A stretch of 41,480 nucleotides of DNA from a virus: positions 1 through 41,480 of IMG/VR virus record IMGVR_UViG_3300018420_002746. One strand, written 5' to 3'. Below are positions 1 through 41,480 of this stretch, piece after piece (within the stretch, counting starts at the first letter, position 1; each line of letters begins with the position of its first letter). The notes below the pieces were generated by a model. The model did not search any database, was not told the DNA's origin, and was given only the letters and a program-made list of their open reading frames with translations. Both the position numbers and the translations under genes were made by a program.

Positions 1-666
1 AACCCGGGAACTGCATTCGTAGCAACTGGTGTTGGTACAGGAACTGGAACAGCCAGTGACAATACTTTAATTACAGACAACACTACTGGTTTTTATGTAG
101 GCATGCCAGTAGAGTTTACAGGACAAAATGGCAACACAGTATTTGGAGGAGTCTCTGCGGGTACAGATTATTATGTAACATTTGTCGAAGATGATACTAG
201 TTTTGCAGTAAGTACTACGTTGGGCGGTAGCAATATAGCACTGACTACTGGCAACAGTACAATGCAAGTATCACCTATTAAACATGTTTATTATGCTACA
301 GGAACATTTGACAGCACAGTGAATTCTGTTAATTTGCATGAAACTACTGCATCAACAGACTTAATAGAATTGGCAGCCACTGTTCCAAATGTTGCATCAT
401 ATGGATTAAATCAACCTATCGTATTTTCAGGCAGTGAGATAGAATTAGACGATGCAGGTCTTTTAGCAAATACTACATATTATATTGCTTCTATCGATAC
501 AGGTGGTGCAAACACAGCAATATCAATAAGCCGATCACGTACAAATGGCGTAGCAGACGGCAACGTATCATTATCTGATCATACATTTACTTCAAACATA
601 GCATTAGGTAATGTGTATACACAGGGCCACGACATTTGGAAAAGAATTAGGCTAGACTCGTTTTAA
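1..666 (+). CDS. Repeat-containing virion structural protein, C-terminal part (5' truncated)
   Basis: The frame is open from base 1, so the start lies outside the window; 221 residues remain. The sequence is rich in Thr, Ser, Gly and Asn and has almost no Cys. It carries two copies of a beta-rich repeat: a 'MPVEFTG' or 'QPIVFSG' strand, then 'AGTDYYV' or 'ANTTYYI', then a strand near 'TSFAVS' or 'TAISIS'. This pattern is typical of long tail, baseplate or fibre proteins of marine T4-like phages, but I cannot assign it to a specific gp. It ends in a basic segment (WKRIRLDSF). A start codon at 103 is only an internal Met. Structural role is inferred from composition and repeats. Confidence 0.75.
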   Translation, partial: NPGTAFVATGVGTGTGTASDNTLITDNTTGFYVGMPVEFTGQNGNTVFGGVSAGTDYYVTFVEDDTSFAVSTTLGGSNIALTTGNSTMQVSPIKHVYYATGTFDSTVNSVNLHETTASTDLIELAATVPNVASYGLNQPIVFSGSEIELDDAGLLANTTYYIASIDTGGANTAISISRSRTNGVADGNVSLSDHTFTSNIALGNVYTQGHDIWKRIRLDSF

Positions 667-676
667 AGGATAGGCT

Positions 677-916
677 ATGTCAGGCATGCATCATCCATTT
701 ATCAACGATCTTTCTGATAAAAGTATAGAAGAATTACAAGAAGCAATTTCTGATCTTACTACTAAAATTACATTTGCACATCGCATACAAAATCAACCTA
801 TGATTAATCAATTAGATATGATTCTTAATAGTTACAAATCTGAACAAAAGAAAAAATTAGATAAATTGTTTGCTGAAAAAGAGATAGGTGATAACATTAA
901 AGTAGATAGAAAATGA
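677..916 (+). CDS. Small coiled-coil protein, unknown function
   Basis: Encodes 79 residues. The start follows an AAAGGA ribosome-binding site ten bases after the upstream structural gene. After an N-terminal 'HHPFINDLSDKS' stretch it is predominantly charged and helical with heptad-like spacing, ending in Lys-rich sequence. Its stop overlaps the next start in an ATGA, so the two are probably translationally coupled. Similar small helical proteins sit next to baseplate or tail genes in marine T4-like phages; function is not known to me. Confidence 0.7.
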   Translation: MSGMHHPFINDLSDKSIEELQEAISDLTTKITFAHRIQNQPMINQLDMILNSYKSEQKKKLDKLFAEKEIGDNIKVDRK

Positions 917-1482
917 GTACCAGAATAGAAAAAGATTTAGGTTTTTCTACAGCAATACATTTTGCTGATACATTCATGTTAAATGAATATTTAATGACTT
1001 TATCTATGTTAGTAGAAACAGAGGACATTGCAGAACAAAATATTGCTTTAGAACGTTTACTGCATTTTGTTATAAACGTATTAAACAATTGTATTTTTAT
1101 CAACGAAAACAACACCAAAGAAATTAAAAAATATAAAGAAGCAGGTATTAGAGTTTGTGAACTGCCCGATGATCCTTTTGATCAAATTATTTCTATGGCA
1201 CTTTTGCAAAAGTTTAATTCTATTACTGAAGGACGAATTAAAGTTACAGACTGCTCACTAAGTTCTCATTTAAGTGACGGTGTTCGTTTCTGTACAGTTT
1301 CAGAAATAGTAGAGAGTAACATAGATCAAGGAAACCATAAATGGTGGAATTGCAGTACACTCTGCATTGAACATTCTAAACCAGATGATAACAATGATAA
1401 TATTGTTAAACTTTTTTCTAATGATGAATGGGAAAAACTATCACTCAACTTTAAAAAGGGTAAAAAATCTTCCAAAAGTTAG
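913..1482 (+). CDS. Conserved hypothetical protein
   Basis: Encodes 189 residues, overlapping the upstream stop by four bases (ATGA). The N-terminal half is helical (repeated Leu, Met and Glu); the C-terminal half has scattered Cys and a Trp pair ('HKWWNCSTLCIEH'), and it ends in a basic 'KKGKKSSKS' tail. No catalytic motif is recognised. The context is the end of a virion gene block and before a new promoter at 1493-1520, so it is probably late and structural or assembly-related. That is inference only. Confidence 0.65.
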   Translation: MSTRIEKDLGFSTAIHFADTFMLNEYLMTLSMLVETEDIAEQNIALERLLHFVINVLNNCIFINENNTKEIKKYKEAGIRVCELPDDPFDQIISMALLQKFNSITEGRIKVTDCSLSSHLSDGVRFCTVSEIVESNIDQGNHKWWNCSTLCIEHSKPDDNNDNIVKLFSNDEWEKLSLNFKKGKKSSKS

Positions 1483-1492
1483 ACCTTTTTGC

Positions 1493-1520
1493 TTGTAAAT
1501 CAACAATAATAGTGTATAAT
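1493..1520 (+). promoter_or_regulatory. Sigma70-like promoter for the DnaE-like gene
   Basis: A perfect TATAAT (1515-1520) is preceded after 16 bases by TTGTAA (1493-1498). The start codon at 1528 begins only 7 bases after the -10 box, where transcription should start, so the mRNA is predicted to be leaderless. The -35 match is weak. Confidence 0.5.
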
Positions 1521-1527
1521 ATATCAT

Positions 1528-2034
1528 ATGATTAACGATTATTACGGACGCCCTATATATACTGAACGAGATTTAGTAGATATCTACATGACAAATCCAA
1601 ATCAGAAATTAAAAGGTGTTCTTACTAATAACAAAATAGAAATTGATCCAAGCCTAGAAATAGAAAATGTTCCTGAGTTAATAGAACACACATTAGCACA
1701 AGTTTCTGTTGCAGATTTTGATGAAGAAATGCGAAGCAAATGGCATATGCCTACAAAATACAGAGAACTAGACATTGCTAAATGGTTACTAGAACAATGT
1801 AAACACGAAGAAGAAATACAACGTGTAGGAAAAGAATTGTTATTGTATCAAAAACGCGGACAATTTCAACTATTGCAGTATATGAAATATCTTGTTGATT
1901 TAATGAGAGAACATAATATCGTATGGGGAGTAGGTAGAGGGTCTAGTGTATCAAGTTTTGTTTTATTTTTGATAGGAATTCACCGTATAAATAGTATATA
2001 CTACGGTTTAGACGTTGAAGAATTTTTAAAATAG
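1528..2034 (+). CDS. Orphan DnaE-like (DNA polymerase III alpha) palm fragment
   Basis: Encodes 168 residues. The C-terminal part (about residues 105-168) closely resembles the bacterial replicative polymerase DnaE around its nucleotide-binding loop: 'GVGRGSSVSSFVLFLIGI' matches the family pattern GPGRGSAAGSLVAY.LGI, and 'YYGLDVEEFLK' matches the following Y.LLFERFL. In DnaE the catalytic aspartates (PDxDxD) come directly after this point, but here the gene ends with a clean stop followed nine bases later by the next start. It therefore lacks the catalytic residues and cannot be a polymerase by itself. The homology is my reading of motifs; the role (for example binding a polymerase subunit or nucleotides) is unknown. 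Confidence 0.75.
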   Translation: MINDYYGRPIYTERDLVDIYMTNPNQKLKGVLTNNKIEIDPSLEIENVPELIEHTLAQVSVADFDEEMRSKWHMPTKYRELDIAKWLLEQCKHEEEIQRVGKELLLYQKRGQFQLLQYMKYLVDLMREHNIVWGVGRGSSVSSFVLFLIGIHRINSIYYGLDVEEFLK

Positions 2035-2042
2035 GAAGCAAT

Positions 2043-2732
2043 ATGGGAAGAATATATAAAACGGCAAGGGGAAGATCACTAGACATGGCGTCTTTGATTG
2101 CGAAACAAGAAAAGACACGTGCTGTTAGTAATATTAATGCAATTAATTCACGTGGTGATGAAATCGATCAAGCAGGAAATGTAGTAAGACCTAATACTCA
2201 ACGAGTTGCAGATTCATACGCATCACAGGTAGGAACTCAAGGTGCAGTAAGTTTACAAGAACGCCCTGAAAATCCTAATATTAGTAAAAGTGCTAATCCA
2301 AACGCTCCATTATCTCCCAAACAAAAAAGAGAACTTGAAGCATTAGAAAAAGTAGAGTCAGGTGCAGTGGAAGAAAAGGCGCCTACTGAGACTCCTATGC
2401 TAGATAAGTTAGTAGAAGAATCAAAACCTAACGTGCAAGAAAGTGTGCAACCTGTAGCAGAAGTGGCGCAAGAAAGTGTAGAAGAATACGTAGCACCCAT
2501 TGAAGCAGAGATTGCTCCTATTCCCCCTGCAGAACCTGAAGAATTTGTAATGAAATCAGCAGACGAAGCACCAGATAGTTTCCCTGCAGAAGGAGAAATA
2601 GAATTACATCCTGAAGAGGCTGAATTAGCAGAACTTGAAGAAGACTTTGATATCGAAGCAATTAAGAAAGCGGCTTTAGAAAACATTGTAACAGAACAAC
2701 CAAAAGCAAAATCTAAAAAGAAGGGTAAGTAA
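2043..2732 (+). CDS. Acidic low-complexity protein, unknown
   Basis: Encodes 229 residues, with an AGGAAG ribosome-binding site just ahead. The N-terminus ('MGRIYKTARGRSLDMASL') is basic and looks like a conserved short domain seen in marine T4-like phages. The middle and end (residues about 90-210) are Glu-, Pro- and Ala-rich and probably disordered, and the last residues are Lys-rich ('KAKSKKKGK'). The strong acidic bias creates a long Ser-rich antisense open frame that is not a gene. The location just before the co-chaperonin suggests a head or scaffold-related role, but this is speculative. Confidence 0.7.
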   Translation: MGRIYKTARGRSLDMASLIAKQEKTRAVSNINAINSRGDEIDQAGNVVRPNTQRVADSYASQVGTQGAVSLQERPENPNISKSANPNAPLSPKQKRELEALEKVESGAVEEKAPTETPMLDKLVEESKPNVQESVQPVAEVAQESVEEYVAPIEAEIAPIPPAEPEEFVMKSADEAPDSFPAEGEIELHPEEAELAELEEDFDIEAIKKAALENIVTEQPKAKSKKKGK

Positions 2733-2735
2733 TAA

Positions 2736-3113
2736 ATGGCAATAGGACTTAAATCTAATATCAATCGTATACATTGTAAATCATTGAGAGCAATCAGTGA
2801 TAAAATTATTGTACATGGCATGGAGTTCGGTGAACAGAAACTTGCATCTGGTATCGTGCTAGTAGACGATGATAAAAAGTCTACAGGAATCAAGCCTAGA
2901 TGGGCACAAGTATACTCTATCGGTCCACAGGCAAATACTGAACTTAAAGAAGGACAATATGTAATGGTAGCACATGGTCGTTGGACACGTGGTATTAACA
3001 TTACAGACGAAGAAGGGGACAAGACAATTCGTTGTGTTGACCCAAAAGATTGCTTGTTAGTAAGTGATGAACCACAGACTAACATGGCATATGGAGATAA
3101 AGAAGGAGCATAG
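2736..3113 (+). CDS. groES: GroES/gp31-like co-chaperonin
   Basis: Encodes 125 residues, slightly longer than GroES (about 97) and near T4 gp31 (111). It has the Cpn10 order of elements: 'RAISDKIIVHGMEFGEQKLASGIVLV' (strand plus mobile-loop region), 'AQVYSIGPQA' (matching G.V.AVGPG), 'LKEGQYVMVAHG' (matching LKVGDRVLF) and a C-terminal 'DCLLV'. Family members cap the host GroEL ring; T4 gp31 is needed to fold the capsid protein gp23. It follows the upstream gene by three bases. Folding of this phage's capsid protein is inferred by analogy. Confidence 0.88.
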   Translation: MAIGLKSNINRIHCKSLRAISDKIIVHGMEFGEQKLASGIVLVDDDKKSTGIKPRWAQVYSIGPQANTELKEGQYVMVAHGRWTRGINITDEEGDKTIRCVDPKDCLLVSDEPQTNMAYGDKEGA

Positions 3114-3150
3114 TGTTCGGATTTTTTACTTATGTGTTCATGTGAATACA

Positions 3151-3156
3151 TATAAT
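3151..3156 (+). promoter_or_regulatory. Possible -10 box before exported protein
   Basis: A TATAAT lies 21 bases before the start at 3178, with a plausible short leader carrying AAAGGAG. No good -35 is present. An imperfect inverted repeat (3133-3152, ATGTGTTCA / TGAATACAT) overlaps its 5' side and could be an operator. Weak support. Confidence 0.33.
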
Positions 3157-3177
3157 GAAAAATTTAAAGGAGACTAT

Positions 3178-3558
3178 ATGAAATTTTTTATTTTCATTCT
3201 GGCACTAGTTTCATTCGGTGCTACAGCCCAAACGGTTATCAACTATGACGATGGTTCTACATTGACCCTTGAAGAAGGTGAAATGATTCACGTTACTAAA
3301 GGTAAATTGTATCAACAACGCACTTATAATAGCGGTAGAACTATTCAGTTCAAAGAGTTTCCGGAAACTGCTCGGCGTGATTATGTTGAAGTAGATAACG
3401 GAACTGATGACGACATGGCAATGGGATCACACGCCTGGTGTGATGCATATGTTCCATGGTCAGAAGGTTTGACCTTCACTATGGTTGCATGGCAACGTTA
3501 TTGTGATACAAATAATGACGGTGTGTATGACGAAAACGATGACGGTTGGGAAGGCTAA
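3178..3558 (+). CDS. Exported protein with EF-hand/dockerin-like Ca2+ loop
   Basis: The start at 3178 is chosen because of the strong AAAGGAG site and because it opens directly on a signal peptide: 'MKFFIFILALVSFGATAQ', with likely cleavage after ATA or AQ near residue 18. An upstream in-frame Met at 3064 lies inside the co-chaperonin gene. The mature part (about 108 residues) has two Cys and ends with 'DTNNDGVYDEND' (residues 110-121), which fits the Ca2+ loop D-x-N-x-D-G-x-x-D-x-x-D. It is expected to be secreted to the periplasm of a Gram-negative host. Function is unknown; envelope modification or superinfection exclusion are guesses. A terminator follows at once. Confidence 0.75.
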   Translation: MKFFIFILALVSFGATAQTVINYDDGSTLTLEEGEMIHVTKGKLYQQRTYNSGRTIQFKEFPETARRDYVEVDNGTDDDMAMGSHAWCDAYVPWSEGLTFTMVAWQRYCDTNNDGVYDENDDGWEG

Positions 3559-3561
3559 AAT

Positions 3562-3588
3562 AAAGGGCACATTGTTGCCCTTTTTCTT
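3562..3588 (+). terminator. Rho-independent terminator
   Basis: An 8-bp stem AAAGGGCA (3562-3569) / TGCCCTTT (3576-3583) with a 6-base loop, followed by a T-rich run. It ends the exported-protein transcript just before the gp44 promoter. Confidence 0.85.
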
Positions 3589-3598
3589 TAATTAATGA

Positions 3599-3627
3599 TT
3601 GACATCTATTCATTAATCCTATATAAT
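3599..3627 (+). promoter_or_regulatory. Consensus sigma70 promoter for gp44
   Basis: TTGACA (3599-3604), 17-base spacer, TATAAT (3622-3627): a perfect match to the bacterial housekeeping consensus. The gp44 start follows 32 bases later with a GAGG site, so this transcript has a normal leader. Probably an early promoter read by host RNA polymerase. Confidence 0.88.
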
Positions 3628-3659
3628 AACAGTATTAAATTAAACTCAATGAGGTATCA

Positions 3660-4583
3660 ATGAAGAATCAGTTGTGGGTAGAAAAGTATCGTCCGTTATC
3701 TGTAGATGATTATGTGTTTACAGATCCAATTCAAAAAGAACAAGTTCAAAACTGGATAGCAGAAGATAGTTTCCCTCATTTATTGATGTCTGGTGACCCC
3801 GGTACAGGTAAAACTACACTGGCAAAAGTGTTGATTAACGAATTAGGTATCGAAGAATATGACGTATTGACTATTAATGCATCACGTGAAAATGGTATTG
3901 ACATGTTGCGTGAAAAGATTAATGGCTTTGTGCAGACTATGCCGTTCGGCAAGTTCAAGGTGGTGCTGTTAGACGAGGCAGATTATTTAACTCAGCCCTC
4001 GCAGGCAGCCTTAAGAAATGATATGGAAGCATACCATGAGACTGTAAGATACATTCTCACTTGTAACTATGCCCATAAGATCATTCCTGCACTAAAGTCT
4101 CGTTGTCATCAATATCATATTGCTAAGCCTGATATGACAGAGTTTACAGCAAGAGCGGCAACTGTGCTAGTTACAGAAAAAGTTGAGTTTGAATTAGATG
4201 TATTAGATACATATGTTCGTGCAACTTATCCTGACTTACGTAAGTGTCTCAATCAATTGCAAGTAAACAGCGGCTCTGGCGCTCTCAGGCCCCCTCAGAG
4301 TGAAGGCCAGAGTGAAGATGAACTCTTAGTCGAAGCAACAAACTTGTTTAAAAGCGGTAATTTAATCGAAGCAAGACAACAATTGATGCAATATATCGCA
4401 TTGTATCCTACTAGAATCGAAGATACATATCGTTGGATGTATGATAACTTAGACTTGTTTGGGGCAAGTAATGAAGAACGTGATGCAAATATCATTGTTA
4501 TCAGAAATGGTCTAGCAAATCTGCCGTTAGTAGGTATCCCTGAGATATCACTCGCCGCAACTTTAGTTGAGTTGACTTCTTAA
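3660..4583 (+). CDS. 44: Sliding-clamp loader large subunit, gp44-like
   Basis: Encodes 307 residues (T4 gp44 has 319). It is an AAA+ ATPase that loads the DNA polymerase clamp on primed DNA. Visible motifs: the N-terminal 'LWVEKYRP' typical of clamp loaders, Walker A GDPGTGKT (45-52), Walker B VVLLDEAD (101-108), sensor 1 region 'ILTCNY', and the SRC arginine-finger motif (147-149). The C-terminal helical collar domain follows. A Ser/Gly/Glu-rich linker around residues 205-222 is encoded by a more GC-rich stretch with an inverted repeat. No gp62 or gp45 gene is adjacent, unlike T4. It has its own strong promoter. Confidence 0.93.
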   Translation: MKNQLWVEKYRPLSVDDYVFTDPIQKEQVQNWIAEDSFPHLLMSGDPGTGKTTLAKVLINELGIEEYDVLTINASRENGIDMLREKINGFVQTMPFGKFKVVLLDEADYLTQPSQAALRNDMEAYHETVRYILTCNYAHKIIPALKSRCHQYHIAKPDMTEFTARAATVLVTEKVEFELDVLDTYVRATYPDLRKCLNQLQVNSGSGALRPPQSEGQSEDELLVEATNLFKSGNLIEARQQLMQYIALYPTRIEDTYRWMYDNLDLFGASNEERDANIIVIRNGLANLPLVGIPEISLAATLVELTS

Positions 4584-4586
4584 CCA

Positions 4587-4594
4587 TATAAATA
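4587..4594 (+). promoter_or_regulatory. T4-type late promoter
   Basis: A perfect T4 late consensus TATAAATA, just after the gp44 stop and six bases before the start at 4601. Transcription would begin at or very near the ATG. Confidence 0.6.
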
Positions 4595-4600
4595 AATGAT

Positions 4601-4879
4601 ATGAGATATTTACTAATACAATACATTCGCAAACCAAATGGTCAAATAGATGAATTGGTTCAAGTTTCACGCAAATTAAAAAAATCAGACATGAACACAA
4701 AAAATGTGATTATGGACTACTCTGATAATTCAGTTCAAAAATGTGTTATTGAAGGTAATAACCACGATACAACATTTGAAAAAATGAGTTCTTATTACAA
4801 GAGAATTTACCCTAAACTGATTGAGCAACTTGAAAAAGAAGGACCAATCGAAAAGAAAGATAAAAGGAATAAAAAATGA
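4601..4879 (+). CDS. Conserved small hypothetical protein next to gp44
   Basis: Encodes 92 residues starting 'MRYLLIQYIRKPNGQIDE'. No ribosome-binding site is apparent; the start is directly downstream of a late-type promoter box. I recall similar short proteins beside gp44 in marine T4-like phages, with no known function. The C-terminus is charged and Lys-rich. It is not similar to RegA or gp62, which occupy this place in T4. Confidence 0.72.
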   Translation: MRYLLIQYIRKPNGQIDELVQVSRKLKKSDMNTKNVIMDYSDNSVQKCVIEGNNHDTTFEKMSSYYKRIYPKLIEQLEKEGPIEKKDKRNKK

Positions 4880-5094
4880 GAAATAAATTTAAAGAAGTTT
4901 TGTTAGATTTTGGACAAGGAGCATACATATTTGCATGGATTTTTGTTATTATGTTTACTTATATTTGGACATTGTCTCTTTTTAACTTCTCAGAAACAAT
5001 TGAAGAATTATTAATATTTGCACCTTTATTCATTTATGCCGCTTATATGATGGGCGGATTAAGAAGGCTGAATAGAAAATCAAAGACCTTGTAG
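4876..5094 (+). CDS. Small membrane protein, two transmembrane helices
   Basis: Encodes 72 residues and overlaps the previous stop by four bases (ATGA). Two hydrophobic segments, about residues 16-36 and 43-60, are separated by an acidic turn; the C-terminal tail is basic ('RRLNRKSK'), suggesting both ends are cytoplasmic. It could be an inner-membrane protein such as a holin-type, antiholin or host-takeover factor, but nothing identifies it. A terminator follows. Confidence 0.7.
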   Translation: MRNKFKEVLLDFGQGAYIFAWIFVIMFTYIWTLSLFNFSETIEELLIFAPLFIYAAYMMGGLRRLNRKSKTL

Positions 5095-5111
5095 GGGCAA
5101 AATCTTCAGTC

Positions 5112-5140
5112 GAAAGGGCCTAGAACGGCCCTTTCTTTTT
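5112..5140. terminator. Terminator between convergent genes
   Basis: A 9-bp perfect stem GAAAGGGCC (5112-5120) / GGCCCTTTC (5127-5135) with a 6-base loop and a following T5 run. It ends the plus-strand transcript; weaker action for the minus-strand phoH transcript is possible. Confidence 0.88.
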
Positions 5141-5161
5141 GGTTTATATGGACCTATGAAA

Positions 5162-5947
5162 TTATTGATACATCTTTAGTACGTGTTCAATAATCTTGTG
5201 TCTCCGTATGTCTTTGTGATCAAAAGTACAAGCAGTCATGCCTGGCACTTTATGTAGATCAATTCTTTCTTTTAAATCAAGGAGCCCGTTATTGTGTGTT
5301 AGTCGGTCAGTCTGTTCAACGTCACCATTGATTACGATTTTGCTACCCTCAGCAATCCTTGTCATTAACATTTTTATTTGTGACGGTGTTGCGTTTTGAG
5401 CCTCATCTAATATAATCCATGAATGCTTGAAGTTTCTGCCTCGGCAAAATGCTAAAGGTGTGATTTCTATGATTTGTTCCTTTAACATATATTCGATTTC
5501 ATTCTGTGAGTAATATTCTCTCACCACATCGAATAAGGGTCTTACCCATGGTTCCATTTTTGAGTTTAAGTCGCCTGGGAGAAAGCCATGTTTTTCATCA
5601 TCCACTGCTACAGCAGGGCGTGTGAGTAATATTTTATCGCATTGACCTGATCTTAATGCTCTCATTGCCGCTAACATTGCTAAGTAGGTTTTACCTGTTC
5701 CAGCGGGGCCACTAGCCATAACGATATCTGTTTCAGGGTCATTTAATGCTATAATATATTTTTCCTGATTTATACTCTGAGGTACTAATTCGATTGGTCT
5801 ACGTGACTTCTGCTTTTTGCTATACTTGCTAAAGTCAATGGTCTTTGAGGTGTTCATATAGAATGTGTCCTCTGCGTTGTATTGTGTTTCCCTGTGTCTG
5901 TATGGTTCATGTTTTTTCCTTAGTGCGCCTGTTTTTCGTTTACTCAT
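5162..5947 (-). CDS. phoH: PhoH family ATPase
   Basis: Encodes 261 residues. The PhoH domain spans about residues 55-260 with Walker A GPAGTGKT (80-87), the family block 'LLTRPAVAVDDEKHGFLPGD', Walker B WIILDEAQNAT (177-185) and the 'ARIAEGSKIVINGDVEQTD' type block. PhoH is common in marine phages; cellular members are linked to phosphate starvation or RNA metabolism and the phage role is not settled. A basic N-terminal extension (1-50) precedes the domain. An AGGAAT site precedes the start on the minus strand. It is convergent with the 4876 gene and shares no clear promoter motif that I can see. Confidence 0.93.
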   Translation of the reverse strand: MSKRKTGALRKKHEPYRHRETQYNAEDTFYMNTSKTIDFSKYSKKQKSRRPIELVPQSINQEKYIIALNDPETDIVMASGPAGTGKTYLAMLAAMRALRSGQCDKILLTRPAVAVDDEKHGFLPGDLNSKMEPWVRPLFDVVREYYSQNEIEYMLKEQIIEITPLAFCRGRNFKHSWIILDEAQNATPSQIKMLMTRIAEGSKIVINGDVEQTDRLTHNNGLLDLKERIDLHKVPGMTACTFDHKDIRRHKIIEHVLKMYQ

Positions 5948-6052
5948 ATATAATTCCTATATTTTAAAATGAAATGAGAAATTGTTTTCTCATTAAATAC
6001 TTACCTGGTTTAGGTATGTAAAGAATCAGTGGATGAGGAAATGTCGTTTTGT

Positions 6053-6060
6053 GATAAATA
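6053..6060 (+). promoter_or_regulatory. Late-type promoter box (upstream copy of a tandem pair)
   Basis: GATAAATA followed by CTAG, repeating the box at 6108. Lies 61 bases before the gene start and would give a leadered transcript. Confidence 0.45.
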
Positions 6061-6107
6061 CTAGCACCAGAAGAACATGTTGTAAAATTCTTTTGCAGTC
6101 CCAATGA

Positions 6108-6116
6108 GATAAATAC
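6108..6116 (+). promoter_or_regulatory. Late-type promoter box
   Basis: GATAAATAC, followed by TAGTATG with the start codon at 6121 only five bases after GATAAATA. The flanks (CCCAATGA before, TAGTA after) resemble those of the box at 33409. Predicts a leaderless late transcript. Confidence 0.6.
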
Positions 6117-6120
6117 TAGT

Positions 6121-6753
6121 ATGACTAAAGCAATTACAGGCGATAATCTTGCTAGGAAACAAGCAGATTCATTTTTCAAAGACATTGACTTTGTTAGTAT
6201 TGTAGATACAATAAAAAATATCTATATGTCTGACGGTGCAATGAATACTTTGCTGGACTTTGAAAGAGTCTTAGACGAAGCAGACATATATGCATATAGA
6301 AATTGGATCAACGGAGAATTAGTACAAGGTCCTGATGTAGGAAGATATTCATGTACATGTACATTTATGTGGCCTTATAAATTAATGCCTGATCCTAGAG
6401 CAACATTAAGACTTGCAACAATTGGTTGCAATATTAAAATGATGAAGTCTAAGATTGAAGTTCCTGTAGCAGTCACATCATACGAAGACTTTCAATCAGG
6501 AAGTCGTTACCCTAAAATGAAAGAAAATAAAGTTTGGTTTATGCAAATTGAAATACCTTTTGAATTAATGGATGATATTAAAGAAGGTAGTGTTGACATT
6601 GCAGAAGACACAATTGACTTATCAGAAATCGAAGATGCATATGACAATGATTTAGAACAAACAAAATCAGAAGAAGATACAGGCAACGATATGGAAGCAG
6701 TTGATGACGTTACTCAAGGCGCACCAAATGATGGCGGAGCATTTCAAATCTAA
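6121..6753 (+). CDS. Conserved hypothetical, probable virion or assembly protein
   Basis: Encodes 210 residues. The N-terminal two thirds look globular (a 'YSCTCTFMWPYKLMPDPRA' segment with Cys and aromatic residues). The C-terminal 50 residues are very acidic and likely disordered before ending 'APNDGGAFQI'. No ribosome-binding site is visible before the ATG, which lies at the expected transcription start of a late box. It ends in the same base where the next gene begins (overlap TAATG). I recall this pair as conserved in marine T4-like phages without known function. Confidence 0.7.
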   Translation: MTKAITGDNLARKQADSFFKDIDFVSIVDTIKNIYMSDGAMNTLLDFERVLDEADIYAYRNWINGELVQGPDVGRYSCTCTFMWPYKLMPDPRATLRLATIGCNIKMMKSKIEVPVAVTSYEDFQSGSRYPKMKENKVWFMQIEIPFELMDDIKEGSVDIAEDTIDLSEIEDAYDNDLEQTKSEEDTGNDMEAVDDVTQGAPNDGGAFQI

Positions 6754-7301
6754 TGACTATTCTATCTGAAAGTTTAAACTACATGGACATGGAAAATCAA
6801 GTTGTTCCTCTTGTATCTATAGATGAATATGCCGCTAAGATGGGAGAAGACAAAGATATTGTCACAGTAACTTTTATGGTTAAATCAAAATTAGTTGCTG
6901 AAGATTTAGTAACATGGTTTGAAAGAGGCTATGATTTTATTTTAGATGCTAGTATATCAGACGGTGAACTCTCACCTAACAAATGGTTAGTCTTTGTAGA
7001 AATGGAAAGACGTTCATGGGTAGCACGTAGAGTATTAGGTTTATTAAAAGATTTAGAAACACTAACAGGCATGCCTGTCGAAGAATATACTCTTAACATT
7101 GACGGTGATGAATATCCAATGGAACTAGAGATTATGAAACAAAAAATTATTTTAAACCCAACCAAATACGAGATTGAAAAAGAAGAACCCATCAATGATG
7201 AACTCAATGAAATGAGACTCAAAGCAGGTTTAGAATACAAAGAATCTGACACTCCCAAAGACGAATACATCAAATCACTTCAAGCAACTGCCGGGATTTA
7301 A
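6753..7301 (+). CDS. Conserved hypothetical protein
   Basis: Encodes 182 residues, translationally coupled to the previous gene by one shared base. Its middle ('DIVTVTFMVKSKLVAEDLVTW' and following) reads as an alpha/beta domain with a conserved 'SPNKWLVFVEMERR' stretch; the C-terminal third is charged and helical. The N-terminus includes an LSE after four residues, but it does not otherwise resemble the capsid-targeting leaders seen later in the window. Function unknown. Confidence 0.68.
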   Translation: MTILSESLNYMDMENQVVPLVSIDEYAAKMGEDKDIVTVTFMVKSKLVAEDLVTWFERGYDFILDASISDGELSPNKWLVFVEMERRSWVARRVLGLLKDLETLTGMPVEEYTLNIDGDEYPMELEIMKQKIILNPTKYEIEKEEPINDELNEMRLKAGLEYKESDTPKDEYIKSLQATAGI

Positions 7302-7315
7302 CGGGCAAATTACTG

Positions 7316-7344
7316 TTGACTTCTATATACATGGCTGTTATAAT
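7316..7344 (+). promoter_or_regulatory. Sigma70 promoter giving a leaderless dnaJ mRNA
   Basis: TTGACT (7316-7321), 17-base spacer, TATAAT (7339-7344). The dnaJ ATG begins at 7350, five bases after the -10 box, so the transcript should begin at the start codon. There is no Shine-Dalgarno sequence between. Confidence 0.8.
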
Positions 7345-7349
7345 ATAGC

Positions 7350-8186
7350 ATGGACCATTATCAAACATTAGGTGTATCACCTCAAGCCGATCAAAAGGAA
7401 ATTAAAAGAGCCTATCGAAAACTTGCAGGTAAACATCACCCTGATAAAGGCGGAGATGCTGAAAAATTTAAAGAATTACAAAAAGCATATGATACTCTAA
7501 GTGACCCACAGAAACGAGCAGAGTATGATAATCCTAATCCATTCACACAATTTCAGCAAGGAGGCAATCCGTTTGGTGCAGATAGTCCGTTTGGTGATAT
7601 CTTTGGTGATATTTTTGGTCAACGTCCTAGAGGAACTAGGCGTCCGCAACCTCAACCAATGTATAGAACACAGTTAAATGTTACTTTACGTCAATCATAC
7701 ACAGGTGATATACAAACACTAGAATTAAATACTCCACAAGGTAAAAAAGTCGTGCAAGTTACTGTGCCACAAGGTGTACAGACCGGGCAACAGACACGTT
7801 ATGATAATGTAGTTCAAAACGGAACATCTTTAATTATTGATTTTCATGTAATGCAAGATTCATGGTTTGAAAGACACGGAAACAATTTGTTATGTACACA
7901 TAACATTTCAGTATTAGATTTAATTGTGGGAACACATTTTAATTTTACTACGATATCTGGAAAGGTCTTAAAAGTTACAGTAAAACCCAACACACAACCA
8001 GGTACACAAATTAAATTAGCAGGACATGGAATGCCAATTGCTGATCGAAGAGGTCCTAATTACACTTCTGGAAACAACGGTGACCAAATTATATTGCTTA
8101 ATGGTATTATACCAGATACAATAGAGCAAGGTGTCATAGACTCAATTAAAAAATATAAAGATATCCAAGACTTAAAGCAAAACTAA
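7350..8186 (+). CDS. dnaJ: DnaJ/CbpA-type J-domain co-chaperone
   Basis: Encodes 278 residues. Residues 1-60 are a full J domain with the HPD triad (30-32) that stimulates DnaK ATPase. A Gly/Phe-rich linker follows (about 63-95, repeated 'FGDIFG'), then two C-terminal substrate-binding beta domains (about 105-265). The four-repeat zinc finger of DnaJ is missing, so it is class II (CbpA-like). It has its own promoter, is leaderless, and precedes a ClpA-type unfoldase, so the pair may divert host DnaK and Clp machinery. The motif assignment is firm; the functional link is inferred. Confidence 0.92.
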
Positions 8187-8211
8187 ATAATATTATACAG
8201 AGGAAAAACAT

Positions 8212-10494
8212 TTGAACACATCACCAGAAATTGAAAATATTATCTCTAGGGCAATCGAAACTGCAAAGTCCTATAATCATCAGTATGTTACTATTGAGCA
8301 TTTGCTTCACGCATTAGTAACACATCAACCGTTTAAAAAAGTATTAAATCAATTTAATGTTGATACTGATTTAATGATTGGTGAAATAGAAGCATACTTG
8401 AATGGATTACATGCTATCGAATCTAAAGACCCTGAGTGTGTTCCTAAGAAAACTAATTCACTAGAACGTGTAATGAATAGAGGTGTTACACAAGTTCTAT
8501 TTACAGGTCGTAGACAAGTCACTACTATGGATCTGTATCTATCGATTGCAACTGAAGGAAACACCCATGCACATTATTTCTTATTAAAGTATGGTGTAAA
8601 CAAAACTCAGTTTATTGAATTTTGGCAAAAGAATTATAGACATCAGGATAGTCAAAACATCAGTCAAGACCAAGCAGATGATATTTTAGAAGAATACACA
8701 ACTAATTTAACTAAATTGGCTAGAGACGATAAACTAGAACCTGTCATAGGACGTGTGTCTGAAATTGATGACATTATTAATGTTCTAGCAAAACGTTTTA
8801 AAGCAAACGTATTAATGGTAGGTGATCCGGGTGTAGGTAAAACAGCAATTGCAGAAGGTATTGCACAAGCAGTTGTTAACAAAGAAGTACCCGAGTTCTT
8901 AGACGGACATGAAGTCTATTCATTAGAGATTGGTAACTTACTTGCTGGATCAAAATATCGCGGTGAGTTTGAAGAAAAAGTTAAAGAAGTCATTATGGCT
9001 TTAGAAGTTAAAAAGAATTGTATCTTATTCATTGACGAAGCCCACACTATGGGAGGCGCTGGATCAACATCGAATGGCTCAGTTGATTTTGCAAACATGA
9101 TTAAGCCTGCTATTACTAAAGGAACTCTCAAAGTAATCGCATCTACTACATGGGAAGAATACTATGAATCGTTTGAAAAAGACAGAGCCCTCATGCGTAG
9201 ATTCTATCGTGTTTCAATTGATGAACCTTCACATGATACTACAATTAGAATTTTACGTGGTTTATCCGATAGATTAAATGACTTCCACGATGTCAACATT
9301 ACAGAAGATGCAATCGAAGCCGCAGTTGAAATGGCTGACAGATACATACACGAAAGAAAGAATCCAGATAAGTCTATTGACTTACTTGATGCCGCTTGTG
9401 CAAAGCAACGTGTAGCAGAAAACAAAGGTGTTGATATCACTAAGACATTGATTTTTGATCAAGTAGAGAAGTTCACAGGCGTTCCTGCTGACAAACTTAA
9501 AGGTGATAATGTAGATCGTATTACTAACTTAGACGTTAATGTTAAAAGTAAGTTGTATGGTCAAGATGATGTAGTTGATAATGTAATCGAAAGAGTTTAT
9601 GTATCGTTTGCAGGAATCGGCAACGAAACTAAACCTATCGCAAGTTTCTTATTTTTAGGACCAACAGGCACGGGAAAAACAGAATTGGCTAAACTGCTGT
9701 CTAGTAACTTAGATATGCCACTGCTCAAATACGATATGTCCGAGTATTCTGAGAAACACAGTGTAAGCAGTTTGATAGGACCTCCCCCGGGTTATGTAGG
9801 TTTTAGTGATTCACAAGTACAAGGCGGACGTTTGATATCAGACTTAAGTAAACAACCTCATTCAATCATGTTGTTTGATGAAGTTGAGAAAGCACACCCT
9901 GATATCTTTAATATTTTCTTACAGATGTTAGACGAAGGTACGATCACTGGGTCTAATGGTAAGCAAGTATCATGTAAGAACTGTTTAATCATTCTCACAT
10001 CTAACTTAGGTAGTGCAGACGGAGAACGTTCAAACATCGGATTCGGTGATACGGACAAAGTAGGCGAAGATGAAAAAGCAATGAAAAACTTCTTTAAGCC
10101 AGAGTTTAGAAATAGACTTGACATGGTTTGTAAGTTTGGTAAACTTGATAAACTATCTATTAAAAAGATTGTTGTTAAATTTGTTGCTGACCTACAAAAA
10201 GCACTGCTTGATAAACATAATATCACTCTTAACTTTAGTGAAGATGCAGTTGATTACTTAGCAGACGTAGGTTATGATAGCAAGTTGGGAGCAAGACCAT
10301 TAGCAAGAAAAATTGATGAACTTGTAAGAGTCCCATTGAGTAAAAAGATTTTATTTGAGAAAATCAAAGATGCTAATGTCATGTGTGTTATTGATCCAGA
10401 CACTGGAGAGATTGATTTTGCTTCAACGAAAAAACAGGTTGCTCAAGTAGGTGACGATGGTATCATTGAAGTAGAAGATTCAGACAACATATAA
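8212..10494 (+). CDS. clpA: ClpA-type AAA+ unfoldase
   Basis: Encodes 760 residues, matching E. coli ClpA (758) rather than ClpB, since the long middle domain is absent. The start is TTG at 8212, supported by an AGAGGAAA site and the N-domain beginning 'SPEIENIISRAIETA'. D1 has Walker A GDPGVGKT (204-211) and Walker B near 273 (FIDEAH). D2 has Walker A GPTGTGKT (483-490), Walker B LFDEVEKAHP (554 on) and sensor 2 GARPLAR. An IGF tripeptide at 609-611 sits where ClpA has its IGL loop that docks on ClpP. No clpP is present in the window, so it probably uses host ClpP. Confidence 0.9.
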   Translation: MNTSPEIENIISRAIETAKSYNHQYVTIEHLLHALVTHQPFKKVLNQFNVDTDLMIGEIEAYLNGLHAIESKDPECVPKKTNSLERVMNRGVTQVLFTGRRQVTTMDLYLSIATEGNTHAHYFLLKYGVNKTQFIEFWQKNYRHQDSQNISQDQADDILEEYTTNLTKLARDDKLEPVIGRVSEIDDIINVLAKRFKANVLMVGDPGVGKTAIAEGIAQAVVNKEVPEFLDGHEVYSLEIGNLLAGSKYRGEFEEKVKEVIMALEVKKNCILFIDEAHTMGGAGSTSNGSVDFANMIKPAITKGTLKVIASTTWEEYYESFEKDRALMRRFYRVSIDEPSHDTTIRILRGLSDRLNDFHDVNITEDAIEAAVEMADRYIHERKNPDKSIDLLDAACAKQRVAENKGVDITKTLIFDQVEKFTGVPADKLKGDNVDRITNLDVNVKSKLYGQDDVVDNVIERVYVSFAGIGNETKPIASFLFLGPTGTGKTELAKLLSSNLDMPLLKYDMSEYSEKHSVSSLIGPPPGYVGFSDSQVQGGRLISDLSKQPHSIMLFDEVEKAHPDIFNIFLQMLDEGTITGSNGKQVSCKNCLIILTSNLGSADGERSNIGFGDTDKVGEDEKAMKNFFKPEFRNRLDMVCKFGKLDKLSIKKIVVKFVADLQKALLDKHNITLNFSEDAVDYLADVGYDSKLGARPLARKIDELVRVPLSKKILFEKIKDANVMCVIDPDTGEIDFASTKKQVAQVGDDGIIEVEDSDNI

Positions 10495-10516
10495 TCTCAC
10501 CTACAGACTATATAAG

Positions 10517-10525
10517 CATAAATAC
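10517..10525 (+). promoter_or_regulatory. Late-type promoter box
   Basis: CATAAATAC, 21 bases before the start at 10547, with a CGGAG ribosome-binding site in the leader. First base differs from the GATAAATAC form seen elsewhere. Confidence 0.45.
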
Positions 10526-10546
10526 TCTTATAACACGGAGATAATT

Positions 10547-10714
10547 ATGGCTAAAATAGTCGAAGATATGGTAGCAATCAAATTAAGCAAAATTGCAAAA
10601 GATGATGCTCCAGACGGTCAATCAATCATAACTGACGAAATTGCCTCTCAAATAGAAGCAGTGGCGCAAGAGTTAGTTGGTGAATCAGTTATAGTAGAAA
10701 TAGTGAGGGGATAG
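10547..10714 (+). CDS. Small conserved hypothetical, 55 residues
   Basis: Encodes a 55-residue protein beginning 'MAKIVEDMVAIKLSKIAKD' and ending 'IVEIVRG'. It has a CGGAG ribosome-binding site and a late-type promoter box upstream, and stops one base before the next start. Mixed hydrophobic and charged periodicity suggests a compact alpha/beta fold. The regular coding pattern and tight spacing support a real gene; function unknown. Confidence 0.72.
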   Translation: MAKIVEDMVAIKLSKIAKDDAPDGQSIITDEIASQIEAVAQELVGESVIVEIVRG

Positions 10715-10715
10715 A

Positions 10716-11084
10716 ATGTCTCAATCAACAATCCTTACATTATTACCACAAACTACATATGACAATGATGGCACGGCTCAGCCTTACGATGTAACAGGTA
10801 ATGCTGTACAGGGCGCCGCATATTATTTAGGAAATCAAGACCTACAAACATTATCATATAATTTTTCAGAAGTCACAGGGAATTTAGTAATTGAAGCCGC
10901 ACTTTCTAATCCTCCCGGAGACAATGACTGGTTCAAAATTTTTGAAACAGAAGCAAACAATGCCGCTAATCTTAATGCAAACACTAGTTCTTATACAAAC
11001 TTATCAGGTAACTTTGTTTATTTGAGAGCAAAAATAGAAGATTTTGCAAATGGTGTTGTTCAATACGTAAAAGTAAGTTACTAA
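10716..11084 (+). CDS. Beta-rich probable virion structural protein
   Basis: Encodes 122 residues, Asn-, Thr- and Tyr-rich, with no Cys or catalytic motif. Alternating hydrophobic segments and the sequence 'LSYNFSEVTGNLVIEAALS' suggest a beta-sandwich such as in fibre or decoration proteins. It sits one base after the previous stop and ends one base before the nucleotidyltransferase gene, in a late block. Structural role is inferred. Confidence 0.65.
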   Translation: MSQSTILTLLPQTTYDNDGTAQPYDVTGNAVQGAAYYLGNQDLQTLSYNFSEVTGNLVIEAALSNPPGDNDWFKIFETEANNAANLNANTSSYTNLSGNFVYLRAKIEDFANGVVQYVKVSY

Positions 11085-11085
11085 C

Positions 11086-13242
11086 ATGGCAAATATTGTT
11101 ATTATGCCAGGTGGATTTCACCCATTTCATGCAGGGCATGCCGCACTTTACAACTCTATAAAAGAGAAGTATGGTAAAGGCTCTGACATCTATGTGGCCG
11201 CTAGTAACAATCAAAAAGAACGACCCTTCCCATTTGAAATTAAAGAAAAATTAGCACAACTTTCAGGTGTACAACCAGGTGAGTTTGTGCAAGTTAAATC
11301 TCCGTTTGTACCAACAGAAATCACAAACAAGTATGATCCAGACAAAGACACGATTGTTTTTGTACGAAGTGAAAAAGATAAAAATGAATACCCAAAGCCC
11401 GGGGCAGTTAAGAAAGACGGATCACCGGGATACTTTCAACATATAGATACAGCAAAAAGAGGTGCACAACCTTTTAGTAAAGTAGGCTATATGGATTACT
11501 TACCAGTTAAAGAATTTGCAGGTATTACTAGTGCTACACAAATCAGAGATACGTGGCCTAGTCTTAATGATGATCAACGTGAAGAATTTGTAACACACAT
11601 TTATCCTAATATAAAAGGCAACGACAAACTAATTAAGAATGTAGTTAAGTTATTAAGTAAAGGAATGTCCTTAAATGAAGGACTAGCATATATTGATAAA
11701 GATGGTAACAGAGTTGATTATACAAGACCTGACTTACCCACAGACATTGAAAATTTAGTCATTGATTGGTTTAATGACAGAGACAAATACACTAAGGCAA
11801 CTTTACAATCTAAAGGATATAAAGTAGACGTTGATGATAAGTTCAACAACATTGATATTACAGACAAAAGAGGTAGAAAATATACTGTGTCTACAGACGA
11901 TGCAATGTCTAAACTTATACAACAAGCATATGCAGAACCAATGACTGAAGACAAGAACGATACATTACTTGATACAAAACGTGCAAGAGCAATACTTCAA
12001 CTTTATACAAGAACAAACGGGTTTGATTTAAGAAAAATCATATCAAGCCGTAAACGTGGCGGCGGCACTAACGAAAGAATAATGACAGTAATGCTTAGAC
12101 CGGACTCTAAGACTTTCAGTAGAGACGATATAGATAATCTTTCCGATGAACTTCAAAGAAGATTTAGTGTTACAGTTCCTAGAATGACTATTACAGGTAA
12201 CGGTAGTTATCTTAATCTAAATCCTGTTGTAGTTACAAAAGTAAATGAAGCATTTGTTGACCCAGATCAATCAAAGCAATATTGGAACCACGATGCACAA
12301 AAAGTAGGCGTCGGTGGACAAATAGAGTTTCCACTTACTGACACACCAAACTTAAATGGCAGAAGACAAGGCTTCAATGAAGGTGAAGAAAGAAGTGATA
12401 TCGAAACTGCCGCTTATGAATGGTTGCTAGATTATAAAAGTAAAAATCCTGAAGCAGACTATGAAAAACTGTATTCAGTATTAAAAAATGTTAGCCACGA
12501 TGATCTTGGTACACAAGAATTAGATTATTTTATAGGAGAACCATTAGGCTTGAACATGGACAACAAGAATTTAATTGTTGATGCTGTTCTTGCTCAAATG
12601 ACAGAAGGCGTGCGTAGATACAGATACGAAGAAAGCATAGAAAAGATTCGTAACATGATTAAAGAGTCAAGTGACGAACAGAAATCTAAGTCCACAGATT
12701 TACATCGCAAACTGTTTGAACTTATGGAAGAAGAAAAAAACAACGTTGTTAAACTCCGAGGTTTTGGTAGAGAACAAGATAAAAAAGTACCTGATTTAAA
12801 CATAGTTAGAAAAGAAAAAGAAAAAGAACAACAAAGAAATCAAGGCGAGTACGATAAGAAAAGACAACAGCAACTTGCATACTTAAGAAAGATACAAGAA
12901 GTCTTATTTGAATTGCATGAAGAATTTGCACAGATGGAACAGTTAGGTCTTTTACCTATCGAAATGAAACAAAACTTTGAAAACGTAAAAGAACTAATTA
13001 ACTTTGTAGAGAACTATAGTGCTGATGATTTCCCCTTCACTGATGATGACGGGAACTTACTTGAATCATTGCATGTGAAGACTCTGCAACTTAAAGAATA
13101 TTTTGGTGGTTGGAGAGACAGACAAGCACCTAGAACATTAAGAAACGATAAGCCAAAACTATCCCCATTAACAAACGTAAATAATGCATTTTGGAACACG
13201 ATTGATTTGTCCGAAACCGCTGATTATATCGAAGAAAAATAA
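11086..13242 (+). CDS. Cytidylyltransferase-like domain fused to a long tail
   Basis: Encodes 718 residues. Residues 1-160 form a nucleotidyltransferase of the HxGH family: 'GGFHPFHAGH' (HAGH at 15-18) and 'ITSATQIR' (147-154), the equivalent of the ISSTxxR motif. Such enzymes transfer a nucleotide from ATP or CTP to phosphorylated substrates. The remaining 550 residues have no recognised enzyme motif: a basic segment with 'SRKRGGG' near 320, several '(L/V/F)NE(A/G)' strings, a Lys/Glu-rich coiled-coil stretch around 515-640, and a C-terminal 'FGGWRDRQAPRTLRN'. The gene lies among late structural-type genes. The substrate is unknown; it could be a packaged enzyme. Confidence 0.8.
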   Translation: MANIVIMPGGFHPFHAGHAALYNSIKEKYGKGSDIYVAASNNQKERPFPFEIKEKLAQLSGVQPGEFVQVKSPFVPTEITNKYDPDKDTIVFVRSEKDKNEYPKPGAVKKDGSPGYFQHIDTAKRGAQPFSKVGYMDYLPVKEFAGITSATQIRDTWPSLNDDQREEFVTHIYPNIKGNDKLIKNVVKLLSKGMSLNEGLAYIDKDGNRVDYTRPDLPTDIENLVIDWFNDRDKYTKATLQSKGYKVDVDDKFNNIDITDKRGRKYTVSTDDAMSKLIQQAYAEPMTEDKNDTLLDTKRARAILQLYTRTNGFDLRKIISSRKRGGGTNERIMTVMLRPDSKTFSRDDIDNLSDELQRRFSVTVPRMTITGNGSYLNLNPVVVTKVNEAFVDPDQSKQYWNHDAQKVGVGGQIEFPLTDTPNLNGRRQGFNEGEERSDIETAAYEWLLDYKSKNPEADYEKLYSVLKNVSHDDLGTQELDYFIGEPLGLNMDNKNLIVDAVLAQMTEGVRRYRYEESIEKIRNMIKESSDEQKSKSTDLHRKLFELMEEEKNNVVKLRGFGREQDKKVPDLNIVRKEKEKEQQRNQGEYDKKRQQQLAYLRKIQEVLFELHEEFAQMEQLGLLPIEMKQNFENVKELINFVENYSADDFPFTDDDGNLLESLHVKTLQLKEYFGGWRDRQAPRTLRNDKPKLSPLTNVNNAFWNTIDLSETADYIEEK

Positions 13243-13318
13243 TTCGAGCAGGCATTCCTACAGTAAATAATAGTAGTTATATACAAGCAACTACATTTAT
13301 TATTAGGAGTTATTAACA

Positions 13319-14272
13319 ATGGCAAGTCGCAAAAAACCCGCCCCTAAGAAGGCAACAAAAGCAACAACAAAGAAAAAAGAAGAGGCTAATATTCCATTAG
13401 AAAAACTGGAAGAAGCCGTTGAAGAAATTAATGATAGTCCGCCTCCGGCGCCACAAGACGGACAAGTTCAAGTAAACGTAGACTTTTTGCGTACAACAAA
13501 AGTTCATATTGCAATGCCATGTTATGGTGGTATGTTGACTGAATCTACATTTATGTCATTTATCAAGTGGGCAAACACTGCTCGTCAGTTAAACATTGAC
13601 TGGACACTTGAAACAATGGTTAATGAGTCGTTGATTAGTAGAGCAAGAAACACACTAACAGCAAAATTTTTACATATGCCTGATGCTACTCACTTGATGT
13701 TTGTTGACGCAGACATTGGTTGGGAGCCATGGCACTTACTAGTATTACTCAATAGAGACGTTGATGTCATCGGTGGATTATATCCAATGAAAACTATGCC
13801 GATCAAGTGGGTAGTAAACGGATTCGAAGGTGCTGAAGAAGGACCAGACGGATTCCAAGAAGTATCTAAAGCAGGTACAGGTTTCTTATTGATTAAGAAA
13901 GGTGTGTTTGAGCAAATGAACAGTCATCCTGCTGTGAAGCAATACAAAAATGATATTGGCTTAGACCCTGTTTACGATCAATATCTAAAAACTTATTTTG
14001 ACACTGCTGTCAGACAAAATCGTTACTATTCAGAAGATTGGACTTTCTGTGAAAACTGGCGTGACATCGGTGGAAAAATATATGTCGATAAAAGAGTCTT
14101 GTTAAGACATTCAGGATCATATGTATTCTGCATGGAAAATCAACAATTCTTACTTGACAACATCGGACCTATGTATGTTCAACAAGAAGAACAAAAGAAA
14201 GCCGCAGGTCTGAATTCAGATTTAACTCCTAATGAAGACGGTAACGTCACATTAGATGTTAATGCTCCGTAA
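13319..14272 (+). CDS. GT-A glycosyltransferase-like protein
   Basis: Encodes 317 residues, with an AGGAGT site before the ATG. A Lys/Ala/Pro-rich, probably disordered N-terminus (1-50) leads into a GT-A-like domain: 'VHIAMPCYGG', then 'TLVNES..SRARN'-type sequence and the metal-binding-like motif 'MFVDADIGWEP' (DxD). A later 'YSEDWTFCENW' fits the acidic catalytic region of family 2-like enzymes. In marine T4-like phages this family is common, with suggested roles in modifying virion or host glycans; acceptor unknown. A terminator follows. Confidence 0.75.
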   Translation: MASRKKPAPKKATKATTKKKEEANIPLEKLEEAVEEINDSPPPAPQDGQVQVNVDFLRTTKVHIAMPCYGGMLTESTFMSFIKWANTARQLNIDWTLETMVNESLISRARNTLTAKFLHMPDATHLMFVDADIGWEPWHLLVLLNRDVDVIGGLYPMKTMPIKWVVNGFEGAEEGPDGFQEVSKAGTGFLLIKKGVFEQMNSHPAVKQYKNDIGLDPVYDQYLKTYFDTAVRQNRYYSEDWTFCENWRDIGGKIYVDKRVLLRHSGSYVFCMENQQFLLDNIGPMYVQQEEQKKAAGLNSDLTPNEDGNVTLDVNAP

Positions 14273-14299
14273 ATATAGATCCTAACTATATAACTAAGT

Positions 14300-14328
14300 A
14301 AATGCCCCTCTCCCAAGGGGCATTTTTC
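14300..14328 (+). terminator. Rho-independent terminator
   Basis: Stem AATGCCCC (14301-14308) / GGGGCATT (14317-14324), extendable by one A-T pair, 8-base loop, T5 run after. Ends the 10547-14272 transcript. Confidence 0.88.
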
Positions 14329-14348
14329 CTTGTGTATTCCTCTTTATT

Positions 14349-14357
14349 GATAAATAC
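14349..14357 (+). promoter_or_regulatory. Late-type promoter box
   Basis: GATAAATAC immediately after the terminator and 25 bases before the start at 14383; leader has AAAGGATTG. Confidence 0.55.
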
Positions 14358-14382
14358 TTATATTAACAAAGGATTGATATCA

Positions 14383-15039
14383 ATGAAGTTTAACGAAATA
14401 ACCGAAAATGCATCCGCAGGCGCAACAGGCGCTGGATCAGTTTCATCCGTATCATCGCCGATGGGCACACAATCACGCAATCCTAGCATTTACGGCGGTA
14501 AAAAAGCAGGAAACTTATTGACAGGTAAACGTTCAAAGGGCAAATATGCTAATTCTGTTGATGCACGTAAACAAACCAATAAAGTTAATGAAGCAAAAGT
14601 TGATGAAGCGGAAGTTTCAGAAGCAGAAGTTCTTGTAGTTAAAGGCGCAAAGCCACGTGATCGCAAATCGGGATTTGTTAAACATGGTGAAAGCAGAGTA
14701 GACCACGAAGTCAAAATGGCTAAGGCTGATTTATTTGCAACTGCTAAAAACGCACAAGAAATTATGATGTATCTTAAAGATAGATCAGAAGAAGAAGGTA
14801 TTAAGGGTTGGATGCAGTCTTACATTACACTAGCAAACGACTATCTCAATTCAGTCAAAGAATCAATTCAATATGAAATGCAAATGCATGAAGATCAAGT
14901 TGCCGCATATGGCAACGGAGAAGATGATCGTTATCATGTAAATAAATTAGACATGGAGCCATATGGTGAACCTAGTTCAAGTTACCCAGGTGGAACATTG
15001 ACAGGTACGAACTTGGCAGAAGACGGGGACAAACAATGA
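14383..15039 (+). CDS. Putative capsid-targeted internal protein
   Basis: Encodes 218 residues. The start at 14383 follows an AAAGGA site and late box; an in-frame ATG at 14302 lies inside the terminator stem and is rejected. The protein opens 'MKFNEITE', matching a T4-type capsid-targeting leader with an (I/L)xE cleavage site at residue 8. It continues with a Gly/Ala/Ser-rich linker ('GSVSSVSSPMGTQSRN') and a basic stretch ('TGKRSKGKYANS'). The C-terminal half is helical and acidic. Likely a head-interior protein trimmed by the prohead protease; this is inference from the leader. Confidence 0.7.
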   Translation: MKFNEITENASAGATGAGSVSSVSSPMGTQSRNPSIYGGKKAGNLLTGKRSKGKYANSVDARKQTNKVNEAKVDEAEVSEAEVLVVKGAKPRDRKSGFVKHGESRVDHEVKMAKADLFATAKNAQEIMMYLKDRSEEEGIKGWMQSYITLANDYLNSVKESIQYEMQMHEDQVAAYGNGEDDRYHVNKLDMEPYGEPSSSYPGGTLTGTNLAEDGDKQ

Positions 15040-17156
15040 GTTCGATATTACGTGGACTAAATGAAAACAATGAACTGTTAAGTGAAGATAAAGTAGCATT
15101 AGCCGAATTAGACAAGGCGGCATTTGAAGCAGAACAAGCACTTAAGAGTGTAGATCAAGTAACTAAAAACATCAAGTATGGCACTGACACTACAGAAATT
15201 ATTGTAGGTGTACAGAGTATTGCAGATACTTTAAAAGGCTTTGATCATAAAGAACTTAACTATTACGAAGATAAAGTTAGAGAAGCAAACAACAATTTAG
15301 AATCTGCTGTATACGGTTTAAGAGAACCTTTCAATGACCTTGCACGTGATTTACGTTTAAAACATGATGAACTTGAAATGGATTTAGAAGACATAGACGA
15401 AGGTCAACGTTGCTGGAAAGGCTACAAAAAGCAAGGCACTAAAAAGATGTTTGGCAAGACTGTTAACAATTGTGTCAAAGCAGATGAATCTACAGACAAA
15501 GATTTAGCAGATAGAGTAAGGGACAGGCAACAACAATTTAAAAGGGATTCCACAGGCGACTTCTGGGACCACGTGGTAGTGAGGAAAGGTTTTTCTGGAT
15601 TAGATAAAGAAAAAGAAGAACGACCTCTTACTTGGCAGCAAAGGCAGGAGCTGAAACAACTGTTCCCAACAGAATCCGAAGATGCGACTCGACAGGGTAA
15701 ACTATTCGCCCGAGGATCCGCAGGCGAGGGAAACATCAGTAACAGACCAACCCCACCAGAATATACAACAATGGTACCTAAAAAGATAAGAACTCCCGGC
15801 ATTTATGGCAAATCTTATGATGGACAGATGAAAGGACATGCTCTGCTAAAATCTTTTATCGAAGACGGTTTAACTGATGAGGAAATTATAAGTCTTATAA
15901 GTGATATCGAACCTGGCGAAAATAAATCGAAACTTGCCTACAGGCGGGCGGGATCGTACATGTGGCCGTCACGGCGACCAGAGGGGTATGACCCGGAGGA
16001 AGAAACAACAACAACTAACACCCTTCACGGTGCTCGACTAGCAGATCAAGTAAGAGAAATACTACCATTAATGAGGAAAAAACTAGATCCACTTCAAGCC
16101 TGGCCAATGGGACCCATTACCCAAGAATCAGAAGAAGTAGACGAAGGAATGTATGACCAAGATGCATTTGATGCAATCTTTAAAGACAGAAAACAACCAA
16201 AAAAATCAAAAACTACTCCTCAAGATATAGGAATGTATAATCAACCTAGGCAGGATGACAAAAAATCAAACAAAGATAAAAAATTAGATGAGTTTCAAAG
16301 AGGTTCATTTGATGATGACAAACCTAAAAGACCTAGCAAAGGTAAACTTGTAACTAAAGATGGTATGCCAGTTACTCTGCCTTTAAGAACACAAGATTTC
16401 AGAGGTGACCCAATTGTAATTGTAGATTACATTCCACCTCATAAGCCAAGTTCAACAGGTAGAATTGTTACTGATGATGGCATGACCTATTTTCCCGGTG
16501 TTGCAGATTTAAAAATTATCGGACATCAATTTGATGTTGATGAAGGACTTGCAGGTGCAGCCTCAGGTGCATACTTAGGTAGCAAAATAGCCGGGATTCC
16601 CGGAGCAGTAGCAGGCGGCGTCTTAGGACATCAAGCAACTAAAGAAGGCAAAAAGTCACGTATTGGTTCAGTAATGGAAATGTATGATGACTATCTCTTT
16701 TTAATTTACATTAATGGTAAATTAGCGGCAGAGACGCCAATCGAAAAGAAGCAAAAGAATCAATATGAAAGAGTTATTAAACAAGCATTACCAGATGCAG
16801 AAGTTACATTCAAACCAACTCCAAGACATTACTATAGTGCAGAACAACTTTCGGAAGGATCAGGAAAGATTCGTGCAGGTATAGCAGGCATATTATTATT
16901 AGCCGGTTTGTTAGGTATAAACAATCATCAAGCACAAAAAGTATATGAAAAGTCACATCAGTTACAGCAATTAACACAAGTTTATATGGTTGCAAAAGAA
17001 AGAGGTGACGAAGCAAAAATGAAAGAGGTCAAGAGACGAATAGGTAATCACAAAATGAGACTTGACTTAGGTAAAGGCGATGTTGATTTTGACGGCCTGC
17101 CAGGAAAAGATGATATTAAAGACATCGATTATATTAATACCCCCGGAGAAAAATAA
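15036..17156 (+). CDS. Large mosaic protein with hydrophobic segments, probable virion protein
   Basis: Encodes 706 residues, overlapping the previous stop (ATGA). It opens with helical, charged sequence and has LNE and LSE sites at residues 8-10 and 15-17. A short Cys module 'CWKGYKKQGTKKMFGKTV' lies near 129, of a kind repeated in phage structural proteins. Residues about 167-365 are coded with more G/C and AGG codons than the flanks, like an inserted segment. A glycine-zipper-like region ('GAASGAYLGSKIAGIPGA') near 508 and a hydrophobic helix ('AGIAGILLLAGLLGI') near 615 could insert in a membrane. Function unknown; injection-related roles are possible. Confidence 0.68.
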   Translation: MSSILRGLNENNELLSEDKVALAELDKAAFEAEQALKSVDQVTKNIKYGTDTTEIIVGVQSIADTLKGFDHKELNYYEDKVREANNNLESAVYGLREPFNDLARDLRLKHDELEMDLEDIDEGQRCWKGYKKQGTKKMFGKTVNNCVKADESTDKDLADRVRDRQQQFKRDSTGDFWDHVVVRKGFSGLDKEKEERPLTWQQRQELKQLFPTESEDATRQGKLFARGSAGEGNISNRPTPPEYTTMVPKKIRTPGIYGKSYDGQMKGHALLKSFIEDGLTDEEIISLISDIEPGENKSKLAYRRAGSYMWPSRRPEGYDPEEETTTTNTLHGARLADQVREILPLMRKKLDPLQAWPMGPITQESEEVDEGMYDQDAFDAIFKDRKQPKKSKTTPQDIGMYNQPRQDDKKSNKDKKLDEFQRGSFDDDKPKRPSKGKLVTKDGMPVTLPLRTQDFRGDPIVIVDYIPPHKPSSTGRIVTDDGMTYFPGVADLKIIGHQFDVDEGLAGAASGAYLGSKIAGIPGAVAGGVLGHQATKEGKKSRIGSVMEMYDDYLFLIYINGKLAAETPIEKKQKNQYERVIKQALPDAEVTFKPTPRHYYSAEQLSEGSGKIRAGIAGILLLAGLLGINNHQAQKVYEKSHQLQQLTQVYMVAKERGDEAKMKEVKRRIGNHKMRLDLGKGDVDFDGLPGKDDIKDIDYINTPGEK

Positions 17157-17566
17157 TGGAAGTAAATATTGAAACACTTGACGATCTTTTAAAAAATGCT
17201 ATCGAATCTGACGATGCATCCGAACACGTAGTTCCGCTCAATGAAGAATGTGTGTTTTCTAATGGTGTGTACTTTGAAGACTTTATTACAAAAGCATCAG
17301 TTAACGTAACTGTATTAGAACATTATCCTTTAGATGAAGAAGTTGCAATCGATAAATGGTTTATTGAATTACATTGTGATGATGCAGTATTTTCTAAAGA
17401 AGTATCTACTGGAGAAGAAGCATCTTTGGTATATGACGCAACACCTCCCGCAGTTGAAGAAGGTGTCGAACCTATTATTTCAACAGGCGCCGGCATGTTT
17501 ACTCTTAACATTGTTGGTTACGGTGAACAACACAAAAATACTAGTTTAAAAATTAGGCTATCATAA
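17156..17566 (+). CDS. Hypothetical acidic beta-rich protein
   Basis: Encodes 136 residues, sharing one base with the upstream stop (TAATG). Very acidic, with alternating strands ('VNVTVLEHYPLDEEVAIDKWFIELHC') and a Gly-rich turn near the end. No signal peptide and no catalytic motif. Position between two putative head-cargo genes suggests a late virion role, but I cannot identify it. Confidence 0.65.
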   Translation: MEVNIETLDDLLKNAIESDDASEHVVPLNEECVFSNGVYFEDFITKASVNVTVLEHYPLDEEVAIDKWFIELHCDDAVFSKEVSTGEEASLVYDATPPAVEEGVEPIISTGAGMFTLNIVGYGEQHKNTSLKIRLS

Positions 17567-17578
17567 CCCTGTTATCTT

Positions 17579-18583
17579 ATGCGATTACGTGAATTGCAAG
17601 AAGGTATGGGAGCATCAGCAGGCGGAGGAACACCCGGATCTGCTGGAGCAGGTGGTTCATCATTAGGTCTCCCCTATCCATCAACATACGAAGAAGAAAA
17701 CGATAAGTTCAAATATCGTGGTCCCCAAAAAACTGTGGCTATGACAACCGAAGAACAAGGGGAAATGTTTACGGATCATCAAAAGATGCAAGAGATGATG
17801 AACGACAAAGATTGGCCAGCAGACTTGCAAGAAGAAGTTCTAAAAAAATATGTCAATAACCCTGAAGAGGGAGAAAACTTCATTGCAGATATGGAGTATA
17901 AAGGTATAAGACGATTAAGTAATTACGGTCTTTTACAAAATACAGAAAACTTAGAGTTATTAACAAGACTACCGCAAAACGTTATAGATAAAATTAACGA
18001 GACATGGCAAATGTCTATTCCTAAAACAAAAGCAACTTCAGTATCTGATTTAGGATACGAAAAATATATTATGCAATATGGTTTTCTTACAAAACCAGCA
18101 GTAGCAATGGATGCAGATATAATAATGGGTTCAGAAAAATGGGTTGCCAGTGTCATTAACGGTGAGAAAGCAAAAGCCTGTCATATTATAACACCTATAG
18201 GACCAGGTGTCAAGTCTAATACACCTGATAATAGTTTAGCACCCGCGAGACAAAAAGAACTAGCATTCGTTGAAGGCAAGCATTGGGCTAGAAATGATCT
18301 GCCACAACTCAATATTGATGATCTTAAAGACGAAGATATTGAAGAAAAACATGTACGATTTGAAAGGCTAAAACCTGTACAGACAGAACGTGTAAAAGGT
18401 CTTGTAAAAAAGACTCTTAAGATGTTAAAGAAAGGTAAACATAAACCTATAGTCATTGATAAACTTGGTTATATTGTAAATGGTCATCATAGATATGATG
18501 CGTATCAAAAATTAGGGGCATCATACGTTCCTGTTATTAAGGTAAATGCAACCATCGAAGAACTAATCGATAAATACATGTAA
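17579..18583 (+). CDS. ParB-like domain protein with capsid-targeting leader
   Basis: Encodes 334 residues. It opens 'MRLRELQEG', an (L/I)xE leader, followed by a Gly/Ala/Ser-rich linker to residue 30. The C-terminal 60 residues carry a ParB/sulfiredoxin-fold motif: 'KHKPIVIDKLGYIVNGHHR' with GHHR at 302-305. ParB-like domains bind DNA or hydrolyse nucleotides, and some are nucleases. The middle part includes charged helices. No clear ribosome-binding site is visible. If the leader is cut, the DNA-acting domain could be packaged and injected; that is inference. Confidence 0.75.
   Translation: MRLRELQEGMGASAGGGTPGSAGAGGSSLGLPYPSTYEEENDKFKYRGPQKTVAMTTEEQGEMFTDHQKMQEMMNDKDWPADLQEEVLKKYVNNPEEGENFIADMEYKGIRRLSNYGLLQNTENLELLTRLPQNVIDKINETWQMSIPKTKATSVSDLGYEKYIMQYGFLTKPAVAMDADIIMGSEKWVASVINGEKAKACHIITPIGPGVKSNTPDNSLAPARQKELAFVEGKHWARNDLPQLNIDDLKDEDIEEKHVRFERLKPVQTERVKGLVKKTLKMLKKGKHKPIVIDKLGYIVNGHHRYDAYQKLGASYVPVIKVNATIEELIDKYM
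18569..18577 (+). promoter_or_regulatory. Late-type promoter box
   Basis: GATAAATAC at the very end of the ParB-like gene, 20 bases before the Dps-like start. It overlaps codons for the last residues, so it could be coincidental. Confidence 0.35.
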
Positions 18584-18597
18584 CAGGAACAATTATA

Positions 18598-19041
18598 ATG
18601 CTCTCAGAGAACCTTAAAATACTATTAGCAACTTCTTATGCTTTTGTCATTAAAGCACAAAACTTTCATTGGAATATCGAAGGTTCTAACTTTCCACAAT
18701 ATCACAAATTTTTTGATGATTTAAATAACGAAGTCTATGAAAACGCAATCGATAGAACTGCGGAATACATTCGTACATTAGAAGCATATACTCCTGGTTC
18801 TATTGGACGTTATGCAGAACTGTCATTAATACCTGATCAAGTAAAAATACCTAGAGCAGAATTAATGTTTGCAGAACTGTATAGAGACAATGAAATCATC
18901 CTCGAACACTTAAACACTTGCTACGATTCAGCAGAAGCAGAAAAACAATATGGTATTTCTAACTTTGTTGCTGAACGTTTAGATGCTCACAATAAACATC
19001 AATGGATGATAAGAAGTACACTTAAGACTAACAGGGAGTAA
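18598..19041 (+). CDS. dps: Dps/ferritin-like protein
   Basis: Encodes 147 residues, a little shorter than Dps (about 160). The diagnostic region reads 'QNFHWNIEGSNFPQYHKFFDDL' followed by 'AIDRTAEYI': His24 and His36 keep the Dps spacing of 12, and Asp52 and Glu56 keep the spacing of four, with one extra residue between the two pairs. Dps proteins oxidise and store iron in 12-mers and can coat DNA. No long basic N-terminal tail is present, so DNA binding is uncertain. It has an ACAGGAAC site. It may protect phage or host DNA from oxidative damage. Confidence 0.82.
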   Translation: MLSENLKILLATSYAFVIKAQNFHWNIEGSNFPQYHKFFDDLNNEVYENAIDRTAEYIRTLEAYTPGSIGRYAELSLIPDQVKIPRAELMFAELYRDNEIILEHLNTCYDSAEAEKQYGISNFVAERLDAHNKHQWMIRSTLKTNRE

Positions 19042-19043
19042 TC

Positions 19044-22000
19044 ATGCTCTCTAGTCATTTTGAAAGCATACTACTAGAATACAAACAAAGCATCACTGCT
19101 AAAAAGATGGGTGAAGGCCTTGTCGGCCGTTTTAATTTAGATATAATAGATTTTCCTAGTCTGTTGACTCCTAAACTTACAAAAGCATTTGAAACAATGG
19201 AGAAACTTGACGTTCAAATAACTGATTTTGAGAATAAAAAAGAACAGAACGAAATCAAACCCGAAGAACTAGCCAAGTTACAACCTAAAATACAAAAAGC
19301 ACAAGAACAATATAACATTTTAGAAAATCAAATAGCCGTTCATATCTTAGAAAAGTTAGAAGCCGCAGACCCTACAAACAATAAAGGTTATGTACAGTGG
19401 TTAGCACGATTGTATATCAATGGTGAAACAAGTTTAGAAGATGTAGAATCTACTATTGCTGATTACTTAGATAAGTTTCATAAATTAAAAATTAAACGTC
19501 ATTTGTCTAATGCAGACATAGGACAATATAAAGATTTTGATGCGTTTATGAATGATATGGATCAATATCCTAATGACGTTTTAGATGATGATGAAGCAAA
19601 AAACAAAACATATAAAGCAGACAAAATATATGATGAAAATGGCGTCTTAATTATTCATCCAAAAGACAAAGAAGCGGCATGTCGATATGGTCGCGGAACT
19701 CGTTGGTGTACAGCCTCAACACGAGGACACAATTATTTTGCTTCATACAATCGTAGAGGACCTCTCTATATATTTGTCCCACGCAAACCAGATCATCCAG
19801 GAGAAAAATATCAGTTTCATTTTGAAGACAACGTAGTTGCAGACGAAACAGATGCTTATTTGGATCAGGATCAATTAATTCGTTTAGTAAATAGATACCC
19901 AGCACTTAAAGATGCCTTTCAACCACAAGCAGAAAAGTACGGTCTTATATATCTACAAAAACCGAAAAGAGTTATGAAAGGTTCTAACTTTACAGTAGAA
20001 GAATACAGAAAAAATGATAAGCCTTTATATTTGATGTTAGGAGAAATGGATGTAGATGGTGAATATGGCAAACAAGACATATACATGCTATGGAAAAAAG
20101 ATCCCAATGATGATAACTACCAAATTAAAAAAATCGGTAATAGTAGATATAGAGATGATACAACATTAAACGTATTAGAACAGCACAAATTAGTTAATAA
20201 ATATCCTGAACTAATTAGTAAATTTGGATTAAAAACAAAACACCTTAAAAAAGATCCTACTCGGAGCCAAACAAAATCGGGTGCTGATATAGAGATGCAT
20301 GGGACGACCGCTGTTCTTAAAGACAAGCAAGGTCATAGCACATCAATAGAACTAAGAGATCCAGACAAGAGCCGGATTGGAGATGATAAACTATTAGTAC
20401 ATACACAGAAAACAAATCCTTTTACATCAAAGGATAAAAAAGAGATTAGAGATCAGATTAATCCTTTTGAAGTAACGTTAGAACATCCTGAACTTATTGA
20501 TTTGTATTCTCCTCTATTAGATAAAAAAATTAAACATGAGGTCCGGCAACATCATGGTGATGCCAAAGATAAAAGAAAATTTAAAGAAGACTTATATCAA
20601 AAATATGCACCTTTAATGCCTTACAAACTATATGACAAAGGTGATGTAATAATTAAAAGTCACGTAACTCCAGACGGAAAACCTATCTTAGACTATATAA
20701 TTACAAAAGATAATGATAAAGAAACAAATGCAATAACAGTAGTTTATCGTAATCAACGAGATGGCAATGTTGATAAAATTATACAAGCAGAGCCTAGACC
20801 ATTATATGATTTAGCAGATGAAGAAGACTATAATCTGAGAACTCCAGCCGGAGATATCTATGGTAATGCAGAAGAAGAATCTAAATATCAACGTTATTAT
20901 CAAAGGATGAATGATTCCTTTCGATCATCAAACGCATTACCCTTTTTACCTTCAATTTCTATTATAGAAAAATATCCTGGTTTAAAAGAATTATACAAGG
21001 ACACTTCTTTAGCATCACCTAAAACAAAAGAAGTATCAAATGCCAACGTAAAAGATTTTGGAAAAACAAAACGTGAATCAAACAAACGATCATATTATAG
21101 AAATGACTGGCATGATACCACAGCAGAAACAATGCGTAACTTTATTGTTCAACCCAAAGATGCAGAAGAAGGTGAATCATATGCCATTAGTTGGAGTCCA
21201 GAAATTCCTCAATTAAGTGAAATTTATCATTCTGCTTCAGACGGTACTCAGACAAAGATAGGGGACAAGCAAACTAAAAGACATGTTTTAAAAAGTTTTC
21301 CTGAAATCAGAGCATTACAAATAAAAGACTGGGATAAATTTATTAAAAATAATCCTGAGTATGATGTTAAAGAACATGGCGCAGGTGACAGCAGTTATAA
21401 TGATGATATATTACAAGATTGGAGTTTTTCGCCCACAGAGGTTGTTGATAATGATCGTGTAATAGTATCACAGTTCGGACCCAAACAAGGAGACCCCTTC
21501 CAACTACCTAGTTTTGAAGTTTTTCCTAAACAAAAAAATCCATTTGGTAAAGTAGGAGATACATTTTTTATTTACTTAAGTTTAAAAGATTATCGCGGCA
21601 AGTCAGGAAAAATTAGTGACATTAGAATAGAACGTATCGGGAAAAACACTCATCATTTTGTACCTGTTAATAAATATGGTAGGACTGAAAAACAGGGCAA
21701 TGAAGATTTTGTACAAGCCGGAGTTCAATTAAGAGAAAATCAATATAGTTTAGACTCTAAAGAAATTATCGATTTCTTTAAATACTATCCTGAATTAAGA
21801 GGAATGATTAAAGATGAAAATGTACATCCTAAAGTTCCGCATCCAGCACTTGCAAAACAACCAGAAGATTCTTCAGAAAATGTTCAGCAAATGGACGGAT
21901 TTAAATTAGAAAAACAAACAACAAATGATCCTAACTTAGACAAATACTTTATTGTACCAGATGAAGAAAAATACCCCGGTGAGTATTATACTATGTTTGA

Positions 22001-25000
22001 GTATCATCCTTTAAAAACAAATCCATTAGGAAAATCAACTAACGTATTTACAGATTACGGAAGACCTGTAGCATTTAATGAAAGGGGAATGATTCAATTA
22101 GGTGTTGGGGAACAAAAAAATAATAGTTATCATAGTAAAAACGATTCAATGTCAGACTTTGTAGATTCTGCTAGGGGAGGTGCAGGAAGTATTACACCTA
22201 ACACACCTCTTTATAATGAACTAATGGAACGTTTTCCCGAGTTGGCAAATTATATTGCTGAAAAGAGTAAAGAGATTGGAGATGTTAGAACTCAAAATCT
22301 AACAGAAGAAGATATAATTGAAGTAGGACAAAACAGAGTTTATATATTTAAAAACCATGATGGCTCTGATTGTTATTATATTACCCCAATAGCAAATGAA
22401 ATTAGACGAACCAATGGTGAAATTAGTGATAGACATATATCATCTGAAACTGAAAGAAGTATGTCGCAATATCAACGAACTGCCCACACATTAAACCCAA
22501 GAAAAATAGCAGGGCATGAAGAAGATTGGGAAGATGACGATCATTGGAACTCTGGTGAATCGTATGTGATTAACTTTGAAAGTACAGAAAGCAATCCTTT
22601 CTTACAAGTTCCTTTGTACATAGATCCTTTTAGAGGTGTTGCAGAATTACAAGTCAATGCAATCGAATTCGATAATGATAATAAAAGATATACTGCTACT
22701 GAGGCTCCACAAAATAAACAATTTATTATTGATCAATTAAGTGCTGTACCACAGCCCAATGAAGAAAATATGAACACGGCAAGTTTCACTGCTAGAAACT
22801 ATCTTACAAGAGCAAAACAAAATCCAGAGTTAATGCGATGGTTAGAACAAAAGGCAGAAGAAGCAAATGCAAAGACAAATGGCGTGGGGGCATTTATTAA
22901 TTTTTTACCTATAACAACAGAACAAATGACAATAGACGTACCAAAAGTTCATGGTGTAGATGTAGTAGGTATTGCAAAAATAGGCATTTCAAATCCTTTA
23001 TATATTTGGCAAGGAAGAAAGGCTATTTTTCAAAATATAGAAGACAGATTATTAGCAGGTTCAGAAAATTATTATCAGCGGCAGGAGAGTGACAACCCCG
23101 ACCCTTACACTCAATGGGCCAATGAATATGCTAATTCAAAAGATTTAGCACCAAAACAAGAAGGCGGCAGTATTAGAGGAATGTCAAGGTTTATATCTGA
23201 GACAGTATCAGAAGGTGTTGTCGGCATAAAGCCTGAATCCGGTGGCAAATTTTTAGATTATGACTATCATCGTACTACTGGCAGAGGCATTACTTTAACT
23301 CAAGTACCAGATGCTAAATGGGTAACAACAGGCAATCAATTATTAAATTTAAATAAGATAGCCAAACCCAAAGAACTAAAACAAATGGGTTTATCACCTA
23401 CACAGGCATGGGGTCCTCGACAGGTTGCTCAATTACCTAATCCTCAAATAACAAATAAAGGTAAACCTTGGATTAATAACATTAAAGAATTTAAGTTTCC
23501 TGATGGCTTGGGTATTAATGCAAGTGGGTATGGTAACAGATTGCCGCAAAAAGTTTTAGGTCCGGGAACAGGATATTTAATTACTTTAAATCCTATTAGT
23601 GATGAGCCTTATCGAAAACGTAAAGATGGTAAAATAGTAAACATGCAAAGTCCATGGCATACAGCAACTAGGGCTGTTAGAGATTTAGATTTACCTTGGG
23701 ATTTTACTCATGGTGTTTTAGATTATTCAAGAGGAGATTTTGAAAAGAAAAATACTATGATGATTTATTTTTCTAATAATCGTGTTGCTTATTTCTTAGA
23801 GCCAACTTATCACGGTGATTATAGACAGTTTAATCTATCACAAGAACAAAAGAAAAAATTATTCTTTGATCCAGAAACAGGTCTTTTCCCTGAACTAAAA
23901 CCTATATTTGATCAGTATGCAAAATCAAACAAATGGTTACGTGAAAATAAATGGCATTATATGCTGTCAAAAGTATTGTTTGAAAGTTTAGGAGATAAAG
24001 CATACTGGGAATTAAAAAAGAAAAAGCCAAAGCAAAATTATGGTCAACTAGTATTCTTAAATAACATACGATTGACAGGAAGTTATAGTAACGAACAATT
24101 AAAAGCAATGGGCTTCTTTATGAAGAACGGCTCTTGGGCAATACAAAAGCCTAAGTATGACAGACTTGTCAGTGACGGTAAGTTAAAAGAAATGATTAAC
24201 AGACCATTAAAGACTGGTACAAATAGAATACCTAAAGTAGGTAAAAAGAAAGTACAAGAAAACGTTTGGGCATTTGATGCAGAAAAAGCATTAGAGTTAT
24301 TGAAAGAACCTTTACTAAGAGGTGGAGATAATGATGATGTTGATTTAAGTTGTGAAGTGTGTCAAGGACATGGCTGTGGGCCAGGCTATGACATCAAAGA
24401 TGACTTGAGACGTTGGAAAGAAATGCTTATTCCAGATGCTGATTCAAAACCTGAACATCTTACAAACGAATACATTGAAGCAAGAGTAAAGAAACTAGAA
24501 GCACTTGTCAATAAGTATCCAAACGGAATACCTGACAACATAGATTGCACTGCTGGCATGTCTAATATGAAACACAGAGAATATCAAAAGATTAAAAGAC
24601 ATGATGCAGAAGATGTATTAGATGATGTTATCGGTGACGATGGGTTATTTGATGCTATGTCTGAATTAGATGAAGAAGATGATGTTAGACCACTAATAAT
24701 GAATTGGCTTAATCCAGACTGGAGAGCAAAACAAAGACCAGGGTTACCTGAATATCCACTAGTAGCAGATGTTGACTTTGCAGACCTATACAAAAGAGCA
24801 AGAAAAATTTATAACCCTTTACGTGTAGTTAAAGAAGGTAAGAAGTTACCTAGAACTAGTGAGTTCTTACATGTAAAAGAATTAGAAGACATTAAACGAT
24901 TGTCTGGCGTGTATGAACGTTATCAGATACCAGTACAAGTTGAAGGTGCAACATCAGCATATTCAGGTTCAAACATATCAAAGACTGCGGCAGAGATTGC

Positions 25001-25109
25001 AAAGATAATGAAAGAGAAAAACATTCAGCCCGGAACTCCTGAATGGTTTCAACTGTGGTTTTCACTACCAAAAATGACTGGCGAAAAGCCAACCGGAGAT
25101 ATAAAATGA
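19044..25109 (+). CDS. Giant 2021-residue repeat protein with WCTA motif
   Basis: By far the largest gene here. The N-terminus 'MLSSHFESILLEYKQSITA' contains an LLE site. Residues 214-225 read 'RYGRGTRWCTAS', followed by 'SYNRRGPLYIFVP' and 'KYQFHF', a domain I have seen in other phage proteins without known function. Downstream are about nine copies of a short motif (Y/F/H/N)P-(E/A/G)-(L/I), each closing a module ('NRYPALKD', 'NKYPELIS', 'EHPELIDL', 'EKYPGLKE', 'KSFPEIRA', 'YYPELRG', 'ERFPELAN', 'QNPELMRW', 'LFPELKPI'). A Cys cluster (1770, 1773, 1778) and a 'DIKRLSG' tag (1949) lie near the end. Possibly an injected virion protein; role unknown. Confidence 0.75.
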   Translation: MLSSHFESILLEYKQSITAKKMGEGLVGRFNLDIIDFPSLLTPKLTKAFETMEKLDVQITDFENKKEQNEIKPEELAKLQPKIQKAQEQYNILENQIAVHILEKLEAADPTNNKGYVQWLARLYINGETSLEDVESTIADYLDKFHKLKIKRHLSNADIGQYKDFDAFMNDMDQYPNDVLDDDEAKNKTYKADKIYDENGVLIIHPKDKEAACRYGRGTRWCTASTRGHNYFASYNRRGPLYIFVPRKPDHPGEKYQFHFEDNVVADETDAYLDQDQLIRLVNRYPALKDAFQPQAEKYGLIYLQKPKRVMKGSNFTVEEYRKNDKPLYLMLGEMDVDGEYGKQDIYMLWKKDPNDDNYQIKKIGNSRYRDDTTLNVLEQHKLVNKYPELISKFGLKTKHLKKDPTRSQTKSGADIEMHGTTAVLKDKQGHSTSIELRDPDKSRIGDDKLLVHTQKTNPFTSKDKKEIRDQINPFEVTLEHPELIDLYSPLLDKKIKHEVRQHHGDAKDKRKFKEDLYQKYAPLMPYKLYDKGDVIIKSHVTPDGKPILDYIITKDNDKETNAITVVYRNQRDGNVDKIIQAEPRPLYDLADEEDYNLRTPAGDIYGNAEEESKYQRYYQRMNDSFRSSNALPFLPSISIIEKYPGLKELYKDTSLASPKTKEVSNANVKDFGKTKRESNKRSYYRNDWHDTTAETMRNFIVQPKDAEEGESYAISWSPEIPQLSEIYHSASDGTQTKIGDKQTKRHVLKSFPEIRALQIKDWDKFIKNNPEYDVKEHGAGDSSYNDDILQDWSFSPTEVVDNDRVIVSQFGPKQGDPFQLPSFEVFPKQKNPFGKVGDTFFIYLSLKDYRGKSGKISDIRIERIGKNTHHFVPVNKYGRTEKQGNEDFVQAGVQLRENQYSLDSKEIIDFFKYYPELRGMIKDENVHPKVPHPALAKQPEDSSENVQQMDGFKLEKQTTNDPNLDKYFIVPDEEKYPGEYYTMFEYHPLKTNPLGKSTNVFTDYGRPVAFNERGMIQLGVGEQKNNSYHSKNDSMSDFVDSARGGAGSITPNTPLYNELMERFPELANYIAEKSKEIGDVRTQNLTEEDIIEVGQNRVYIFKNHDGSDCYYITPIANEIRRTNGEISDRHISSETERSMSQYQRTAHTLNPRKIAGHEEDWEDDDHWNSGESYVINFESTESNPFLQVPLYIDPFRGVAELQVNAIEFDNDNKRYTATEAPQNKQFIIDQLSAVPQPNEENMNTASFTARNYLTRAKQNPELMRWLEQKAEEANAKTNGVGAFINFLPITTEQMTIDVPKVHGVDVVGIAKIGISNPLYIWQGRKAIFQNIEDRLLAGSENYYQRQESDNPDPYTQWANEYANSKDLAPKQEGGSIRGMSRFISETVSEGVVGIKPESGGKFLDYDYHRTTGRGITLTQVPDAKWVTTGNQLLNLNKIAKPKELKQMGLSPTQAWGPRQVAQLPNPQITNKGKPWINNIKEFKFPDGLGINASGYGNRLPQKVLGPGTGYLITLNPISDEPYRKRKDGKIVNMQSPWHTATRAVRDLDLPWDFTHGVLDYSRGDFEKKNTMMIYFSNNRVAYFLEPTYHGDYRQFNLSQEQKKKLFFDPETGLFPELKPIFDQYAKSNKWLRENKWHYMLSKVLFESLGDKAYWELKKKKPKQNYGQLVFLNNIRLTGSYSNEQLKAMGFFMKNGSWAIQKPKYDRLVSDGKLKEMINRPLKTGTNRIPKVGKKKVQENVWAFDAEKALELLKEPLLRGGDNDDVDLSCEVCQGHGCGPGYDIKDDLRRWKEMLIPDADSKPEHLTNEYIEARVKKLEALVNKYPNGIPDNIDCTAGMSNMKHREYQKIKRHDAEDVLDDVIGDDGLFDAMSELDEEDDVRPLIMNWLNPDWRAKQRPGLPEYPLVADVDFADLYKRARKIYNPLRVVKEGKKLPRTSEFLHVKELEDIKRLSGVYERYQIPVQVEGATSAYSGSNISKTAAEIAKIMKEKNIQPGTPEWFQLWFSLPKMTGEKPTGDIK

Positions 25110-25408
25110 AAGAAGTAAATTATGACGAATTAAATCGTATCAGAGAATTATCAGGTACGTTGCGTGAATCATGGCAAGAGAAAATGAAAGATAGACCTAT
25201 GCCATTTGATGCACAAATATTAGATGATGAACCTGCAACTGTAATGAATCCTATCAGTGGTGCTACTATTAAACTTGACCCACAAGAAATTGCAGTATAT
25301 GATGTTATCATGGGTGCGAACTTAACACAGCAATGGGACTTAGTAAGAAAAGGTTCTGACTGGTTTAGAAAACATAATCCAGAAGCATATATGGTTTTAA
25401 TAGACTAA
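25106..25408 (+). CDS. Small protein with LSG-type cleavage tag
   Basis: Encodes 100 residues; the start at 25106 overlaps the giant gene's stop (ATGA), which favours it over the upstream in-frame ATG at 25043. The N-terminus 'LNRIRELSGTLRES' matches the 'DIKRLSGLTES' tag seen in other proteins here and has an LRE site. The rest is a compact domain with conserved-looking 'NPISGATIKLDPQE' and 'SDWFRKHNPEAY'. I recall similar short proteins in marine T4-like phages; function unknown. Confidence 0.7.
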   Translation: MKEVNYDELNRIRELSGTLRESWQEKMKDRPMPFDAQILDDEPATVMNPISGATIKLDPQEIAVYDVIMGANLTQQWDLVRKGSDWFRKHNPEAYMVLID

Positions 25409-25575
25409 TGAAGATAAGAGAAGTTATTACAGAGGCTGACGTAGAATACAGTTCTACAAAGCCCGGGAAACGTATGCACAAGATTGGTGATATATATGGT
25501 AAAAAGAATACCGATCTGCCCACCGCTAAATATAAAGATAATAGAAACGATAAACAAAAAGGAATATTTAAATGA
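25408..25575 (+). CDS. 55-residue protein with capsid-targeting leader
   Basis: Encodes 55 residues, starting on the last base of the previous stop codon and overlapping the lipoprotein start at 25572 (ATGA). It opens 'MKIREVITEADVEY', a clear (I/L)xE leader with cleavage predicted after residue 9. The remaining 46 residues are very basic (many Lys and Arg), like T4 internal proteins that bind packaged DNA. The continuous couplings on both sides support it as a real gene. Role is inferred. Confidence 0.72.
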   Translation: MKIREVITEADVEYSSTKPGKRMHKIGDIYGKKNTDLPTAKYKDNRNDKQKGIFK

Positions 25576-26057
25576 AAAAAATAGTATTTGGAGTAGTCGC
25601 AGTTGTAGTAATTTTACTTGCATTTGCAGGCTGCCAAGAAAAAAGACTCGGTAGTGATCCAGTCACATTAGCATTACAAGTTACTAACAAAGGAGATCAA
25701 TCATTCCAATGTAAGCAAACTTGGGGTGTCGATAAAAAAGATGTTACTACTGATGTTGCTGTAGGACAAACTGTAAACTTACAGTCTAATACACATTCAC
25801 CATCAGGATCAGTACTTACATGTTACATTACTCCGCCGACATCAGTAAAAGACCCTAATCCAGGTAATGGTAACTTTCAAATGAGTTATGGCTACTGGAG
25901 TGGCTCAGCACACGTAACATGTGATAACGATTGTAACAAAGGTTATCCTACTGCATCAGTTCATTACACAGGTAATAATTGGAAATATACAGCAACTTTT
26001 GCAAAACCACAATCAGAACCTTACAACTCTGTTGTAATCACTACCGGCGATCTCTAA
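25572..26057 (+). CDS. Putative lipoprotein
   Basis: Encodes 161 residues. A Lys-Lys N-terminus and a hydrophobic stretch (4-19) lead to 'AFAGC' with Cys21 as the lipidated residue; Phe at -3 is unusual for a lipobox. The mature domain has several Cys ('FQCKQTW', 'LTCYI', 'VTCDNDC'), consistent with disulfides in the periplasm, and many Thr/Ser/Asn. Phage lipoproteins often block a receptor against superinfection; that is a possibility here, not shown. Confidence 0.78.
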   Translation: MKKIVFGVVAVVVILLAFAGCQEKRLGSDPVTLALQVTNKGDQSFQCKQTWGVDKKDVTTDVAVGQTVNLQSNTHSPSGSVLTCYITPPTSVKDPNPGNGNFQMSYGYWSGSAHVTCDNDCNKGYPTASVHYTGNNWKYTATFAKPQSEPYNSVVITTGDL

Positions 26058-26058
26058 T

Positions 26059-26628
26059 ATGAAATCAAGGGACTTCAGAAAACTGAACGAGAGCATTGAT
26101 TTTTCAGTGACGAAGTCCTATGTGGATGACAGAGGCAAAACCGTACATGATATGAGTCACTTTGGTGAACGCAAAGATGTAGATTGTTGGGTTTGTGATG
26201 GTACAGGTAAAGACAAATATTACGATGAAGCGGACTGTGATTATTGCGAGGGTAAAGGACAAAGACTTGAGTTTGTAAGTGATGCTCCTGAAATGAATGT
26301 CAGTAATTCTAATGCATTTAAAATCATTGATATGTTAGGATTAGAAAAAGTTGCAGGACATGTAGATAATAAAGATTTGCCTGCTGTCATGCGTAGACTT
26401 ATACAATTAAAAAATGCAGACACATCACAATATACTGAGCCAGGTTCAATGACAGGCGGTAAGATAGGTGCGTATAAAGACAAAGACGGTATGGATAGAA
26501 TAGGAAAAACAGGTATAACTATGTACCACGGTGGCACTAGTGACAGACAAATAAATCAGTACATCGATCAATTAATAAAAATAGTTAAATTTGCCCAAGA
26601 CAATGACGCCGACTTCGGTTGGGGATAG
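26059..26628 (+). CDS. Protein with DnaJ-type CxxCxGxG zinc motif and targeting leader
   Basis: Encodes 189 residues. It opens 'MKSRDFRKLNES', an LxE leader. Residues 43-67 carry two CxxCxGxG repeats ('CWVCDGTG', 'CDYCEGKG'; Cys 43, 46, 60, 63), half of the zinc-binding domain of DnaJ. The rest is helical with no enzyme motif and ends 'DADFGWG'. The phage's own DnaJ lacks this zinc domain, so this separate module is notable. Zinc binding follows from the motif; partner unknown. Confidence 0.75.
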   Translation: MKSRDFRKLNESIDFSVTKSYVDDRGKTVHDMSHFGERKDVDCWVCDGTGKDKYYDEADCDYCEGKGQRLEFVSDAPEMNVSNSNAFKIIDMLGLEKVAGHVDNKDLPAVMRRLIQLKNADTSQYTEPGSMTGGKIGAYKDKDGMDRIGKTGITMYHGGTSDRQINQYIDQLIKIVKFAQDNDADFGWG

Positions 26629-26631
26629 TCA

Positions 26632-27102
26632 ATGAAAATAAAAATCGTACCAACTGAACCTCGTTGCGGTGATTGTACAATGTGTTGTCAAACTGTAGGG
26701 TTTACAGGAGATTGGAAGATTACTGATCTTTACAACGAAGCAGAAAAATTTGATATTGATTTCGGACCCTGGGAAACTTGCAATAAACTATGCGACACCG
26801 GGTGTTCTATACAAGAAAATAAACCTAGAGTCTGTAAAGAATTCTTTTGTCAATTTATAGAACGCAACCTTTCAGAAAAACACCATCCTAAAAATACAGG
26901 GTTTGTAACGTTTAGAGACGGTTTACCCTTAAACAGTCGAATTGTCATACACTCTAATGATAAAGAATTACCGCCCGATATTCAATACAAAAACAATAAA
27001 GAATTACTCAACGACATGTTAGATGAAATGCAAGATAAATTAGGACAAGATTGGCTGTTTGCTCAATTAAGTACTAAAAAAGGTAAGATAAGAATACGAT
27101 GA
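26632..27102 (+). CDS. YkgJ-like Cys-cluster protein
   Basis: Encodes 156 residues. The N-terminal 'RCGDCTMCCQ' (Cys 12, 15, 18, 19) followed by 'CNKLCDTGC' and 'VCKEFFCQF' fits the YkgJ/UPF0153 family, which is thought to bind zinc or an iron-sulfur cluster. The C-terminal third is charged. It overlaps the next start by four bases, so it is coupled to the AsnB-like gene. Activity is unknown; a role as accessory to the neighbouring enzymes is inferred. Confidence 0.78.
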   Translation: MKIKIVPTEPRCGDCTMCCQTVGFTGDWKITDLYNEAEKFDIDFGPWETCNKLCDTGCSIQENKPRVCKEFFCQFIERNLSEKHHPKNTGFVTFRDGLPLNSRIVIHSNDKELPPDIQYKNNKELLNDMLDEMQDKLGQDWLFAQLSTKKGKIRIR

Positions 27103-28541
27103 GATTTTTTATCTGCAAGGAAAAATCTAAATTTACAAAAGACTGGAACATAGAAAATTTTGGTGATTGGTATTTTATACGTGAAAATGATGTTGAATTA
27201 TTTGAAGGAGAAAATTTTATTGTATTACATTCCGGTTATTTAATTGACGATGACATAGATGAAGTTTGTAAAAACTTTAGTTTTAAAAAAACCAATGGAA
27301 ATTTCTTTGCAATAAAACTCACCAAAGACAATTATGAATTAGCATTAGATTATTTTCAAAACCATAAATTGTTTATCGGTAACAAACACGGTATAGAAAT
27401 TACTAACTATTTGCCCTACATGACAATTAAGCAAGAAGACATTGTTAGAACAAGTGTTAAACCAGATCAATATGAACGTGAACTATCAGAAACAGAACGC
27501 ACTACTTATTATGATAAGATATTTATTTTTGATCCAGGCTATGATTACATACAAGATGCAAAAGATGCATTTGCACAAGAAATTTGGCATGATCAAGCAG
27601 AATTAACCGACTATATACATGGGTGTATGCAACAACACGCAGATATTATTAAAGAAAAATATCCAGTTAGGATGTGTTCTTTGAGTGAAGGATTTGATTC
27701 AGCAGTACAAGGTCAATTTTTTAAAGATGACCGACAATTATTATATATTGTAGAGCCGTGCATTTCAGCAGAAAACCATAAAAAATTTATAAAATTAGCA
27801 CAAGAACAGTTTCCTAATACGCATGTTATGGAATATGAAACACAATATAACAGACAGCATTGCCTAGATCACTTGACGGATTCTTCATGTCGTTGGCAAT
27901 CTGTACTGCCAACACTGATGCAAGTAAAAATGCAAGACATTAAACCTGATATTATCATGTACGGCAGTAATGGTAACGAGATGTTTTGTAGAGATTTAAT
28001 ACCTCATATGTTATTTTTGTGTTTACAGTATTATAACACTGATAAAATTAAAATGAAAGAAGATTTTTTAGCAGATATACGAAACAAAAATAATCTATAT
28101 GGCTCTACATATTCAATATTAAATTCTGAAGAAGAACAGAACTCACACCACGGTTTTACTGCTATTGTTAATAAATTTGTTGACAAATGGTTTGACTCAC
28201 CGAATACACACTATCTATCACATAAAAAATATGAAGAATTTGAAAATGAATTAATAAATCTTACAACTCCTAAATTATATACACGTGTAATTACAGGTAA
28301 TATAAACATTATGGCTTCATCATTATACAGTGATAGAAAGATATTTTATGAATTTTTAAAATCTGATAACAATGTATTAAGTGGTACTGCAATGAACGCA
28401 CCAACACAACGAGCATTGCTAGATAAATATAACTATAAGTTTGTAACACCACGCAATGATGTAGTTTTTGCAGACTACAATGAATTATATACTACATCTT
28501 ATGAAGCCACTATTGACCACGATTTAGAGCAAAACATATGA
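27099..28541 (+). CDS. Asparagine-synthetase-like (AsnB/lactam-synthetase fold) enzyme
   Basis: Encodes 480 residues. The C-terminal synthetase half shows the pyrophosphatase loop as SLSEGFDS (194-201; family SGGxDS) and a second motif 'MYGSNGNEMF' (G289-E294 region), matching the AsnB 'SGDGADELF' block. These enzymes adenylate a carboxylate and join it to an amine. The N-terminal half has a 'GNFFAIKL' like class-2 glutaminase domains, but lacks Cys at position 2, so glutamine hydrolysis is unlikely; it resembles beta-lactam synthetase or lasso-peptide cyclase in that respect. Product unknown. It overlaps genes on both sides. Confidence 0.72.
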   Translation: MRFFICKEKSKFTKDWNIENFGDWYFIRENDVELFEGENFIVLHSGYLIDDDIDEVCKNFSFKKTNGNFFAIKLTKDNYELALDYFQNHKLFIGNKHGIEITNYLPYMTIKQEDIVRTSVKPDQYERELSETERTTYYDKIFIFDPGYDYIQDAKDAFAQEIWHDQAELTDYIHGCMQQHADIIKEKYPVRMCSLSEGFDSAVQGQFFKDDRQLLYIVEPCISAENHKKFIKLAQEQFPNTHVMEYETQYNRQHCLDHLTDSSCRWQSVLPTLMQVKMQDIKPDIIMYGSNGNEMFCRDLIPHMLFLCLQYYNTDKIKMKEDFLADIRNKNNLYGSTYSILNSEEEQNSHHGFTAIVNKFVDKWFDSPNTHYLSHKKYEEFENELINLTTPKLYTRVITGNINIMASSLYSDRKIFYEFLKSDNNVLSGTAMNAPTQRALLDKYNYKFVTPRNDVVFADYNELYTTSYEATIDHDLEQNI

Positions 28542-29161
28542 GAGCAACAGAATTTATAAGTGAAGGATTTGCAGGAATACCTGATTATAAAACAATGCCT
28601 GCTTACAAACTTAAAAAAGCATCTAAAGGTAAACACAAATTCTTTTTGCCTACAGACACTCCTGTCCCTGCAGGTGTATCTGCATTAGACGAATACAATT
28701 TAGATAATGAAAAAGGTTTGGGTGTCGTTCCTAATAATACAGGCGGTCAACCAGACTATTTCGGTATTCGTGTTATGATGAAACCTTCTACATTTCATAA
28801 GTTAGCATTAAGTTTACCAAGAGATATGCGTAGTTCACAATATGAAGATTTAGTTGATAAAGTTCGTAAGGGCGTCCCTATTGCAAGTCCTTTCTTATCT
28901 ATTGTAATACCCGATGAGTGGGAAGAAGGCGATCTATCACAGCCTGCGAAGGTCACAGGGCACGAAGGAAGACACAGAATGTATGCAGTCGATGAAGTAG
29001 ACGGAGACGTTCCAGTTGAAGTACATATATGGGGAAGATTTAAATCTAGTGAAATGCGTAGGCGACATCTCACCGATGAGATGATACAAGAACTAATAAA
29101 TGGACTCGTTGACGAGACCGGAAATAATTACATTCCTAATATCGGCACACTAAAGAACTAA
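28538..29161 (+). CDS. ParB-like protein with capsid-targeting leader
   Basis: Encodes 207 residues. 'MRATEFISEGFAG' is a strong (I/L)xE leader cut predicted after residue 9. Residues 141-147 read GHEGRHR, a ParB/sulfiredoxin-like nucleotide-binding motif, followed by helices and 'WGRFKSSEMRRRHL'. It starts in the ATGA of the AsnB-like gene. As with the 17579 gene, a packaged DNA- or nucleotide-acting protein is suggested; substrate unknown. Confidence 0.72.
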   Translation: MRATEFISEGFAGIPDYKTMPAYKLKKASKGKHKFFLPTDTPVPAGVSALDEYNLDNEKGLGVVPNNTGGQPDYFGIRVMMKPSTFHKLALSLPRDMRSSQYEDLVDKVRKGVPIASPFLSIVIPDEWEEGDLSQPAKVTGHEGRHRMYAVDEVDGDVPVEVHIWGRFKSSEMRRRHLTDEMIQELINGLVDETGNNYIPNIGTLKN

Positions 29162-29162
29162 T

Positions 29163-30806
29163 ATGTCTAAAGGTCACATGATAATCATGGGTGGGTTTAT
29201 CGAACTGCATGACAATATGTTTGAACAAGCCGATGATCTTACAGAATATTGGTGGCCCAGTCTTAAACGAAGTGCAGGTAGTCATCGCATTGCAACTGTA
29301 CTTAGAGAAGAAGGTTATGATGTAGAAGTACTTGATTTTTGGCCTGCTTGGTCTCGTTTACAATTAATACAATTTTTTCAAACACATGTAAGAGAAGATA
29401 CATTGGCAATTGGACTTTCAGTAATGTTTCCGTTCGGAAACATAGCCCGCAAGGGTGTCGGCGCTAAAAAGAAAATCCTAGAAATGCTTCAAACGATAAA
29501 ATTTTTAAAAGAACTATATCCACATGTTAAATTTGTAGGAGGATCGCAAAATTTAGTATCGTTGACAGATTGGGATTTAGATTATTATGTAACTGGGTAT
29601 GCAGAACTTGCAATTAGTGAACTGCTTAAATATTTTAAACGTGAATTTAATACTTTAAAAATAACAGAACGTAAACTAGATCATAAAAAAATAAATGTTA
29701 TAGATTCTTTGCATGATTATCCAGCATATCCTATGCCTACTGCTCATATAAAGTATGAAGAACGAGATTATATAAAACCCACCGAAGTATTGTCTTTAGA
29801 ACTTTCTCGAGGTTGTAAATTTGCTTGTAAGTTTTGTGCGTTTAGTTTATTGGGAGTAAGGGGAGATTATTCTCGGTGTAAGGATAGCCTTAGAGAAGAA
29901 TTGTTAGATAATTATAACAAATGGGGAGTTACAAATTATAATTGCACTGATGAAACAATCAATGATAAACCTGAAAAATTAGCCAAATATGCTGAAGTAA
30001 TTAGAAGTTTACCGTTCCAACCCCATATGGGAGGATTTATGAGAGCGGACTTGTTAGTAGCCAAACCTAGTACATGGCAAGATTTATATGATATGGGTTT
30101 ACGATCACACTATTATGGTTTAGAATCTTTCAATCATGAGGCGGCTAAGTATGTAGGTAAAGGCATGAACCCAGATAAACTAAAAAGTGGGTTACTTGAA
30201 GTACAAAAATGGTTTAAAGACAAAGAAGCAGGGAGAGGAGATTATAATGTCCATACATCAATAATTTTAGGATTACCGGGCGAGACAAAAGAGTCATTCC
30301 TTGAAGGTGCAGACTGGTTAAAGAATAACTTTGGTGGTCATTCATATGGGATATCTGTTTTGTATATGGGAGATTCTACTATGGCTAACTTTCTTTCGCA
30401 TCCTTCAGAGTTTGAGGTTACATGGAGAGAAGGAGATGTATTTAGACAATTATCATTAGAAGACCTAAAAGAATTAGATAAAGCAGATCCGATAAAAGAT
30501 CCTGAAATTAGAACAGAAATATTTGAAAGAAATCAAGTTAAGTGGGAACATGATACTATGAACATTTGGGACGCATATAAAACATTTGACGAAATGATGG
30601 CTGATCCTAATTCATTAAAAAATCATGTCAGTGGACCCGGTCCTTTTTCTTATCACAGATTTCTTACAACAGGTAAATATACAATGCAAGATATTTACGA
30701 TAATACTTACGGAGAAAACGGTTTTGAACAAATAACTGATAGTGATATAAATAGTCATAGAGAATTTCTTAATGATTATATTAATAAAAAATTAGGCAAA
30801 GAGTGA
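29163..30806 (+). CDS. B12-binding-type radical SAM protein
   Basis: Encodes 547 residues. Residues 1-180 look like the Rossmann-type domain found before B12 radical SAM enzymes ('RIATVLREEGYDVEVLDFWPAW', 'KFVGGS', 'YYVTGYAELAI'), though the B12-ligating DxHxxG motif is not evident. The core has CxxxCxxC (Cys 218, 222, 225; 'CKFACKFC') for a 4Fe-4S cluster and 'GLESFNHEAAKYVGKGM' and 'SIILGLPGETKESF', both standard in this superfamily. Such enzymes do methylations, rearrangements or thiolations; the substrate is unknown. It is the last of the operon from 25408. Confidence 0.82.
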   Translation: MSKGHMIIMGGFIELHDNMFEQADDLTEYWWPSLKRSAGSHRIATVLREEGYDVEVLDFWPAWSRLQLIQFFQTHVREDTLAIGLSVMFPFGNIARKGVGAKKKILEMLQTIKFLKELYPHVKFVGGSQNLVSLTDWDLDYYVTGYAELAISELLKYFKREFNTLKITERKLDHKKINVIDSLHDYPAYPMPTAHIKYEERDYIKPTEVLSLELSRGCKFACKFCAFSLLGVRGDYSRCKDSLREELLDNYNKWGVTNYNCTDETINDKPEKLAKYAEVIRSLPFQPHMGGFMRADLLVAKPSTWQDLYDMGLRSHYYGLESFNHEAAKYVGKGMNPDKLKSGLLEVQKWFKDKEAGRGDYNVHTSIILGLPGETKESFLEGADWLKNNFGGHSYGISVLYMGDSTMANFLSHPSEFEVTWREGDVFRQLSLEDLKELDKADPIKDPEIRTEIFERNQVKWEHDTMNIWDAYKTFDEMMADPNSLKNHVSGPGPFSYHRFLTTGKYTMQDIYDNTYGENGFEQITDSDINSHREFLNDYINKKLGKE

Positions 30807-30812
30807 TAAATA
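30805..30812 (+). promoter_or_regulatory. Late-type promoter box overlapping a stop codon
   Basis: GATAAATA begins inside the TGA of the radical SAM gene and ends five bases before the ATG at 30818, predicting a leaderless start of the next gene. Confidence 0.55.
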
Positions 30813-30817
30813 TTAAT

Positions 30818-32077
30818 ATGGACAAGTATAAAAAGACAGCAGGATTAAACTATTTGAGTGAAAACTCATATAAGGGAGACGGTTCTCCTGGCATGGTAAT
30901 GGGTATTGCTAGTGATGCTCGTAGTGATACTAACACATATGAAGGTAAAAAGCCTACGACTAACAGTAAACACAGTACTGAAAGAGAACTAAAGAAATAT
31001 GATCCAGCACATGGTCATACAAAACCAGAAGGGGGAAATCCCCAAGTATGTCCTAGTTGTAAGGGAGAAGGTTGTACATCATGCGGAAACACAGGAGAAG
31101 TCATCAGCAAAAAACGCAATGACCCTAAAGTCGATGAATCATTAGAAGATATTAAAAGATTATCTGGACTAACAGAGTCTGGTTTTACAGGGGTTGAGGA
31201 AATTGATTTATTAAATGACCCAAATGGTGATCGCACACAGAAAGCAATATTAAGGCATCAATTAATGACAGATTATAATATTACTTTTTTACCTATACCT
31301 GGTGATATTGTTGATCATCCTGAGTTAGGCAAAGTAAAAGTTTTAAAAATTATAGGTCTTGATACTTATGGTGGTCCAGCAGAATATGAAATAGAGAATA
31401 GAAACGGTAAATCTTTTCCTATAACTTTTGATGAGTTGACAGATATGATTGGCTTCGGAGAAATAAGTGATGTGCCACAATCAGAAATATCAGAAGATAT
31501 TAAAAGATTATCTGGCTTATCAGAAGCATTTGCTTGGGACGAGATTGACGAAGCAAAACGAAAGGCAAGACATGATGATGACGATGATGAAGAAGAAGAT
31601 GAAAAGCCAGAAGATCCTGAAAAAGATAAAGTCCCGCATATTTTAATGCAACTAAGAAAAGCCCAAGACGTAGACGGCGATCACCCAATTAAGTTTTTAG
31701 ACGGTTCAGAAGTTATTTTACCATTAAAAGATATCAATTTGTTTACAGAAATGTACATGAATGTCAAGCCACAAGACAGAGAAAGATTACAACAAGTGGC
31801 TATTATGAGTAAAGATAAGTTTGATAAACTATTGACGTTCTTCACACCGAAACACGGAAAATTAGAAAAGAGTATCTATGAAGATGAAGAAGCAGGAGAT
31901 ATGATTACAGAAGAACAGTTTGACGAAGCCGCAGGCAAAAAAGATGCTTGTTATCACAAAGTCAAAAGCAGATATAAAGTATGGCCTAGTGCATACGCAT
32001 CTGGTGCTTTAGTTAAGTGTCGTAAAGTAGGTGCATCCAATTGGGGCACTGGCGGAAAGAAAAAGAAGAAAAAATAA
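30818..32077 (+). CDS. Multi-tagged Cys-containing virion-type protein
   Basis: Encodes 419 residues. The start at 30818 (ATG) fits the late box; a GTG at 30803 overlaps the upstream stop and is less likely. It opens 'MDKYKKTAGLNYLSEN' with an LSE site. A CxxC pair occurs at Cys 78, 81, 86, 89 ('CPSCKGEGCTSCGNTG'). Two near-identical tags, 'DIKRLSGLTE' (111-120) and 'DIKRLSGLSE' (227-236), are coded by a 23-base direct repeat. The C-terminus ('DACYHKVKSRYKVWPSAYA') matches a short domain widespread in marine phage structural proteins, then a Lys tail. It may be cut into several pieces in the prohead. Confidence 0.75.
   Translation: MDKYKKTAGLNYLSENSYKGDGSPGMVMGIASDARSDTNTYEGKKPTTNSKHSTERELKKYDPAHGHTKPEGGNPQVCPSCKGEGCTSCGNTGEVISKKRNDPKVDESLEDIKRLSGLTESGFTGVEEIDLLNDPNGDRTQKAILRHQLMTDYNITFLPIPGDIVDHPELGKVKVLKIIGLDTYGGPAEYEIENRNGKSFPITFDELTDMIGFGEISDVPQSEISEDIKRLSGLSEAFAWDEIDEAKRKARHDDDDDEEEDEKPEDPEKDKVPHILMQLRKAQDVDGDHPIKFLDGSEVILPLKDINLFTEMYMNVKPQDRERLQQVAIMSKDKFDKLLTFFTPKHGKLEKSIYEDEEAGDMITEEQFDEAAGKKDACYHKVKSRYKVWPSAYASGALVKCRKVGASNWGTGGKKKKKK
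31145..31515 (+). repeat. Two copies of a 23-base direct repeat coding DIKRLSG tags
   Basis: Identical 23-base segments at 31145-31167 and 31493-31515, 325 bases apart, coding 'EDIKRLSG'. Related but divergent coding sequence occurs at 24885 in the giant gene. Confidence 0.85.
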
Positions 32078-32391
32078 TGCGTATTAATGAAATCTTAACT
32101 GAGTCAATTATCCAAGAAGATTTACGAGCCTGGTTCGGCAAAGGCAAAGACGGTGGTGCCGGAGGCGGTGGTTGGGATAGATACAATACCAAAGGCGAAC
32201 GTGTAGGTAAATGCGGTGATGGTAAAGGCAAAGGCAAACCTAAGTGTTTATCTAAAAGTAAAGCCGCAAGTCTACGTAACTCTGGTGGCAAGAAAGCAAT
32301 TGGAAACGCAGTCAAAAGAAAGAAAAAGAATGACCCTAATAAGAATCGCAGGGGTAAAGCAAAGAACGTAAGCAACAAGCCGAAGAAGTAA
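32077..32391 (+). CDS. Basic DUF5872-like protein with capsid-targeting leader
   Basis: Encodes 104 residues, start sharing a base with the upstream stop (TAATG). It opens 'MRINEILTESII', an LxE leader. The body ('GGGGWDRYNTKGERVGKCG', 'KPKCLSKSKAASLRNSGGKK') matches the short Gly/Lys/Cys domain I know as DUF5872 in phage proteins. Lys and Arg dominate the C-terminal half, as expected for an internal head protein contacting DNA. Function inferred only. Confidence 0.78.
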   Translation: MRINEILTESIIQEDLRAWFGKGKDGGAGGGGWDRYNTKGERVGKCGDGKGKGKPKCLSKSKAASLRNSGGKKAIGNAVKRKKKNDPNKNRRGKAKNVSNKPKK

Positions 32392-32392
32392 G

Positions 32393-32587
32393 ATGAGAGC
32401 ATCTGAAGTTGTCAAGCCATATCATCTTTATGCCGCAACTGTGTTTGTACAGCAACCGGGATACACAGGCAACATGGACTTCACTGTCTCTGCTCAAACA
32501 CATTTTGAAGCAAGACAATTAATGAAAAAGATGTATAATATTCCTGACTATAGAATAGGAAGTTTACGTTTAGTTAAACGAGGTTAA
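32393..32587 (+). CDS. Small hypothetical protein
   Basis: Encodes 64 residues beginning 'MRASEVVKPYHLYAATVFV', two bases after the previous stop. It lacks an (L/I)xE site. Strands followed by the helix 'HFEARQLMKKMY' suggest a small alpha/beta fold seen often in marine T4-like phages. It meets the minus-strand methyltransferase at overlapping stop codons (32584-32587). Function unknown. Confidence 0.68.
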   Translation: MRASEVVKPYHLYAATVFVQQPGYTGNMDFTVSAQTHFEARQLMKKMYNIPDYRIGSLRLVKRG

Positions 32588-33327
32588 GCAGGTTTACTGT
32601 AAACAAAATACTTTCTGTCATTAGCATCTTGTTTGAACGTCTCTAGTTCTAATCCAAACTCTTTAGCAAAGTTGTGAGCAACTTCAAAACTCCACTCAAA
32701 TACTTCTACCCAAGGCCCGTTCTTATGTTGAATACCTGGATTGACTCTAAAGAACATCTTACCACCTTTAGCAAGTAACTTATTACAGTTTGCTAATCTC
32801 ACTCTAATATCTTCAATACTATTAAAGTTAATAGATCCTAATGCTATAATTGCATCAAAGTGTTCATCAACATTTGCATATTCTAAAACATCAACTTGAT
32901 AGTCTGACATATTGTTATAAGGATCAATGCCGATCAAGTTTGGTATACGTTCTTTAAATTGATTGTATCCGCAACCTACATCTAATACTGCTTTAGGATT
33001 AAGTTTTTTAACTTCATCAACTAACTGCCAGCCTGTATAACTATATATTTCTGTCTGTGGCTTCCAAATTTCACCGAAAAACATACTAGAGTATTTGATG
33101 TCTAGTTGATCAACAACAGATTCGATAGTGCCTTCCCATCTAATTTTTGCATCTAAGTCCATTGTTGCTAAAATATCTTCTTTGAACTTATCAAACTTGA
33201 CTGGAGTAATAGCCATTTCTTCAAACGTAGTTTTCTCATTGAGATTAGTTCTGATGTGATCGTATTTAGGTAAGTTCAGTGCCTCATCTAAATTTTCCAT
33301 AACCAAGTTAAAAATTTTGCTATTCAT
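32584..33327 (-). CDS. SAM-dependent methyltransferase
   Basis: Encodes 247 residues. A class I Rossmann methyltransferase core starts at 'AVLDVGCGYNQFK' (motif I), with 'LIGIDPYNN' (acidic motif II), 'FDAIIALGSINF' (motif post I/IV) and 'LLAKGGKMFFRV' (motif V). The N-terminal 100 residues are helical. An AAGGAC site precedes the start, and a late-type palindrome lies at 33356-33371. Substrate (DNA, protein or small molecule) is not evident. It is transcribed divergently from the diiron gene. Confidence 0.85.
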   Translation of the reverse strand: MNSKIFNLVMENLDEALNLPKYDHIRTNLNEKTTFEEMAITPVKFDKFKEDILATMDLDAKIRWEGTIESVVDQLDIKYSSMFFGEIWKPQTEIYSYTGWQLVDEVKKLNPKAVLDVGCGYNQFKERIPNLIGIDPYNNMSDYQVDVLEYANVDEHFDAIIALGSINFNSIEDIRVRLANCNKLLAKGGKMFFRVNPGIQHKNGPWVEVFEWSFEVAHNFAKEFGLELETFKQDANDRKYFVYSKPA

Positions 33328-33355
33328 CGAATTTTTTTGTCCTTACTGTAAATTG

Positions 33356-33371
33356 TATAAATATATTTATA
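33356..33371. promoter_or_regulatory. Palindromic bidirectional late-promoter box
   Basis: A 16-bp perfect palindrome made of TATAAATA (33356-33363) joined head-to-head with its reverse complement (33364-33371). It lies between divergent genes, so each half points a T4 late consensus outward. Confidence 0.6.
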
Positions 33372-33408
33372 ATTTTTATGAAGTGCGTATATTTTTCTCA
33401 ATCCCAGA

Positions 33409-33417
33409 GATAAATAC
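33409..33417 (+). promoter_or_regulatory. Late-type promoter box for the diiron gene
   Basis: GATAAATAC followed by TAGTAG, same context as at 6108. The ATG at 33462 follows a leader with AAGGAG. Confidence 0.6.
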
Positions 33418-33461
33418 TAGTAGTGATTATTTTAATTACTACAACCCTTAAGGAGAATAAT

Positions 33462-34160
33462 ATGAAATCAAACAAAGAATTTGTTGCTAGTATTGTCGAA
33501 GGCAATCAAGCATTATTCAAAGCAAGTCAACTTAACGTTGCAGAGTATTTCGACAACATGCCTGACGAGGATGCGTTGGTAGAACACTTTGTTGGACGTA
33601 TGGTTAACGAAAGAATGAACATGGTAGAGATTAGTAATAATATTGCATCTATGCCTGCTGATGCAGATCCTGTTGAACTTCAAAACTTAACTAAACAAGC
33701 AAACGATGAAGCAATTCATTTTCGTTTAGTAAAAGAAGTTATTGAACATATCAAAGGTGAAGAGATTGATGTTGCAGAAGCAATCGCCGCTGAAGAAGCA
33801 AAGCCTACTGCTAAAGGTGCAAGCCTTTTAGAAAAGTATGGTGCTGATTCTGATCCAGCCGCTCTTGCCGCATATCAATTAGTTGCAGAAGGTCGTGCAG
33901 AAGCCGTTTGGAACACAATGGCAGAAGTAATCGATGATGAGTTTATCTCAACTCGTTATGCTAAAATTGCTAAAGACGAAGGTTTCCACAGCACAATCGG
34001 CGCAATGAAGTTAGAAACTTTAGTCGGTGATGCTGAAACTCAAGCACGTATCGAAGAACTTGTTTCAAACATGCGTAAAGACTTGTATGAAATTTCATGC
34101 AAAAACACTAGCCATAATGCAGAAGGACAAAAATTAGTATCAGAAGCATACGGTTGGTAA
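33462..34160 (+). CDS. Ferritin-like diiron protein with possible capsid-targeting leader
   Basis: Encodes 232 residues from ATG 33462, chosen for its AAGGAG site; a GTG at 33423 would add 13 residues. It has two ExxH motifs on separate helices (Glu83-His86, 'NDEAIHF'; Glu173-His176, 'KDEGFHS') and carboxylates Glu50 and Glu143, the ligand set of ferritin-like four-helix diiron proteins. Possible activities include oxygenase, oxidase or iron storage. The N-terminus 'MKSNKEFVASIVEG' resembles the T4 leader (MKTYQEFIAE) and ends in IVE. Iron binding is a motif-based inference. Confidence 0.75.
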   Translation: MKSNKEFVASIVEGNQALFKASQLNVAEYFDNMPDEDALVEHFVGRMVNERMNMVEISNNIASMPADADPVELQNLTKQANDEAIHFRLVKEVIEHIKGEEIDVAEAIAAEEAKPTAKGASLLEKYGADSDPAALAAYQLVAEGRAEAVWNTMAEVIDDEFISTRYAKIAKDEGFHSTIGAMKLETLVGDAETQARIEELVSNMRKDLYEISCKNTSHNAEGQKLVSEAYGW

Positions 34161-34173
34161 GCAGAAGTATGTA

Positions 34174-34725
34174 GTGAATATCGGTCTATCACAGAGGATA
34201 TTACATTATAACAACGTGGCGTATGATTGCTTAGAACACGGTTGGTACAGCCTGTTAAGTGATCATACGTTTTTTTATATCCCTAACATAATAGAACAAG
34301 ACTATAAAAAATTAGTTAGAGATTTAGACTTAGTAATCTTAACAGGTGGAGACGCAAGTCCTCAAAGAATACTAGTCGAAACAAAAGTATTAACGCAATG
34401 TTATATACAAGACAAACCTGTATTAGGAGTTTGTCACGGTGCATTTCTTATTAACGAATTAGAGCAAGGAGTTAATAGCACAATAGAAAATCATTACGAT
34501 ACTACTCACGGGATTATTTTAGAAGGTGAGAAGTACGAAGTAAATAGTTTTCACATGAATCAGTTAAAGGAAGTTGGCGCAGATTTAAATGCTATTGCAC
34601 ACGCCGATGATGGAAGTATTGAAGCATTTAGACACAAAAACAGAAAACTTTGGGGACTAGTTTGGCATCCTGAAAGAATGCAAGATCCTGTTTTACCTGA
34701 CGACCTTAGGAGTTTTATACTATGA
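34174..34725 (+). CDS. Class I glutamine amidotransferase / gamma-glutamyl hydrolase
   Basis: Encodes 183 residues with a GTG start. Catalytic Cys87 lies in 'LGVCHGAFLI'; His165 and Glu167 lie in 'VWHPERM', giving a complete triad. Similarity of 'NSFHMNQLKEVG' and 'DGSIEAF' to the C26/PuuD subgroup favours a hydrolase of gamma-glutamyl compounds or an amide donor. The Campylobacter capsule enzyme Cj1417 is in this subgroup and acts on gamma-glutamyl-CDP-amidate. It overlaps the next gene (ATGA), so the two are probably a functional pair. Substrate is inferred. Confidence 0.82.
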   Translation: MNIGLSQRILHYNNVAYDCLEHGWYSLLSDHTFFYIPNIIEQDYKKLVRDLDLVILTGGDASPQRILVETKVLTQCYIQDKPVLGVCHGAFLINELEQGVNSTIENHYDTTHGIILEGEKYEVNSFHMNQLKEVGADLNAIAHADDGSIEAFRHKNRKLWGLVWHPERMQDPVLPDDLRSFIL

Positions 34726-35498
34726 GAGTATTAATATTTGGTCTACCCGGAAGTGGTAAGACATATCTAGCAAAACGACTAGTTGAATACTTAGGTGACA
34801 ATGTTGCCTGGTTTAATGCTGATCAGGTTCGCAGTGATGTAAATGACTGGGACTTTTCAGAAGAAGGTAGATTAAGACAAAAACAAAGAATAGATAATCT
34901 TTGTAAAGAAGCCGAAGACAATGGTAAAATTGCAATCGCAGATTTTATTTGTCCTTTTAAAAAAGCAAGAAAAGAATTTAGTGCTGATTATGAAATCTTT
35001 GTCGATACAATTGAAGAAGGTATATTTGAAGACACAAATCAAATATTTGAAAGACCAATTGCTACAGACTATAATATACATGAAAAACGAGGTGATATAG
35101 ATGCAAAAATTATTGCATATGAAATAGGACAAAGATTTATATGGGATAATACAGCACCTACAACTCAAATGTTAGGTAGATGGCAACCATGGCATGGAGG
35201 ACATCAAGCATTATTTGATAGAGCAATAGCAAAACACGGACAAGTTTTTTTAATGGTCAGAGATATGCCCATAGATATTAATAATCCTTTTCCGGCGTAT
35301 GAAGTAGTAGAAAATTTACAACAAGTTTTATACAAACATGCAGGAAAAGTAAAAATACAAGTTGTGCCTAACTTATTAAACATCACATATGGTAGAGATG
35401 TAGGATACAAAATCGAACAAGAAACGTTTGAACGTGAAGTACATGATATAAGTGCAACTAGAATACGTGAACAAATGAGACAAGACGGAGTATTATAA
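34722..35498 (+). CDS. APS-kinase-like P-loop kinase fused to HxGH nucleotidyltransferase
   Basis: Encodes 258 residues. Residues 1-125: Walker A GLPGSGKT (7-14), then 'FNADQVRSDVNDWDFSEEG', which matches the adenylylsulfate-kinase pattern DGDxxRxxxNxxLGFS. Residues 148-258: a short nucleotidyltransferase with 'GRWQPWHGGH' (HGGH 158-161) and 'ISATRIR' (243-249). So one protein has a kinase and a nucleotide-transfer step. The second domain is far too short for ATP sulfurylase and looks more like NMN or glycerol-phosphate-type transferases. Substrates are unknown; a phosphorylated small molecule activated for surface attachment is suggested by the neighbours. Confidence 0.83.
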   Translation: MRVLIFGLPGSGKTYLAKRLVEYLGDNVAWFNADQVRSDVNDWDFSEEGRLRQKQRIDNLCKEAEDNGKIAIADFICPFKKARKEFSADYEIFVDTIEEGIFEDTNQIFERPIATDYNIHEKRGDIDAKIIAYEIGQRFIWDNTAPTTQMLGRWQPWHGGHQALFDRAIAKHGQVFLMVRDMPIDINNPFPAYEVVENLQQVLYKHAGKVKIQVVPNLLNITYGRDVGYKIEQETFEREVHDISATRIREQMRQDGVL

Positions 35499-36169
35499 TG
35501 AAAGGAATGGTAAACGTTTTTGGAACGTTAGACATAAAAGATCGTTACAACATGACGATTATCAAATTAGAAGCCAATGAACTTAAGACTTATAAACCAA
35601 TTGGTATGGCGTATGTTATGTTAAGAAATGCTAGTTTTGAAAGCAATAACATTACATTAACAAATAAAAATGCATGTGTCAATACAGGAGATAATTTTAC
35701 AATATCTTGCGGAGAACAAGGCTCTGCATGTATCGTTGAGTTTCCAGGACTTAGTTTATTAGAAAGTCGCATTTTTATACAAGAATGTTTAGACATAGGT
35801 AACTTAAGTTATATGGACGGCGGCACAAATACTACAGCAATCAATCCAGGTAGATTAGGTGACCCTGTTATTAACTATGTGCATTTTCCTGCAGGTATGT
35901 ATCAGACATTACACACGCACCCTTCTCACAGAGTTGGACTAGTCATCAAAGGCAATGGCAAGATAGAATTAGACAACAAAGAATTTTATGATGTCAACGA
36001 AGGCGAAGTATTTTTCATGCGTAGAAATTGTTTACATAACTTTATCTGTGACAAAGACGAAGATGTAATCGTGTTTGTATGGGCGCCAGACAGTGGTACA
36101 GGCCCTACAGATGAAATTAACCCATTAAAAATTAGAACATATGTTGGACAGCAAAGATATCACAAGTAA
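35498..36169 (+). CDS. Cupin-domain protein
   Basis: Encodes 223 residues, sharing one base with the previous stop. The C-terminal half is a cupin: 'LHTHPSHRVGLVIKGNG' (His139, 141, 144) and 'GEVFFMRRNCLHNF' (His180), which gives a metal site. The N-terminal 100 residues are a second, motif-poor beta domain. Cupins act as isomerases, dioxygenases or sugar-binding proteins. In a cluster with a nucleotidyltransferase and oxygenase, small-molecule or sugar modification is plausible. Confidence 0.82.
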   Translation: MKGMVNVFGTLDIKDRYNMTIIKLEANELKTYKPIGMAYVMLRNASFESNNITLTNKNACVNTGDNFTISCGEQGSACIVEFPGLSLLESRIFIQECLDIGNLSYMDGGTNTTAINPGRLGDPVINYVHFPAGMYQTLHTHPSHRVGLVIKGNGKIELDNKEFYDVNEGEVFFMRRNCLHNFICDKDEDVIVFVWAPDSGTGPTDEINPLKIRTYVGQQRYHK

Positions 36170-36806
36170 AAAAATCTTAATCATTACAGGTCCACAAGGG
36201 TCTGGTAATCATTTATTCAGTAGACTGTTTAGTTTACATGATGACGTAGGCGGCTGGGAAGAATTAAATGAAAAGTATTGGGTACCCAGTGATGAAGAAA
36301 CATTTGCTGAGTATTGGGTTTATCCTGAACGTCTAAAAGATTTTGATTTTAGTAAACATAATTACTGGGTAGCAAACGTCAGTTGTCCATTCATGTACGA
36401 TGGCACACGTTATACACCTAAAATAAAAGAGTTTGCAGACGAATGTATTAAACTAGGCATTGATGTTACAATAGGTATAATCGTAAGAGATAAAAACATA
36501 AACGTAGAACAACAGAAAAGAGTTAGAAAAGAAGTAACTCTGCCGATAGCACTTAACTATTACTATACAAATCTATTAGATTATAATGTGCATTTCTTAG
36601 ACCATGAAGCATTCTTTTTACATAAGGCTTATTATCTAAGATATGTAAGTAAAATTTTAGACTTTCCAGTTGCATATGATAATCCAGATATAATGAAATT
36701 TATTTGGGAAGATGCAAATCATAAGTATGTCAAATATGTAGACGAACATTGGCTTGACAAAGAGGTGTGGGACGGTATTAGAACTAAGGAAGAAAGAAAC
36801 GTATGA
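36141..36806 (+). CDS. Sulfotransferase-like P-loop protein
   Basis: Encodes 221 residues and overlaps the cupin gene by 29 bases, an unusually long overlap; no alternative ATG fits better. The N-terminus 'LIITGPQGSGNHLFSRLF' has the GSGNxxLxxLF form of the sulfotransferase 5'-phosphosulfate loop rather than a kinase Walker A, as it lacks the Lys. The rest is helical and aromatic-rich with 'GIIVRDKNIN' that could be the 3'-phosphate site. PAPS-dependent sulfation is inferred, not shown. Confidence 0.6.
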   Translation: MLDSKDITSKKILIITGPQGSGNHLFSRLFSLHDDVGGWEELNEKYWVPSDEETFAEYWVYPERLKDFDFSKHNYWVANVSCPFMYDGTRYTPKIKEFADECIKLGIDVTIGIIVRDKNINVEQQKRVRKEVTLPIALNYYYTNLLDYNVHFLDHEAFFLHKAYYLRYVSKILDFPVAYDNPDIMKFIWEDANHKYVKYVDEHWLDKEVWDGIRTKEERNV

Positions 36807-37423
36807 AATATATTTTTGTAGCAGGGGCACCCGGATCTAAATGGAGTAGTGTATGTAAAAACATCTACTACAGTGATTCTATAGATCAAAGTGATGCTAG
36901 TGAAGACAGAGAGTATTGGCATGATGCTAGTGGGCAACTAGACTTAATGCATATTGGTGCATACTTTGATCCAGGTATGGAGTTCGGAGATTTCTTTTTG
37001 TTTCTTAACAAGTATACAAAAGAAGAATGTGAAGCAGAGTTTGATAGACCTTTTTCAGGCGAAGGTGTGCGTATTATTAAGAGTCATGTGTTCGCACATC
37101 ACATAGACTTTCTAAAAGATAACTGGCCAGACTGCCCTATTGTTTTAGTTCACAGAGATAATGATGCATGTTTGGGTTGGTGGGTAAGATGTGGACACTT
37201 TGATATTACATACCCTCTCTATCATAAATATTATGTGAATTTAAGAGAAATGAGTAAGATTGTAGACGATCAAAACAGAGATATCGTCAATGCATGGAAA
37301 AGATATGGTGGCATTAGCCCGAAAGATAATTTAGATTTAGCAGATATATTAAAAATCAATAGGCCACCAGAAGAATATCAGCAAGACTACAATCTAAAAG
37401 ATATTGGAATAAAAGTAATATGA
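36803..37423 (+). CDS. Second sulfotransferase-like protein
   Basis: Encodes 206 residues, coupled to the previous gene by ATGA. 'IFVAGAPGSKWSSV' (8-15 loop) and 'RIIKSHVFAHHIDFLKDNWP' followed by 'IVLVHRDNDACLGWW' match the sulfotransferase layout: loop for phosphosulfate, 'KSH' substrate region, then RD..A.S-like 3'-phosphate site. Similar proteins occur in marine T4-like phages. Activity is inferred from this pattern. Confidence 0.62.
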   Translation: MKYIFVAGAPGSKWSSVCKNIYYSDSIDQSDASEDREYWHDASGQLDLMHIGAYFDPGMEFGDFFLFLNKYTKEECEAEFDRPFSGEGVRIIKSHVFAHHIDFLKDNWPDCPIVLVHRDNDACLGWWVRCGHFDITYPLYHKYYVNLREMSKIVDDQNRDIVNAWKRYGGISPKDNLDLADILKINRPPEEYQQDYNLKDIGIKVI

Positions 37424-38091
37424 CACAAAGCAGTTGGGAACAATTAAAACAAAGAAGCAATTATCACTTTGACCCTGATTTGATGCATCCTCTCTATGAT
37501 ACAGTCGATAGAGTAGGCGTAATTGATTTGAGTAGCATCACACAAGAAGAATTAGACAAAGTTGTAGCAGAGTCTAAAGAAGCAACATGGCGTACGAGAG
37601 GCAACCCTAAAAAAGAATCTAAAGTCAGAGGAGAAGATGAATTTAAGACTGAAGACTATGACTTAGAAAAGACAGGTTATGGTATTGACTATGTTGTCAG
37701 TAATCTTAACTGGGAAGTGCCACCAAACATACAAGCAATTGCAGATCAGTTTGGTTTAGATGATATGATGACTAGAATTCATGTACAAAATCCAGGTCAA
37801 GTATGGAACTTGCACATGGACAAATTAGAAAAATGGAACTTTGAAGACCCAAGTACTGTAGAAAGATACATGATTCAATTATCTGATTGGAGACCCGGTC
37901 AATGGTTTAGTTATGGTAACTATACTTTTGAGCATTGGAAAGCAGGAGATGTGACTACATTTAGATGGCAAGATGTTCCTCACTCAACTGCAAACGCAGG
38001 TCATCACCCTCGTATTACTTTACAAGTTACTGGAGTTCGTACTGATAAATCTAAAGAGTTTATACGATTGTTACGAAAAGGAGAGTTATAA
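37420..38091 (+). CDS. 2OG-Fe(II) oxygenase (aspartyl-hydroxylase-like)
   Basis: Encodes 223 residues, overlapping the previous gene by ATGA. The iron triad and 2-oxoglutarate residue are visible: His132-x-Asp134 ('WNLHMDKLE'), His188 ('DVPHSTANAGHH') and Arg198 ('PRITLQV'). Such enzymes are frequent in marine phages; substrates include proteins, nucleobases and small molecules. Its stop codon lies inside a palindromic terminator shared with the convergent gene. Substrate unknown. Confidence 0.85.
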   Translation: MTQSSWEQLKQRSNYHFDPDLMHPLYDTVDRVGVIDLSSITQEELDKVVAESKEATWRTRGNPKKESKVRGEDEFKTEDYDLEKTGYGIDYVVSNLNWEVPPNIQAIADQFGLDDMMTRIHVQNPGQVWNLHMDKLEKWNFEDPSTVERYMIQLSDWRPGQWFSYGNYTFEHWKAGDVTTFRWQDVPHSTANAGHHPRITLQVTGVRTDKSKEFIRLLRKGEL

Positions 38092-38100
38092 CTCTCTTTT
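38081..38100. terminator. Bidirectional palindromic terminator containing two stop codons
   Basis: GAGAGTTATAACTCTC (38081-38096) is a perfect 16-bp palindrome with T4 on the plus side and T4 (CCTTTTC) on the minus side. Both convergent genes end in it with the same codons, GAG TTA TAA. Confidence 0.65.
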
Positions 38101-38352
38101 GTTGACATCCTTGCAGATTTCTTTTGCAAGATCACTACCAGTTGTCACAAACAAAAACGGAAAGAACGCATGTATGATAACAGCAAGGCCTGTTAATAGC
38201 ATACTTACACCATAGTACAATGCACAACTTAAATGTTCCGTGTATGTTTCACCCAAAGAGTGTGGATGTTCTGTAAATTTGTTTCGGAGTTTATTGAAAA
38301 ACGTGATTGTTTTGCTCTCCGTATATTTTAATATACTTGCCGGCAATTTCAT
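38086..38352 (-). CDS. DUF6356-like small membrane protein
   Basis: Encodes 88 residues. The sequence 'EHPHSLGETYTEHLSCALYYG' followed by a transmembrane helix (about 45-69, 'GLAVIIHAFFPFLF') matches DUF6356, a family I know mainly from alphaproteobacteria. The predicted start overlaps the upstream peptidase gene by 62 bases, which is long for this genome, so the true start may be further in. The role is unknown; host-like origin is possible. One transmembrane helix is visible. Confidence 0.65.
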   Translation of the reverse strand: MKLPASILKYTESKTITFFNKLRNKFTEHPHSLGETYTEHLSCALYYGVSMLLTGLAVIIHAFFPFLFVTTGSDLAKEICKDVNKREL

Positions 38353-38830
38353 CTGCTTCTGATTCTATAGGAGACCCTGGATAACTTGAATTGGGTGTGA
38401 TTAAACCTTTTTCTCCTTGTCTGATATGAACAAGTTCATGGAATACTGTTCTAAGAATATCAATTAGATTTCTGTTGCCATAGACCCAAATCTCGTCAGA
38501 ACCAAGTTCGTGTCTACCCGTATGATGACCGTCTTGTGCCTCTTGTGTATCATAACTTAACTTGACTTTAGGCATATTTTCAATTTTTAAAACATTACCC
38601 ATCCAATGTGCGGCTTTTGTTACTTCATCCTCAATGTTTAAACCATCATCAAACATTTGATCAGAAGCAGTTAATTCTTGTCTTGCTTTGTGTGCTTGTT
38701 TGGCAGCCTGCTTGGCATTACGATAAATTTTACCTTTTTCGTCTACGTTATATTGATCACTCTTAATCTTGGGAAGTCTGTTTTCCAAGTCTTTAAGCGG
38801 ATCTTCATTGATAAATTGATAGGCTCTCAT
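38291..38830 (-). CDS. HEXXH metallopeptidase with capsid-targeting leader
   Basis: Encodes 179 residues. The start at 38830 is chosen because a late promoter box (38836-38843, minus strand) is five bases upstream and because the protein then opens 'MRAYQFINED', very close to the T4 leader. The active site 'TVFHELVHIRQG' (HELVH 131-135) and the third-ligand region 'ESEADEIAGKY' (about 156-166) are typical gluzincin-type zinc peptidase features. Residues 35-55 are a Lys/Ala helix. Protease activity is likely; packaging is inferred from the leader. Confidence 0.78.
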   Translation of the reverse strand: MRAYQFINEDPLKDLENRLPKIKSDQYNVDEKGKIYRNAKQAAKQAHKARQELTASDQMFDDGLNIEDEVTKAAHWMGNVLKIENMPKVKLSYDTQEAQDGHHTGRHELGSDEIWVYGNRNLIDILRTVFHELVHIRQGEKGLITPNSSYPGSPIESEADEIAGKYIKIYGEQNNHVFQ

Positions 38831-38835
38831 ACTAT

Positions 38836-38843
38836 TATTTATC
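38836..38843 (-). promoter_or_regulatory. Late-type promoter box for the metallopeptidase
   Basis: GATAAATA on the minus strand, five bases before the ATG (spacing as at 6121 and 30818). Predicts a leaderless late mRNA. Confidence 0.6.
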
Positions 38844-38870
38844 AATAATTGCTTTTGGGAAATGTTTTGC

Positions 38871-38899
38871 TTGACTCTAACCGTATTAAATATTACAAT
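38871..38899 (+). promoter_or_regulatory. Sigma70-like promoter, leaderless
   Basis: TTGACT (38871-38876), 17-base spacer, TACAAT (38894-38899). The ATG at 38907 is 7 bases downstream, so the transcript should start at the codon. Confidence 0.65.
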
Positions 38900-38906
38900 A
38901 GAACAC

Positions 38907-39128
38907 ATGATATTACCTGAAGTTGAAAAAGCACTACATATCATTTGGGAACTAGAGTATGAAATGTTGAATGAAAGAAACTGTGGTTACACGGGTTCAG
39001 ACATGAAAAAGAAACTCTGGCAGATCAAAATGAGAGTAGACAAAGCAATTGCAAAGGCCCCGGTCTATCATGGTGACCCAAACTACGAACAAGAATATCT
39101 TGTAGCAAAAATTAAAGGCGAAGTATGA
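38907..39128 (+). CDS. Small hypothetical helical protein
   Basis: Encodes 73 residues; the start at 38907 fits the promoter, whereas an upstream in-frame ATG at 38862 lies before the -35 box. No ribosome-binding site is visible. The sequence 'ALHIIWELEYEMLNERNCGYTG' and the following Lys-rich helix suggest a small helical protein. It overlaps the next gene by ATGA, so it may lead the dehydrogenase transcript. Function unknown. Confidence 0.7.
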   Translation: MILPEVEKALHIIWELEYEMLNERNCGYTGSDMKKKLWQIKMRVDKAIAKAPVYHGDPNYEQEYLVAKIKGEV

Positions 39129-39925
39129 AGTTAGGTATAATCGGTAAAGGGTTTGTTGGCTCCGCAGTCAGCAATGGTTTTACTAATGATACAGAACAAT
39201 TTATCGTTGACCCAGCAATTAATTCTCACACAATCAAAGATTTAGTAGAATGGAATCCAGACATGATATTTGTCTGTGTGCCTACTCCACAACAAGAATC
39301 ACATTTAGACGTAGATACTCACATAGTACGTGAAGTATTACTTAACATTGGACTTACAGACTATGCAAACGTTGTAGTAGTTAAATCTACTATTACTCCT
39401 AATCATCTAACGCAGTTTAAGAAACTTTTTAGTGGATTACGACTTGTATATAATCCTGAGTTCTTAACTGAAGCAAACAGTTTAGAAGACTTTATCAATC
39501 CAAATATGCAAATACTAGGTGGAGAGTTACAAGACTGCATCGAAGTAGAACAAGCATACATTCATCATAGTCAAGTCAAAATCGTACCCACATTCAAAAC
39601 AGACTTCACAACAGCAAGTCTAATCAAATACACAATTAACAGTTGGTTAGCAACGAAAGTATCATTCTTTAATGAATTATTTCATTTGCACCAATCAAGC
39701 AATGCAGAGACTACATGGGAGCAGTTTACTGACATGGTAAAACGTGACCCAAGAATAGGAGACAGTCATATGCAAGTCCCTGGACCAGATGGTAAGTTTG
39801 GTTTTGGTGGACACTGTTTTCCGAAAGATACAAAAGCATTGTTATATTATTCTAAACTAGAGGGGGCGCCGCTCACTCTATTAGAAAATGTCATCCAACA
39901 AAACGATGACGACAGAAACGGGTAA
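39125..39925 (+). CDS. ugd: UDP-glucose/GDP-mannose dehydrogenase-like protein, short form
   Basis: Encodes 266 residues, versus 390-450 for the usual enzyme. Present: NAD-binding 'GIIGKGFVGSAV' (7-12), 'VCVPTP', 'YNPEFLTEANSLEDFINP', 'KYTINSWLATK' (Lys168, Asn172) and the catalytic 'GFGGHCFPKD' (Cys231). The C-terminal sugar-nucleotide-binding domain is missing. Short forms like this are known to me from marine phages. It would oxidise the C6 of a UDP- or GDP-sugar to the uronic acid, if substrate binding survives the truncation. Confidence 0.85.
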   Translation: MKLGIIGKGFVGSAVSNGFTNDTEQFIVDPAINSHTIKDLVEWNPDMIFVCVPTPQQESHLDVDTHIVREVLLNIGLTDYANVVVVKSTITPNHLTQFKKLFSGLRLVYNPEFLTEANSLEDFINPNMQILGGELQDCIEVEQAYIHHSQVKIVPTFKTDFTTASLIKYTINSWLATKVSFFNELFHLHQSSNAETTWEQFTDMVKRDPRIGDSHMQVPGPDGKFGFGGHCFPKDTKALLYYSKLEGAPLTLLENVIQQNDDDRNG

Positions 39926-39933
39926 ATATACCC
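39920..39933. repeat. Small inverted repeat beside the dsbA promoter
   Basis: GGGTA-AATA-TACCC, ending directly before the TTGACA of the next promoter and covering the stop codon upstream. Could be an operator; no T-run for a terminator. Confidence 0.4.
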
Positions 39934-39962
39934 TTGACAACATACAGACTATTCTGTATACT
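39934..39962 (+). promoter_or_regulatory. Sigma70 promoter for the DsbA-like gene
   Basis: TTGACA (39934-39939), 17-base spacer, TATACT (39957-39962). The ATG at 39998 follows a 35-base gap with AGGAGA. Confidence 0.85.
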
Positions 39963-39997
39963 ATATGCATAGATTTACATAATCATAGGAGATAATA

Positions 39998-40258
39998 ATG
40001 GCAGGTAAATACTTTAATCCAGAGCAAGTTAATAAAATGAAGCAACTTGTTAATGAAGGCATGGCAGTAATGCAAGAAGTTGAGACACTTAACGGCGGAC
40101 TCAATGATACTGTAAAAGCAATCGCAGAAGAACTTGAAATCAAGCCTTCTATTCTTAAGAAAGCAATTAGAATTGCATACAAAAGCAATCTAATGGACAC
40201 AAATGCTGACCACGAACAACTGAACGATATCTTGGAGACTGTTGGTCGAACTCTTTAA
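39998..40258 (+). CDS. dsbA: DsbA-like double-stranded DNA-binding protein
   Basis: Encodes 86 residues, close to T4 DsbA (89), a DNA-binding protein that affects late transcription. The alignment I see is of pattern: '..GGLNDTVKAIAEELEIKPSI' against T4 'GYNELIKDIRIRAKDELGV', then a basic helix ('KKAIRIAYKSN') and a C-terminal 'LNDILETVGRTL' helix. A strong promoter precedes it. It lies upstream of gp43 in this phage. Identity rests on fold-level similarity, so moderate confidence. Confidence 0.65.
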   Translation: MAGKYFNPEQVNKMKQLVNEGMAVMQEVETLNGGLNDTVKAIAEELEIKPSILKKAIRIAYKSNLMDTNADHEQLNDILETVGRTL

Positions 40259-40884
40259 TGCCAAGACTTGTCACGTTTGGATGTTCATTTACATACGGCC
40301 ACAGTTTACCTGACTGTTATATAGGAAATGGACGTCCAGGTGATTCTCCTAGTAAGTTTGCTTGGCCAAATCTACTAGCAGAAAAGTTAGATTACGAGTG
40401 TTTAAATTTATCTGCTTGTGGTTCGGGTAATTATCAAATTTTACTAGATATTTTACGGACAGATTTCAAACAGGATGATTTAGTTGTAATAGGATATTCG
40501 TATTTTGATAGATATGAAAATTACCTAATGACTGATAAAATTGACGCAGGCTTTCAAATAACTTCAGAGTCTAAAGAACTTCAACATAGAATAGAAATCA
40601 ATAAAGTTATGTTAGGTGAGACAAGTGAAGAACAAAAGTTTTGGAATAATTGGTTATCCATACAACATGCAGAAATGATATTAAACTCTAAAAATATAAA
40701 AAATTATTCGTTTCTCAATGTGCCAGAAATAGCACAAGAAACAAAACCTGACTTGATCGAAATGCAAAACTTTATCGATCATATCAAATTAACATTTAAG
40801 GATTATGCTTTGGACAAAGAACATCCAGGAATTGAGACTCATCAGTTGCAATCAGAACAACTTTATAGTACAATAGCACTATGA
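40258..40884 (+). CDS. SGNH-hydrolase-like protein
   Basis: Encodes 208 residues, start overlapping the previous stop (TAATG). The N-terminus 'LVTFGCSFTYGHSLPDC' has the block I Ser (Ser10) of SGNH/GDSL enzymes; 'SACGSGNYQILLDILRTD' fits the block II/III region, and 'DKEHPGIETHQL' near the end (Asp186-x-x-His189) fits the block V catalytic pair. SGNH enzymes deacylate or hydrolyse esters on sugars or lipids. The substrate is unknown. The gene sits between DsbA and the DNA polymerase. Confidence 0.75.
   Translation: MPRLVTFGCSFTYGHSLPDCYIGNGRPGDSPSKFAWPNLLAEKLDYECLNLSACGSGNYQILLDILRTDFKQDDLVVIGYSYFDRYENYLMTDKIDAGFQITSESKELQHRIEINKVMLGETSEEQKFWNNWLSIQHAEMILNSKNIKNYSFLNVPEIAQETKPDLIEMQNFIDHIKLTFKDYALDKEHPGIETHQLQSEQLYSTIAL
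40846..40874 (+). promoter_or_regulatory. Possible sigma70 promoter for gp43, leaderless
   Basis: TTGCAA (40846-40851), 17-base spacer, TACAAT (40869-40874), six bases before the ATG at 40881. It lies inside the previous coding region, so a chance match cannot be ruled out. Confidence 0.5.
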
Positions 40885-41480
40885 GTTATATCGACGCCAT
40901 ACATGATAAATCTGCGGAACGAATACATGTCGTAGAACGTACCCCTGAGGGTAACAGAGACTTTAAAGAGTATCCTACGAATTATGTTCTGTATTATGAA
41001 GATCCTAAGGGCAAACATCGATCACTTTATGGCACTCCTGTCAAAAAGTTTTCGTCACGTAAACAAGCAGAGTGGGAGAAAGAGAAACGCATCCACGGTA
41101 AGAAACGTCTGTTTGAAGCAGACATTCCGATCGTCTTCAGATGCCTTAGTGAAAACTATCTGAAGGTTGATGCCCCTAAACTGCATACGTGTTTTTTTGA
41201 TATCGAGGTAGACTTTGATCCTAGTAGAGGATTCTCTCCTCCAAGTGATCCATTCAATCCTGTGACTGCTGTTAGTCTATACTTAGACTGGCTTGATCAG
41301 TTAGTATGTCTTGCAGTTCCCCCTAAGCATATGACGTATGAGACTGCACAAGAAGCAATCGCAGAGTTCCCTGATACTATGTTGTTCAGAACAGAGAAAG
41401 AATTGTTTGATGCATTCTTTTCTTTAATCGAAGATGCAGATGTGTTGTCAGGTTGGAACTCAGAAGGATATGATATTCCG
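40881..41480 (+). CDS. 43: Family B DNA polymerase gp43, N-terminal part (runs off window)
   Basis: The open frame runs 200 codons to the window edge. It begins 'MSYIDAIHDKSAERIHVVER' and overlaps the SGNH gene by ATGA. The exonuclease motifs of family B polymerases are visible: Exo I 'CFFDIEVDFD' (Asp107, Glu109) and Exo II 'GWNSEGYDIP' (Trp192-Pro200, cut by the window end). The N-terminal domain length matches T4 gp43. It replicates the phage genome with the clamp and gp44-like loader. The polymerase domain itself is outside the window. Confidence 0.95.
   Translation, partial: MSYIDAIHDKSAERIHVVERTPEGNRDFKEYPTNYVLYYEDPKGKHRSLYGTPVKKFSSRKQAEWEKEKRIHGKKRLFEADIPIVFRCLSENYLKVDAPKLHTCFFDIEVDFDPSRGFSPPSDPFNPVTAVSLYLDWLDQLVCLAVPPKHMTYETAQEAIAEFPDTMLFRTEKELFDAFFSLIEDADVLSGWNSEGYDIP

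Follow-up and report, generated by a model that had tools for sequence, protein, structure and literature searches.

Several proteins encoded in the window, by which we mean the whole 41,480-nt stretch analysed here, begin with a short MK or MR segment that ends in (L/I)xE, and this raises the question of whether the segment is a leader that directs them into the phage head. The window, a fragment in synteny with the jumbo phage PA5oct, comes from a large T4-like phage. The original prediction compared these starts with the leader of T4 internal proteins, which gp21 protease cuts after (L/I)xE. We consider it likely that they are N-terminal capsid-targeting propeptides, cut by the gp21-family protease of the lineage. 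Since such leaders would end at a protease site, the phage head probably takes up the proteins behind them.

Leader-like starts and the gene island

All nine leaders quoted in the original prediction are present in frame at start codons, eight on the plus strand (14383, 17579, 25408, 26059, 28538, 30818, 32077 and 33462) and one on the minus strand (38830). Genes were called with a custom caller, which left out ORFs shorter than 45 aa, with a coding score of 8 or less, or overlapping better ORFs. Two patterns were counted, R1 (M[KR], 2–9 residues, [LI]xE) and R2 (M[KR], 1–3 residues, one of EDQNHK, one or two of FILVM, any residue, E). R1 was found at 8 of the 49 called genes, compared with 3 of 251 internal Met residues of the same proteins (p = 3e-5), and R2 at 6 of 49 genes compared with 2 of 251 internal Met (p = 3e-4). 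The eight R1 genes comprise seven of the nine and 25106 (MKEVNYDELNRIRE), whose match is probably due to chance, as is probably that of 4876, an R2 gene beyond the island described below. The leader of 38830 fits R1 at a start other than the one chosen by the caller, and 30818 (MDKYKK...) falls outside the R1 pattern. Three leaders (26059, 30818 and 33462) either exceed the usual length or depart from the typical form, and each is weak on its own; some of the nine may be chance matches, and chance is a possible reading for the single genes 4876, 25106, 26059, 30818 and 33462.

When alternative starts were included, R1 occurred in 9 of 28 genes at 14.3–40.0 kb and in none of the 21 outside (p = 0.003), and R2 in 6 of 28 and 1 of 21, respectively (p = 0.11). 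The control named in the original prediction, that such leaders might be equally frequent elsewhere, therefore came out in its favor for R1 and was not significant for R2. The island is flanked on the left by a phrog_1574 gene (13319..14272, plus strand), 79–86% identical in the relatives G001–G003, and on the right by a gene at 39998..40258 (plus strand), 66–74% identical in the same three relatives, whose corresponding syntenic slot also contains leader genes. A late-promoter-like site, GATAAATAC (14349..14357, plus strand), which resembles T4 TATAAATA, lies 34 nt upstream of 14383, the first cargo gene, and is present 31–35 nt upstream of the first island gene in 15 of 15 loci examined (of 30). 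Further copies lie 29 nt before a ferritin-like gene (18569..18577, plus strand) and 53 nt before 33462 (33409..33417, plus strand). With alternative starts included, GATAAATAC was found upstream of 12 of 81 R2 genes and 58 of 1518 others (p = 1e-4).

Proteins behind the leaders

The 51 R2 proteins fall into 24 clusters without mutual BLASTP similarity (E 1e-3), and the 46 with Leu or Ile at P3 into 19. An N-terminal leader ending in (L/I)xE is common to proteins whose mature parts lack detectable similarity. Among the proteins that the original prediction listed, annotation backs the HEXXH motif of one and the ParB-like nature of another. In the putative peptidase (38291..38830, minus strand; leader MRAYQFINE), HExxH is conserved as HELVH or HELTH across all 5 sequences aligned. 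Its structure model (pLDDT 68) gave a best Foldseek E of 0.06, the top VIA-align rows were metalloproteases with Wss1 first (Z 8.4, rmsd 4.6, 103 aligned), and the body may be zincin-like by predicted fold. Its HEXXH relatives lack the leader in G001 and start with ML in G002 and G003. The ParB-like protein (17579..18583, plus strand; leader MRLRELQE) has a C-terminal PHROGs match (best E = 4e-9) covering 48 residues only (286–333), and no match in a Pfam scan.

The second predicted ParB-like protein (28538..29161, plus strand; leader MRATEFISE) is ParB-like by its GHEGRHR motif only, with no match in PHROGs or Pfam and an unusable structure model (pLDDT 41); in relatives the leaders read MRAKEFINE, MRAREFLSE and MRAFEFLSE. 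The matches behind the predicted CxxC and diiron proteins were below the Pfam cut-offs: DnaJ-type CxxC motifs in 26059..26628 (plus strand; weak leader MKSRDFRKLNE) and a ferritin_2-like match in 33462..34160 (plus strand; weak leader MKSNKEFVASIVE). A PDB sequence search returned no match for 17579, 38830 or one kinase-like head-locus protein, and a phage-record search none for 14383 or 28538. Ten leader or leader-like window proteins (25408 excluded) had either no Pfam match or one kind of domain each, and no polyvalent-domain match was obtained among the window proteins scanned.

Basic bodies are found in 25408..25575 (plus strand; leader MKIREVITE; short, 55 aa), in 32077..32391 (plus strand; leader MRINEILTE; very basic, 104 aa with 30 K/R and 9 D/E) and, as a C-terminal domain that cyanophage gp114 also has, in 30818..32077 (plus strand; weak leader MDKYKKTAGLNYLSE). 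Missing from the original list was a 706-aa protein (15036..17156, plus strand) with the leader-like start MSSILRGLNE. The proteins in its slot in G002 and G001 start with MSSILRGILQE and MSSIIKGLIDE, alike by eye, and no BLASTP similarity was detected between 15036 and these same-slot proteins. The ferritin-like gene (18598..19041, plus strand), also present in G001–G003, has no leader. A 2021-aa protein (19044..25109, plus strand) has a looser start, MLSSHFESILLE. A portion of this protein has relatives in G002_36861 (MRFREFLIE) and in PA5oct gp279 (MKLFEVFTLYE), the latter detected by virion mass spectrometry (MS). Across the virion MS data of PA5oct, a distant relative, R1 was present in 5 of 93 detected and 7 of 253 other proteins (p = 0.20).

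The first cargo protein (14383..15039, plus strand) carries the leader MKFNEITE, and the segment directly behind it resembles the mature N-arm of the major capsid protein (MCP) of the lineage. This likeness is new. In T4 gp61.1, the residues directly after the leader MKTFKEFIKE likewise resemble the N-arm of mature gp23. The likeness of 14383 rests on a capsid-arm profile, shuffles and T4, given the following outcomes of the pairwise ranking and of the 14383 family profile. In the pairwise ranking by own MCP arm, the 14383 relative did not come first in G001, G002, G003 or G006, several of the proteins outranking these relatives being long and repetitive, and there was no convincing arm mimic in HTVC008M. 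In the profile of the family's mature part, PA5oct gp281 (E 0.013) and then four capsid proteins (E 0.26–1) ranked next after its own members; gp281 contains the arm motif (phrog_17311), and its presumed site reads VEE. Scored against the MCP arm of its own phage, gp61.1 was above its mean score against the arms of the other phages in 7 of 9 genomes and below it in RB43 and Octan. By eye, (L/I)xE immediately precedes the arm-like segment of gp61.1 in five of nine phages (T4, MIZ3, Octan, PM2, PX29) and not in the other four (VIPKPNUMC01, Aes508, RB43, POP12), and in 5 of 8 further phages the segment lies behind a longer N-terminal part. Two of the 40 gp61.1 records listed (teqhad, dhabil) are labelled 'major capsid domain-containing protein', so annotators had already picked up the capsid likeness; among the open-access titles and abstract starts listed, none reported a gp61.1–gp23 likeness.

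We tentatively propose that T4-superfamily phages encode small capsid-arm mimics, 14383, gp61.1 and perhaps PA5oct gp281, in which maturation would expose a likeness of the N-arm of their own MCP and which could tether cargo or DNA inside the shell. One protease would cut both mimic and capsid protein, the mimic could take the binding place of the arm inside the shell, and the arm-like segment of 14383 may help docking there. The likeness, also seen in gp61.1, might account for the retention of cargo inside the shell.

The leader proteins might instead belong to the internal structure or the core of a large head, as T4 gp67/gp68 or the scaffold do, and be cleaved without being injected as effectors. 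This would agree with the small and basic bodies in the window, with the capsid-arm likeness of 14383, and with PA5oct gp333 (MKINDIITE), a leader protein encoded directly behind the portal gene and detected by MS. However, the bodies differ widely and are exchanged from one relative to the next, and the domains among them are zincin-like, ParB-like, muralytic and nucleotidase ones, which makes a structural or core role possible but rather unlikely.

Residues around the presumed cleavage site

The original prediction named the presence of a gp21 homologue as a check. No gp21-family protease was matched within the window fragment, and the family (PF03420) was found in T4, PA5oct, Atu_ph07, Phosso and the six longest relatives, G001–G006. 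The PA5oct match sits in gp331; gp212, annotated as head maturation protease and presumably ClpP-like, was dropped as the gp21 equivalent. Among the comparison genomes, PF03420 was matched in HTVC008M, and the search gave no match in SPO1, N4 and phiKZ.

Six lineage sequences were used to assay the dependence of P1 on P3 at MK/MR starts, with three leader lengths tried per protein; pooled counts leave out G009, G016, G018 and G019, which are near the window, and G004 and S-PM2 were covered in part. Glu was present at P1 in 58 of 253 cases with Leu or Ile at P3, in 5 of 142 with Val, Met or Phe (p = 4e-8), and in 37 of 499 with other residues. With one member per body cluster, the counts were 21 of 148 for Leu or Ile and 24 of 410 for all other P3 residues (median p = 0.002). 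The four comparison genomes gave 5 of 63 and 4 of 58 for Leu/Ile and Val/Met/Phe, respectively (p = 0.55), and the three without a gp21 match 4 of 39 and 3 of 44. Within PA5oct alone (p = 0.13) and T4 alone (p = 0.22) the test was not significant. The dependence in the lineage is that of gp21's (L/I)xE, and is the best evidence for prohead-protease leaders.

With the R2 prefix fixed, Glu occupied P1 in 50 of 205 lineage and 2 of 40 comparison cases (p = 0.003). The frequency of Glu alone predicts 12 of the 50, so that chance may account for roughly one R2 match in four. Ser at P1', a position not used in selection, was observed in 18 of 50 (3.3 expected), or 7 of 24 when weighted by cluster (1.6 expected). 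The P1' preference, Ser and Asn first, resembles that of the maturation site of the lineage capsid protein, which has Leu at P3 in 66 of 66 parsed N-termini. The codons differ at conserved leader positions. Prediction of a gp21-type leader is thus well supported by the P3/P1 specificity, the P1' preference, gp21 in the relatives and the many bodies, with the exception of the three weak leaders.

The motif could also be another sorting signal, for the tail, the membrane or a replication compartment, and a role in tails or lysis might fit the cell-wall hydrolase domains that certain leader proteins carry elsewhere in the lineage. Glu at P1, the preference for Leu/Ile over Val/Met/Phe at P3, and the capsid-like P1' make this improbable.

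R1 alone is unspecific, because SPO1, which has no gp21 match, shows an R1 excess as well (7 of 180 vs 6 of 633, p = 0.012). HTVC008M, despite its gp21, has R2 starts in 0 and R1 starts in 1 of 186 proteins; G016, which shares an identical clamp loader with the window, has 3 leaders in 94 (R1 p = 0.17, R2 p = 0.09), and G006 an R2 excess of p = 0.09. The 14383 family was matched in 38 of 50 contigs, and the 33 N-terminal rows read represent 31 different genes. That the matches were picked by chance, from MK/MR starts and (L/I)xE frequent in AT-rich phages, draws on the SPO1 excess and the individually weak leaders, but is very improbable given the P3/P1 dependence absent from the comparison genomes, the excess of Ser at P1', and [LI]xE being kept in 30 of the 31 family genes while P2 varies (nine residues among 17 unique leaders).

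For the capsid-targeting propeptides that we favor, we infer cleavage, packaging, delivery into the host and docking from sequence. Proteins made late would carry a leader of 8–10 residues, typically M-(R/K)-x-x-(E/D/Q)-(F/I/L)-(I/L)-x-E, which would bind the prohead core. The gp21-family protease would cut after (L/I)xE during head maturation, and the mature protein would remain within the head together with the DNA. As a module, the leader would be set on many bodies unrelated to one another, several of which lie in a replaceable gene island. An (L/I)xE leader at the start followed by Ser, Asn, Gly or Ala at P1', in gp21-encoding phages, offers a sequence-only rule to predict the uncharacterised proteins that jumbo phages carry in their heads. 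These are accordingly the ones that may be first to act on the host, e.g. against restriction.

Comparison with known systems

Among the open-access titles and abstract starts listed, none reported a jumbo-phage cargo island with such leaders. In T4, IPI–IPIII and Alt carry a capsid targeting sequence (CTS) cut by gp21, as described in excerpts of PMC9026906, PMC7411985, PMC9391042 and PMC12373910. The window lineage shares with them the short N-terminal (L/I)xE leader on unrelated bodies, the plastic locus and the gp21-family protease. Unlike in T4 (MKTYQEFIAE), its leaders read MRAxEF(I/L)xE or MKIxDIxE, and its bodies are more numerous and of other kinds, known here from sequence alone. T4 gp61.1 shares the layout of 14383, a leader and then directly a likeness of the capsid N-arm of its own lineage, but it is 54 aa long, is located between genes 61 and 61.2, and has no TATAAATA within 200 nt upstream.

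In giant phages of the phiKZ/SPN3US type, many head proteins have propeptides removed after xxE by the prohead protease, and SPN3US has AxE as its motif, with most propeptides exceeding 100 residues (excerpts of PMC10052503 and PMC7411985). Unlike the window lineage, phiKZ has no PF03420 match and R2 starts in 0 of 345 proteins. Polyvalent proteins, with ParB-like, zincin and other domains, are presumed to be delivered into the host along with the DNA (excerpt of PMC5512222). ParB-like and zincin-like domains are likewise found among the window proteins, but on separate polypeptides, each behind a leader.

Start-codon counts and cleavage-site residues

The window is a virus record of 41,480 bases. 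The clamp-loader protein encoded at its position 3660 is 51% identical to its counterpart in the Pseudomonas jumbo phage PA5oct, and the gene order (GroES-like, clamp loader, PhoH, two virion structural proteins, DnaJ, ClpA) is the same in both. A 718-aa protein (11086-13242) has a cytidylyltransferase-like N-terminus (PF01467, E=3e-4), and is matched in G001-G003 over approximately its first 200 residues only. Relatives were taken from a viral-contig scan (best 80 of 280), and contigs G001 (361 kb), G002 (333 kb), G003 (303 kb), G005 (244 kb) and G006 (230 kb) were analyzed whole, as were the shorter G009, G016, G018 and G019.

The original prediction named nine short MK/MR leaders ending in (L/I)xE, all of which (9/9) are present at start codons in the window. 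With internal methionines of the same proteins as the control, pattern R1 (M[KR], 2-9 residues, [LI]xE) was found at 8/49 starts vs 3/251 internal Met (p=3e-5), and pattern R2 (M[KR], 1-3 residues, one of EDQNHK, one or two of FILVM, any residue, E), which also admits F, V or M at P3, at 6/49 vs 2/251 (p=3e-4). One R2 match outside the variable island, 4876-5094 (MRNKFKE), belongs to an apparent membrane protein of 72 aa and is probably due to chance. R2 was designed after inspection of leaders from the window, T4, PA5oct, G001, G002, G009, G018 and G019; its counts were 15/380 starts vs 5/1594 internal Met in G002 (p=9e-8), 10/401 vs 7/1672 in G001 (p=3e-4), 6/254 vs 0/844 in T4 and 5/343 vs 3/982 in PA5oct (p=0.03). 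Among genomes not inspected beforehand, the counts were 8/309 vs 10/1484 in G003 (p=0.006), 6/248 vs 9/1204 in G005 (p=0.03), 5/212 vs 11/1135 in G006 (p=0.09) and 3/94 vs 4/486 in G016 (p=0.09), with 0/186 starts in HTVC008M, 0/66 in N4, 0/345 in phiKZ and 2/180 in SPO1.

The sharpest test required only an M(K/R) start, with three leader lengths per protein, in the window, G001, G002, G003, G005 and G006. P1 was Glu in 58/253 cases (57 proteins) with Leu or Ile at P3, vs 5/142 with Val, Met or Phe (p=4e-8), and 37/499 with any other residue. Leaving out the window gave 53/242 vs 5/125, and the window alone 5/11 vs 0/17 (p=0.005). With one protein per body cluster, the counts were 21/148 for Leu/Ile vs 24/410 for all other P3 residues (median p=0.002 over 200 draws, worst 0.009). 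The preference was not significant in T4 alone (p=0.22) or PA5oct alone (p=0.13), and was not seen in the four comparison genomes together (5/63 for Leu/Ile vs 4/58 for Val/Met/Phe), comprising 4/39 vs 3/44 in SPO1, N4 and phiKZ, which have no PF03420 match, and 1/24 vs 1/14 in HTVC008M, in which the protease is present. When the R2 prefix was fixed, P1 was Glu in 50/205 lineage cases, followed by Thr (20), Lys (17), Asn (14), Asp (11) and Gln (10), and in 2/40 cases in comparison genomes. The residue behind the cut (P1'), which played no part in selection, was Ser in 18/50 leaders vs 3.3 expected, or 7/24 vs 1.6 after cluster weighting. Codon usage at the conserved leader positions is variable. 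This pattern at P3, P1 and P1' is what a protease reading (L/I)xE would leave. The leaders are real, and as a class they are very probably prohead-protease leaders.

Protease, head locus and virion proteins

Homologs of T4 gp21, the protease invoked by the original prediction, were indeed found, with PF03420 above cut-off in 10/37 records (T4, PA5oct, Atu_ph07, Phosso and G001-G006); no match was found in the other 27 records searched, all ≤171 kb and probably fragments. The PA5oct gp21-family gene is gp331; another PA5oct gene annotated 'head maturation protease' (NC_071039 180349-181020; L081 11632-12303) we take to be ClpP-like from its sequence. In the head locus, LxE sites are found at the N-termini of the protease, of the capsid protein (phrog_138) and of the protein encoded in scaffold position. 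The 80 best of 598 relatives supplied 67 unique capsid N-termini, of which 66 were parsed by a pattern that fixes P1 as Glu; P3 was Leu in 66/66, and P1' was Asn in 35, Ser in 26, Thr in 4 and Ala in 1. Leader proteins (MRINELLNE, MRITEIITE, MRINEIINE) adjoin the capsid gene in G002 (174187-175903, L171) and G001 (179673-180245). By eye, they contain a stretch resembling the glycine loop of protein kinases; the one tested gave no Pfam or PDB match.

For PA5oct, mass-spectrometry (MS) detection notes cover 93 proteins. Enrichment of leaders among these was not significant, either for R1 (5/93 vs 7/253 others, p=0.20) or for R2 (3/93 vs 2/253, p=0.12). This counts against the leader reading, as does HTVC008M, in which R2 starts are absent despite the protease. 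Gp333, gp246, gp104 and gp105 carry canonical-looking leaders and were detected; gp103, gp213 (MKIKEIILE), gp075 and gp060 have leader-type starts and are absent from the detected set. Also absent is gp330, in scaffold position, as expected if it is degraded. In T4, gp21 cleaves head proteins, and ten residues of the capsid targeting sequence are enough for targeting, according to PMC9026906.

Leader proteins, the replaceable island and a promoter-like site

After removal of nine residues, 51 R2 proteins fell into 24 clusters, the largest with 13 members; P3 was Leu or Ile in 46 of the 51, spread over 19 clusters. Several R2 leader genes of the window lie between conserved genes 13319 and 39998 (named by start coordinate). 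In G001, G002 and G003, leader genes occupy the same slot and most of their bodies differ, R2 matches being 4/20 in the slot vs 15/381 elsewhere in G001, 6/14 vs 14/366 in G002 (p=2e-5) and 2/12 vs 11/297 in G003 (p=0.085). The first island gene, 14383, has relatives in 38/50 contigs; [LI]xE is kept in 30/31 different genes, the remaining one having VNE, and 17 unique leaders show nine different P2 residues. Leaders of the 28538 family vary (MRATEFISE, MRAKEFINE, MRAREFLSE, MRAFEFLSE) on bodies 71-97% identical. Counting against the leader reading, the G001 member of the HEXXH family lacks a leader.

Pfam matched 6/10 leader proteins scanned from G001-G003 (cell-wall hydrolase, GH19, NT5C nucleotidase, DUF6267, DUF6321), with Kinase-PolyVal below cut-off. 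Cell-wall hydrolase (PF07486) and GH19 domains occur in the leader-bearing proteins G001 328817-330265 and G002 43142-44440. The window protein 30818-32077 has a basic C-terminal domain (residues 358-411) ~85% identical to cyanophage gp114, and matched 365 phage records, among the 25 matches listed via residues 280-411 only.

When 9-mers upstream of starts were counted, GATAAATAC was one of the highest-ranking words in G001, G002, G009 and the window, as was TTATAAATA in T4. The 9-mer GATAAATAC occurs in the island at 14349, 18569 and 33409, and elsewhere in the window at 6053 and 6108. It lies 31-35 nt upstream of the first island gene in 15/15 loci where that gene was read in the given orientation, out of 30 loci in total, some of them nearly identical. 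In six pooled lineage sequences it precedes 12/81 R2 genes (R2 at the called or an alternative start) vs 58/1518 others (p=1e-4; single-sequence p 0.05-0.47). Because it resembles the T4 site, we infer that GATAAATAC is probably the late promoter of the lineage, replacing TATAAATA of T4. A leaderless ferritin-like gene (18598-19041) lies inside the variable island of the window and of G001-G003, and has a GATAAATAC site to itself both here and in G002.

Likeness to the capsid arm and comparison with T4

Immediately behind its leader, 14383 reads E|NASAGATGAGSVSSV; a lineage capsid protein reads LKE|NASAGSTSAGNIATL at its maturation site. A capsid-arm profile searched against 2,513 proteins from ten genomes gave E=0.009 for 14383, which ranked below the four capsid proteins and below a repetitive protein in which no single domain scored well. 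The 14383 relatives L274 and L275 reached 1e-6, and those in G001 and G002 had E of 1 or worse. For seven members, 0, 0, 1, 17, 22, 1 and 34 shuffles per 5,000 equalled the arm score; the likeness calls for caution, given the high A, S, T and G content of the segment.

Separate support for this likeness comes from T4 gp61.1 (L297; NC_000866 18966-19130, minus strand), a hypothetical protein of 54 residues with the leader MKTFKEFIKE. The 26 residues behind the leader align gap-free to mature gp23, the major capsid protein, in identical register to the cut (score 69; 0/20,000 shuffles as good); the next-best T4 protein scored 39 for the gp23 arm and 50 for gp61.1. On the opposing side, no late-promoter word was seen within 200 nt upstream of gp61.1. 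The segment is present in relatives from eight further Straboviridae, selected by similarity to T4 gp61.1, with a longer N-terminal part ahead in five; a gp23 search matched the gene in 5/8 (E 9e-5 to 7e-4), and, also on the opposing side, (L/I)xE ahead of the segment is absent in 4/9 gp61.1 proteins. A similar arm-like segment occurs in the MS-detected PA5oct gp281. Our guess is that the arm-like segment of a packaged protein might dock at the arm site.

Titles and abstract openings searched held no remark on the likeness of gp61.1 to the gp23 arm. T4 internal-protein genes have already been found by this leader signal, and the concept is known from T4, according to PMC12373910; new, as far as the literature searched shows, are the jumbo-phage variant and the number of bodies bearing it, as well as the island and the likeness to the capsid arm.
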